Assembly: GCA_022925895.1 (NCBI GenBank) | Contig: JAKSYS010000173.1 | Coordinates: forward strand, 1-64,000 | Length of the DNA stretch: 64,000 nt | DNA from: Fragilaria crotonensis | Lineage: Eukaryota; Bacillariophyta; Fragilariophyceae; Fragilariales; Fragilariaceae | Direction of reading: 5' to 3' | Part shown: in pieces, positions 1 through 64,000 of the stretch | Layout of the letters: every line of letters begins with the position of its first letter | Position numbering within the stretch: position 1 is the first letter of the stretch | Notes under the pieces: generated by a model | Databases searched by the model: none | What the model was told of the DNA's origin: nothing | Seen by the model: the letters and a program-made list of their open reading frames with translations, nothing else | Made by a program: the position numbers and the translations under genes

Positions 1-3
1 CTA

Positions 4-14
4 TGGCTTGTTTC
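4..14 (+). repeat. TE1 left terminal inverted repeat
   Basis: TGGCTTGTTTC, preceded by the TA duplication at 2-3. It is an exact inverted match to 3669-3679. Confidence 0.88.
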
Positions 15-298
15 ACCATGAGGCAATATATGGTAGGAGCACGTAGACTCAGTATTCTAAAATTTTAGTTGAACTGAGAAACTGCCTCCAATCCTCCGGC
101 AGTCTCCTCAAAATAGAACAAGAATTCGGTATGATCCATAAATCTATATCTTCGACAATCTGTTTCATTCGCATCTATTTGCACTACGAGGCCGAAACGA
201 TGAAGAAGCAACGAGAATAATTGAAGGTGAGCTGCACGTTGAACAGATTCGTCTTTATCGGTCTTGCATTTCCGAAAGTACCGATAGCGTCTCAGACG

Positions 299-3200
299 TT
301 ATACTCCTGCTGCTGGCGTTTCATTCTTTGCTGCCATCAGAACAACGTCCTCTATTGCAGGCGAGACAAAGCTTTGCACAAAGCCAGCATCAAAGTCAAC
401 TACAGCTCGGTGGGTTTTGAATTCCTTCCTGACGCGTTCAATCCGAGGCAAGGTGAGTGCTGTAGGAATACTGTCCTCGCAACTGTTCAGGTTTTGTTGA
501 TGAAGGACAAAGTATGCACATATGTATGATCGTGCCCGTCGTGAAAGCTTTCGCACTGTCACTGTTTTGAGGACATCTCTGCTTGTACATTCTTTCACTA
601 ACGCCTTGAAAGATGTCTTTCCCTTTTTAGAATCCAGTGGCATTTTGCGGTAGACACTCTTCGACACCCCCCAACTGTATTCAATTCCCTCGCCGGCCAT
701 TTCGGCGTGGAACTTTGGAGTGATGAGGACCGAAACTCCAAGTGCATGTCCCATGCTGCAACGCTGTCATCTCTTCAGCAAAGTCAAGACACGATGCCAT
801 CAGATATTTTAAGCTCCAATTTTCGGCATCCTCCATATCTTCACCATCATTCTTGTCCTTCGCAATATCCATTGTATACTTGTCAATATTGCCTTCATCT
901 ATCCATCCTCGCTCCCAAAGGACTTGCATGAGACCTTTCGGCTGGCCTAACCAACCTTTTTCTCCTTGTCCTTTCCACTTTTGGATCCAAATTGTTATCC
1001 CTTGCAATCTGTTGTAATTCGGTCAGGCGATATTGGCGGCGATTGCTCAAGATATTGAGTGGAGCGAGCTCCGATTTGAGTTCAGCGATGGTTTTGTTTC
1101 GCATTCGCGGAATGCCTGCCGGAGATGGGAGTATGCGGTCATCACGGTTAAGTTCCGTTCTTGTGGTGACATCCAGAATGGACCATCATCCTCCGAGGTA
1201 AACACAAAAGATTGTGTGTCGCCAACGTTTAAGGTTCGTGCAGCATGCATCCCGAGGTACCCATCGTGTTCCTTTATTTTTGACTCACGCATTATTGGTT
1301 GTGCTCCTCCATAGCTTCTATTCATACTGTAAGCATCTAGACCGCCCGTCAATTTCTTTGAATGTCCCTGCGAATGATCAAACAGAAAAACGAAGTCAAA
1401 TTGGGGTATATAACTTTGATGCAGTCGACGCAGTCCTCAAACTGCATGCTCATGTGATTGTAAGTCCAATACCCTTCGTTGTTTGCTCCCAATTCGAAAC
1501 TCACAACAAATGGCGATTCTTCCAGGTCTTTCTTGGACACTTGGCCATGAACTGCAATCGCTGCATCAAGGTCAACATAGTTATGACCACGACGAGTCTC
1601 ATTTATTTCTTCCATCTGAATCCGACTGATCGGAACTCCGAATCGGTTTCACGCGATTGAATTGCGGAGAGCATGAGGCTCATTCCGTCCGTCTTTGGCA
1701 AAAGTGGACGTTGACCTAGTGGCCCAACCCATTGGCGTGATTTGAGCAGAAACTGGTTGAACACGCTTTCATCTTGGCCGAAGATCATCAGTGGTTTCAG
1801 ACCTAGCGGCTTGCGAACGCTGAGGTTCCCTCCAAACATACCAAAGCCCATTTCCTCCGCAACCGAATGAAGAAAATCAAAATCGTCCACGTGGAATTCA
1901 ATCATTTCTTTGCCCGAAGGCTGCTCTTGGTAAGAATATCCTTGACCTCCGACGTCGTCTGAAATTCTTTTCTCTGACTTCCACTTTTCCACAGTTTCTC
2001 TTCTCACTTGAATCCATCGATGGGTTCGAGGTTCAAGCTTCGATAGGTATTTCGTGCAGAACTCGTTCCGGTGGAATACGACATTGGGTCTCTCATGCCC
2101 ATCAACAAAGAAGGATTTCTTGCGACTGTCGTAATGAAAGCCGAGACGTCGAAGCCATCGCCAGGTTGTCGTCAATGAGATAGGAGAATCTAGATACGTC
2201 TGAAGGAGTGGGCAGCAGTCTTTAATTGTAGTACTAGATTCACCGTTCTCGTTTGTTGCATTCTCCTCCGTGTCATCGTCATTCACCTGCGAACAATAGT
2301 TAGGAATTATCTTAGTGATCAGCTCGTTACGTGCCGATTCCACTGTTAGGTCAGCAAGGCTTCCAATACAGTAGTCAATCCATGGTAATGTGATTTCTTC
2401 ACGGAAGTACTCTAGAAGATCAGGGAGTGGTTTCTTTTGTTTATGTATCTTCGGGTCTGGTAACGGAAAGTGCTCGCGATTCGCTCGCAGTAGGATATTC
2501 CAGCCTGCAACTGTAAGCTTGCTGGTTGCGGCTTCAATGCCCATCCTATTGCTATCATAGACAGCCTGGGAGCAGCAATCTTCTACCCACCGAGCAGAGT
2601 TCATCTCCTCCAAGGCCATGATATATGCTAAGCAAAGAATGGAGCATCGCTGTCGTATTATGAAGATATCATACGGAGAACAGAGATTGTCTACATCATG
2701 CTTATCAATGAGGTCTCTCCACCCGTCAGGACTTCTATTGACTTGCTGCAGCCTTTCTATACGTTGCTGAAGAACATCAACAACGCTTCGGTTGTCGGTT
2801 GAGCTCCCAAGGAAGAGCTTTTTTGCCTCCGGACTGTCCCAGTAGCTCTCTACCGAGATAATTGCCGAATCAGATCCAGAAGCAAGTTGAGAAGCCTTTG
2901 CTTTCTTCTGACTACCAGGAGATTGTGCCGCAACAGCTGCACCTGCTTCAGCTTTCCTCTTTGCTCTCGATTGGATATGAATTTCCGTCGTCAGATCCAC
3001 AATTTCCGATGAACCACGTGCCACACTATAGCGATCATTTATTCCTGCGTCTTGCAACAGAGACAAGAAACATTTCTTTCCATCTGGCGGACGTTCGACC
3101 AATCCTCCGGGATCTGTTACGTAGTATCCCCAGATCTTTCGTTTTGGATTGCCGAAGATATCAAGGCCTTTGGCTGACCTCCGGAATCGGCCAGTATCAT

Positions 3201-3408
3201 TCAATTCTGTGAAGTCATCAAGTGTTGCGCCTTCGCATGATGAAATTGCTTTGTTCAACATGCCTCTATCGAATCCAAGGGCCTTGAGAGTTGGAAACTG
3301 GGCATTGATTGCACGGAAATAGAGTTCGTCTGACAGCCATTTGTCTCGGTATCGTTGTTGCTTGGTGATTTCAAGCCAACACTGATAATACGTTGCGAGC
3401 GTCTTCAT
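299..3408 (-). pseudogene. DDE transposase of TE1, frameshifted
   Basis: A real ATG at 3408 opens a 601-residue frame down to 1603. Coding similarity then continues in other frames through about 1349-1640, 1047-1375, 895-1104, 681-1007 and 299-754. The N-terminal part carries a helical segment with TTTWRWLRRLGFHYDSRKKS and DGHERPNVV, seen in IS630-like transposases of fungi and protists. The three catalytic positions can be placed: GQDES (about 1,770), FDHSQGH (about 1,370, in a shifted frame) and a C-terminal HAEMAGEGIEYSW holding the last E. At least four frame changes separate the pieces, the first near 1,640-1,660 (after the SLMLSAIQS stretch). No GT-AG intron explains them well. The family assignment rests on recalled motifs, not a search. 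Confidence 0.8.
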
Positions 3409-3668
3409 TATGTCTCAACTGCCGACCCTCGCAAGTTAAACTCTGCCTTGAAGTATATTATTGATCCAGTCGCAACAAAAGGCTCGGCAGTTACGAAGTG
3501 TAAGTTGGTGAAGTTGTCGTTACAATATCATGGTCCGAACAACTTTTTTTGGTGTGGTTTCGATCGTCTTGTTTCGATGTGCGAGGCTGCCATCCCCTGG
3601 CATAAAACGAAGACGTCACGGATTTTGTACTGATCCTACACGAGTTGCACTATATTTTGCTACGAAGC

Positions 3669-3679
3669 GAAACAAGCCA
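3669..3679 (-). repeat. TE1 right terminal inverted repeat
   Basis: GAAACAAGCCA, followed by TA at 3680-3681. It is the transposase 5' side of the element, about 260 bp from the transposase ATG. Confidence 0.88.
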
Positions 3680-5502
3680 TACATATAGTACAAGTTGTGT
3701 AGGTATGGTACAAAATCCATTGACGTCATGGAGTGAAATTCGATCCGGCATCCTCGCATCTCCGAACAACACGAGTGGCACCACACAAATAAACGATCTT
3801 GAGACCATGAGATTGCAATGACGATTTGATCGTCTTCCAGTCCTCATCAGCCGGACCTTTTTGAACTCAGAGCTCGTTTATCAAGTTGGTTAGGCCCCTG
3901 AACTGAAAGGTCCGGCTGATCGGCCATAATGAACTCACAGCTGATGTCCTTCCGATGATGGCTGTAAACATTCGCCTCTCGCTCTACAGAATGCATTTCC
4001 GGACGCCAATTGGCGTGGATACGTCCCTGAAGTGATTCATTTCCAAAGCCAACAAAAGTGTGCATCCCATACCCAGCAGATTGCATGCAACAACGTTGCT
4101 GAATTCCTCAGCAGTGGTCTTCAGAAAGTTGCTCGACCATAAACACTACCTGACTATGACTATCAGCTATCAGGTGCGGAGTTATACACAGTCTCGCACT
4201 TGAAACATAAGGAAAGGCTGCTACCGGCTATTTGGAGTTCTCATCATCCCATCTTGAAGCATCTGAATAAATTAGTAAACCAAAAAGTGCTTTGCTTCAC
4301 TACAGTACTAGTATTTCACTCTTTGTGTTTAATATTACATGCGATCGTCATTTGTGGTCCTCTCCTGCCTCAATAGGTCGTATGCAGTGGCATAACTTTT
4401 GACCACACAAGATTCCCCACAAAAGGAGTTTGATAGAAAGCAGATGTTGATGAAGTGGGCATACTCATGGTCGGCTTGAAATCATCCACGACATTGCTTT
4501 GCTGGAAATTCATTCATGTAGTGTCCATCCTCGCCAACGTCAGAGTACTTGAGCTTTCAAAGGCTGGAACCTTCATCATCTGATTATGAACGTTCCTCGC
4601 ACTCCAGAATGTAGGGTTCGCCGGCAACATGGTTTGACTCAGCTGGTACGTAGCAGGGCTAGTAATGCAATGACAGACAGCAATACACAACCCGGCGATA
4701 GGAGTCAATGATCGTTGCGGAGCATGCGGTATTGAGCCAAGTATGGCATCTCATGAAAGGCATACTTCATGATAGTCATCATAGTCATGAGGTCAGAGTC
4801 AGGAAGGTTGCTCAGTTTGGTGTTGCATATGACATCAGGTGCAAGTCGCTTCACTTTGCTGCTGCACCATCAAGATTAGGGTCGTGCTGGCTGCAAAAGG
4901 CCTTCAAAACAAGGTAGTCAGTGTTAAGAACTTCGGCCATGGCAATCATCGCCTTCAAAAAGTCAGTTCCAATGATGGTGTTCAAGTCGCTGAAGGTCTT
5001 CCGAATGGTACGAGTCGAAATTCCGATGCCGCAGTATGTGACCGACAACGCTGCACCTTCCCTAGTGCCAGTACAGAAAAAAGGCATCGATTTCGATAAC
5101 ATAAGGAACACATTTGAAGGCGTTAGTCAAAGATGCAAAAAGCAGGGAAGTTCTCACAACCGAGACAGTCCTCCGCAAGTGTTCAAGGCAGGCAAGCGAG
5201 AGGGTACGTCTGCGCGTATCATTTATGAGAGCACAAACAGGGCAGATTAAAGCACAAAACTCACCCTTCCGCTAATCGAACGCCTTGTCAAGGCATTTAC
5301 AACAAATGAAAGCTGTCGACTTTTGATACAGGCTTTGTTTACGGCTTTGTGCCTGCCATGACGGATGGATTGTAACTTGTAACAACTATGACTAGATGAC
5401 GAACGACGAGAGCTTGATTCCAAAACTTTTGTGCCAGATAAATTTTTAGAGTACTGAGTGTACGTGTTGCTACGATATTCAGCCAAAGGATGAAACCAGC
5501 CA
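3680..5502 (+). mobile_element. TE2-A: short relative of TE1, interrupted by TE1
   Basis: This segment is nearly identical to TE2-B (12,643-14,456). It ends with the 14-bp terminal repeat GATGAAACCAGCCA at 5489-5502 followed by TA. Its first 23 bp lie to the left of TE1, outside the window except for cTA at 1-3. At 1.84 kb the family is half the length of TE1, and I see no DDE motifs in any frame. Only short unrelated-looking frames occur. It is best read as a non-autonomous family sharing ends with TE1. Differences from TE2-B are mainly one-base length changes in homopolymers. Confidence 0.85.
5489..5502 (-). repeat. TE2-A right terminal inverted repeat
   Basis: GATGAAACCAGCCA followed by TA (5503-5504). 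It is the same as the right end of TE2-B. Confidence 0.85.
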
Positions 5503-5504
5503 TA

Positions 5505-6857
5505 CTATTGGGAGTACTATGCGCACCTAATAGCTATAGGTCTCTGAATAATACTGGAGCAGAAGTACTTGGTACTTGTAATTTGCTCTTGTTTTGTTTC
5601 GTTTAAATCTGAAAATAACGAAAATAGATGATTTCGAGAGTTTTGAAAACTAATTTTCAAGTTAAAGTCAGGAATTACAGTCTTGGCCCTGCTCGAGTTG
5701 GCCTGTTGAAATAGTTGTGGAGTGAGGAGGGGTGAGGGGGTGAGTGGTGAGCGCGATAGTTTTTGGAAAAATAGAAAAATAGGGGAAATTGCTGAACCCC
5801 ATGTCAAACATTCTCTGTTTTCTTTCTTAAACCGGGACCCGTATCGCAGCCATCATGCGCTGCACTGCATTTGAAAGGCGGATACCGTCAGCGACTCAAC
5901 CGTATATTCTGCTTTGGCGTTGTGGTGTTACGGGGTTCAGCCGGTAAAACGGGCGACGCGTGGGACTCGTATTTTGAGTCAGCGATGTTCTGTGTTCTGT
6001 GTCCTCTGTTGCTGCAGTCATTTTCGTCGAAATCAGTTGCGACGGGACTGGTACAAATAGTACTGTACTGGAGTACTACATACTCAATGCTGCCTGAGAT
6101 TGTAACGGGTACCTGGTACTTGTGCTATCAGCACGGTTTTCTTGGGACGTTAGCTTCAAGTTTCAAATATAATGGGAGAGTACTTCATGGTACTGTATGG
6201 TGAAGTTATTGTATATTGAATATATGCAATTATTCACAAACAAACATGAGGTTCTTTCATATCTAACCTACTCCGACTATGACCACCAAAAGGAAACCAA
6301 CGGAAAATCAATCGTTTGTGTCAACCATTGACACAATCGGGCGGGAACTTTGAACGTGTTCTGGTCGGAATCCTCTTTCAAATCTTCGTCCAGACGTTGC
6401 ACTGCAGTTCCTCAATTTTGAACAACCCCAGTATCATTTAGGGGGACTTACTGACACCGTTTCCTGTGGTAACGCGCACGTTCTGTGTCAGTTGTGTACT
6501 ACAGACATGATTGATGAATCATGGTTTGTGCGGTTATGCGCGCTGTTTCGTGGGTCATAGTGAGTATTGTCATGGACAAATATTGAGTGGCGTACTGTAC
6601 CAGACATGTACATATAGATTCCCACACAGGAATCTACATGTAGAACGTACATGCCGATCTTCTCGTAGTTGGCGCAGAATGAAGTCGCCACAATTATACC
6701 ATCTTTCGTTGTTGTTGCTTGTTGCGGTAATTTTGTGATTAAGATTGCATTACCATTCCTTACTCCACACAGAGGGTTCCGACTACAGTACAGAGTTCAC
6801 AATACAAGCAAAAGTTGAAGTACAGTTACAATACAGCAGACAAAAGACTGCAGAATA
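5505..6857. other. Intergenic region, no supported gene
   Basis: I see no convincing coding region in 1.35 kb. Short open frames at 5,871-6,203 and 6,488-6,691 have no recognisable content. The stretch is moderately AT-rich and contains scattered gtact-type palindromes common elsewhere in the window. The last 150 bp should hold the promoter and 5' UTR of the phosphoesterase gene, but I see no clear TATA box. Confidence 0.5.
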
Positions 6858-8308
6858 ATGGATTCTCCCAGCGTATTAGAAGAAACTTCACCATCGCACG
6901 CTCAGAGACAGCAACCTAAATGGAGACAGCGGAGATATCAATTTGCATGTCTGGCGCTTGTTGCCTTTATAGCCGCTGCAACTTGCGGTGGCTTACTGGC
7001 CGCTAGGTCAGTCAAGGGAATGCTATCCATGAACGACGAGCAACAGAATTCATCGGCTGTTGGCTCACCAGTTGTGCAAAGTGTTCCCTCTCCATATCCC
7101 TCGGAACCACCGTCTCGATTGGCATCGGGAACACCATCGGCATTGCCTACAGCTACGTCATCCATATCTCCAACCCGGACAGCGTCACAGTCTCCGTCAA
7201 CATCCAAGGCACCATCCTTTGTTACACCTACAATCTCACCGGGGCCATCCGTGACTCCGACTCTAAATCCGTCGGCGTCGAGGGCACCGTCTCCGAGCGC
7301 TCTCGACATTTTCTCAGTTTATGTCATGGGAGATATTGTACGTATTGTCCCTGTCCTTGTTTTCCTTGTCTAATTTTCTATTCTTTACTCTTTCTAACAT
7401 TGTTTCTCCACACTCTACACCACTGTCGACAAACTCAGCCATATGCATCATGGGAAGAAACGATGCTTATTTCCCAGCTTGCTGATATGACTACCTACTT
7501 GGACCCGGCGGCCTTGTTTACGGTGCACGTGGGTGACATTCAAAAACCGGCGCGAACGTTTTGCGCGGAATCGAACTATTTCAAAGTATCGCAGTACTTG
7601 CTCCAGGGCCCTCTTCCGACCTTTGTGCTTCCGGGCGACAATGATTGGGCCGACTGTCCAGATCCTTATCAAGCGTTGGGATATTATCACAAGTATTTTG
7701 ATTATTTCGAACAGCGTTGGACGAATACGACTGTTCCCCGCATGGCGGTGGAATACAATGCGACCTATCCAGAAATGTGGAGATTTACCTACAATGAGAT
7801 TTTGTTTATTTCCATTCAATTGATTGATTCGAGGACTGAAATGACATTTGATGATTGGAATGCAAGAATGCAAGCGAACATTAACTGGGTTTGGACGTCA
7901 CTTGGCAATTTGTTGCCTCCGGCTGTCGTTATCTTTGGCCAAGGCCAATTTGGAAATGAAACGAAGGAGTTTTTTGAAGGGATTCATCCCCTATTTGCCG
8001 GGACTCGCGTCTCCACGCCAGTCATGTACATTCATGGCGATGGTCACAAGTGGGATTTAAATGACAAGGTTCAGACGCAACTGAATTGGCCCATGTTTAC
8101 TGACGTTCAAGTGGATCAAGGGGCCTTTGCGGATCCCATTATCGTCGAGTTTTCGGTCAATCCCTATGCACCGTTGGAACAGGAACACGACTTGCAGTAT
8201 GTCTTTGCGAACGGAATGATTCGGGTTGATCGTCAGCGTGGGCGGTATCCCACGGGGTCCGATGGACGGGCCACGACTGAAAATCTTCAGTCATTGCAAT
8301 CGAATTGA
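6858..8308 (+). CDS. Calcineurin-like metallophosphoesterase, type II membrane protein, two exons
   Basis: Exon 1 is 6858-7337 and exon 2 is 7439-8308, joined across a 101-bp GT(ACGT)-AG intron in phase 0, giving 449 residues. Residues 1-30 are basic and cytosolic-looking. Residues 31-50 form one membrane segment. Residues 60-150 are a Ser/Pro/Thr-rich stalk, likely glycosylated. The catalytic domain follows: GDIPY spans the splice junction, then HVGDIQ, LPGDNDW and HGDGHKW. These match the metal-binding blocks GD-x, GD, GNxD and GxxH of the calcineurin-like fold, with GDND in place of the usual GNHD. Joining the exons restores GDIPY exactly, which supports the intron. The natural substrate is unknown. 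The orientation predicts a domain outside the cytosol. It converges with the POT1-like gene. Confidence 0.85.
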
Positions 8309-8482
8309 TTTTTAACACGGGACTATTGTTGTTGCTGTCGCCTCTCTAGAGGTGACGAGCTTACATCCCCTGAAATCCGAAAGGAATTGGTCACTCGTTG
8401 CCATACTATAAGCGAGCATCCTTTCGCACTTAACGAGAGTTTTCAAAGAGTTGTGTATCGTATTGCAACCGTTTCCTTTTTT
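8309..8482. other. Convergent 3' region between phosphoesterase and POT1-like genes
   Basis: Only 174 bp separate the phosphoesterase stop from the predicted stop of the minus-strand gene, so the two 3' UTRs must be short or overlap. I see no other feature. Confidence 0.5.
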
Positions 8483-11400
8483 TTACCTGAACTCTGGTTC
8501 AATGTCTAGCACTAGGAATGCGATTGGAATCACATGAATAACCTCTTGGGTGCGGCTTATGTTGTGATCCATACCAAAATGCATTTTGTGACGGTGCAGC
8601 AAGGTATCAACATTTGGGATCAAATGGACAATCTTCGATAATCTCCACACAGACTGTCCAGAACCCCAGTTTGGACTTTCCGATTCGATCACCATGACGC
8701 TTATCTCACCGGCTCGGCTGACTTGAGAAAAAAGTAACATTCGCCGTCAATGAGACGGGTTTCGACCACGCCAGTCCAGAACAATCCAGGCTGACAAACC
8801 CGAGAGAGGAGCCGTTTCCCTTCCTCCCTACTTTCCTGACAAGCCTCAAATGCACTCATCCCAAAGAGCGCATCACCCACACTGCCAACTACCACAGCTA
8901 CCAATTCATCGGTGCGATCCTTGAGATTGACTGCAAACCGAAACGACGGGGTGGCATTGCGAACGTTACAGAGGCGAACGATTTCATTATTGCATTCTGG
9001 AAGGATCGCCGTGATGGAAAATCGACACAAGTATTGCCCTTGACCGGATTCGCAAGCAGCCAAAACGTCCAATGCGTTCGTCACGGGAGATCCCTCGAGA
9101 CCATGCGCGGCATCGCCAACTTTCAACGGCTCTCTACGAGCTTCCGTAGGCGGACCATCGACTGCCACTACGGATCCAGTGCGTGGCAAAGAGATGGGGA
9201 GAAGTCCGCTGCTAGGGTTCGGAGGGTCGTGTCGTTCCATTCGGAGCTGATGATCGACAAGCAAATGTCTAATTTCAAGAGTATTCACCGGAAGTGGAAC
9301 TAGACACGACTTGGCTTTTGCCATCAAACCTGAGAGGAAGCAAGACACGTGTGAGGAAGAGCGGACGAACGCAAAGTGTATACAAGAGGAAGAACAAGCA
9401 AACGTACATGTGAGTCCATTGTTCAATGTTCCCTTGCTAACGTTGCGAAGTCGAATAAAGTCGCCAACCTTGAAGTAGCGTTTTGCAAAGTCCCAATGAG
9501 GCGATTCCCAAACAGCGAGGTTCACAACACGTCCACAGACGGACACCACCTCACCAAGAAGCAATGTCGTTTCGGTACGATATGGTGAGTTGTTCATTGT
9601 TTCAATAGTCAAATGCAAGGCAACCATGGCTTCCGTTGGAGGATCCCCACTGGTTGCAGCACTCGTGGCGCGAGATGCGAGAATCTGTGGTGGGAGCGGA
9701 TCTGAGCTTGGAGCACCGGTTCCATCCCAAAGGCGCAAGAAACCCCTTGGTATGGGGCTATCGGACAGTCGTTGCGTCTCGAAGAGGCCACACACCATGG
9801 CAGTGCAGTCTCCAGCCTCCTCCATGGATGCTACTTCCGATAACTTGATCCGTTGTGCGCGCTTGATTGTGGGTTTGGTTGCAATTCTCTCCTGACCCCA
9901 ATCCCAAATACTGTCAAGATATTCCTTTTCATCTTCGACAACTATGGCACCGTCCGCGTCGCACTCAAACGATGTCGACGACGACGACGATTTGTCACGA
10001 CCAAACACATGTATCTTGGTTGTGGTTCTTCCAAGGAGCTGCATCTCTCCGCGATACTCCTTCACAACGACAAAAAAAATTTAGCGCCTCACGATTTGCG
10101 TTCCAAAAGTGTCGTTGTTGGACTGGTCGGAGCCTCGCAAACAACATGACAAACCAGAGTCCCATCACTTACTTGAATTCCGGCGTCCTCCAATCGTACC
10201 ATATCCCCCGCCCTTCGTACAGTGGGTAAGTCTTGTATCTTTCTTCGAAAAATGTTGACGTTGATGACATGATATCCTTCTCCAGATTCGTCAATTGGTA
10301 AGGATGGATCAACAAGGGAAATGGTAACGATCCATTGGTTCGTCTTGGTTCTTGTGGGCAGGCTGAATCCAATGACAACTCCCAGCACGTTGACACTGGG
10401 ATATTGAGGGCTCCTCGAATTGCGGAGTGACAAATGCTGAAGGAGAACATTTGGAGGTCAGCCTGTCATAGTTTTCGCACAAATAGACAATACGAGTAAT
10501 GGTTAGCATGGCAAGAACAAAAATGTGTGTGTGTTTTTTAATCCCCCAAAATCCATTTCCAAACGTACCAGGTCCGTGTACTTTGTTTCGGTGAATTGCA
10601 GTTTGATGCGTTTAACAGGTCGCACAAGTGTTGTTGGTTCCTGGTCCGTGTCAACGACATCACGGACGACACCAATCTGAGGGATGGAAGTTGCCTGCGG
10701 GTGCGACGAAAGTGGCAGAATGGATTGCTGAGTGGTATTTGGTCTCGAAAGGTCCTGTCGTTTGTTGTTCCACGACTGCAAGGCCGCCACGAGTAATGAC
10801 GAATCTTTTGGTTCTCGTTGCTCTGTTGCATGCAATGGGTCGAGGATGCATTGACTCCATGGTTTGGTCCGATCGTGTGGCACTGCTAAAAGGTACAGTT
10901 GCAAATCAACGTGTTCAAAGAACATTCTGCCATTTTCATCATTCGTTTGGCACTGACTCTTATCTCCAATGCAGAGGACATGGTCCGACACGTCATTGTC
11001 AAACCAACCCTGTTGACGTGGTCGATATGGAAATATACATGTGGCTGGTATATTGACGAGTCGACAATAGAATGAGCAATTGTCATGTTTTTGAAGAAAA
11101 TCATGTGCAAGTTTGGCGTATCGGTTGTATAGATAGACCCGCACGCGTCGGTATAGTTTGCCTTGTGGATCTGCATTGGATGCAGTTTGATGTAGTTGCA
11201 TCGTGTGAGGTGCGTCCAGCTGTGTTAGTTCCAGTGTCATGACGTATTTATAGGCACAAAAGGGTGGACCATCATCCTCATAACGACCGAATTGGAACAA
11301 GGGCAGCAGTACTGGTGATGCTGGAAGTGCTTTCGAGTCGTTGTGATTCGAGCGTCTCACCATGGTGTCAGCATCCTTGGCTGCTCGTTTGGATAGTCTG

Positions 11401-12105
11401 AGGGGCCATACCTTTTCAACTCGGCAAAGACTGAGATGCAATGACTTTGTGTACATGTCGATTTGAGAAACACTGTGCACAACATGCAGCGTATCACGAA
11501 CCAGAGGGATCTTTGTGTTTTGCGACTTTGATCTGGCAGGTGTGGATTTACGTGTGCGTGTGCGTGCATGTGTCGTGCTACTGCGCATAGTCGTCCATCC
11601 AGATTGTGATTCTGGTTCTTGATTTGGTCCTGGCGATGGAACCAATGGCGCCGCATTGTCATTGTGATGATCATTTCCTCCATCTTGATTTCGGTCGTCA
11701 TAGTCTTCACTGTGATCGTCACAGTCACTACTGTCTGCTCTCCCTGGAATGTATCTTTTATAAATGTAGTCCTTCAAGACTTGGTTGCTGTACTCTCGAT
11801 ATTCAGGATATTTCAGACCAGGAGTTTCATCGGTGTGTGCGCGCATCTCGTCGTCATCATCGTCATCATCGTCATCAGCAGACAACAGCAACATCTCCAT
11901 CAACATTTGGTAAGGCTCGTAATGGCACGACCGTTGTGGGTGAAGATGCAATTACGGACGAAAGTGAGAGCTGATACTGGTATTTCTGATCAACATCATC
12001 GTTGGAACCCGTTTCAGGATCTACTCGAACTCCCTCCACATCAGCAAGCGCCTTCTGCTTGTCGGGAGAGAAGAAATCAACAAGGTACCGAACGAGGCCG
12101 CTCAT
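8483..12105 (-). CDS. POT1: POT1-like telomere single-strand-binding protein with long N-terminal extension, six exons
   Basis: Predicted exons are 11956-12105, 10569-11894, 10173-10436, 9408-10059, 8710-9329 and 8483-8653 (introns 61, 132, 113, 78 and 56 bp, all GT-AG), giving about 1,060 residues. The join at 10569/10436 is phase 0 and yields YTDL...VNVLGVVIGF, aligning with the start of the first OB fold of POT1 (human YTPL...VNVYGVVKFF). This OB fold continues with AGDMVRLEDAGIQ. The second OB fold carries LRLWDGT and VGDFIRLRN. POT1 binds the telomeric G-strand. The roughly 490 residues before the first OB fold are extra: a poly-Asp tract, an acidic and basic linker, then a region with beta-rich blocks (RVRVYLYNRY, CSFYCRLVNI) that could be a further OB fold. 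The first and last introns are least certain. The 78-bp intron is in frame and could be retained. Confidence 0.8.
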
Positions 12106-12426
12106 CTCATCGGAAACAACGCTATGGGCTTTGGTGGAATGTGCGTTTTTGTGTTGTCAGTTAGCCTACCCTACCGTACTCGGGGCGTCTATTTGCTCAT
12201 ATGTCAGAGCACGTGGGATCGTCATGGAGTGAAGTCTGGAGGATGGAGCAGGGGTGGGGTGAGGTATCGTAGCAGCTCCATGCTCCATACTGCGAGTACA
12301 GCCGCAACAATTGTACTATGCATATATGCATACTATGATACTGAACACAAACAACTCGGAGTACAGGACTAAGAAAATCAATAATTAATTAAATATATTA
12401 TAATTTATTATGTATTACTCGGAGCC

Positions 12427-12452
12427 CTCCGGTACGATTTATCGTACTGGAG
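12427..12452. repeat. Inverted repeat, 12-bp arms with 2-base loop
   Basis: CTCCGGTACGAT (12427-12438) pairs with ATCGTACTGGAG (12441-12452), with one G-T wobble. Confidence 0.7.
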
Positions 12453-12468
12453 AAGAAACAGTATTACT

Positions 12469-12498
12469 GAATAATCGTACTTGTACATACGATTATTC
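12469..12498. repeat. Inverted repeat, 11-bp perfect arms
   Basis: GAATAATCGTA (12469-12479) pairs perfectly with TACGATTATTC (12488-12498). It lies 16 bp from the preceding hairpin. Confidence 0.7.
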
Positions 12499-12619
12499 AT
12501 GCAGCCAGCAATTCCGATTAAAATTATTATACAATGCTCCAATTTCATAGTCATAATTATTCATATAAGCATATGGCTGAAATGCAGTCCAGTGAGCTGA
12601 GACCGTTTCCCAGAAAGTA

Positions 12620-12633
12620 TGGCTGGTTTCATC
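12620..12633 (+). repeat. TE2-B left terminal inverted repeat
   Basis: TGGCTGGTTTCATC, preceded by TA at 12618-12619. Confidence 0.87.
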
Positions 12634-14442
12634 AAGAAACTACATATAGTACAAGTTGTGTAGGTATGGTACAAAATCCATTGACGTCATGGAGTGAAAT
12701 TCGATCCGGCATCCTCGCATCTCCGAACAACACGAGTGGCACCACACAAATAAACGATCTTGAGACCATGAGATTGCAATGACGATTTGATCGTCTTCCA
12801 GTCCTCATCAGCCGGACCTTTTTGAACTCAGAGCTCGTTTATCAAGTTGGTTAGGCCCTGAACTGAAAGGTCCGGCTGATCGGCCATAATGAACTCACAG
12901 CTGATGTCCTTCCGATGATGGCTGTAAACATTCGCCTCTCGCTCTACAGAATGCATTTCCGGACGCCAATTGGCGTGGATACGTCCCCGAGTGATTCATT
13001 TCCAAAGCCAACAAGAAGTGTGCATCCCATACCCAGCAGATTGCATGCAACAACGTTGCTGAATTCCTCAGCAGTGGTCTTCAGAAAGTTGCTCGACCAT
13101 AAACACTACCTGACTATGACTATCAGCTATCAGGTGCGGAGTTATACACAGTCTCGCACTTGAAACATAAGGAAAGGCTGCTACCGGCTATTTGGAGTTC
13201 TCATCATCCCATCTTGAAGCATCTGAATAAATTAGTAAACCAAAAGTGCTTTGCTTCACTACAGTACTATTTCACTCTTTGTGTTTAATATTACATGCGA
13301 TCGTCATTTGTGGTCCTCTCCTGCCTCAATAGGTTGTATGCAGTGGCATAACTTTTGACCACACAAGATTCCCCACAAAAAGGAGTTTGATAGAAAGCAG
13401 ATGTTGATGAAGTGGGCATACTCATGGTCGGCTTGAAATCATCCACGACATTGCTTTGCTGGAAATTCATTCATGTAGTGTCCATCCTCGCCAACGTCAG
13501 AGTACTTGGAGCTTTCAAAGGCTGGAACCTTCATCATCTGATTATGAACGTTCCTCTCGCACTCCAGAATGTAGGGTTCGCCGGCAACATGGTTTGACTC
13601 AGCTGGTACGTAGCAGGGCTAGTAATGCAATGACAGACAGCAATACACAACCCGGCGATAGGAGTCAATGATCGTTGCGGAGCATGCGGTATTGAGCCAA
13701 GTATGGCATCTCATGAAAGGCATACTTCATGATAGTCATCATAGTCATGAGGTCAGAGTCAGGAAGGTTGCTCAGTTTGGTGTTGCATATGACATCAGGT
13801 GCAAGTCGCTTCACTTTGCTGCTGCACCATCAAGATTAGGTCGTGCTGGCTGCAAAGGCCTTCAAAACAAGGTAGTCAGTGTTAAGAACTTCGGCCATGG
13901 CAATCATCGCCTTCAAAAGTCAGTTCCAATGATGGTGTTCAAGTCGCTGAAGGTCTTCCGAATGGTACGAGTCGAAATTCCGATGCCGCAGTATGTGACC
14001 GACAACGCTGCACCTTCCCTAGTGCCAGTACAGAAAAAGGCATCGATTTCGATAACATAAGGAACACATTTGAAGGCGTTAGTCAAAGATGCAAAAGCAG
14101 GGAAGTTCTCACAACCGAGACAGTCCTCCGCAAGTGTTCAAGGCAGGCAAGCGAGAGGTACGTCTGCGCGTATCATTTATGAGAGCACAAACAGGGCAGA
14201 TTAAAGCACAAAACTCACCCTTCCGCTAATCGAACGCCTTGTCAAGGCATTTACAACAAATGAAAGCTGTCGACTTTTGATACAGGCTTTGTTTACGGCT
14301 TTGTGCCTGCCATGACGGATGGATTGTAACTTGTAACAACTATGACTAGATGACGAACGACGAGAGCTTGATTCCAAAACTTTTGTGCCAGATAAATTTT
14401 TAGAGTACTGAGTGTACGTGTTGCTACGATATTCAGCCAAAG

Positions 14443-14456
14443 GATGAAACCAGCCA
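14443..14456 (-). repeat. TE2-B right terminal inverted repeat
   Basis: GATGAAACCAGCCA, followed by TA at 14457-14458. It matches the left repeat without a mismatch. Confidence 0.87.
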
Positions 14457-14530
14457 TACTGTAGGCAGTATAAGGATTATTAGGTGAAACGTGAAACGCA
14501 CAAAGCGGAACGACCGTATACAAATACATT

Positions 14531-15517
14531 TTAATGATGCTCCCCATTGGCTGAGCCATTGACAGATCCGAGGGTAGCAGAAGTGGCAGAAGATCCCTTG
14601 GCAGACTTGTTCTTCTTGAGCTTGTAGATCATTTTCAAGACAAAGTTGAAAGCACGGTAGCGAAATGATGGCTTGAATGGTCGGGCCTCCGGGGGAATGG
14701 TGGGGCTCTGCCAACTGCATACATGTATCCGTATGCACCACCAATGCCACCAGTATTCCCCTGTCGCCGATCAACAGTGTAGAATCCATGCTGCTTCACC
14801 TTACCGTATGCGTTGAAATCCAAAAAGTTCATTTGGGGAGGAAATTCAATCTCCTTGTCCGTCGGAGCGGCACCCAGAAAAGGGGCAATCTGTTTGGCGT
14901 TCGAGCGGTTCAAGTACCAAACTCTTCCTGGCTGTAGGGGATCAGCGTAGAACCCGTAAATATTCCCCACGATTTCAAACGATTTGTCCAAACCAAATCC
15001 AGTGAGAGCTTGAATGTATCCATCTTTCCCAACTGGTCCAACGACAGATCCGCAGAATTGAAAGTCGTCCGCCAAACACGCACCCCCCATCGGCAAGACC
15101 GACAAGAACGTCGGGATGATAAAAGTCCTTGGCCATGTCCACAAGTTGAACTGGTGTGAATGGGAAATCCCAAGTGGCAAGAACGGCAGCTTCATCGACA
15201 AATCCTCCCATGAGCTGATTATCCTCATGTCCGTTGACAGATGGAACCAACGGTGCCGGTGGTTTTGGTGCCTTCATCAAGGAAAAATCAGGAAGACCAC
15301 CCGAGTTTTTCGTTGCGGTACCAAGATTAAGAAAGTAGTCGCCAGTGGCAGACACGGAATTGAATAGAAATGACGTTGGAGTTCTGGCATTCCTGTTCGC
15401 TGCCGTTGTTGTTGTTGTTGTTGTTACAACTGATGTCGTTGTTGTCAATCCGGCTTGAAGGAAGGCTGCGACGTATGCGGGAGCAAAGATTAACGATAGC
15501 GTGAATAACAACGTCAT
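14531..15517 (-). CDS. Plastid-targeted NTF2/SnoaL-like protein, with two compensating frameshifts
   Basis: The first ATG (15517) gives a hydrophobic signal peptide ending AYVAA-FLQAG. A Phe right after the cleavage site is the hallmark of diatom plastid precursors (ASAFAP-type). A Thr-rich transit segment encoded by a (GTT)n tract follows. The mature part reads ...QLVDMAKDFYHPDV, then in a second frame LADDFQFCGSVVGPVGKDGY and FEIVGNIYGFYADP, typical of a small NTF2-like fold. The original frame resumes with KPSFRYRAFNFVLKMIYK and stops at 14531. The frame leaves at a run of six G near 15,075 and returns near 14,700, so one extra and one missing base would account for both. About 328 residues are expected. 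Function is unknown. It is either a young pseudogene or an intact gene with sequencing errors. Confidence 0.68.
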
Positions 15518-16147
15518 GGCTGTGAGAGGCGACACCCCGTGTTGTTTGAGTCTGAATAACTTTTCTGGGGAAGAACAACTAGTCTAGTCGATACCTGGTT
15601 CGATAAGAGCAAGTACAATTGCGAGAGTAACGAATCGTCTGAAGCACACCGAAAGGGTCCGCAAGTAGTGATTTAGATTTCGCGAAGCCTTTCTTTCAGC
15701 TCCAAAGTGTAACAAATAGAGACACTCACAAACGCATGCATCATATACTGCAAGTATCATACAAATCTCACATATGCCACTAAAGCGGTGGTCAGCTCAT
15801 TTTTGCAGTGACGTATTCCAACCAACAAGAAAAGGAGGAAATCGTCACGTCATCACGTCGCGTTCTGTTTGTCACAATCAATGCACTCCCTCTACGTCGT
15901 TCTGTTTCATTCCTCTTGTAAATATGAAAGAGATTCTCAACCTGAAGGTACGCCAAGGAGCAATTCTTTCGAAGTACGTCATTAATTTTTCGGTTCACAG
16001 GTACTTGTACTGGAAGGTCCGACCATACGAATGGAAATCGTGCACACTACACTGCACACTATGATACGACAGCGATCCCAGAGGAATACAAAATGGGGGG
16101 AAATTACAAAATAGCGTATTTTTCAGCCACTTTGAACAATTCTACTA
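15518..16147. other. Intergenic region, no supported gene
   Basis: Nothing convincing is seen in 630 bp. It contains the 5' flank of the minus-strand NTF2-like gene. An open frame at 15,774-16,064 has no recognisable features. Confidence 0.5.
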
Positions 16148-16840
16148 TGGCTGGATGCAAATTCTGGGTACACGAGGTAGCTCCACGTAGGTCTTAGTAT
16201 TCGTACTAAGTCTACGGCGCAGCAACAACCACTCGATCAAGGATTGTCTAATCTGGATTCATCACAAACTTGAAATCGAAGTCCATTACACATCGATGTG
16301 TTTTGAACTCCATAAGTAGCTTCTCCAGTCCAACAGGTCCATACTTTGAGCAGTCTTGTTGAATCTCCGCACCTGCTTGCTTGACCGCTGTCAATTGCAT
16401 GGTAGGCCAGAAGATATTGCCGAGCTCGTTTCGCGAATTTCCGAATGCGGTCGATTGAAAGGACTTGCGCTGACAAACTGTATCATACACCATTTTCTTT
16501 CCCTTTCTTCTCTTTTAAGGCAAGATTGCAATATGCACCTTTGCTACATGCCCACATGTACTCCACACCTTCACCGGCAAGTTCGGCATGGCATTTTGGA
16601 GTCAACATGACTTCGACACCAAGTTTTGTTCCGATGTGTTCCATCATGCCTTGTTCATTCAAGAAGTCCGGACACATGGCCATAATGTGGCGAAGACTCA
16701 CGCTCGCGTCCACATTCCCAAGCTCATTTTTTCGCCCAGTAAGTGTATACCTTGATAAATTCAAGATCCAAACTTTTTGTTTGATGACCAGAAGGATCCA
16801 TTTGCTGCACCCTTGAGCAGATCTTCCCATGTTGGTGATA
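16148..16840 (-). mobile_element. TE1-type DDE transposon relic, 3' portion
   Basis: The left end, TA-TGGCTGG at 16146-16154, and the next 60 bp resemble the left end of TE1 (both contain a CACGTAG...TAGTATTC block). The minus strand encodes the C-terminal third of the same transposase: VEVMLTPKCHAELAGEGVEY at about 16,560-16,620 holds the final catalytic Glu, and FKTHRCVMDFDF follows in a second frame. The rest of the element is missing. It ends near 16,840 where plus-strand Plavaka-like coding sequence begins. It is truncated and frameshifted. Confidence 0.72.
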
Positions 16841-16849
16841 TCAGCACCG

Positions 16850-17735
16850 GTCGGTGTTACCGAAAAACACACAAAGCTTTGGTAAAGAAGAAGGGTGTCG
16901 ATATCATTTTACCATCTATTCTGGCAATGGACAAGACCCACATTGATATGGGAGGTCGGCTCCAGATGGAGCCGATAACAATCTCCCATGGTCTTCTGAA
17001 GCACAGTGTTTGTTGTCTGCCAATTGCAATTCGCATTCTTGGATACATCAATCACAGCACACCTGCCCACCTCCTGTCACTGTCTGATTTGCAGACCAAG
17101 TTCAACGAACCCACAGACTTACCAAAGGGTACTGTGGTTCTTGATGCACCACTGAAGCACATGAGTGATCTTACTTGGCCTTCGTACCTCCTGAATGAAA
17201 CTCACATGCAGATCCGATTCATTCTGGAAGAATCTGGCTTTTTGCGATTGCAAAGGAAGGGATTCAAATGGAATTAACATTACAACAAACAAATCTATCC
17301 AGCTGTGTTCCATCCCTTTGTCCCATTCATCATGGGGGACACCAAGGGTCATGACCGTCTTTGTGGGCACTACACTGCAAGGTTTTCAGCAGTGAAACAA
17401 CTTTGTAGAGTGTGTAAATGCCCGACAAACTTCAGGGGTTACTCGAAGTCCAAGTTTGCCCATCGTTTGTCTAAGGATATCAACAAACTTGTTGAACGTG
17501 GTCATTTTGATGGACTCAAGTCCCTATCACAGAATTATCTCAAGAATGGCTTCGAAACGGTTCGATTTGGTTTCCATAACAAACGTGGTATTTTTGGTGC
17601 CAGCCCCGGTGAGATTCTGCACTTAATATCACTCGGTTGGTTTAAGTACTTGCTTGAGGCATTTGCTTCACAAGCAGGAGGTACCACCTCCATTGCATTG
17701 AAGCACTATGATTGGCTCTGTGCAACACTCGGGAC
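16850..17735 (+). pseudogene. Middle part of a Plavaka-like (CACTA-related) transposase
   Basis: Two frames on the plus strand (about 16,850-17,277 and 17,305-17,735) read ILPSILAMDKTHIDMGGRLQ, MSDLTWPSYLLNETHMQIRF, then FHPFVPFIMGDTKGHDRLCG, CRVCKCPT and GASPGEILHLISLGWFK. The DKTHID, IMGDTKGHD and C-x2-C blocks are typical of the large transposases of the Plavaka group of CACTA-like elements. Both ends are missing. There is one in-frame stop or shift between the two pieces near 17,277-17,305. The right edge merges into copia-type sequence near 17,735. Similar N-terminal pieces occur at about 59,700 and 62,688, but these do not overlap this part. Confidence 0.65.
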
Positions 17736-17767
17736 TTGGTAGACGCTACCGAGCAGATCGCGTGTTT
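17736..17767 (+). mobile_element. Short left remnant of the copia fossil, ending in the LINE target site
   Basis: This short piece lies between the Plavaka-like fragment and LINE H. It belongs with the copia-type sequence that resumes at 44,702, as shown by the shared 14-bp target duplication. The left boundary is approximate. It is a fossil. Confidence 0.5.
17754..17767. repeat. Target-site duplication of LINE H (left copy)
   Basis: CAGATCGCGTGTTT, 14/14 identical to 44702-44715. The outer neighbours differ (g versus t; a versus g), so the length is fixed. Confidence 0.93.
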
Positions 17768-17780
17768 ATATATAAAACCT

Positions 17781-17862
17781 AATTATAGAGGGTTAGCACC
17801 GTCTAGGAACCGTGAGGTTCCCAGAGTGTACCCCGTTCCGGCGTGCGTTAGCACGCGAGAAC
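17781..17862 (-). other. Conserved three-stem RNA motif in the 3' UTR of LINE H
   Basis: Read on the minus strand: a hairpin GCGTGC-TAAC-GCACGC, an invariant GCCGG, a long-range pairing of GGGGTACAC with GGTGCTAACCC, and inside it a hairpin GGAACC-TCAC-GGTTCC. It ends with ATAATTAGG shortly before the element end. The same arrangement with different stem sequences is found at the ends of E2 and E4. Confidence 0.75.
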
Positions 17863-17885
17863 TTAATTACTACTGCTGTGGTTGG

Positions 17886-18734
17886 TTACCGTACTGTGGG
17901 GAAAAAACTTTGTATGGTTGTCTGACGTTTGCCGTCGATTGCATGGAGTTGCACGGAGGATTTGATGAGTCGTAGCCATCTGCGTCGTGTTGAGGATGAC
18001 CCTGATAAGAGTTTGTTCAAGCTTCTATTGCATAGATGTCGATCGTCGAAGCGTAGTAGCTGGGGCGTTGGTGGTAGTAGGATACTTCGACTTGTTCTGC
18101 GGTGCGAGCGGTGTTGAGATTTTTGGTCTGTGTCTCTTCGTGTAGGACTGAGTTGCGAGCAAGCCAGAGAGTGCGTGTGAAGATGTGGATGGCGGAAATG
18201 CTCGTGCAGGTCTCTGGAGTCCTTTGGGTTGATCTGATTTCGTGGCGGATAGCATATCCAGATGAGCGAGAGCGCCAGGCCGTGCTGAAACCATTGAGTA
18301 GGTGCTTCCAACCAATCCGTTCCTGGGAGGAGATTGCTTGGTGGATAGAGTCGTGGAGGTGCGGGAAATGCTCAACGTTCGGACGGAAAGGTCGGTCAGG
18401 GTGTTCAATCCAGTGTTTGATCCCTTCGATCAGCAAAACCGGATGGGGTGTATGTCGTGTGTGCGAGAATTGTTTTCCTTAGTGTGTCCATGGCGGCTTC
18501 GGCCTCGGGATTTTTGGTACATGTGAGAAGATGTTGCTTGTCCTCTGTTGGGTGGTTGCAGCATGGGCACTTTTCGAGAATGGGGTCAGGGATGGGCGCC
18601 TGTCGGTTGCGTCTTTTCCCGAGTGGTTGTTGATCGTGTACGTGTTTCATGTGGGAGATTTGCTGATGTGGAGGTAGAGAGCGAAAGTGGGATCCGAACA
18701 TTTCGAAATCGATCTCCTTCCAGACTGCGTTTGA
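17886..18734 (-). pseudogene. LINE H ORF2 C-terminal end (zinc knuckle and tail)
   Basis: The frames 18405-18701, 18017-18436 and 17886-18311 together cover the end of ORF2. The zinc-binding block CPCC...H...C lies near 18,575. The tail ends in QSFFPTVR at a stop codon 118 nt from the element end. Two frame changes separate the pieces. Confidence 0.8.
18721..18734. repeat. Target-site duplication of LINE E2 (left copy)
   Basis: CAGACTGCGTTTGA, 14/14 identical to 27515-27528. Confidence 0.93.
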
Positions 18735-18751
18735 TAATAATAATAAAAGAA

Positions 18752-18833
18752 CTAATTATCGGGTTATCACCACGCAAAAACCTTCCGGGATTCGCCGTGT
18801 ACCCCGCTCCGGCAGATTCACTTCTGCGAGAGC
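18752..18833 (-). other. Conserved three-stem RNA motif in the 3' UTR of LINE E2
   Basis: Minus strand: hairpin GCAGA-AGTGAA-TCTGC, then GCCGG, then GGGGTACAC pairing with GTGATAACCC around an imperfect GCGAATCC/GGTTTTTGC hairpin. The stems differ in sequence from those of H and E4 but pair in the same places. Confidence 0.72.
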
Positions 18834-18891
18834 TCTAAACACATACCGAGCAGAAGCTGTCGTACATTGACACCGCGCCACTGTAGGTTAA

Positions 18892-21800
18892 TCATAGTGT
18901 CGGTTTCGGTTGGAAAAAATTTGTCATGAGCATTTGGGTATTTGGCGCATTCTTCTTTTTAGCAGCAGAACGGACGGCTCTACGGAGCCACCTTACTTGA
19001 GTCGATTTTGGTGCACGTAGAATTTGTTCCAGAGTGAAGCGGAACAGATATTGATCCTCGAAACATACCTCGTCTCGATGAAGGAAAAAATGTCTGATCT
19101 CTGATTGATGGGAAGACCTGATACGCTCTGCCTCGTTATGCTCTGTGGAGTGGAGCAGTTTATTCCTGTTGATCCAGGCTGAGCGTGTATATGCATGGAG
19201 TGCCGAAATAGTCCTGAGCATTCGTTGACGTGCGAGACGAGAATCAATTTGTTTGGACGCATCGTCTTTGTCGAGGGGATGCAAGATGAGTCCATGCTTT
19301 ACTGAGGTATCCCCGAAGAGCATTGTCCCATCCAATTGCCGACTGTTTCTGTAGAACGTTGTGGACGGCCTCCCTCATGTGCTGTGGATACTGCTGCATG
19401 GTTGTGGGGTAAAATTCTTGGTTCCCGGTGTGCTGCCAATGTCTGATTCCGTCCATCAGAAGGTGTCTCAGCAGATGGGGCGACTTCTCGTAAGAGTCTT
19501 TCGATATCTGGGATCTTCCTTCGAATAGCTGATCGTTGCTGTGACATCTCAGAAAGTGCTCTGTCGTCTCTTTGTCAGATAAACAGCATGGGCATGTTTC
19601 CAGATGTTGGTCATTTGTCGCAGATTGTTGACGTCGCCTCCATCCCAGAGGTAACTGATCGTGAACTAATTTCATATGCTGGGTGCGTTGTGAAGGTCGC
19701 AAACGGCGGAAGTGGGTACCAAAAATGTCAAAATCCACGTCGTCCCATACCTTGTCCGACCATTTTCTCTTGTCCTGGATATACTGACGCAGATGGTACC
19801 CGTTGATGTGAAAACGGAGACAGTCGTCATATTGGCTTGTGAGCCTGCATCCATGTATCGAGATTGATATTTTTTGAGATGGGTCATGATCGACACGTTG
19901 TGAGGACTTGAGTTTGCCTCTTAAACGATACCGAGTTGCAAGGAAATCCGCGGAGACGTTTAGACGAACGAGAAAGGAAGGGAATCGTACGAATTCAATC
20001 GGTCTTGGTGGCCTTTGATCCAAGCATAGACCACCTTACAGCGCAATTCCTGCAGAAGGGATGCGATGATGGAAAGGAGATCTGCTTCGTTTGGTTGTCT
20101 GGTTGCCCTCCATCCGCGGCGTGTTATCAACCGAACTTTTGAAAGCGCTGCCTTGCTATCGGTAATCCACTTGAAACGGCTTCTGTGTTTCAATCCCCAA
20201 TAACGCGCAAGCCCTGTTATAAACAGAAGAGAAGAAGCGAAGCCCGCGAGTTCGCTTCGCGTCGATGAATTGGTATCAAACGGGCCGTCCACCGGGCCTC
20301 CGCATTGAAAGAGAGGAAACTTCCTAGTTGAGATGACCCATCCAAAGGTCCCTTCGTTGCCGGAAAGCCCTCCGTCGGACGCGATATATAAACGCTCTCT
20401 AGATCGAAATGCCCGCCAAACCTGGAGATCCGTTGCCACTTGGGTCACGTCCTCAACAAGTCGTCTTTGTGTTCGGGAAAGTGTTGCGAGGTAATCACGT
20501 ATGGTCGGGAAGGACGTCGGAGCCATCTCGACTTTCTTGGAGGTCGGACGCTCTCCCGTTGGGGTTGATGGAGTAGAAGAAGTAGGCGGTGTCTTCCAGA
20601 ACGGGATATAGCGAAGGAAGGACGATGTTATGTATCTCTTCCATAAGCGGCGTTGATGGGCTGACGGAGCTTCCTGCCTGGGCCATATATGATGAGTTTT
20701 CCAATGAGGAGGTCGACGTCCATTAAGAAAATCTGTATGGATTGCCGACAGTCTCCCTGGATCGGTGAGATCTGCAAGTGATGTGACTTGAAGGTACATC
20801 CTAACCAGATTCAAATCTCGTTGATGTGCAGTGGAATATCGGGCGAGATGGGATTGCTGCATGATGAAGGCATCGGAGTCGGTTTTGAGAGACAGTTGCG
20901 GTTGATCGGTGATTGTGATAGTTGCATTGTGTGTCGCCAAAAACTTTCGAAGAGACAGTATCCAACAAGGAGTTAGGTATGGAATCTCATATGATGGATT
21001 TTCGAGCAATGGTTGTCCGACTCCTGCTTCCAACTGGGAATGGTGCAGATTGATACGAATCATAGTGCCTGTTGCCGAGCCCGAGTAGATCGCGTTCCGA
21101 AGATATTTGATTTGTTCGATGCCTGCTTCCGTACGTACGTCGTATAGTTCCATGCCACCATATTCTATTGGCCCATGTCGGATAGAGGTCGGGAGTTTGG
21201 AGCTAACCTGCAGCTTTTGAAGCATGGATGGGATGATCTTTGTCTGGATTTGATGAAGGCTTTCTTCGCTATCCGCCGCGATGGCTGCAAGACTGTATCG
21301 AAGCATGGGAACATAAATGGACCGGTGGAACGTCATGACGTCTGACGGAGTTATCCGAGGAGAGCGAAGGCGGACAGCGAATGTATCCGCTTTGCTCTTG
21401 AGAAACTTGATGTGGTCCGAAAATGTTCCCAACGGGTTTAGATGCACTCCTAGTATACGTGCCGACTTGTCTAGTGGAACCTGCTTAATGGTAGTCGTGA
21501 GTCCCGATTCTGCCGAGTTGAGTTCTATGGGCGGATCAGTATGCGCGATAGGTCGAAGACGCGGTCTGCCGGAAACCCACTCCCAGTACATAATATACCA
21601 GGTACATTTGGAAAGGTTCAGTTTGCCGCCCGACAGATGAAGAAGATGTGACCAGGTCTGAGCGACTTCTTGCAAACGACGGATTAAGTTGTCGTATTCC
21701 ATTTGGCCCTCTGCATCGGTGAAGCCCAAGTACGTATCATCCACGAACGCGTCTGCAAGCCTTGATGAGGTCACAGATTTGTCTGGCGATTGGAAGGTCA

Positions 21801-24618
21801 TACGTTCTGGAATGACCTTATCCAGTGTATGCAATAACAGAACCACCAAAGATAACCATACAGCGGGTGATGCACCACTGCCCTGACCTGTGCCGAATAG
21901 AGGCTCAAAACTTGTTCCATGGTAGTTGTCATATGAGACGCCGTAGAATGTTTTCACCGTGTATCTCATAAACTCGAGGGACTTAGCATGGCTCAAGATT
22001 GCGTTCTCAGGCATGCCGCACCGACGGGCTGCCAACATACCTAGTGCAACAATAATGCGATCATAGCAAGCTGATGCGTCATTGTCGAAACGAACCAGAT
22101 TCGTTTTCAGAACTCTACAAAGGTCGGTTGTTAGCTGCGTCATCATAATAGGGTCCATTGTGGTTCGACGTGGCGTTGATCCGAATTGGCTATTATGGAG
22201 TAGATCTAATTCATCGGCTCTCCGAACCAGGCGCGATCCCCAAAGAAGCTTAAGAATGAAATTGAAATCCGCTTCAAATAAGTGAATAATGCGAAGTCGA
22301 TCAATCTGGGGTCTCCCTTGATCTTTTTCGATCAAAACATTTGTAGCATTCTGCCATCGGGGAAGAGAGATACCATGAGTTAAGACAATAGACAAAAATT
22401 GCCTTAGACAACGCAGAAAATCGGGATCCTGAATGATTGCGCGGTAGTGTCCGAGATGGCGACCAGAGGGAGACGTTGAAGTTGTTTCTTTCCACTTAGA
22501 GAAACCAACTACAATATCGGACTCCGTTATTTCGACGGAGATAGGGTCGTTGTTGAGTACTGCCGCGGGAACTGTGAAGGATAATAAGAACTCCTTAAGA
22601 ATCTCGTCGTCTCCATGCCAATGATCTGGAACGATTCCCGCAAGTAAATTTTTTGCGTCATCCGAAATACTCGTAAAGGTCAGAGAGTCGTAAATGACGC
22701 CGCTTCCACAAGGTGAACATGCCGCAGCTCTAAACGCCTCTCTGTTGAAGGTTAGAGATGACGCTCAATGTCGCTTTATCGAGAACAGTGTCCCAAACAA
22801 TGTCCGATTGATCGTTCGCGTTTAATATAGAATGAATGCTGGTCCCGGGTGGAGTAGCTTCAACGCTGTTCTTATTCCTTGGAACAAGTATCTTCGAAAG
22901 TTGGGAGAAGGATCCTGGATTGAGTTCCTGTCTGAGATGGTGATAAAGACCTCGGCACGACTCGGTTTGGATCGTGCGTCGAACAATTTTTGCTTTCCGT
23001 TGTGATTCCTCTGAAATTCCGAAACCATCATCTTGCGTGTAGGTATCAAGCAACTCTTCGTATGACTTGATTCGAAGATCCAGAGAGGAAACCTGACATT
23101 TGCGGAAGTTACGCGTTGCGCAGTTGAGATGTTTCCGGATTGTAGGTGTATCTAAACTTTGGTTGATGAGGGGGAAAGAGAACGAAGGATCCTGACGTTG
23201 AATGCGTTCTTGCCAATTCCGAAAGGTATTTGCATAGTTTTTGGATGCTGTTGATTCTCGAAGTCTAAGAATCCAATAGCGCCTTATAATTGCCGCGTTC
23301 CGGAGAGCTGGAGACCAGTCAAACTTCTTCGGGGGTTTCGTAAGTTTTCTCTCTGAAGCAGCCATCGCTCTACCTTGGTCCGAGTCCCACTGGATAAGTT
23401 TCCTGCGCAGCTCATCTTTACTCATAGTCAAATGAGATGAATAGAGATGATCCATGCGGGAAAACATGTTGTGCGATTCATAATACACACGCATGTGATT
23501 GAGATATGATGACACTAGCTCCGGGTTGTTTGTGTGAAGTGGCCGGTGAGTTGACGGAGCTAGTGGTTGTTGTATCAGGTTCTTCTGAAGTTCCCCAATC
23601 TCGAGATCAACAAATAAGCCTCTGTGGTCAGATTGCGGACCCTCGTTGTATGCCAAAGCGCCTGCTCACACATTTTGTGCTAGAGATTCGCTGCCATAGA
23701 TAAAGTCAATGCGGCGGGATGGGAGCCGATGTACGTCGAGTTGGGTGGGTTATCTTGGTGAAGATCAACGAGGTTGCAAGAGACCAGAAAATTCTCGAAA
23801 AATGATTCATTATGCGGTTGTGAATTCGCGTCCATCATTAAAAGGATAGCATTCCCATCGTCCTGGAGTTGTCTTATTACTTCTGCCAGGTGTTGGAAAA
23901 ATAGCTTTCTGGGATTAGGAGACTTATAGCCTTGATCCTTGAAATAATGGTATTCCCTACTGAACGAACTGCCGAGTGGAGATGTCCTCACATTTCCAGA
24001 GCACACTCTGTAGGCGGTGATCACCGTTAACTTGAAATCGCTCGAGCCGCGGATAGTGAAACCACACCATCTTCCGAGTCCCGTTAGATCTTGAATACTG
24101 TCTCCAAAGATGCTTGATGTGATTGTACCCGTTACCGCAGTAAGGGAACCTCCTGGTTGATATGTCGATTCAACAGAGCAAGGATCGATAGCCTGGGACG
24201 GGTACCCGAAAACAACTCTGCTTTGTTGATGGTGTTTCCGAAGTATTTTCTTGAAGTCGCTCTGAAGATGGTTGTGCTGCCAGCATGTATTTGTCTCCGC
24301 TAAGCCTGCCACATCTATGTGAAAAGACTTTATGGACTGAAGATAATAGTGGTAATCTTCAAGGCCTGGAGAAAAAGTCAATCCGTGTACGTTTTGAAAA
24401 AAGAACCGAATAGACGATTGGGATTTTTGTGTTATTGAATCGCCAAAGGATGTGGTTACATGTGGATCTGTCGGTGATGCCCATGCATGTCGATTTGGTC
24501 GACTTCGCGGAGCCGAGAGTAAACTCGATGTAGGAAGAGGAGGAGTGCTTATGTGCGGACGTTTGGAAAACCTGTGCGCTGGTTCAAACGTCTTGGTCCG
24601 AGGACAGAAAAAACTCAT
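18892..24618 (-). pseudogene. LINE E2 ORF2: endonuclease, reverse transcriptase, RNase H, zinc knuckle
   Basis: ATG at 24618 overlaps the ORF1 stop as ATGA. The endonuclease (frames 23680-24618 and 22730-23656) shows FFQNVHGL, AETNTCW, MMDANSQPH and SDHRGLFVDL. The RT (19960-22395) shows RFDNDASACYDRI near 22,075, GTGQGSGASPAVW near 21,880 and AFVDDTYLGF near 21,740. RNase H follows with ASDGG, RSELAG, ITDSKAA and KGHQD, the four acidic positions of the family. The C-terminal CPCC...H...C knuckle is near 19,600, in frame 19244-20023, and the tail ends at 18892. About four frame changes interrupt it, near 23,670, between 22,395 and 22,730, near 20,000 and near 19,300. Confidence 0.88.
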
Positions 24619-27419
24619 TTGTTTAGCCCACCGTCTGGAGCTTTGGATTCGTATTGAGCTTCCAGTACGGTAGAGATTTCGTCGAGTTCTGATGATGGAA
24701 AGGCGACGCCTTGCTGTTGCGACTCAAATTGAGTCAATTCGCTAGTATGCTGCGGGTGTGTCTGTGAACGGATTGAAGTATGGGAATCGGTGCTGCTGGG
24801 TGGAGAAGAGCGTACTTTTTTCTTCTCTGGTGACGGGAACGATGTTGTGGAGCGGTATGACATTGATTCGTCGGAAGAGTCAGAGCTGGACTTATTGGAA
24901 TCGAAATCTCCCGTGTCAACAAGTTGTAGAATTGAGTCGGTGCCATACTGAGATTGCTGGTAAACTGCGTTTTGGGAGTTATCCGTTGTGGCGGCGCCTG
25001 AACTGGAATTTCCTTTAGGCTTAGCCAGTGATGTGACGACAGATATGAGTGAATTGATTTTATCCTCAATGGATAGCACATTGTCGCCCATAGTGACTTG
25101 ACGCTCCATGAATTGAACCACTTGACTTTCCAAACCCCTGAAACGAAGTTTGTGTTCTTCGTGCGATGTATTAAAATCTTGTAAAGATTTGTCAATAGTG
25201 TCGAGGCGGTGAAATTGTCGTTCCATTTGACTAAGTCTGTCGTCAGTGATCTTGCTCAGTTTGTCGTGATCTTTCCTCTGACGTTTCCATATCGCATCCA
25301 GTTCATGAAAACGAGCCTGTGTGGACGATATAGAGGTTGCCTTGCCTGAGTTTGATGACGCCGTTGTTACCGTTTGATCATCTTGATTTCTGTGCTGTCG
25401 TAATGGTAGACTTGCTATGGATTGCTGACCTTGGTAAGAGTCGACAGTGGATTCCGAAATAGAAGTGTTGGATGAGAACCGAGATGAAACTGATGAACCA
25501 CGGCGATCAGCGTCCTTAGAAGCTGGTTTTGTTGCAATAGTTGCGTCATTTCGCCCACTCTCCGTCGGGGAAACAAGGCTGTCGAAAATTGCGAGACTCT
25601 CATTTATTTTTTGTCTTGTGATTTCAATAACAGCCGGTGGTCGCCCAATTGATGATCGAAACCTCTCTTCTCGTTGCCTGAAGGGAAATACTCGACCCTT
25701 GTAATCTGAGAATTCAGAGAGGACCCGTTCGTAATGTTGAGGTGGGACCAACATGTACGCTTTCTGGTCATATCCTCCGTTCACAACATCGCATTTGATA
25801 GAGGTAGTACTATCCGCTTCGGTCAACGAAAGACACCATTCACGAGTGCTTCGTTCTTTTGTCGTTCCGTTTGGGAAATGTTCCGATCTGAGTGTATCAA
25901 TGTTGGTTATGAACGGTGCCAAGGGAATCATCCTTAGGGATTTGACGTACGCGTCGTGTTTTGCAAAAACTGTCTGGATTTGCTCTGTGGACATACTTTC
26001 GAAAGCAAACCTTGGAAGGTATACTCCAATTTTGCTTCCATCGAGGAAGTTCAAGAGTGCTTGGCTTAAACTATGGACGTATCGTTCCCCGCATAAGATC
26101 GCAAGATGGTCAATTTTCTGTTCAAGAGGGGTCTGGCGATGTAGGAAAATGTCGAAATACGGAGTCGCGTCTGGTAGTTGACCTCGTAAATACTGAAGAT
26201 ATCTAACTCGATGAGTTAGATTCGGAGCCTTGAGAAGAATGTAACCAGCGACCACATGTTTTCCTCCAACACTTTTCGAGTTAGAAATCGCCACAGTAGC
26301 CTTGTGTAAATTGAGATTGTTCGTTGTGTTTGGATTGTTTCTCCAGGGGGTTGGGTTCTTGGAGTTGAAACCAAAACGAGTGGCAATTACAACGAGTGAC
26401 TGAGTTGGTGAGACCGTGACTGATGGGAGATAAGTGCGGACTTCTGAAGGAGACATTTGAGAGACGACTCTTGGATTCTCCAGACCTTCAGAGTGCCAGT
26501 TGTATAGCATTCCGTCGCTGTCAAGAAAAACTTTGACAAGGAAATCATAAATCGACTGATTCAGTGCATCGGACTGTTTTTCAACATTGCGGGTGTCAAT
26601 AGTCATTTGAATGCGGAAAGTCACACGGTGAGTTCCGTCATTAAGTGGAATGCTTAAATTGGGAATCAAGGCAGATTGTTTGGCGTCGTGAGATGATGCC
26701 ATCGAATTGGAGGAAAGCGACTTCTCGCTGCGAGTGTTGTTCTCTTTGGCTTGCACTTGTTGTCCGTTAGTGTCGCCGGATTCATCGGTCTCCTCTGGGA
26801 TCGGAGCAGGAGACGTCTGAGATGGCAGGTTGGAGAGGCGAGCCGCAGGAGTCTTTTTTGCCAATTGCAGGTTGGCAGTGTGTGGGGCGGGATCTTTCTT
26901 CCTTTTGTATGGATTCGTCATCTTGTTGTGAGGCCCAATTTTTTTCCAAGGGTTTATCTTCCCGTGGATAGACTTCCAGGATGTCGATGTTGTATCCAAT
27001 GATAGAATGTCTGGCGCATGAATCGAAAGGAATGGCTGGGAAATAGACATGGCCCAAGATTGTAGTTTCTCAGGTATGTCGATTTTTCTGTCGACATGGT
27101 ACATAAAATTATACCAAATCAAATGATGAAGCGGGGACGGGTCGGTAGTGAAAGAGTTCCAAATCTCGTCGAACCATGGACCTTCAATGGTGTGGCGAGC
27201 AAGGATTGCGTACCTGTGCCAGTGAGTGGTTGTAATTGATTGACGATAGATCGTTTCGTCAGAGAGGCGGCGGTACCGTTCTCCTTCAGTTTCAGGTGGA
27301 ATCATATCAAACGAGGATGGTTCGAACCACGAAGTAGTCTCGAAACCGAAAAGGGGATCGTTGTCAGGGGGGAGTATGTACTCAGAGAGCAAACGGGACG
27401 GGACCGTTCCTTCAGTCAT
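24615..27419 (-). CDS. LINE E2 ORF1 protein, 934 residues, intact frame
   Basis: The first ATG (27419) lies 95 nt from the element 5' end and is shared in position by E4 and E6. The protein has an N-terminal helical domain (IWYNFMYHVDRKIDIP), a Lys/Pro-rich linker, then a large conserved domain opening with PLNDGTHRVTFRIQM and containing GYILLKAPNLTHRVRYLQYL, PYFDIFLHRQTPLEQKIDHL and CGERYVHSLSQALL. Coiled coil follows (about residues 660-780, ARFHELDAIWKRQRKDHDKL). The end is acidic and Ser-rich. I see no RRM or CCHC knuckle typical of LINE ORF1 proteins. It is probably the nucleic-acid-binding partner in the LINE particle. The stop TGA overlaps the ORF2 ATG. Confidence 0.85.
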   Translation of the reverse strand: MTEGTVPSRLLSEYILPPDNDPLFGFETTSWFEPSSFDMIPPETEGERYRRLSDETIYRQSITTTHWHRYAILARHTIEGPWFDEIWNSFTTDPSPLHHLIWYNFMYHVDRKIDIPEKLQSWAMSISQPFLSIHAPDILSLDTTSTSWKSIHGKINPWKKIGPHNKMTNPYKRKKDPAPHTANLQLAKKTPAARLSNLPSQTSPAPIPEETDESGDTNGQQVQAKENNTRSEKSLSSNSMASSHDAKQSALIPNLSIPLNDGTHRVTFRIQMTIDTRNVEKQSDALNQSIYDFLVKVFLDSDGMLYNWHSEGLENPRVVSQMSPSEVRTYLPSVTVSPTQSLVVIATRFGFNSKNPTPWRNNPNTTNNLNLHKATVAISNSKSVGGKHVVAGYILLKAPNLTHRVRYLQYLRGQLPDATPYFDIFLHRQTPLEQKIDHLAILCGERYVHSLSQALLNFLDGSKIGVYLPRFAFESMSTEQIQTVFAKHDAYVKSLRMIPLAPFITNIDTLRSEHFPNGTTKERSTREWCLSLTEADSTTSIKCDVVNGGYDQKAYMLVPPQHYERVLSEFSDYKGRVFPFRQREERFRSSIGRPPAVIEITRQKINESLAIFDSLVSPTESGRNDATIATKPASKDADRRGSSVSSRFSSNTSISESTVDSYQGQQSIASLPLRQHRNQDDQTVTTASSNSGKATSISSTQARFHELDAIWKRQRKDHDKLSKITDDRLSQMERQFHRLDTIDKSLQDFNTSHEEHKLRFRGLESQVVQFMERQVTMGDNVLSIEDKINSLISVVTSLAKPKGNSSSGAATTDNSQNAVYQQSQYGTDSILQLVDTGDFDSNKSSSDSSDESMSYRSTTSFPSPEKKKVRSSPPSSTDSHTSIRSQTHPQHTSELTQFESQQQGVAFPSSELDEISTVLEAQYESKAPDGGLNK

Positions 27420-27462
27420 GGTGATCGGCACGAGAAGGCGCAGTACTGTTTCAACGGATGAG

Positions 27463-27477
27463 CGGGTGACGGACAGA
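27463..27477 (-). promoter_or_regulatory. Invariant 5' block of LINE E2 (candidate downstream promoter element)
   Basis: TCTGTCCGTCACCCG on the minus strand, 36 nt from the element 5' end. Near-identical blocks occur 34 nt from the start of H, E4 and E6. Confidence 0.6.
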
Positions 27478-27514
27478 AAGGCGATGCAAAAAATCGAAAT
27501 TGAAAAGTGTGTGT

Positions 27515-27528
27515 CAGACTGCGTTTGA
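27515..27528. repeat. Target-site duplication of LINE E2 (right copy)
   Basis: CAGACTGCGTTTGA, matching 18721-18734. Flanking bases differ. Confidence 0.93.
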
Positions 27529-30500
27529 CCATTTATTTTTGGATTGCATAAAGTGTCGCAGGTGGTATCCATTGACATGGAAGCGGATGCATGAATCCAC
27601 CTGGCTTTGAATTCTGACGCCGTTGATTGATATTGAGATGTTTTGTTCGTTCGTGTGGTCAGTGTGTTCGGTTGATTTCAGTTTTCCTCGTAGCCGGTGG
27701 AGGGTGGCGAGCCGATCAGCGTCGACGTTGAGCCGTGCTCTAAGTGGGAGTTTTTCATATGAGCATTGGTCGTCTTGGTGGCCTTTCGTCCATGAGATTT
27801 TTATGTTCCGTTTGAGTTCACTTGTGCACGCGATGATGATGGTCATGAAGTCGAGGTCGTCCGGTTGTTTTCTGTTTCGTTTGTTGCCTCGTGTATGGCG
27901 TAGGACTCGTTGGATGGCGGCCTTGCTGTCAACGATCCATCGAAATTTGCAACGATGGCGTGTTTTCCATGTCTTTGCGAGGTTTGTGAGCAGCAATAGG
28001 GCCGATGCGTAGCCGCAGAGTTCGCTCCTGGTGGAAGATGATGTGTCACGTGGTCCGTCGACTGGCCCTGAGCATGTGTAGAGAGTCTCTTTGTTGGTGG
28101 CAATGGTCCATCCGAACGTACCAACTTTGTTGCTGCTGAGGCCTCCGTCGGAAGCAATGTTTATCCTTTTTCTTGAGCGAAAAGCCTCCCAGATGGATTT
28201 GTCGGTGGCCACCTGTGTGAGGGAGTCCAGTAGTCTGCGTTGAGATCGTGGAAGTTGCCGTATACAGGCTGGTAGCGATAGTGTTGTGGTGGGAGTTTGT
28301 TCGTCTGTTGGTGGTTTGTGTTGTGGAGTTGGGTTGGTTGTTGGCTTTTGTTTCCAATATGGGACGTACCGAAGATAAGAGGATGAAATGAATCTCTTCC
28401 AGAGTCGTCGTTGGGTGTTGCTTGGTTCAGATTGACGAGGCCATAGGGGACTGATGGGCGTGTCGGGATTGCGTTTTCCGTCTAGCATGTGTAGAAGGAT
28501 TGCTGTGGGTCGTTGGGAGTCGGTAAGATCGGCCAAGGTGTGGACTTGCAGGTATAGACGGACCAGATTTATGTCCTTTTGTTGTTGCGGGCTGTATCTA
28601 TGAAGGTGTTCTGCGGTCATGATGATTTGGTCGTTCTTTTCCCGTAGAAGTATATCGTGTGTTGCTGTGAGGGTGATGGTAAGGTTGTGGCAATGTAGGT
28701 ACTGTCGAATGGAGGTGATCCATGTGGAGTCAAGTACGCTAGATGGATCTCTGGGTGTTCTAGAATTGGTTGGGTGATTCCCGCTTCCAGTTGTGAATAG
28801 TGGATGTTTGTGAGGATGAGCTTTCCCGCTTCGGACTGTGAGTAGATGGCGTTTCTCATGTATTTGATGGCCTCGAGTCCGGCCTCTGTTCGTAGATCAT
28901 AGAGGTCAACACCTCCGAGGAGATTGGTCCATGGCGGATGGCAGTTGGCAGATTTCGGTTGATGTGTAATTTCTGGAGGATGACTGGTATTATTTTGGAT
29001 TGAATGGTGTTGAGATCTTCCTCGTCCACTGCGAGGGCAGCGAGTTGGTACCGCATTGATGGAGTGTAGATGGAGCGGTGAAAATGCGTGTGTCCGACGC
29101 AGTAATAGTGGGAGAAAGGAGTTTCGCCGCGAATCCGTTGGCCTTGCTTTTGCAGACTTGTATTTGATGCGAGAAGTCGCCGAGTGGAGAGAGATGAACT
29201 CCCAATATTCGGGTGCAGAGGAGAGGTCCATTCGTTTCACTTCCGTGATTGTGTGTGTTGGTGCCTTGCCACAGAGTTATTTGTGGGTCGTTTGGTTGAG
29301 ATTGTCGAAGTATTGGTCGTCCGTTCTTCCAATCCCAGAATAGAATGTACCAGTTGCATTTCTTCAGGTTCAGTGCTCCCCCGGAGAGGTGGAGGAGGTG
29401 TTCCCATGTTTGTGATATCTCTTGAAGCCGGTGTATCATTTCTTCATATGTTGAGTCGATGTTCGTGAAGCCTAATGATGTGTCGTCAACAAAGGCGTCG
29501 ACGAGCCTGGAGCTGATAATACTTCCGTCGGGTGAGGTGAATTTAGTGCGTTCGGGTATAATTCTATCAAGAGTGTTGAGAAGAAGGACGACTAGTGTGA
29601 GCCACACTGCTGGTGACGCCCCGCTGCCTTGGCCGGTACCGAAGAGGGGTTCGAATGGTGTACCTTCATACGAGTCTTCTGATATGCCGTGGATTGTTTT
29701 GACTGTGTACTGCATGAACCTGAGCGCGTCGGCGTGTGTTTTGATGGCGTTGTCTGGCATTCCCAGTCGTCTGGCTGCCAGCATTCCAAGAGCCACGATG
29801 ATGCGATCGTAGCACGCGGAAGCGTCGTTGTCGAATCTGGCAAGATTTACTTTGAGCAATCGACTCAGGTCAGTGGTGAGTTGGATGAGCATGATAGGGT
29901 CCATTGCTGTTCTTCCTGGTCTGGATCCATGTTGTCCATCATTTAGAAGGTCAAATTTTTCTGCGTGGCGAACTAGTCGATGACCCCATTGGAGCTTGAG
30001 GAAGAAGTTGAAGTCGGCTTCAAACAGATGTATGATTCGGAGGCGGTTTATGTTTGGTGTTCCGGGGTCTTTTTCGATTAGAATGTTGGTAGCTTGGCTC
30101 CATCTGGGTATGGCGATGCCTCGTGTGATGGCTATGTTGAGGAAGTTGTGAAGACATTGGAGGAGAACTGGGTCTTGGATGATGGCTTTATAGTGCCCGA
30201 GATGGCGGCCGGAGGGGAGGTCGTCATTTCTTTCCATGATTGAAATCCTTTGGTAATTTGCTCTGTGGTGATTTCTGTCGGTATTTCCTCTCTATCGGTT
30301 GCATTGTCAGGTATGGCGAATGAGGCCAGGAATTCTTGGATGAGGGGATCTTCATGGTGCCATCCTGGTGGTATACTTCCCTGGAGTAGTTCGTCTGCTT
30401 CGGGGACAAGCTTGAGAAAGTGATTGCGTCGTAGATGATGCCGTGTCCGCAGGAGATTCAGAGGCTGCGCGAAAGGCTTCCCGGTTGTATGTCAGAAGGT

Positions 30501-32425
30501 GTTGTTCGATGTCTTCTTTGTTTATGATCGTGTCCCAAATGAGGTCGTCTGGGGCATGTGTCTTGAGAATTTGATGAACTTCGTTCGGATGGGTTGCAGA
30601 CGTACAATCTTTTGACGTGGGATATTAAGTTTTGATAGACCGGCAGAGTATGTGGTTGGCTTTATCACCCTGAGATCTTGTTGAATATTCTGCGGCAGGT
30701 CTCGTTTCTCACTGTGTTTGCTACGATGGTTGCTTTCTGTCGAGATCTTGCCTGTGTCGATGGGTTGTGGTCTTCGTTGTAGGTTGTGATTAGGTCTTGG
30801 TAGGACTGGTTCCGATGGTCAGTGGAGTTTCGTTGGATGCGTCGCAGGTGTTTCTTTGCGAGGTTGAGTGAAGTCCTTATTTGTTCGATGGTCAAGGTAT
30901 CGTTTAGGTGGGGGATGGCGAAGTCTGGATCCGAGAGTCGGAGGCGTGCTTGCCATCGCGCGAATGTTTCTGAGTAGTTGTGACTGTGTTGTATTTCTTT
31001 TAAACGGAGTTTCCAGTAACGAAAAATGATTCCTGCGTTACGTAGGGTGGGAGACCATTGATGTGGTTTGGGAGCCTGACGAAGAGAGTTCGGATGAGAG
31101 CATGGCGCGTCCTTGGTCAAGGTCCCACTTGATGAGAGCATTTCTGACTTCCGAGCGACTCATGCTAGAATGATTTTTATATAGTTGTGAGATGCGGTGA
31201 ACCATGTTGTGATCGCGATAGTAGTTGTTGACGGATGTCAGATAGGTCTCGACTGTTTCTGGGTTACCATTGTGAAGCAATCGTTTTGAGTGCGAGGCGA
31301 GGAGTGACGGTGTGATCAAAATGGCAGGGAGCATAAGATCGACATAGATACCTCGATGATCAGCTTGAGGTCCTTCATGGTATGATAGTGTGCCCGATCG
31401 TACAGCATGGTTGTCTACTCTTTCGCATCCGAAGATGAAGTCGATTCTTCGGTTGGATGCACCGATATAGGTGGTTGGGGATGGATCGTTGCGGTGTATG
31501 TCGTGGAGTTCACATTGGATTAACAGGTTTTGTAGGGCCGTATCGGTTTCCAGTGTTCCATTTGCATCCAGCATAAGTAAGATTGCGTCTCCCATTTCTT
31601 TGTGGCGAAGTATGAGGCTTGTGATGTCCTGTATGAAGTGTTTGCGTGGGTTCAGGTTTTCTCTCCTTTGTTTTTGAAGTAGGTGTATTCACGGATGTAG
31701 GTGCTCCCTAGGGGTGAGGTCTTGACGGATCCGTTGCAGGTGCGATATCCAGTGATCATGGTGAGTTTTGTTCCTAGTTTACCTTGGAAGGTGGTGCCGC
31801 TCCATCTTCCCAGACCGGTTTCGTCAGTGATTGGCGTGCCGTGGATTTGTGAGACTGCGTTTCCGGTGATAAGTGTGAGGTTGCCTCCTGCCTGGTAAGA
31901 TTCTCTGTCTGTGCAAGGGTCTATTTGGCGAGACGGATGTCCGAATGTGACTTTTGATTGGCCGGGTGTTAATCGCATTGTGGAACGGAAGGCTGCTTGG
32001 AGGTGTTGATGACTCCAGCATGTGTTAGTCTCAGCGAGGCCTGCAATATCCACTTGGTACGCTCTCAGGCATGATAAGTAGTATCGATAATCTTCGCCAG
32101 TATTGGAATATGTAAGACCTTTTACATTTTGAAAAAATATCCTTGTACTATCTGGATGTTTTTGTGATATCGCATCTCCGTATCGTCTATCTGGATGTTC
32201 GTCTACTGGATTTGTCCTTAAGATGCGGCCGTTTCGTTTTGGAATTAATAAGATAGGGCTCCGTGGAATGGGGAGAGTGTTGTCGTTTTCGGAGATACCG
32301 TGATTTGTTGCTGATCGTTGCGCTCTCTTGTTGTTGCGTTCTATTTGGGTGGCTGTGAGGTTTGGGTGAGCTTGTTGCGCGATGGGCTGTGGACTTTGAG
32401 CGTGGGTTGTTGGTTGTTTGTTCAT
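27515..32425 (-). pseudogene. LINE H ORF2: endonuclease, RT and RNase H part
   Basis: ATG 32425 overlaps the ORF1 stop as ATGA. Endonuclease frames are 31652-32425, 31038-31595 and 30665-31141, with IFFQNVKGL, AETNTCW, MLDANGTLE and ADHRGIYVDL. RT frames 28990-30237 and 28617-29240 carry RFDNDASACYDRI, GTGQGSGASPAVW and AFVDDTSLGF. RNase H lies in 27514-28620 with IASDGG, RSELCG, IVDSKAA and TKGHQD. About five frame changes occur in this segment. The protein is cut between RNase H and the zinc knuckle by E2. Confidence 0.87.
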
Positions 32426-32629
32426 GTGGAGGCCGCCCCGTCTGGATCACTTTGGCTTTTGTATTGAGTGTCCAGTAGGGCTTGGTTTGCGTTTTTTCTA
32501 CCCGTGCGTGGAGCTTTCTTATGAAAGATCGATGCGAGGCTTTGTTGAGATTCTTTCTGAGAGAAGAGGCGTTTGTTGAGTTGCTTACTTTCAGTTTTGT
32601 TGCTCGTTGTTGTTGTGATTGTTGTGATT

Positions 32630-32780
32630 GTTGTGTTGTCGTCGCTGTTGTCATCGCTGTTGTCGTCGCTGTTTTCGTCGCTGTTGTCGTCACTATTGTC
32701 GTCGCTTTTGTCGTCACTGTTGTCGTTGCAATTGTCGGCACTGTTGTCGTCGCTGTTGTTGTCGCTGTTGTTGTCGTTGT
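32630..32780 (-). repeat. 12-bp microsatellite coding for (NSDD)n in LINE H ORF1
   Basis: Degenerate repeats of GTCGTCGCTGTT (plus strand) encode about a dozen NSDD or near-NSDD units. The other LINEs have short Ser/Asp-rich stretches here but no expansion. Confidence 0.85.
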
Positions 32781-33540
32781 CTTCTTCGCTTTGACATAAT
32801 TGCATTTTGGTGGTTGTCAGTGCTCTGCTGCCGTTGTTTGGCGATCGGATTTTCTTTTTCTGTGGTGAGTTATAGCACAAATCTGTGAACGACCCGCTGG
32901 ACGAGGATTGTGATGTGCCTGTGTGAGTTGACATTTGTTGAACGGACTGGGGTTCCGAAGAGGTCGCTTGATGTGTTGAGCTGAGTGATGCGGAGTGGTC
33001 GTCATTAGATGCTGTGCCGATTTTTGTTTGTTCGTGATCTAGTCTGTTGGTAAGTTTTTGCATGAGTTCTGTTATTTTGTCGATGCGTTCTTGCATGGTC
33101 ATCATTGAGTCTGCCATTTTGCTCTGGCTTGTGAAGGAATTGACGAGGGAAGCTCCCATTTCTTTGATTTGGTCGTGTGTGTCGGTTTTGATTGATTGTA
33201 GCAGTGTTGATTGTGCGTCCTGTTGCTGCGTGACCATATTGAGTTGGGCGCTCATGTCTGTTATTTTTGTATCGAGGTGATCTAATCGTTTGAACTGGCT
33301 TTCCATGGAAATGAGTTTTGCAGAGGTAGTTTTTGATGACGAATCAATTTCTGTTTGTTGTTTGTGGAGGGAGGCTTCGAGTTCGTGGATGCGGGCCTGC
33401 TGAGTGGTGATGTTTGATGCTATCGTCATGGACTGTGTCGATCCGAGGCTTTGATCGTCTGATGTATGGGAAGGCGCTCCGTTGGTGGTAGAGGAAGTGT
33501 TGGAGAATTTTTTGTTGTTGTTGTATGGGGCTGTTGGCTT

Positions 33541-33556
33541 TAGCCATTGTGGTCGT
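33541..33556. repeat. Target-site duplication of LINE E4 (left copy)
   Basis: TAGCCATTGTGGTCGT, 16/16 identical to 42533-42548. Confidence 0.93.
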
Positions 33557-33570
33557 AAAATAAAATAAAA

Positions 33571-33655
33571 TGTAACCTAATTATAGGGTTCGCACCATGT
33601 ACCAGCCGGTAGGCCAGTACTGTGTACCCACACCCGGCAGCGTACCGCGGAGTGA
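33571..33655 (-). other. Conserved three-stem RNA motif in the 3' UTR of LINE E4
   Basis: Minus strand: a small hairpin GCG-GTA-CGC, then GCCGG, then GTGGGTACAC pairing with GGTGCGAACCC around a hairpin with arms GTACTGGCC and GGCTGGTAC. These arms pair completely if G-U is allowed. Compare the unrelated arms GGAACC/GGTTCC at the same place in H. Confidence 0.75.
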
Positions 33656-33710
33656 TTTATTTATTTATAGCTGGCACGACTGAGACTTATACATATCATG
33701 TGGTGCAATG

Positions 33711-36700
33711 TCATGTCGTCTGGCGAGGAAAAAAGGACGTCATTAGAGTTTGTTGAGAGCTCTCTTTCCGATAATCGTCCATGGATTGTTTCACAATGCG
33801 CAACCATCTTCGACGAGTCGACGCGGACCCAGAAAGAAGTTTATCTAAGGATCGAGAGCAGTAATGCTGATCACGTGGAAGCAAAAGATGGGGCATGCCG
33901 TGATAGAGTCGGATCTCCGCGATGTCGGTGTCTCTAGTCTGTCGAACGTCTTCGTCTGCCTGATCGTGGAGGGCAGAGTTCCTGAGAGCCAGATAGACCG
34001 CGAAAAGTTGTGGGTCGCCTCAATAATAGATCGTAATCGGGCATCGCCGCTCGCTGAGTTCGCACGAGTGGGATTATGAAAGTCGTGGCTAGCAGTCTTG
34101 CACCAGAGGGTGCTGAAGAATCCTTTAAAGCATTACCCCACCCAATGGCTTCCTGGGATTGAATGGCAGCCTGAAGGAGGAGAACAAACTCGGATCATAT
34201 TCCGATAGACTGGGAGTAAAAGGGACAGACGCTCCATGTTCCAACCAGTGAAGAAGCCCTGCTGCAATAACGTACCGCGCCGGGTGTGTGTCTTTCGTGC
34301 GAATGGCTGCTTGCAATTGTGCGACATGACTAGCACGTTGCGGAACTGCAGGACAACGCAGGAGATGTTCGGAGTTTTCAACAGCAACTTTGCAACAGGG
34401 ACATAGACTCAGCATCGGATCTTTGACCGGAGCTTGGCGAAGACGACGAACGCCCAGGGGAAGCTGATCATGGACAAATTTTGTGCGAGTGATCTGATGT
34501 CGTGACGAAAGACGACAATAGTGCTTACCAAAAAGCTGAAGATCAATCATGTTCCAAACATCGTCCGACCAGCCGTTCTGGTCCTGCATGTAGCGTCGAA
34601 GGTGATAGCCATTCACATGATAGCGTATACATTCATCATACTGGCCAGTGAGACGTTGATTGTTAATAGAAATGGAGCATTGTTGAAATGGAACGTGATC
34701 ACAGCCTTGACGAGACGGCAAGGAACCCGTCGTGCGATATCCCGAAGCGAGAGAATCTGCCGCAATGTTTAAGGTTGCTGACACCGAAAGTATCCGTGTT
34801 CTGGAGGAGGAATCTTGATGTCCTTTAACCCAGCAGTGTTTGAATTTGCATTTAATTGAAGCAAGATGCATCCGAATGAGCGAAATAAGGTCTGCATCAG
34901 ATGGCATGCGCCTTGATGGACGACGTGTTGCAAAACGTCTCACTCGAGAAATTGCCGCTTTGCTATCGCAGATCCATGTAAACTTGGATTTATGCCGAAG
35001 ACCCCAAAACCTGGAAAGATGATCAATGAAGAGTAAGGCAGAGGCGTATCCGAAGAGTTCACATCGCGTCGATGAAGATGTATCGAAGGGCCCATCTACT
35101 GGACCCGCGCATCGAAATAATACGTGGGAGCCGGTTGAGATTACCCAGCCGTGTGTTCCCTGATTATTCAGAAGACCTCCATCAGTGGCAACATACAGTC
35201 GCTTGCGAGCCCGAAATGATTTCCACACTTGGAGATCCGTCGATATCTGTTCGAGACTGTCTATCATCCGTCGATGTGATTGTGGGAGACTCGAGAGGTA
35301 TTCCATAAGATTGTCGAAGGTAGACGGAGACGAATGCCGAGTTTGAGTTGTAGTAGCCGGAGATTTAGGGACGGGAACTTTTTTCCAATACGGAATGTAG
35401 CGAAGAAACGATGACTTAATATATCCCTTCCATAGACGAATCTGTTGCTTAGACGGGGTCTGTTGTCGCGGCCATTGTTGATTCGCAAGAAAGCTCAGCG
35501 GTCTTTTGCCATCCAAGAAGGACAAATTAATTGCCTTGGGATTCGAACCATCTGTTAATTCGGCAAGGGTATTCACTTGGAGAAACAATCGAACAAGGTT
35601 AATGTCCTTTTGTTGAGCAGTGGAATACCGTGCAAGATGAGATTCTTGCATTATATACTCATCCGAATCACCTCGAAGTGGAATCTGAAATGGATCGCTC
35701 ACCGTAACGGACATATTGTGAAGCGATAGGAATTGCCGAAGGGAGAGAATCCAGGTTGGGGTAAGATAGGAGAGGTGTATATTCGGAAACTGTAGGAGGT
35801 CTTCGCCAATGCCAGCTTCAAGTTGAGAGTATTGCAGATTCAATCGAAGCAACTTGCCGTTCTCAGATTCACTGTAGATTGCATCTCGGAAGAATTTCAA
35901 CGATTCAATTCCCGCTTCTGTCCGTAGGTCATAAAGATCTAAACCTCCCAGCTCACGGGGTCCGTGTCTAATAGCTGTAGAGATAGTGCTTTGTACATGC
36001 AGCTTCTTTAGGATGGCTGGAATAATGCGGGATTGTACGGTACTCAGCTCTTCTTCATCAAGTGCGACAGTTGCCAATCCGTATCTCATAGAAGGTACAT
36101 ATGTGGTCCGATGAAAAATGCTTACGTCTGCCGCAGATAAACGGGGCGACATGATGCGAGTCGCAAAGATGTCTGCCTTTTCTTCATCTGTTTCAGGTGA
36201 AAACCAAAGTCGCCAAGGGATTCATGAAAACGCCTAACATACGTGTAGACTCATCGGGTTTTGTCCGCGTGATGATGGATGGGTTGTGTTTTTCCGTGCC
36301 GTGATAAATCTTGACCTCTCTGTCCGTCGCCGCAATTGGTCTAATTACGGGACGACCCTTTGTCCACTCCCAGCGAACTATAAACCATGAGCACTTTGCC
36401 AGGTTAAGTTTTCCACCGGACAGATGTAATAGATGCTCCCACGTCTGCGCAATCTTTTCCAGGCGGGCAATTAGATCGTCGATATTATTGGTATCCGATG
36501 ATGATGTGAAACTGAGAGAAGTGTCGTCGACAAAAGCGTCCGATAGTCTGGTGTGAACCATATCCCCGAAATCGACGAAATTCACGCGATCAGGTATCAA
36601 GCGGTCCAACGTTTGCAATAGAATGACAACGAGGAAAGCCAGACAGCAGGGGAGGCTCCGCTCCTTGACCGGTTCCGAAAAGGAGAGAATGTCGTCCCAT

Positions 36701-39451
36701 GATAATTTTCCTCTGATATGCCATAGACCGTTTTCACAGTATATTTCATGAATTGTAGGGCATCGGCGTGTGTTCTGATTGCGTGTTTCGGCATACCACA
36801 TTTCCGAGCCGCGAGCATCCCCAGTCCGACAATTATGCGATCGTAGCACGAAGAAGCGTCATTGTCAAAGCGAGCATAGTCATGCTTCAGAATCCGACAA
36901 AGATCGCTTGATAGCTGAGTGAGCATTATGGGATCAAGTGACATACGACCTGGAATGGAACCATGTTGACCATTGTGTAGCAGATCAAGCGATAAGGCTC
37001 GGCGAACCAGACGATGCCCCCACTGAAGTTTTAAGAAAAAATTGAAATCCGCCTCAAATAGATGCACAATTCGAAGCCGATTAATGCGTGGCCTACCCAC
37101 ATCCTTTTCAATTAATACATTGACAGCCTGACTCCATCTCGGAATAGAAATCCCGCTGCCAATCGCTATGTTCATGAATTTTACGAAACAGTCCAATAGG
37201 ACTGGATGTTGTATTTCGGACTTATATAATCCCAGATGGCGTCCCGACGGTGAAGTGGATGTTGTTTCGCGCCAGGATTGAAAGCCTTTTCGAACATCGT
37301 CATGGCTGATTGCAGTCTCGATATATCCCTTTACCTTAACCGAGGGGGGAATTGTAAAGATGCGAGAAACTCGCGTAGTGCCTGATCCTCATGTGACCAT
37401 TCACATGGTGGCATACCGTCGAGTATCTTGTCGGATGCCAGAGATAATCCCGAAAATGTGATGGCGTCGTACAATAGACCATTGCCAAACGGTGATTCAC
37501 TTGCTGCCCTGAATGAGTCTCTATTGTACTTCAGAAGATGCGCTTCCATTTGGGACCTTTCGATCACCGTGTCCCAGAGGACATCGGATGGATCTTGAGT
37601 TTGAAGAATGTGATAAGCACTTGATGCCTCTTCCCCATCTTGATCGAGAGCCGAGGATCCCGATGGAACCAAGATTTTTGAGAGACTAGATGCTGTAAAT
37701 GGTTTAACCGTGCGACGGATTTCGCGAAATTTATTCCGAACCGTTTCGCCGTCGATTGTCCTCCGAACGACTTTTGCTTTGTGTCGAGACGCTGTCATAG
37801 TTGCAGGATTGGTGTCTGTTTCATACCTGACAATCAAATCTTCGTAGCATTTCAGCCGCATTGGCGTGGCATCAGCTTGACATTTGTAAAACTCTGACGA
37901 CGCTTTATTAAACTGCGCACGGACTTCTTCGAGAGGTAGTTCCTCATTGAGAAAGGGGAAGAAAAAGTTTTGATCGTGCTGTCGGAGCTGACCTTGCCAT
38001 CGTGTGAATGTTGCAGAGTAATTTTTTCCTTCTTGAAGTTCTCGTAATCGAAGCTTCCAATATAAACGAGTAAATGCTTTGTTGCGGAGGATCGGGGACC
38101 AACGACATTTTTTTGGAGGTCGTTTTAAAACATTCTCCGCTGCCTTCATTGCTCTGCCCTTGTCATTATCCCATCCAACTAGTCTGGCGCGAATATCATC
38201 CCGCGACATGGAATGGTAATTATTGTGCAGGTCGTTTATTCGCTCTACCATACGGTGTGCGGTGTAATACTCCACGACTTTGTCATTGTATTTCGCGACA
38301 AGTTCTGGATTGCCTGTATGCACCGTGCGAGACGAGGGTAGAGATATTGCCGAAGACCTCTGAAAAAAATCCAGCTTGAGATCCACGTAAAGACCGCGAT
38401 GGTCTGACTGTGGGCCCTCGTTATACGATAATGTTCCTGATCTTTCCAGGAATTGTCGTGCATGATGACAGCCCAGGATGAAGTCAATTCGACGAGATTC
38501 AGCTCCAATGTATGTTGACTCCGCCGGATCGTTAGCATGAAGATCGAAAAGTGTGCAGTGATCAAGAAAATCAGCAAAGTGAGTATCGGATTGCAGAGTG
38601 GAATTAACGTCCATCATGACTATGATCGCATGGCCCTGTTCTTGAAGTTGAAGTACTTGTTGTTGAAGATCGCGAAGGAAAAGTCTTCTGGGATTGACTG
38701 ATTGCTTGGTGGACAAGTGGAAATAATTATATTCTCTGGCAAAGGAACTGCCGAGCGGCGCGGAGCGAATGGACCCAGAACAGACGCGATAAGCTGTAAT
38801 CACGGTAAGTTTTGTGCCTCAGGCCGAGAAAGTGATTCCAGACCATCTGCCGAGACCCGTAGGATCAAGGATGTTTTGGCCATGTACTCGGAAACTAGAC
38901 AACCCACCACAAATGTAAGTGTCCCCCAGCTTGATACGTCTCTGAAGAAGGTATCGGATCAATATCGTTGGATGGTGAACCGAAAACAGTTTTGCTCTGC
39001 CTGTGAAACCTGCGTACCACGTTGTTGAAATCATCCCGTAGATGAAAATGTTGCCAGCACGTGTTGGTCTCAGCAAGACCAGCAACATCGACATGGAGTG
39101 ATTGAAGTGAGTTCATAAAATACCTGTAGTCGTCGCTACCCAGAGAGGAACTTAAACCGTGTACGTTTTGGAAGAAGAGTCGCACTGTATTGTTGGATTT
39201 TTGAATGATGGCATCTCCATATGACTTTGACGCAAAGGAATCTAAGGGATTGTGGCAAATGCGGCGTCCAGGGCGATTAGGAATGGACATGAAATGGCCA
39301 ATTGGAAGAAGGGAATGGATGAATCGATGGGAAGATTGCGATAACTAAAAGACTTGGAAGACGTAGAATTTTCTGAAACATGGGTTCCCGCGGTCGATTT
39401 CGTGTTGCAGAAATCGTCCGCAGCTCACTGTTGTCCAATGGGAAACTCATG
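33711..39451 (-). pseudogene. LINE E4 ORF2: endonuclease, RT, RNase H, zinc knuckle
   Basis: It likely starts at ATG 39451 (MSFPLDNS, like MSFFCPRT of E2). Endonuclease pieces 38895-39290 and 37331-38803 show LFFQNVHGL, AETNTCW, MMDVNSTLQ and SDHRGLYVDL. RT pieces 36597-37196 and 36193-36849 show RFDNDASSCYDRI, SGASPAVW and AFVDDTSLSF. The RNase H domain in 34125-36152 shows VATDGG, RCELFG, ICDSKAA and VKGHQD, followed by CPCCK...H...C near 34,390. The tail ends at 33711. About six frame changes occur. Confidence 0.87.
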
Positions 39452-42438
39452 TCGCGTCCCTCCGCCTTGAGAGCTATGTTCTTTGTATCGACTCTCAAGG
39501 TCGGTGGTGATCTCATCCATATCTGTTGATGGTGAAGATTCGGCGTTGTCGTCTGGTGGCAATGGTGTATGTACGGCCTGGGAGAAAGGATGCAAGTTGT
39601 CCAGATTGGGATCATCGGACATCTCATCAATCGTGGTGACCATGATTGTAGGTTGTAAACTCCGTCTGCGGATCCGTTGCTGTCATCTTTGTCGTGGCTC
39701 ATGCCGATGTCCTCCATGTCGTCTTTGTGGAAACCAGCTCGATACTTCTTTTTGATAGGTGACGAGAAGGACTCCCTATCCAGCTGACGATTTGATGAAT
39801 CCGACGGGGACGGAAAGGACTGTTGGTTGGTATTTGCCACGGTTGCGGTGGAGTTGGTGTCATTGAGCAATGGTGAAATGCCAAGTGCTTGACCGGTGTT
39901 CATGTTTGTTATAGCGATCATGTCCATTAGAGCCGATAGTTTGTCGCTGAGTTTGTTCATAGTTCCGCCGACTCCGGCTTGTGTTTCCATAACATTCATG
40001 AGATTGCCTTGCATAGTGTCGAACCTGTGATCCATATCGTCAAATCTTGTAAATTGTCGTTCCATGCGTTCCAGTCGCTCCGTATTGATACGATCCTTCC
40101 GATCAAATTCCTTCTGTTGACGTTGGATTCGAGCTTCTATTTCTTGGAATCGGGCTGTGGATGTTGACATTGAAGACAATCGGGAAGTGGCAGAATTGTT
40201 CGAGTCAGTTGATGCTGTTGTCTGTGCTGTGGAACGCAGACCATATTGTTCCCGAAGTGAATCCAATGATGTCGGTGGAGCCTTTGACTTAGCCATTTCT
40301 TTCTGTTCCGTGGAAATTTTAGAACCTCCTGTTTCAGAGGATGAATCGTTTGTTGTAGATACAGGTTGGTCGGCTGCTCCGCCGGGTGTCAGAGAAGAAT
40401 CAGCTTTCGATCCTGATTCTGCAAATGACTCGTCGCCTTGAACTGATGTTTGCTTCCACGATTCCGTTGAAGAGAATAATTTGTCAATAGAAGACAAATT
40501 TTCATTTACTTTAGAGAACACATGTATAACTGATGGAGGAGGACCGATTGCTTCTCTGAACCGTTCTTCTCTGATCGAGAAAGGAAAGACTCGGCGACGG
40601 TACTCTTCAAACGCTTGACGAACAATGACTTCGTGCTGAGGAGCCATGAGTAGGAAAGATTTTTGATCGTAGCCTCCATTAACGACATCGACATGTGCTG
40701 ATTCGTTTCCGTCGGCAGATAGGATGGATGCGGCCCAGTCTCTTGTGGTTCTCTCCATTGTTGTGCCATCCGGGAAAAACTCTGTCCTCATGGTGTCTAA
40801 ATTGTTAATCAGTGGAGACAATTGGATATATCTGAAGGACTTGATATAAGAGTCGTGCTTGTCAAATAAATTCATTGCCTCGGCCGTCGTCATTTTCGCG
40901 AACGCAAATCTCGGAATGTAAACTCCAGCTCCAGATCCGTCCAGTGCAGAAAGTAGCGTCTGGCTCAAAGAATGAACGTGGTTTTTTCCACATTGTACCA
41001 CCAGATGATTGATGTCCTGATCAAATGGAGTTCGTCGATGAAGGAAAATGTCGAAAAAAGGAGTCGTGGCGGGAAGCTTGCTGCGTAAGCTTTGGAGGAA
41101 ACGTGTGCGATGAGTTGTGCGAGGAGCTTTGAGAAGTATATAACCCGAAATGACCTGATCGCCGCTGGTGCTTTTGGAGTTTGAAAACATCACTGAGACT
41201 TTGTTCCTTGTGAGTGCTTCCTGCACTCTCGACTGGTTTTCCAATAGAAAGACGGTTTATCAGTGAATCCGAACCGAAGCGCAATAATGATTTGCGATTG
41301 GGACGGTAGAACCGATAGGGAAGGAGCAATGTACGATCGGACTTCCTCTGGCGTCATTTTTGATAAGGAGTTGTAATTGTCAGTTCCTTCGTCTTTCCAC
41401 AGGTATAGAAGGCCATCCTCGTCTCGGAAGATATCGTTGAGAAGCGAGTGGATTGCAACGGATAATTTCTGCGATTGCTGAGATAAGGCAAGCGAGACGA
41501 CGTCTGCCGTCGTTTTCCAACGAAGCGAGATACGAATGGTGCCATCATTAATAGGAATGTTCGAGTTTGGAATCAGCGCCGACATTTTTCCATCCGCGGA
41601 CGATGTAGTAGAATTCGACTCCTTGTTCTTTTCTTCATGACCTTGTGGGTGGCTTTTTGGTGGCGGGTTGTTGATCTGTGGGTGTGGTTTGGTTACTGGT
41701 GGGAGCGGAGTTGTGTGGGACTTTGGAGTGGGCGTTTGAAGTGTTTGTGCTTCTGGGACTCCTGGAGTTTCCACATCCATCGGTTCGTCGTCTAGTTCTT
41801 CTGGAATTGGAGGGGTAGTGAATGCAAGTTGTTGTTTGAAGAGGTCTGTTGTCTTAAGAGCGATTGACATCTTCTTTGGCCCAGAGGATGTTTTCCTGGC
41901 GATCTGGGTACGACGCTTTGCCTTCGCGGATCCGATGACCTTGTTCCATGAGTAGATATTGTTTGCACGCTTTGCCCACGCCTCGAAACCGACTGTGATC
42001 GTGTCCACTGGGAGAACTTTATCGGTGTGAGTGGATAAGTAGGGAAGAGAGAAACTGTTTGCCCAGTCGTGAAGTTTCTTTGGAACATCGAGTTTACGGT
42101 CAATGTAGTACATATAACGATACCAAACAACTAAGTGAAGTTGAAGTTGATCGTTATCGAAATTGTTCCAAAGTGCTTCGAAGTTGGGAAAAGACACAAT
42201 GTTTCGCCCAAGAGTTGAAAACCTATGCCAGACAGTTGGAGTGGTATCGTTGCGTTGGACTGTTTCCTCATAGATGCGTTTGACGCGATCGTTCTGCGTC
42301 TCAGACAAGTGCTCAGGAGGAATGTCGGTATCGGGGGAAATCCTTCCAGTCCTTCAAATGAAAACCAAAGTAGTTGTCAGTGTCAGGAGGGAGGGACGTG
42401 AGGAGGGTTTGGGACGGATGAGCCGCTGCTTCGGTCAT
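39425..42438 (-). pseudogene. LINE E4 ORF1, frameshifted
   Basis: ATG at 42438, 94 nt from the element 5' end. Frames 41190-42438, 39277-41244 and 39425-39643 cover the same domain plan as E2 ORF1: VWYRYMYYIDRKLDVP, IPINDGTIRISLRWK, GYILLKAPRTTHRTRFLQSL, FFDIFLHRRTPFDQDINHLV, then coiled coil. Two to three frame changes occur, near 42,340, 41,220 and 39,640. Function is as for E2 ORF1. Confidence 0.83.
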
Positions 42439-42483
42439 GGTGGTGACGCACGGGACGGCTTCGGTGGTTTTTGTACTGCAAAA

Positions 42484-42498
42484 CGGGCGACGGACAGA
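42484..42498 (-). promoter_or_regulatory. Invariant 5' block of LINE E4
   Basis: TCTGTCCGTCGCCCG on the minus strand, beginning 34 nt after the element 5' base. Confidence 0.62.
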
Positions 42499-42532
42499 CT
42501 GGTGTTTCAAATTCTTAATACTAGAAATTGTG

Positions 42533-42548
42533 TAGCCATTGTGGTCGT
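42533..42548. repeat. Target-site duplication of LINE E4 (right copy)
   Basis: TAGCCATTGTGGTCGT, matching 33541-33556 exactly. Confidence 0.93.
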
Positions 42549-44606
42549 GTGGGAAAGTTCGTAGAAGGGTTGGCTTGGGAGGTGACTTGAGGTTTGCCTC
42601 CACCGTTGTTGCTTGTTTGAGTTGGTAGTGGTTGCCATGCGTTCATGTTTGCGAGGTTTGTGATAAAAGCCATGTTTGTCTGGGCGTTTGCCGTGATGTG
42701 AATGACGTCGGGGAGATCTGAGATGCTGGCCCTGAAGCGGGCTTCCCGGTGTTGTGTTGGGTTTAATCTGGCTTTGTATTCTTTGTACTGGGACTTGATA
42801 TGGTCGTAGTATGGGCTAGGGACGAGAAGGTTTGCTTTTGGTCATGTCCTCCGTTTACGACGTCGCAGAGAGCTGGTGAGTTGTCATTTGCCACTAATTG
42901 TGCTGCCCATTCCCGTGTGGATCGTTCAATAGATGTACCGTCAGGAAAAGTTTCTTTTCGAATGCGATCCAGATTCGATACGTGTGGGAAGAGTGAGAGT
43001 GCTCTAAGGGATTTGGTGTATCGCTCGTGGAATTCGAATTGTTGTTTGATTTGTTCATCGGTCATTGATCCCAAGGAGTACCTGGGCAGGAATAGCGCCG
43101 TTTTGTTGCCTGTGAGATATTGAGTGAGGGCGTGACAGAGGGATGTTGCATGGCGTTCTCCGCATTTGACTCCGATGTGATTTATTTCTTGGTCCATCGG
43201 GGTTGTTCTCAGTCGGATGAGATCAAAGAAGGGGGTGTTGTCGGGTAGTTGGTTTGTCAGATGTTGTAGGTAGTATAACTGGTTTGTCGTGTTCGGAGCT
43301 TTGAGTAGAATGTATCCGACTGTGACCATGTTGCCGCTGTCACATGTTGAGTTGGAGATCGAGACGTTGAAGTGATGGCTTTTCATTAATTGTTGAGTGT
43401 TTTGTTTAAATTTCCAATTCGATGGGTTGCCGGAGAATCGAAGCGTAAGCCAAAGATAAGTAGTGAGGTTGCTTTGAGGAAGGAGATTTTGGTGAGAGAA
43501 ATTGTTTGAGTTCATCGAGTTGGAGAGTAGATACCGGTTTTGTGGTTTGTGGGGCGTTACTTTTCCATGGATAAAAAGACCATCTTCGTCCTCAAAGGCG
43601 TGAGTAATCAGTTGATGTATTTCGTAGATGAGTTCGTCTTCGTTTTCTTCTAATCGGGCGAGATAGTTTTTACTGAGTTTCCATTTGATTGTAATGCGAT
43701 GAGTGCCGTCGTTGATCTTTTTGTTTGGATGAGGGATGTATGTATTGACCGGGTTCTGGTGGACTCTCGTTCCTGGTGTTGTACCTGCGTCGCTTGGTGG
43801 GTTGATGCTAGTGCTTTGATCTTTCGGGGTGGTCTGGGCTGCCCATGCGGGTGTGTTGCCAGTGGATGTTCGGTTGTTTAGCCAGGTCGAGAATTCATTG
43901 TTTGTTGTAGTTGATGTATTTTCTTCGTCAGTGTGTCGTTCTTCAGTTTGGTTGACTGTGGTTGGTTTCATGCTTGTACGTGGAGTGTCATTCTCTGGGA
44001 GATTGAATCCTGGGGCGATGTTGGTGTATGGGTTTTGATTCGCAGCTCTGGTTAGTGAGGAAACACGTTTTTTTGTTGCTTTGGCTTTTCCCGCCGAGAT
44101 GACTTCAGTCCATTGGTCGTCTTCAATTTCCATTGGGGTGTGAGTTTGCTGGGTCTGTTTCCACGAGGTTATGGTGGTGTCTATGGTCAATAGCTGAGGT
44201 GCGTTGTTGATGAGGTATGGTTGTGACACTTGAGTGGCCCATGCGTTGAGTTTGGTTGGTATGTCGATGTCGCGGTCAATATGGTATAGGTAGTTGTACC
44301 AGATTATGCTATGCATCTTGGTTGGGTTCACTTCGCGGGCGCTCCACTCGAGATCGAAGAAAGCTCCATCGTCAATTGCGAAATATCCGAGTGTGACGTA
44401 CTTCTGCCACTTGGCTGGACTACTGATTTGCTGGTAGAGTGCGTCGTTTGCACGTCGGCGGTAGATGGAATCGCTCAAAGTTTGATCGATTGGTTTAAAA
44501 ACTGGAGGGTCCATCAATCGGTACGGTCGAACTTGAACATGGGTTTGGAGAGATCGGGTGGTTTGTTTGGATCGGGTAGAAACGTTGATGCCGTTCCGAC
44601 GTTCAT
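42533..44606 (-). pseudogene. LINE H ORF1, N-terminal part
   Basis: ATG at 44606, 94 nt from the 5' end, opens MNVGTASTFLPDPNKPPDLS. A frame change near 44,515 leads into the long frame 42763-44517 with IIWYNYLYHIDRDIDIPTKL, KINDGTHRITIKWKLSKN, GYILLKAPNTTNQLYYLQHL and FFDLIRLRTTPMDQEINHI. A further shift near 42,763 leads to a Pro-rich stretch ending RPQWL at the E4 junction. Confidence 0.82.
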
Positions 44607-44651
44607 GGTGGTGGTTGCACAGGACAACTTCCTACTGAGTTACGTATAAAA

Positions 44652-44666
44652 CGGTCGACGGACAGA
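44652..44666 (-). promoter_or_regulatory. Invariant 5' block of LINE H
   Basis: TCTGTCCGTCGACCG on the minus strand, beginning 34 nt after the 5' base at 44,700. Confidence 0.62.
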
Positions 44667-44701
44667 CTGGTATGTACGTATCTAGATTTTAGAAATTGTG
44701 T

Positions 44702-44715
44702 CAGATCGCGTGTTT
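44702..44715. repeat. Target-site duplication of LINE H (right copy)
   Basis: CAGATCGCGTGTTT, matching 17754-17767. Confidence 0.93.
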
Positions 44716-46944
44716 GAAGTGAAACGGCTTTCTGGCAAATTTGCCACTGACACAGCATACGGGAAGCTCAAGTCCCTTCATGGTAATGTTGGTTGCCAGG
44801 TTTACTCACACAAATGTGGATTCAAAGTTGCCTCCCCTATGATGAAGGTTGACGGCAACCATGTTGGAGATTCACTTACTCAATTCATCAGTGATTTTGG
44901 AGTACCGGCTCAGTTGACTTTTGACGGCGCTTCCGTGCAAACTGGACCAAAAACACGGTTCATGGATGCCATTAGACGTTACGAAATCCATGTGTCAGGT
45001 CCGAGACGACCCAATGAAAATCCGGCGGAACAGAGTATCCACGAGATCAAAAAGAGATGGTACCGGATTATGTTGAAGAAAAAGTACCACCAAGATTATG
45101 GGACTACGGATTTGTTTGGGTCTGCGAGACTGAGAATTTATGTTCCAACTTCCAGATATTTCAGAGTACCTTGATTTCGAATTCTATGACTGGGTTACTT
45201 TCCGCAGCAATGCCGGCTTGGGTGAAGTCCAACTTGGGCGTTGGCTCGGTGTGCCTCACCGGGTTGGGCGTTGGATGTCCTATTGGATTCTACCCGACAG
45301 CGCAAGAATCCCAGTTTCGGCCACTACCGTCCAGAGATTGACGAACGATGAGCGTTCCACAGATGATATGAAGCAACAAATGAACAAATACGAAGGCAGA
45401 GAAAGTGAAATCTACTTTTGAGGCTCGGTCATCAGACATCGCAAATGCAATACGAGGTGTTGACTCAAGTAAGATCATCGATCACAAAAATGAAGATGAG
45501 ACCTTCAGTGAGTTCACAAGGGTGATTGACGATGCAATGCTCCCGCATGCTGAAGACGAGATTAACGACAACAAAGGACTAGGGAAGTCAAAAGCAATCA
45601 GTATATTGGCATGGAATTGGCTCTCCTAGAGGTGATGACTGTACGATGGTGCATGTGAAGGTGATCAAGCGTCTTAGGGATGACAAAGGAAATCCCGTTG
45701 GTACGGCGAACGTCAACATATTACTTGATTCCCGAGCATATGAGGTTGAATTCATTAATGGACATGTCGAGGAGCTCACTGCAAATATCATTGCAGAGAA
45801 TCTCATTGCACAGGTAGATGATGAGGGTTGCCGACAAATGATGTTGGAGGAAATACTGGATCATCGTACTACTTCGGAGGCCATCCCGAAGAGTCAGGGG
45901 ACATATGTCAATCATTACGGTGTCAAGCGTCAGAAACAGACAACCCGAGGATGGGAATTGTTAATTCAGTGGAAAGACGGATCCGCGGACTGGGTTACTC
46001 TGAAAGATTTCAAAGAATCTTATCCCGTTGAGTTGGCCCTGTATGCGGTTGACCAAGGAACTGACGATGAACCTGCATTCGCGTGGTGGGTCTCCTACGT
46101 GTTAAAGAATCAGAAACGTATACTCCAGAAAGTGAAAGCAAAATCAAAGTACTGGTCACGTACGCACAAATACGGCGAGCGTGTACCAAAGAACATCAAG
46201 GAGGCGATAGAGATCGATAAGGAGAACGGGAATACCCTTTGGATGGACGCGGGAAAATTAGAAATGAGTAACGTGCGCGTCGCATTTGAATGGTTTGATG
46301 GCGACCCAAGTACTCTAATCGGATACACACAGATAACAGGGCATTTGGTCTTCAATGTGAAACTTGGAGAAAATTTCAGGCGCAAGGCAAGGTACTGTGC
46401 AGATGGACACAAGACGGGAGCACCTGCGTCGGTAACGTATAATACGGTAGTATCCCGAGATTCTGTCCGCATCTTGTTGACCATTGCTGCCCTGAATGAT
46501 CTGAATGTTTTAGGAGCTGACGTGCAGAACGCATTTTTAACAGCACCCAACAAAGAAAAATGCTGGATGATCGCCGGACCCGAGTCTGGACCTGATGAAG
46601 GGAAGACTTTCCTGGTGGTTAAGGCACTCTACGGGTTGAAGTCAGCGAGCTTCAGCTTCCGTTCTTATATGGCAGAGAAGCTTGTCGATCTTGGATTCCA
46701 ATCTTCCTTGGCTGATCCTGATGTTTGGTTAAGAGCTGCATCACAAGGTGGCAAAAAGTGAGTTGATATAGTTGTAGTCAATAATGACTGTTTATGGTTA
46801 AAATTATGGCCCCTTTCAACATTAAAAAGTGATATCTACGCATAAATAATTTGTATTGAGATTTAAATGTATTAAAATCAGAGTATTTAATGAGTTGGTG
46901 ATTGAATTGATGGTTTATCAAACTATGACAAATGTATATTTTTA

Positions 46945-47135
46945 GGAGTCAACAAATCAGTGGGTTCCATAAATTTATTTCTGCTGGAGTCAACAAATTG
47001 TTGGATCCCGTAATTATATTTCTGCTGGACTCAACAAAAGGGTGAATCCCATTAATTAATAATCAACAAATGGTGGATTCCATAATTTGTTTCTACTGCT
47101 GGAGTCAACAAAACCATAAATTTATTTCTGCAGTA
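46945..47135. repeat. Tandem repeat, unit about 50-60 bp, four to five copies
   Basis: Units contain GAGTCAACAAA, then GGRTYCC.TAA, then TTATTTCTGCTG. Copies are diverged and of uneven length. Confidence 0.75.
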
Positions 47136-47679
47136 ACAACCGTTTTCAAGAGATGAATTTGGTGTTTCACATCACTATTAAAATTCATTTATAACAAAAA
47201 GGTTAACAACAAGGTACTGACAATGGCTGGTATTCAAAGATTTACTATTCCAGCTCCATCTGGTTTGAAATTGAAAAAAACCGCCAGAAATTGTGCGTGT
47301 AGGAGGACCACTGTACATCTCTACAGGAATTCAAAGTGCTGATTCTCCCGGACGACTGGTTTCAAATAAGAAATGTACTAAGTGTACGTGTAGCACAACA
47401 CAACAGCAATGACAAGACTGACCAAGAAAACGACGACAAAGTAATCATCGAATGCCAAAAGCACCAACATTCGAGGATTGCCGTGTCGTTGTTCGGTTTA
47501 TAACAACATTGTCATGGTCATTACAATGCAAATGCAGCCAGGCAACAAGGATTGACTCAAGTCAGGTGCCATCAGGGTTGAGTCAAAAAGTGTTGAATTG
47601 TTTGGGGTGCAGCATTGTGTATTTTGGATGAGGGAGAAAAGGAGGAGCCTCGATTTGGTTCGAAGCTTGAATGGATCAG

Positions 47680-47940
47680 AGCGTGAATATACTTAGAGTT
47701 TTAGGCGTGTTTTGAATTTAAATTGTCGTAGCACATAATTTAAACAATGGTCACACAATCCACATGCTGGTATAAATCAACCAACATGTGATGTATTAAA
47801 AATGAGTGTGTATGTACTTGAAGTTTAAGCCTGTTTTGACTTTATAATTGTCATTGTATTCAATTTTAACATTGTAATTACAATCCACATGGTGATATAA
47901 ATCAACAAAGCAAGGGACAAATGTTAAACTATTAAAATGT
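47680..47940. repeat. Diverged tandem duplication, unit about 125 bp
   Basis: Two adjacent copies share GTTTTAGGCGTGTTTTGA-like and CAATCCACATG.TG.TATAAATCAAC blocks in the same order and spacing. Confidence 0.65.
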
Positions 47941-49555
47941 AATATGAATATTAACGATGAATAATCAAACTAAATGTTGTTAACAATTTTATTTGGTGAA
48001 TAGTCCCCGTCCACTCACAATATATATTGAATGCAATTTATTTTTAAAAGTCACCAAAAACCACCTTGTGATGTGCAACTAGTACGATGGGGAACAGTAC
48101 TATGAGTATGTACTCATGTATGTCGATGATATATTGGCAATCTCTTGCGATGCCGCAGCCATTCTCAAGGACGTACAGTCCACATTCAAACTCAAGAATG
48201 ATAAGATTGAGCTTCCGGAGTTTTATCTCGGAGCCTAACTACAAGAGAAGTCCATTAATAACATCAAATGTTGGACGGTATCGAGTCACGATTATGTCAA
48301 AGCAGCCATCCAGAACGTACAAGAAGCAATCAAAGATACATCACGTAAGCTAGTACCTAAGAAGCACGTAGAGACTCCGATGTCAGCATCGTATGTCCCG
48401 GAATTTGGACGTTACTGAAGAATTGAATGAGAAGGACACTACGTTTTTCCAAGAATTAATCGGCGTTCTCCGATGGGCAACGGAAATTGGACGCGTCGAC
48501 ATCCTCTTGGAAGTTTCGTTATTGTCACAGTACCAAGCCAATCCGCGTGAAGGACACTTGGAGCAGTTACTACATATTTTTGGATATTTGCATCGACACG
48601 CAAAGGTCACATTGTATCTATCTCCCGAGCTGCCGATGATCGATTATAGAGAATTCCGAACGAACGAGGATGACTTTGCAGAAGTTTATAGGGATGCCGA
48701 GGAGGCAATGCCCCATCGCAAGCCCATTCCTCGTGGACGCAGTGTGACTACGACGGCATACGTCGACGCTTCTCATGGGGCCAACAAGGTGACACGACGA
48801 TCACATACGGGTTATATCCTTTTCTTATTTGCGCTCCAATTGTGTGGTATGGCAAGAAGCAACAGACAGTGGACACAAGTGCTTTCTCTGCGGAGTTCAT
48901 TGCAATGAAGATTTGTTTAGAGGCAATCAAACATTTGCGATTTAAGTTAGGTTGTTTCGGTGTTCCTCTACCTAAAGGCGAGCCAACACACGTATTCTGT
49001 GACAATGAGAGCGTCGTAAAAAATACTTCAAATGTGGAATCTACGTTAAACAAGAAGCATTCCTCCGTGGCATATCATTTTTGCCAATGGTAAGTTGCTG
49101 CAGGTGTCATCTCAGTCACTCATATCTGTTCGGAGTACAATTTGGCTGACTTTTTGTTTGGTGAATGGATGTATTGAGAACTTCTGTCGAATTGAGTTCA
49201 TGAGGCCCATTGTACCCAATTCGAGGGGACCAAGTATAAATTATGGCATGATACGGTCTTACCGTACTGTCATATTCGCATTGCGGATGTCAGCATCTTT
49301 TCATACGATTGCACGTTCCATGATCTATTAGTGGGCAATCCGAACTGAATGCATAGTATAGACATATAATTCTTCTTTTAATCTAATCTTTGTAAGTTGG
49401 ATCAACCTTGTCAATGTTATCACAGCTACTTTTACTTGATAACTGGTTTTGGCTGAAGTCTTGGAAAAAAATCTCTCGGGGTATATGAAGCTAGTCTTCT
49501 TGTGTACCCCGTCGTTTCTGCGTATTATATATTATATCCTACTATATTATAAATT

Positions 49556-49564
49556 AATTGTGTG

Positions 49565-49596
<32 letters not shown>

Positions 49597-49603
49597 TGCG
49601 TCT
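49556..49603. repeat. (GT)n and (GCGT)n microsatellite
   Basis: A run of GT dinucleotides passes into GCGT tetranucleotides. Confidence 0.9.
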
Positions 49604-49815
49604 GTTACGGAGTATGACCACTCTGGGGTACTGGATCAAATGAATACTGTCTGAATTTTTTCACTGTGCGCAATACGCAGTACAGTGGTCTCATACTCGG
49701 AGTATATGTCATACATGCATACTGGAGTACTCCGTAAGCGATGTCGGTAAGATTTGCATATACGTAGTTGCGTCAGTGCGTGCGTCTGTTACGGAGTATG
49801 ATCACTCTGGGGTAC
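49595..49815. repeat. Direct repeat pair, about 40 bp, 180 bp apart
   Basis: GTCTGTTACGGAGTATGA, followed after one changed base by CACTCTGGGGTACTG, occurs near 49,600 and again near 49,783. A third, weaker version (GTACGGAGTACGACCAGG) is at about 49,914. Confidence 0.75.
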
Positions 49816-50639
49816 TGCACTACTTGCGTATAGTACTGAACTGTACAAACAGTAACTACGGAGCTTCGCCAGGGTTGAGTACTGAAAGTAAACAGTAACA
49901 GTAAAAGTAGTGGTACGGAGTACGACCAGGTTGGGGGTACTGTACGTCCAGTTTCCTGTAGTATAATAAAATAACTCAGATATTGTCGTACTTGTACTGT
50001 ATTTTCAAAAGTAATCGTATATATCTATTTTTTTTAATCCACGTAATGACGTAGCAATTGCGGTAGAAAAGTACATGGTACAAATTTTTCAGTAGAAACC
50101 TACACGGAAGAAATGTTTCACTGTGTACAGCAATGTATATTGTATAACGTGGTACGAATCGTTGTGTAGAAAGGACAACAATTTTATGTACAAGTACTCC
50201 GTTAATGCCATATCCAGTTTGTTCGATCTGTCTAGAAATACTGGAAAATGTATTTTGAATTCCAGATTCCAATGCTCAGCAATGTTTATCTTACATACAA
50301 TGCAGCGACATTTCACAGGTAGACCGATACTACTGGGACATCCGGAAAACCGGGTGGTCGAGGACGTGGAGGACATAATTATGGAGCAATGCAATCAAAT
50401 GACCGAAATATTAGAACTCTAGAAAAGAGCTCGAAAAATAATGCATCGCATTTGGATGGAAGATAGAGAACAGACACGCTGACAAAGAACGTTATAGACG
50501 TATACAAACACGAACAGTATTTGAAATCAATCGATGGAAAACGGTTAATTAAATTAGGAATCATTGCAATGTAGGCTGGCGCGCGAAGAGCTAGGCAGGC
50601 GAGTAATTGTTGATTCATCGGTCGGCCGACGCGCAACGG
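49816..50639. other. Non-coding region, no supported gene
   Basis: AT-rich sequence with gtac-type palindromes and no recognisable coding region. Confidence 0.5.
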
Positions 50640-51000
50640 CAAAAAGTTCAATAAAAATCCCGGTTCATTATTTCGGTTCATAAAGAATCCCGGTTCATTG
50701 TTCCGGTTCATTAAGTATCCCGGTTCATTTTTCCGGTTCATTGAGAATCCCGATTCATTTTCTCGGTCATTTAGAATACGGTTATTTTCCTCGGTTAATT
50801 AAGAATCCCGATTCATTTCTTTGGTCATACGGAGCCCCGGTTCAATAACTGTATTCTTAAGAAATCAGGTTCATAAAACCGTGTTCATTAAAAATCTGGT
50901 TCATCAAAATCGGTTCATTAAAAATCTGGTTCATCATAATCGGTTCATCGGAAATCTGGTTCATCGAAATCGGTTCAATGGAAATCGTGTTCAGAGCGAT
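50640..51000. repeat. Minisatellite built on CGGTTCATT, about 12 units
   Basis: The first half has a 30-bp period (AAGAATCCCGGTTCATT plus a TTCCGGTTCATT half-unit). The second half has a 28-32-bp period built on AAATCTGGTTCATC and ATCGGTTCATT. Because the period is 30 it stays open on the minus strand as a NRNNEPGFFM-type decapeptide, but no gene context supports translation. Confidence 0.85.
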
Positions 51001-51631
51001 GTCCATACATCCAAACTTGAGCTTGCGGCCGGCCGGCGCAGAAGGAATATTGGCGCCTTCCATCATGATATGGCGTTACATGATCGTTATAAATATCCAC
51101 GAATCCCGTGAACGACATAATTTTTTTGTTCAGGTGTCTGTGCCTAAGATTTATTTTGGGACAAAACAATTCGTATGAGCTCTGCCTGGCAGTACAGTAC
51201 TTCTGTACGGGTTCCGCCATGCTCCCAACAAGAATCACTCGTATTCCCAAAAACTTGAAATGTTAAAAAGTGTTAAACCGGAATTCCGGATGTCCCTGAA
51301 ACAACCACACTATCAGTACAACAATAAACTCCGCCAGTAGCCGAGATTAAACTGAAGACTGTGAACATCCCCACAAAATCAACGCAGCCTTGGGCCGCAC
51401 ATATCCAGTCTGGTTCACAATAAACAAACTCGAGAGGAAAGATTCGAGGCCGACTTGCTCACATGGTTTTATTCTATGAAGCGACTAGAAAGGACGCGGT
51501 AATGCGGCAGCAGGTTTCTGGCTGACTGCTCATTATGTAAATGCAGTCTTTTCTCGTCAGAGAAACCAAAGATCTTCTCCGAGAAAAGCTCTTCCGCTTC
51601 TTTATATTGTGCACCAAGAGGTCAGCAGAAC
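51001..51631. other. Region between minisatellite and ZZ-finger gene
   Basis: No supported gene. A short frame from ATG 51541 is basic and unrecognised and may be 5' UTR of the next gene. Confidence 0.45.
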
Positions 51632-53685
51632 ATGCCTGCATTCGTTATTGCCTCCGAAAACGGGCTTCAAGGCGACGGGCGTGTCCGTTACAGTTCCCGA
51701 CTATGATGTGTGTCGCCTCTCTTACTACTTGAAGTGCGGAACGGTCAGCTGCGGTCTCGATATCATCGTTGACGAGCTTGTCGATTTCAAGAACGCTCAT
51801 AAACTTCCAGAAGCACGTCAAGATGCGATCTTCAGGCTTGCATACGACGACTTTGACCTGGAGAAGCTAGGAAATGTCACAATCTTTCTTGATGATGAGA
51901 ACCAACTACTCCCCAAAGGCACAAGGAATGAGTTCTACGAAGTCTCGACAGTGTCAAACATTCTAGCCATTCAGGAAGATGCCATCCTTGGTGGCCAGCA
52001 TAAGCAGATTCGCAAGATCATGGTTTGCGACAAAGACTGGCTCGAGAAGTACTACGTCAAGCCCTTACAGAATACTCTGGCCGTTTGATTCGTATTTTTT
52101 CAGGTGGGACATCCACGTCTGAAATTGCGAACATTGGCGCGCTCCTCGTCGGCGCCATTCTGAAAGACGACGATGACAAAAGCAATGATCACTGCGATCA
52201 CTGCAAGGAGGTTCTGGAGAATGCGCCTGCAAAAGCGGCTGCGCAGTCAAGTCTTCCACCAAGTGCAGTGCATCCAGGAAACATTGTTCGCATTGCAAGG
52301 GCCTGGATGGCATATGCTGCTGCAACGAAGGCTGCCCAGCCAAGGCCGAGAGCTTGTGCAAGGTCGTGCATTCTCGTATCATCTGTGATTCCTGCAATAC
52401 TCTCCCCATCGAAGGTGCCCGATACAAGTGTAGCACGTGCCCAAACTACGACCTCTGCGAGAAGTGGTACAACAGCGGCGCGCACAACAAGACCCATGCG
52501 TTCGAAAGGTACGCAATAGTCGGGTCCCCTGCGTGCTTTCTACTCCCACGCGAGGAACCCGTCACGCCCAAACACTGCTCGCATTGCAGTGGAGCAGACG
52601 GAAAGTGCATGTGCACCCAAGGCTGCCCAGCCAAGGCCGAGAGCTTGTGCAAGGTCGTGCATTCACGTATCATCTGTGATTTCTGCAATTCTCTCCCCAT
52701 CGAAGGCGCCCGATACAAGTGCAACACGTGCTCAAACTACGACCTCTGCGAGAAGTGCTACAACAGCGGCGCGCACAACAAGACCCATGCCTTCGAAAGG
52801 TACGCAAGAGTCGGGTCCACTGCGTGCTTTCTACTCCCGCGCGAGGAACCCGTCACGCACAAACACTGCTCGCATTGCAGTGGAGCAGACGGAAAGTGCA
52901 TGTGCACCCAAGGCTGCACTGCCAACGCTGAGACCAAGTGCACTGTGGTACATGATGCCACGTGCCGTGCTTGCCAACAGATCGGCATTCGAGGACCTTG
53001 CTACAAGTGTGAGGAGTGCTGGGATATTCATCTCTGCCAAAAGTGCTACGATGCTGATGAGCACGTCCTTACGCATTCCTTCCAGCGGATTGCTCGCGTT
53101 GGATCACGACCCATTTCAATGGTTCCTCGCTCTGGTCCGGAAGTTTCCAAGGCGAAACCTAGCCCTCCCGAAGCGAAGCCAACTTTTGCGACGGCAAGGG
53201 ATGACGTTCCGATCGCGAAAGCTGTCCGCGTCGAAGTCAGTTCCTTCGAGAAAGGACAGATGGTTACTATGATGAACATGTCTTCAAACCCAGACATGAA
53301 TGGCACCAGCGCTGTGGTTCTCAATGTCGTTGGAGACCGCGTCATCGTTGAAGTTCCTAGTCTCTCCAAGAAGAAGATTACAGTCAGGCCCGAGAATCTG
53401 CAGCTTTCCTACACGCCCTTCGCAGTGGGAAGTTTGGTCGAGCTCAAGGACCTTGCCAAAGCGGAAATGAATGGCTTAGTGGCTGTCGTCGTGGAGGCTG
53501 GTGTTGGCTCCGACTACCGCCTTCAAGTGAAACTGTTGGACGATGAGAACCGTATCCTCCGCATCAAGCCTGACAGCCTTAAAATCGTCGAAGATTTTTC
53601 TGAGAATTTAACCGACCAGTCCAAAACCAATCTACGTCTGCACACTTTCACAAAAATTAGCCCATTCATCAGAGTTCTGTCTTGA
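51632..53685 (+). pseudogene. Cysteine-rich protein with three ZZ-type zinc fingers and SH3-like repeats, frame broken
   Basis: A likely start is ATG 51632 (MPAFVIASENG). The next segment (about 51,650-52,080) has VPDYDVCRLSYYLKCGTVSC and a domain I do not know. Then come GTSTSEIANIGALLVGAIL, an acidic linker, and Cys-rich units of the form HCSHC-G-DG-C-C-GC alternating with ZZ fingers: [19 protein letters not shown]..., [19 protein letters not shown]... and [19 protein letters not shown].... ZZ fingers bind two zinc ions and usually mediate protein contacts. Finger 1 reads CEKWYNSG where finger 2 has CEKCYNSG, so it has lost a zinc ligand. Two small beta-barrel repeats follow ([24 protein letters not shown]). 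The frame shifts near 51,655, 52,085 and 52,210, then stays open from about 52,215 to 53685. Either a decaying gene or sequence errors. Confidence 0.68.
52330..52860 (+). repeat. Tandem duplication of about 290 bp coding for ZZ fingers 1 and 2
   Basis: 52,330-52,570 and 52,620-52,860 are nearly identical at DNA level, including silent positions. This points to recent duplication or gene conversion within the gene. The third finger is clearly older. Confidence 0.85.
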
Positions 53686-54464
53686 CATGACATGCTTCCT
53701 GACAATGGCTTGCATTTTTCTCTATATGAGTGAAAAGAACGACGCCGCTGTGCTGTAAGAAGAACTACATCAATGGCTGAATCTCATTTGCATACACAAT
53801 CTTTAGTGATCACGAACCTATTATTCTTTGATGTTCCATTCATTATATATTGAATGGGAAGTGTCATGAACGCCAAAAAACCCTTTGTCTGTCTCGTTCC
53901 GTAAAAGAAATTATGTCTCATCACAGCAACCATTGTATGTTCTCTCTCTCGGTTGACAGTCGGCTCTTGCTGGTCCTTTTCGAATGCACCGTCATCGTCG
54001 TTCGACGCCGCGGTCGATCACTGCGGGAGAAGCGCTTGCATGAGACCTTGTTTATCTACTGTCAGTTCTGCTGTGACTCCAAAATTTGTGCCTTTTGAGG
54101 GAAGGGCTGAGGTGACAGTCTTCCTAATGGGCCTTCCGTGCCTATGAGGCACCGGCAATGACCCAAGCCTAACAACAGCACGGTTCACGTGAAAAAACCA
54201 GTTTATTGAAAGATAATGAGGGCAAGGAAACCCTCACTTGTTTCCTTTCACTGAGTATATGCGGTCATCGTTCACGCAATCGTATGTCCGTGTCACGTGT
54301 ATCCCATGACTCCTCGTTTCTCCCCTTCCCAAATCAAGTCGCAACATTTATATGTCGTACGCATGCCCTTAGATGTTTGCACAGCATGTATACATTGTTG
54401 TTCAGGCCCCATCTTAGCAAGCGAGGTGTGTTTGTGCACAAATGCGAAGAGTAGAGAGTTCCTG
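53686..54464. other. Intergenic region, no supported gene
   Basis: An 82-residue frame from 53,850 has no recognisable features. Nothing else is supported. Confidence 0.5.
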
Positions 54465-55135
54465 TTTTCATTGCTTCAATTTGCGGTGCCATCAAGATTA
54501 GGGTCGCTCGTGGCTGCAAAAGGCCTTCAAAACAAGGTTATCAGTGTTAAGAACTTCGGCCATGGCCATCATCTCCTTCGCAAAGTCAGCTCCAATGATG
54601 GTTCTCTAAAGGTCTTCCGAAGGGCATGAGTCGAAATGCCGAGCCGTAGCCTGTGACCGACGAGAACGCTGCGCCTTCAGTGCCTGTACAGAAGAAAGGC
54701 ATCGATTTCGATAAAAACGAAGCACCTTCCAAAATGTAAGTCAACGATGCAACAAGCAGGGAAGTTCACAGAACCGAGACAGTCTGCAAGTGTTCAAGGC
54801 AGGTGAGCGAGAGGGTACATCTGCGCATATCACTCATGTATGAGAGCACAAACAGGGCAGATTAACGCACAAAAATCACCCTTCCGCTACTCGAACGCCT
54901 CATCAAGGCTTTTACAACAAAAAAGCAGCAATTCGCTTTTGATACAGGCTTTGTTTTTGGCTTTGTGTCTGCAGTCTGCCAAAGAGGATGGAGTGATTGT
55001 AATCAACGAGTCGATGAGTATTTTATCATGACGATAGACGAGGTTGCTTGATGCCAAAAATCTGCGTCAACTGAGTTTTTAGACTACTGAGTGTACGTGT
55101 TGCTACGATATTCAGTCCAAGGATGAAACCAGCCA
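54465..55135 (+). mobile_element. TE2-C: diverged, 5'-truncated copy of TE2
   Basis: Similarity to TE2-A/B begins around the CCATCAAGATTAGGGTCG block and runs to the right terminal repeat GATGAAACCAGCCA (55122-55135), followed by TA. It has many substitutions and gaps, so it is much older than A and B. The left two thirds are absent. Confidence 0.82.
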
Positions 55136-55607
55136 TACGTACACCGTCTTAAAAGGATTGGAGGTCGCAGGAAAAATGCAACGAGAAGCCCAAATGAAAT
55201 CCGAACACATGCTCACATTATTACATTTAATCGTATTAGTAACGACACCACTATCATCTTTCTTACTACCTTTGGTTCACCTTTTTAGGTAAGATTAGTC
55301 AATCCGTTCCAATTTACACGATGCTTGCATCAAGAATCAACATACATTGGGAAATACGAGGTTGTGAGTTCTTCAACATACTATTGTTGACTGAAATAGT
55401 CGCTATTCTTCACTTCATTTTTGAATTTGTGTTCGCTATTCAGTTCTCAGAAAGGACGGGACGGGTAGAAGTTGTAAATTGTGTGTATACTACCGGTAGT
55501 TGTACTCGGAGGAAAACAGCCAGGTTAAAAGGTCTTGGAGATCAATCGCAATCGCTGCAACGGTTCAACTGACGTGCAAACTGTTCTACTCCAGCACTCC
55601 AAAACTG
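55136..55607. other. 5' flank of the LRR gene
   Basis: No gene supported. The reading frame of the LRR protein is open upstream to 55,500 but without an ATG. Confidence 0.5.
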
Positions 55608-57032
55608 ATGGAGAATCGCGGCAACAGCAAGGGTGATGGCGATGCGAAGAAAGCGCCTGCGAGAGCAGTGGCACGGACAACAGACTTGATAAAAGCCAAA
55701 GCCACCATCAAAGAGGATGACTTAACTCAAGGATCTTCGTCTGATTTACCAAACATGGCCATGTCGTCGGCTCCTTCTGGATCCTCTCCATACGCTTCGT
55801 CGCAGTTACCACCAGCGTCAAAGGATCGTGACACTCAAAAATTGGAACATGCACCGCCGCGCGAACCAATGGTGGACTTGTTGGAAAGGCCTCCTGCTGT
55901 TTCTGCAAGTAACCACAAAATCGCTCCCGGAGCATTTCCCGTACGATCAGCTCGAAACACAGCAACAAGTCGGACATTCAGGTCACCAATTATGTCATAT
56001 GATTCCCCCAGAGAGTTGACGAATGAAGAATCCAAGCAGGAAGATGGAGTGCCAAACTCCGCAGCCGCTGGAATTGGTTTGTATGCTGTGGAAGCGCAAC
56101 GGGTTCCGGATGGAAACGAGGATGGAACGGTAATGGTTGCCGAGGCCCAATACGTCAGAAGAATGAAATGGTACCAACGTCGATGGATTGTTGTGGGTCT
56201 TGCCTTGTGTGCGTGCGGTTTTGCGGCCGCTGTGATTGTTATGGTTGTACTTTTCGTTCGACAACCAGCAGCAGCACCTGCGCCGATCTCCTCGACGTCG
56301 GTAAGAATCGCCTGCAATTTTCTTTCCATTTCAAACGTGACGGTGTGTCGATCGACATTCTTGTTTGATACTAATGCTGACGACAAAACGACTGGTTCCT
56401 CAATTCCCAGTGAGATCGGACTCTTGACACAGTTGACGTTGTTGAATTTCGCATACATTGGGTTGACGTCCGCAATTCCCAGTGAGATTGGACTCCTGAC
56501 ACAGTTGTCGATTTTGGATTTTGGAGTCAACGAGGTGAAGGGTGCAATTCCCAGTGAGATCGGACTCTTGACACGGTTGACGGCATTGTCTTTCTACGAC
56601 AATTCGTTGACTTCCACAATTCCCAGTGAGATTGGACTCTTAACACAGTTGACGTATTTGTCATTCTACGACAATTCGTTGACTTCCTCAATTCCCAGTG
56701 AGATTGGACTCTTGACAAAGTTGACATATTTGGGTTTCTCCAGCAATACGTTGACTTCCACAATTCCCAGTGAGATTGGACTCTTGACACAGTTGAGGGT
56801 GTTGGAATTCTCCTTCAATTTGTTGACTTCCACAATTCCCAGTGCGATTGGACTCTTGACACTGTTGGAGAGTTTGTGGTTCACCGACACTACATTGACT
56901 GGGACAATTCCGTCATCCCTCTGCGCACTCCCTTCTCCCCCCTCCATCTATATCGACTGTGGTGCAATCACGTGTGCTTCAGGTTGTTGCGTGGATAGTT
57001 CAGGTTCTTCCTGTGGCTTCACAATTTTCTAA
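55608..57032 (+). CDS. Membrane-anchored leucine-rich-repeat protein
   Basis: The first ATG in the frame (55608) gives 474 residues. Residues 1-190 are polar, Pro/Ser-rich and probably cytosolic. Residues 193-217 (starting WIVVGLALCACGFAAAV) are one membrane segment after a basic stretch. A short stalk leads to six to seven plant-type LRRs of 24 residues (IPSEIGLLTQLT.L.F..N.LTST), from about residue 266 to 430. A Cys-rich cap follows (CGAITCASGCCVDSSGSSC). Such proteins are abundant in diatoms, probably as surface receptors or adhesion proteins; no kinase is present. The repeats are almost identical at DNA level with a 72-bp period (56,400-56,900). The last codons and the TAA stop come from the LINE E6 that begins at 57,020, so the original C-terminus has been replaced by a few residues. 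Confidence 0.85.
   Translation: MENRGNSKGDGDAKKAPARAVARTTDLIKAKATIKEDDLTQGSSSDLPNMAMSSAPSGSSPYASSQLPPASKDRDTQKLEHAPPREPMVDLLERPPAVSASNHKIAPGAFPVRSARNTATSRTFRSPIMSYDSPRELTNEESKQEDGVPNSAAAGIGLYAVEAQRVPDGNEDGTVMVAEAQYVRRMKWYQRRWIVVGLALCACGFAAAVIVMVVLFVRQPAAAPAPISSTSVRIACNFLSISNVTVCRSTFLFDTNADDKTTGSSIPSEIGLLTQLTLLNFAYIGLTSAIPSEIGLLTQLSILDFGVNEVKGAIPSEIGLLTRLTALSFYDNSLTSTIPSEIGLLTQLTYLSFYDNSLTSSIPSEIGLLTKLTYLGFSSNTLTSTIPSEIGLLTQLRVLEFSFNLLTSTIPSAIGLLTLLESLWFTDTTLTGTIPSSLCALPSPPSIYIDCGAITCASGCCVDSSGSSCGFTIF
56400..56900 (+). repeat. 72-bp tandem repeats coding for LRRs
   Basis: Each unit carries CAATTCCCAGTGAGATTGG, then ACTCTTGACACAGTTGA, with variable sequence between. The near-identity implies recent array turnover. 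Confidence 0.88.
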
Positions 57033-57053
57033 TTTAAACTTACGAGTGAACGG

Positions 57054-57068
57054 TCTGTCCGCAGCCCG
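57054..57068 (+). promoter_or_regulatory. Invariant 5' block of LINE E6
   Basis: TCTGTCCGCAGCCCG, beginning 34 nt after the element start at 57,020. Confidence 0.6.
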
Positions 57069-57120
57069 AACATACGTACTTTAAATAGGAAATCGTAGCG
57101 TAACCAACCGTTGATTGACC

Positions 57121-59367
57121 ATGACCGACGAAGCGGCGATGCCGCCACCCCCAGCGTATCCTACTTTTGAGGAAGTAGAGCACTCTGTGTACGGGTTCGA
57201 ATGCGACCAGTGGGAAGAAATTCCCTATCCCGATGGTCCAGATTGGTTTACGGACAGTGAACACAATCATCGAAACGAAATGCCAATCGATACCAGAAAT
57301 ATGGAGGAACGCCGACGGGATGGGCTCGTTATCTGGTATTAGGATTCTTTGGGTATGAAGATTGTAGCAAATTTGAAGAATTGTGGAGTAACTTTGACAG
57401 CAGTCCTTTGGCAGTACACAAAGCTATCTGGTACCAATTCATGTATCACTTGGATAGAGAGTTTGCGATCTCAGAATGGACGACAAACTATAGCCACATC
57501 TACGTCGCATATTATGAACCCGAATTGTTGCAAGTCAATACTCTCGCAACATTGAAAGAATGGAAAATTCTAAAAGATGCAGATACCTCCATGGAAGACG
57601 TTAGCACAGGAAACAAAGACTCAGATGGATGGATTGATGTACCTGAACGCGGCCGGCATAGAGGCAAAAGTCCACCTAAGAAAGAAACGGAAATTGCAAC
57701 GCCAACCCAAACCACAGAACTGCAAATGAACGGAACAAAAGAACAAAGACATATCAGTGACAGGGAAAAACACAGTAACATTCCGGCAAGGCAAGCAATC
57801 AAAGAGCTCCATAACCAGCTCAAGCAATCGAAGAGATATCAAAAGCATATGAAACCAGCTTCTAAACTACCACAAGTGTCTACAGTTCAGGAAGAAGATG
57901 AAGATGAGTTTCTTATGGAGGAAGATCATAGTAAAGGAAGCACAACTGCGACATGGTCAGACGCATTACCAAAGCTGCAACCGTTTCACAATGTACCAGT
58001 GAATGATGGCACACATCGGTTAACTGTAAAGTGGAAACCATCGGGAGGCATCCAACAGTAGTATGAACAAGATAAAGAAAAGCTCATCACAACGATTCAA
58101 ATCTTGCTCTCTTCGGTTCTCAATGAAAATGAAGGTATGCTGTAGCTATCGATGGGAAAGCAAAGATCTCAAGGCATCATCGGTCATATCAAACCTGACA
58201 GGAGAGGAACTTAGAGATTACGTTTCCCCCCACATCTCATTTATTAAATCGACATCACAGATGATTTTTGGAGTTGGAGTGGGCTTTACTGATAATCCAA
58301 TCAAATGGCAAACCACGCCCGGGAAGAAACAGACATTGAAAGAGAACAATGTGGAAATAAAAATATCTAATTCCAGCAGTACTGGAGCGAAATCGGTTGT
58401 CGCAGGTTATATCTTACTAAAGGCACCAAACACAACGTCGACACATCGTTATACTCAATATCTTTGCAGTGAGATGCCCGATGCCACACCATTCTTCGAT
58501 ATTGAGCGTCACAAGAAAACCCCAATGGATCAAGTAATTCCGCACCTAGCAATCCACTGTGGAGAACGCCACGTAACTCCTGTGTGTCAATCATTATTAA
58601 AAGTCTTAAATGGCAACGGCACGGCTAGTACTTTTCTCCCTCGATATATATTCAGCGCTATGACAGAGGACCAAATCAACAACCAGTACAAGTTTCATGA
58701 AAAATGGCTACACTCCGTCAAAGCTCTACAACTGTCCCCTTCTATCTTTCATCTGGATCAACCATGTATCGAATACTGTAACGATGGCAGTATTCAAAAA
58801 CGGTCAACACGGGAATGGGCCACGACATTAAAACTCAGCGACGGATCATCTGCGTTGTGCGATGTTGTAAACGGAACAAAAGACGAGAGAAAGGCATATC
58901 TCTTGGCACCAGTCCACTACCACGAACAAGCAACGGAAGAGCTAAGGCAGTATCGCATGAGACTCTCACCCCCAAGCCATAGGGAAGCCCGGTTCCGAGA
59001 TAGCGTTCTGGACCTCCCAGACGAGATACACATCAAGACGGCAGCGGACTCTAATGTCTTACTGATTGGAAATCTCTCGACAGCCGAGGTACGGCAGAAG
59101 CTACCATTGTATGAGACAAAACGTACCCCTTTTATGTCGGCAGTTGGAAAACAGAACCGAACTAAAATGTCGCTTAAGATCCAACCTTCAAAGAATGCAT
59201 GGAAAAAACCTCCTGCGGCACGAGCTGTGCAGCAACAACAAGTGAACGACGAAGAAGACTCGTCGAGTACGGAGGGTTGCACTTTAGTGGGCACGGACGA
59301 ACTCAGTACAGCATCAACACAATCGCTGACATTGGCATCCGAATCCAAGTATCAGGCAAAACTTTGA
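57121..59367 (+). pseudogene. LINE E6 ORF1, frameshifted
   Basis: ATG 57121 opens MTDEAAMPPPPAYPTFEEV. Frame changes near 57,340 and 58,060 lead to the frames 57381-58061 and 58063-59367. It contains AIWYQFMYHLDREF, VPVNDGTHRLTVKWK, GYILLKAPNTTSTHRYTQYL, FFDIERHKKTPMDQVIPHL and CGERHVTPVCQSLL, the same plan as the other ORF1 proteins but clearly the most distant of the four. Confidence 0.82.
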
Positions 59368-59430
59368 GAATTGGAACACGCAACGAAGAAAAAGCTGGAA
59401 CATCTAAGTGCAAGCAAATGAGCTAGAGAA

Positions 59431-59690
59431 GTATTTAGGAAGTTGAATTCTGGGGTTTGTGATACTAAATAATGTATCAACTAGAAAATGCTCATAAGTA
59501 CGCTATTTTCAACGTAAGATGTATATGGTTCAGAATTCGGTAAAATTGTTTTTTTTGTTTCTGAGCTTTTCTTTTCTGTTGATGAAGAAATGCTCATTTA
59601 TCTGAGGTTTGAAACTCGTAATTTCGAAGCTAATTCAGTAACGTTTTTCCACCATCCGTTATTCGTGTACAAAACCTGGATTTGTGTTTT
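59431..59690. other. Short AT-rich spacer
   Basis: No gene or repeat recognised between E6 and the next transposase fragment. Confidence 0.45.
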
Positions 59691-60564
59691 GCCTGTTGGA
59701 TTCCTTGTTATTATGCATACCATAGAAATGATTGTATTGTTGTTGTCACGTCCAAACAGAAGCAACGTGATCCCAACTTGGAAGCTGTCTTTTGTCGCAA
59801 CCCCTTTTGCACTCGAGGAATGCACAAAGCATTTGCTACAGAGTCCGCGTTTCAAAAGCATTTGGCCATGCTTCTGCAATGCAAAACCTTTTTGATGAAC
59901 CAACATGCTGGACAACGGTCCCATCATCATACAAATTCAGCAACGCAACAAATGCCGAGTTTTTCTAACAATGTAATTATTGCGACAAGCAACAAACGCA
60001 AGTTTTTGCTACGTCGCGATGTGGTGAATGAGACACGTCCCGAGTTTTTGGTGAACCCGAGCACTGTGGTTGTTGTGCCTGAGTATATGCTACAAGAAGC
60101 ATCTGAAACAGCTACAGAAGATTGTGATGTGGGAGATATGGATTCCGATGATGACTCATTTGACAATGATGCCAATGTGTGTTGGGAGGATTTTTGTTTA
60201 GTCGCACAAGGTCCATCTGTGTTGTTCACCCATCAAGTGGACAGTGGATTTGCTGAAAGTGATTGACAATATAAATGCCCCTGATTATGCATTTGGTGAC
60301 ATTTTGGCTTGGGCTCGTGGTGCAAATGCTGCAAAGTACTCATTTAATCCTGTGGGTGGTTTATCAAGATCCAAGAATATTGATGTTCTTTTTGACTCAA
60401 TGCCAAATGCTTGCCAGTTGCTGCCTTCAATTGTTCCTGTCTTATGTGCTGAAGGCTTGGTCAGTGATGTAGTTGTGTTTGACTTTGTTCCGCAGCTACT
60501 AAGCCAATTGCAAAACCCAACAATTATGCAACAAGAGAACTTAATCATTGATGTGAACTGCCCC
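59690..60564 (+). pseudogene. Plavaka-like transposase, N-terminal fragment
   Basis: It opens with a zinc-finger-like block (VFCRNPFCTRGMHKAFATES, then H and C), followed by an acidic linker, a frame change near 60,240, and NAPDYAFGDILAWARGANAA with LSRSKNIDVLFDSM. The same order (finger, acidic linker, CPDYMLHKVLMWAYNAKSSG, MSRKANIRWMYQ) occurs at 62,688-63,350. It ends at LIIDVNCP, just before the sequence hit by the MITE. The catalytic part is missing. Confidence 0.65.
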
Positions 60565-60567
60565 TAA

Positions 60568-61217
60568 GAGCAAGTCTTATCATAGGGTTAAATTTTTGAC
60601 ATTTTAACCCCTGGGGTCTAAATTTTAGATCCTCCACGTCGAACGAAAAAAAGCAAGTCTTATCATTTTTAACTTCATAACTCAAACCCTTTTGAAGAAC
60701 AGTATGGTAAAATCAAGAATCGAGCTCCCTTTCTATACTCGTCACTCGTCAACAACGACAACATTGCCGCGGCAAATTTGATTGCCGAAGCAAATCACAC
60801 CCACAAGAGACTGATGACCATGGGGTGAGCATTGTGGAAAGACAATGGAACAAAATCAACAGGAGTGCTCACATCTCTGCTCCTGAGAACAATGCGTTGT
60901 GGAGGTGACATTGTTGTGTATGCAGTACTAGTACTAGTCGTATGCATACATGTAGTGATGTGTGACATCCACACCATGCCTTGACGAGCAGAATTTGTGC
61001 CGAAAAAAAGGGGATAGTGGTATATACATGGCGTAGGAAACGCGTAGATGATTTGGACCCCGGGGTCAAATTTGCTGAATTTAGACCCGGGATTAAAAAA
61101 TAGACCCCAGGGGGTCAAATTCAAGATCCTAAAAAATGACTTATACCCTCCCACAAGACTTGCTTTTTTGATTTTTTTCGATTCGGGACTCACTTAACCC
61201 CAAGATAAGACATGCTC
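60568..61217. mobile_element. 650-bp MITE with TAA target duplication (PIF/Harbinger-like)
   Basis: Imperfect 25-30-bp inverted repeats begin GAGCAAGTCTTATC at the left and GAGCATGTCTTATC (complement) at the right. TAA lies on both sides (60565-60567, 61218-61220). A second inverted repeat (AAGCAAGTCTT at about 60,651; complement near 61,155) and paired GGGTCTAAATTTT-type blocks lie inside. No coding capacity. A 3-bp TAA/TTA duplication is typical of PIF/Harbinger. An unoccupied relative of the target is at 62,087-62,106. Confidence 0.85.
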
Positions 61218-61380
61218 TAAGGGGGCGGGGTTCAAACTTGATAAATTTTCCTCAGATATAAATATTTTTACTTGATACCACAGGAGCTATTTTATTTAGA
61301 GAAAAATACCACAGGAGCCAAATTTGTGCCATCGGAGCCGCTTTTCAAATAACAACATATACCAGAGGAGCCACAGGTCA
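61218..61380. repeat. Direct repeat copy 1: TAAGGGGGCGGGG terminus with GGAGCC cluster
   Basis: It starts TAAGGGGGCGGGGTTC, then an AT-rich block, then GGAGC[C/T] at about 61,285, 61,315, 61,333 and 61,366. About 75% similar to 62,091-62,190 over the first 100 bp. Confidence 0.75.
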
Positions 61381-62090
61381 CCCCCGTAAGCTCCAGTATG
61401 TTCCATTTCTCCCAACTAATTACATTTGCTTATTAATTTGTTGAGCCTTTCAATTCGGTTGCTTGTTTGTTCATTCCTTTGTTCACCGCGCAACGATGTC
61501 GTTCATTCGTTCGCTGTCGTTCATTGGTTTGCGACGAGGACACTTCACCTGGCAATGAGCGAGGGCAACACTAAACGTTTGTTCAATCGTTTGTTCATTC
61601 GTTCGTACATCTTGCGACGACAGCGACACAACACGTGATTGACAACGCGACAAGCGACACTAGACGCTAGCAAAGGCAACGTAAAATTCACAACTATAAA
61701 GTTCATAGCAACTCTACGTTGAATATGACAGCAACACTAGACATCATGGTCAAAGGAATCCCTACGACGCTAGTAAACCTTCGGATGATGACAACACAAG
61801 CAAGGAAAATGACACGAGATGTTAGCAATGATGACCATGTTCCTTTATTCATCAGCACTACTCGTCTTTCGTCTTCCACTGCAAATTGCTAGTCATCATT
61901 CAATCCCTGCTTGTCATCAACATTCCTTGCTTCATTCATTGCTTGGTTTGTTGGCAAGTTCGCAACTTCATTGCTAATTGACAGACAGGCATATGTGTTC
62001 GAACTGCGTCAACATCGCTACATCTAAATGAAAGGCTATTCGGAGAGCTTTGTAACACGATATTGGTGTGGCTCAGACAAATTCCACCCC
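61381..62090. other. Spacer between direct repeats, no supported gene
   Basis: It contains loose repeats of TTCATTCGTTCG/TTGTTCATTCG (61,470-61,610). No coding region is recognised. Confidence 0.5.
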
Positions 62091-62250
62091 TAAGGGGGCG
62101 GGGTTCCAATTAGATAAAAATTCCTCAATTATAAATATATTTAGTACATACATTGGGAGCCATTTTATTTAGGGATTTGTACGTCGGGAGCCAATTTTCA
62201 TACCTTGGGATTCAATATTTAACGAAAGATTTTTACGTTGGGAGCTTTGA
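62091..62250. repeat. Direct repeat copy 2: TAAGGGGGCGGGG terminus with GGAGCC cluster
   Basis: It starts TAAGGGGGCGGGGTTC, followed by GGGAGCC units at about 62,156 and 62,184 and GGGAGCT at about 62,242. It lies about 600 bp upstream of a Plavaka-like transposase start and may be that element's 5' terminus. Confidence 0.7.
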
Positions 62251-62687
62251 CATCAGGGAGGCCAAATCTCTGGCTTGTACTTCATCTGGTGGGTTTTAAT
62301 CACATATTCCATCAATTTCTACTTATTTCTGAGAAATGTTTGCTTTATTGTAAATATATATGAATAACAAAACACATTTCTCCTATTTATTGGCAATGTA
62401 TGATTTTCAGATATTTGTAGCTTTGTTGTAGATATTGTTTTACAATAATGACTCTTTGTGCATTATTCAATGGTAATTTATCTTGAATTCTCTGTAATGG
62501 GTCACCACCGGGCCAATGATCACTCATGCTCAAGTTCCAAGGATGCCCGCGCAATTTTCTTCACACGCCAGACTCAGGATTATGTTGCCTATGTCTCGCG
62601 CCAAAATTTGTTGCAGTATGCATCTTATGTTGTGAATTCAGAAAATAGACCTCAAAGTTGCACCATCAGGCATTGTTGACAATTGTC

Positions 62688-64000
62688 ATGTTTGATTGCT
62701 TTAACATCAATTGCTATGCTAGATTTAATTCTGAGCGCGGACTGCGTATGCACCTTTGGCGGAGTTCACCCTGTAAGGATTACATGGAAAGGCAGCAGTC
62801 AGGAACTCGGGCAAGCGTGGATGGTTGCCCCGAAATTGTTTCGACAGTGCGACGTCCCTGTTATGGTGTAGAATCAACCTGCCTGAATCCAGGAATGGAC
62901 ACTAATCCTCCCACGCACATGCCATTTGAAGAATTTGACTATGGAACAACTGGCTATGATGACGGCAATGATGATGATGATGACAATGAAAATGACAAGA
63001 ATGAAATGTGTTTTAACGCCCAGCAGTTAGATCAACTTCCAATAACAACGACACTCTTTCCTGGAATTGACAATACTGCATCTCCTGCAGTTGTCCATGC
63101 ATTGATGGAACGCATTCGTGCAAATGAGAGGCATGCAGTGATGGTTTTGCAACATGATGTTGAACATCGATGCATTGTTGAACTTTTGAAGATTCTGGAG
63201 GACGCCCAGTGTCCTGACTACATGCTGCACAAAGTTTTAATGTGGGCTTACAATGCAAAGTCTAGCGGCTTTGACTTCAAGCCAAAAGCTATGTCCAGGA
63301 AAGCGAACATCCGATGGATGTATCAGGCTTTGCAACATTCACACCACCATCTCCCCAGGTGATCTCCATTGCCCTTGAAGATTGTGACAAACCTCAAGAG
63401 ATTGCTTGCTTTGACTTTGCTCCCATCCTTTGTCGTTGCTACAGGATGAAGACTTGATGGCACCAGAAAATCTTGTGCTTAACCACGAGGATCCCACGTC
63501 AATGTACCTCCCACGCAACAACAAAATTGGTGAGGCACACACTGGAAGCCGCTACCGTGAGCTCTATCATGAACTTATCACTCGAAAGTATCAGCTACTT
63601 GTCCCTATCATCATCCTCTATATTGATGGGACTGCCATTGACAGCAAGGGGCATGGTGAAGTGTGTCCTGTGTCCTTCACGACATCTCTCTTTAGTGAGA
63701 AGCTCAGGAGAAAGAGCACATCCTGGCGAGTACTAGGCTATGTTCCCGACTTGAAGTGCGGACGATCATCCGCCGCAATGAACTCTCAAGCCAATAACGC
63801 ACAGTCCAAAGGACGCACCACACGTAATTTTCATGCAGTGATGGACGTAATTTTGAATGGCATGTCAAAGGCACAAGCTGGAAATGATTGTCATTTGAGG
63901 AATGTTCCTTTGAAACTTGGCGGTCAGTGGGTGGTTGTTGATATTGTTTGTCCACTGCTTTCTGTGATTAATGATGGTAAGCAAGGCGATCAACTTTGCT
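62688..64000 (+). pseudogene. Plavaka-like transposase, N-terminal half, running off the window
   Basis: ATG 62688 opens MFDCFNINCYARFNSERGLR with a C-x4-C...H finger, then an acidic linker and NIRWMYQALQ. A frame change near 63,350 leads to VISIALEDCDKPQEIACFDF, another near 63,430 to NNKIGEAHTGSRYRELYHEL, LLVPIIILYIDGTAIDSKGH and GEVCPVSFTTSLFSEKLR. IDGTAIDSKGH is the block that carries the first catalytic Asp in related transposases. Together with the different part at 16,850-17,735 this shows one family present in several broken copies. The C-terminal half is outside the window. Confidence 0.68.

Follow-up and report, generated by a model that had tools for sequence, protein, structure and literature searches.

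Nested clusters in which LINEs are inserted into LINEs have been described in the green algae Coccomyxa and Chlamydomonas, where they are formed by Zepp and Zepp-like elements (PMC8226300, PMC3446292). According to excerpts of these descriptions, a Zepp cluster is built from one family, consists mostly of 3′ ends through 5′ truncation and occurs once per chromosome. Retroelements are described in an excerpt of PMC6911290 as commonly inserting into one another in large genomes, and the nested plant LTR retrotransposons resemble the present case in this respect, although they are LTR elements and not LINEs. In the stringent-type LINEs ZfL2-1 and ZfL2-2 of zebrafish, the ORF2 protein binds a 3′ stem-loop (PMC4176376, in part). 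In a diatom genome, LINE/Ambal elements are mentioned in an excerpt of PMC12803021 and are a candidate comparison by annotation name alone.

The locus analysed here lies in a 64-kb stretch of Fragilaria crotonensis DNA, which is referred to as the window. It resembles the Zepp clusters in that LINEs are inserted into LINEs in a nested arrangement. Unlike Zepp, as far as the excerpted descriptions set the two apart, the nest combines three families at one locus, and all of its members have both ends. The nest is of an ordinary kind, since self-nesting LINE clusters are already known; its family members are new.

Architecture of the LINE nest

Approximately 27 kb of minus-strand LINE sequence (17754–44715) consists of one element, H, that is interrupted by two others, E2 and E4 (Table 1). 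Both E2 and E4 sit directly in H, but at different sites: E4 lies in ORF1 and E2 in the C-terminal region of ORF2. The first-pass annotation had proposed that a single host LINE was cut twice, and this layout is borne out by exact target duplications, by the contiguity of H and by ends shared among the elements. The three elements also have the same orientation and similar lengths, as that annotation had noted. The nesting layout, with H as one element later cut by two full-length LINEs, is regarded as real with high confidence.

Table 1. Coordinates of the LINEs, their pieces, target duplications and 3′ ends in the window
Feature	Coordinates	Strand	Description and basis
H, whole	44701 down to 17768	−	9148 nt net of inserts
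H piece 1	42549–44701	−	5′ end and most of ORF1; flush with duplication at 44702; TCTGTCCG 5′ core common to E2, E4 and the fourth copy, L5
H piece 1 ORF	42763–44631		
H piece 2	27529–33556	−	ORF1 end and most of ORF2; frame carried on from piece 1; codon-aware alignment of 4726 nt with E2 and E4
H piece 3	17768–18734	−	ORF2 C-terminal end and 3′ UTR; alignment to E2 and E4 begins where piece 2 stops; 3′ end matches model R1, E 1.3e-20 (model built from three sequences, H included)
E2, full-length LINE	18735–27514	−	8780 nt, within H ORF2; homologous with H and E4 in the 5′ core and at the 3′ end
E4, full-length LINE	33557–42532	−	8976 nt, within H ORF1; homologous with H and E2 in the 5′ core and at the 3′ end
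L5, fourth LINE of the clade	57020–59419	+	5′ end and ORF1 only; tblastx to H, E2 and E4; 5′ end aligned
H target duplication	17754–17767 (H 3′ end); 44702–44715 (H 5′ end)		CAGATCGCGTGTTT, 14 nt; exact, not extendable
E2 target duplication	18721–18734 (E2 3′ end); 27515–27528 (E2 5′ end)		CAGACTGCGTTTGA, 14 nt; copy at 18721–18734 is part of H piece 3
E4 target duplication	33541–33556 (E4 3′ end); 42533–42548 (E4 5′ end)		TAGCCATTGTGGTCGT, 16 nt; copy at 33541–33556 is part of H piece 2
H 3′ end	17768–17859	−	Hairpin and short A/T-rich repeat tail; folded alone, z −5.99
E2 3′ end	18735–18830	−	Hairpin and (TTA)n-like tail; folded alone, z −1.12 only
E4 3′ end	33557–33649	−	Hairpin and (TTTTA)n-like tail; folded alone, z −2.68

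The three duplications were confirmed by word counts and by the failure of each pair to extend. Each duplication word has only two occurrences in the window, which are both on the plus strand, and none of the pairs can be extended by even one base on either side. Target duplications of variable length (14, 16 and 14 nt) that lie flush with the element are a LINE feature. Exact 14-mer pairs are not rare in themselves: 30 word pairs are found at a spacing of 5–30 kb in the 64-kb window after pairs starting in an unrelated repeat (3600–5600) are dropped. These collapse into 17 runs, which comprise the 3 duplications, 7 homologous LINE positions and 7 others. By chance, a pair flush with both ends would arise with a probability of about 1.6e-6 per element, with 21 × 21 placements allowed. 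What exceeds chance is therefore not the 14-mer identity but the fact that the two copies of every duplication abut the element exactly at either end.

The coding sense of H continues across both cuts, in agreement with the first-pass annotation. The piece junctions were located by codon-aware alignment with two references, E2 and E4, and this alignment brings pieces 2 and 3 together to the base in both. At the E2 cut, piece 2 ends and piece 3 begins at one and the same position in each reference (7755 in E2 and 7964 in E4). The H frame is open there (FMQSKNKW, then SNAVWKEIDF), in an order that agrees with the protein of E2 itself. At the E4 cut, the reading frame of H ORF1 continues from ANPSTNFP into RPQWLKPTAP, and conserved blocks to the left and right of the cut follow one another in E2, E4 and L5 as they do in H. 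The region is poorly conserved, so the evidence at this cut is the in-frame passage and not contiguity at the base level.

A rearrangement, tandem or ectopic, or a mis-assembly that joined pieces of several LINEs could also be considered. The assembly probably does contain indel errors, as indicated by a 1.84-kb direct repeat outside the nest that is described below. Nevertheless, mis-joins would not place three exact duplications directly at homologous ends, nor would they produce H pieces whose junction agrees to the base with two references, and this explanation is extremely improbable.

In the preferred reading, in which one host LINE was cut twice, H (an element of ORF1-ORF2 type) would have inserted antisense to the plus strand and beside coding sequence of Copia type, duplicating 14 nt of its target. 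E4 and E2 would later have inserted into ORF1 and ORF2 of H with 16- and 14-nt duplications, respectively, by target-primed reverse transcription, presumably through an endonuclease nick and then priming at the 3′ tail. The simplest cause of the nesting would be that a region rich in repeats, in which disruption does no harm, repeatedly received insertions.

Divergence, decay and coding content

In the main ORF2 stretch, the amino-acid identity is 52% between E2 and E4, 56% between H and E2 and 54% between H and E4, and it is lower (41–46%) in the last ∼155 codons. The ORF2 sequences differ at 38–41% of first, 27–28% of second and 67% of third codon positions. This pattern would be expected of long-diverged lineages under selection on the protein. 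H, E2 and E4 thus represent three different families of one clade. With 52–56% ORF2 identity and 67% of third positions different, H does not belong to the family of either insert. The claim that H was cut by related full-length LINEs stands for the full length, and for the relatedness at the level of a clade, but not for membership in one family. Because H and the inserts belong to different families, "self-nesting" holds at the clade level only.

Neither Pfam, nor PDB searches, nor the predicted fold lend support to reverse transcriptase (RT) or endonuclease domains. Pfam detected no RT or endonuclease model at E 0.1 in any of 10 ORFs, and an RNase_H match in one H ORF (E 1.3e-4) is below the cut-off. 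The blocks FDNDASACYD, FVDD, FFQNV and SDHRG in the LINE ORFs are what we take to be RT/endonuclease motif-like sequences. No PDB relatives were found, the sole match (E 0.21) being meaningless, and the AlphaFold model obtained for the RT-RNase H ORF of E2 is, at a mean pLDDT of 36, unusable for a fold search. The end of H ORF1 (32422–33576) contains a long run of Asp-Asp-Asn-Ser repeats that is not seen in the E2 and E4 frames.

When frameshifts are allowed in the alignment, ORF2 of H has no in-frame stop in 4726 nt, and the compared ORF2 regions of E2 and E4 have one each. The absence of in-frame stops in a 4.7-kb ORF2 means that H does not look like long-dead DNA; the zero-stop bound for H corresponds to 1.58% substitution, on the assumption that closely spaced frameshifts hide no stops. 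When homology is ignored and different penalties are used, piece 2 of H reads with three frameshifts and seven stops. Ten frameshifts, seen against both references, are located in ORF2 of H, compared with 3 in E2 and 5 in E4. Age was also sought from decay, but this approach was rejected: H has more frameshifts, yet stops are found only in E2 and E4, so decay does not settle the relative age.

Frameshifts in the LINEs need careful reading because of the indel excess in the 1.84-kb direct repeat. Its two copies (3680–5516 and 12641–14470) are 98.8% identical and 8.96 kb apart, and over 3680–5505 they differ by 14 indels versus 2 substitutions. Nine of the 14 indels involve one base within a run of at least three. 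The excess suggests long-read assembly indel errors or slippage. In H, a run of at least three bases occurs within the 26 nt shown at 6 of the 10 frameshifts; the other 4 have none nearby, so not all H frameshifts need be assembly errors. A third, partial copy of the repeat (∼80%) is present at 54473–55138.

Element ends and a candidate 3′ hairpin

H, E2, E4 and L5 align at their 5′ ends over a core, TCTGTCCG, and a start, ACCATG; the core has three further occurrences elsewhere in the window. The first bases read CACAATTT in H, E4 and L5 and are absent from E2. At the 3′ ends, H, E2 and E4 share a block that closes with ATAATTAG and is followed by a short A/T-rich tail. Judged by both ends, the three elements are full length. 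No direct or inverted repeat of at least 60 nt flanks H, E2 or E4, and the tails are composed of short A/T-rich repeats; LINEs likewise lack long terminal repeats and carry a simple 3′ tail.

A model of the 3′ end matches three places in the window at E ≤ 1.3e-20, which are the same three sequences from which it was built, and the next best place has E 0.69. Therefore, no recognizable 5′-truncated copy with this 3′ end is present in the window. Relatives of the LINEs were found neither in viral contigs (1 and 81 pattern matches) nor in prokaryote contigs (238 pattern matches), so the element ends rest on the window's own copies.

The three 3′ ends fold into a consensus hairpin of 16 base pairs, in which seven invariant outer pairs enclose a nine-pair inner stem. 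In the three sequences, 95.8% of the 48 cells are paired, and 5 of the 16 pairs, all in the inner stem, are changed on both sides. Five double-changed pairs are reached by 4 of 500 shuffles, and slid structures reach at most 2. The best single-sequence fold of the E2 3′ end differs from the consensus and lacks the outer stem. A conserved 3′ stem-loop in the RNA, which characterizes stringent-type LINEs, is thus seen in three sequences, with a weak single fold in E2. The arrangement of a conserved terminal hairpin followed by a short tail is like that of ZfL2-1 and ZfL2-2 in the excerpt cited above, the hairpins being likened by description and not by sequence. By analogy, we infer that the ORF2 protein probably recognizes the hairpin common to the three elements.

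For three LINEs, a single contig thus defines the two ends and the target duplications, and it also supplies a candidate hairpin for recognition at the 3′ end. These features should make the clade easy to annotate in algal genomes.

Target choice and surroundings

The first-pass annotation had raised a target preference for the family's own sequence. This idea was not upheld: the inserts are assigned to other families than H and lie in unlike parts of H at unlike sites. Insertion into the own family, as in Zepp-like elements, is not what is observed, given that E2, E4 and H share only 52–56% of ORF2 residues and differ at 67% of third positions. A similarity between the H and E2 target sites, whose duplications both begin with CAGA, was considered and dropped, as an equal or higher score is obtained for 22% of random pairs from the window. 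For the three pairs of target sites, the fractions of random window-site pairs with an equal or higher score are 0.22, 0.49 and 0.49.

A broader possibility is that LINEs of this clade prefer LINE sequence or LINE-rich chromatin, as Zepp does in green algae, where its clusters lie at centromeres. The nest would then be a self-nesting cluster of small size, and its location might be a centromere or some other silent region. H occupied 19.8% of the window before the insertions, and both inserts, which have the same orientation, are located in it. The probability of this by area is 0.039, and ∼0.01 with orientation included, before allowing for the after-the-fact choice of the window; the excerpted account of the Zepp clusters (PMC3446292) provides a precedent. 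However, the value of 0.039 is not evidence of preference because the window was chosen for looking odd, and two insertions cannot show preference. The inserts are also not of H's family, and the target sequences are not shared. Moreover, L5 lies outside the nest, on the other strand and beside a leucine-rich-repeat ORF, so the clade also inserts outside LINEs, and genes and other transposons surround the nest. A preference for LINEs is therefore very unlikely. A more ambitious form, in which a diatom-like alga has a clade of long LINEs that arrive at full length and collect in one another as a stramenopile counterpart of Zepp, guided across families by chromatin or by the 3′ hairpin and possibly marking centromeres, is also very unlikely. 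An excess of LINE-in-LINE insertions over chance, if it held for different families, would suggest that chromatin guides the targeting, which the present data do not show.

L5 covers the ORF1 region where E4 cuts H, and its 3′ part is absent within the window, with the 3′ limit judged by eye. The leucine-rich-repeat ORF (55500–57032) has its stop codon inside the first 13 nt of L5. Remains of other mobile elements are abundant around the nest, and frames that resemble genes (leucine-rich repeat and ZZ finger) lie further out. The Copia and leucine-rich-repeat frames give the host context a diatom-like look. When the empty site of H is restored with one duplication copy, its flanks read SVQHSGLGRRYRADRVFEVKRLSGKFATDTAYGK without a stop across the site. 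This frame leads towards a Copia-type RT (Pfam RVT_2, E 4.5e-13, on 45583–46761). The stretch at the target site is presumably integrase; Pfam gave no match on 44686–45174, where the site is located. A Plavaka-like transposase frame (16759–17742; Pfam E 0.0022, below the cut-off) ends close to the H target site. Elsewhere in the window, the ORF at 8701–10080 weakly matches the POT1 single-stranded DNA-binding domain (E 0.0011, below the cut-off). The ZZ-finger ORF (52279–52860; Pfam ZZ, E 1.1e-17) holds a 291-nt tandem duplication that is 90% identical.
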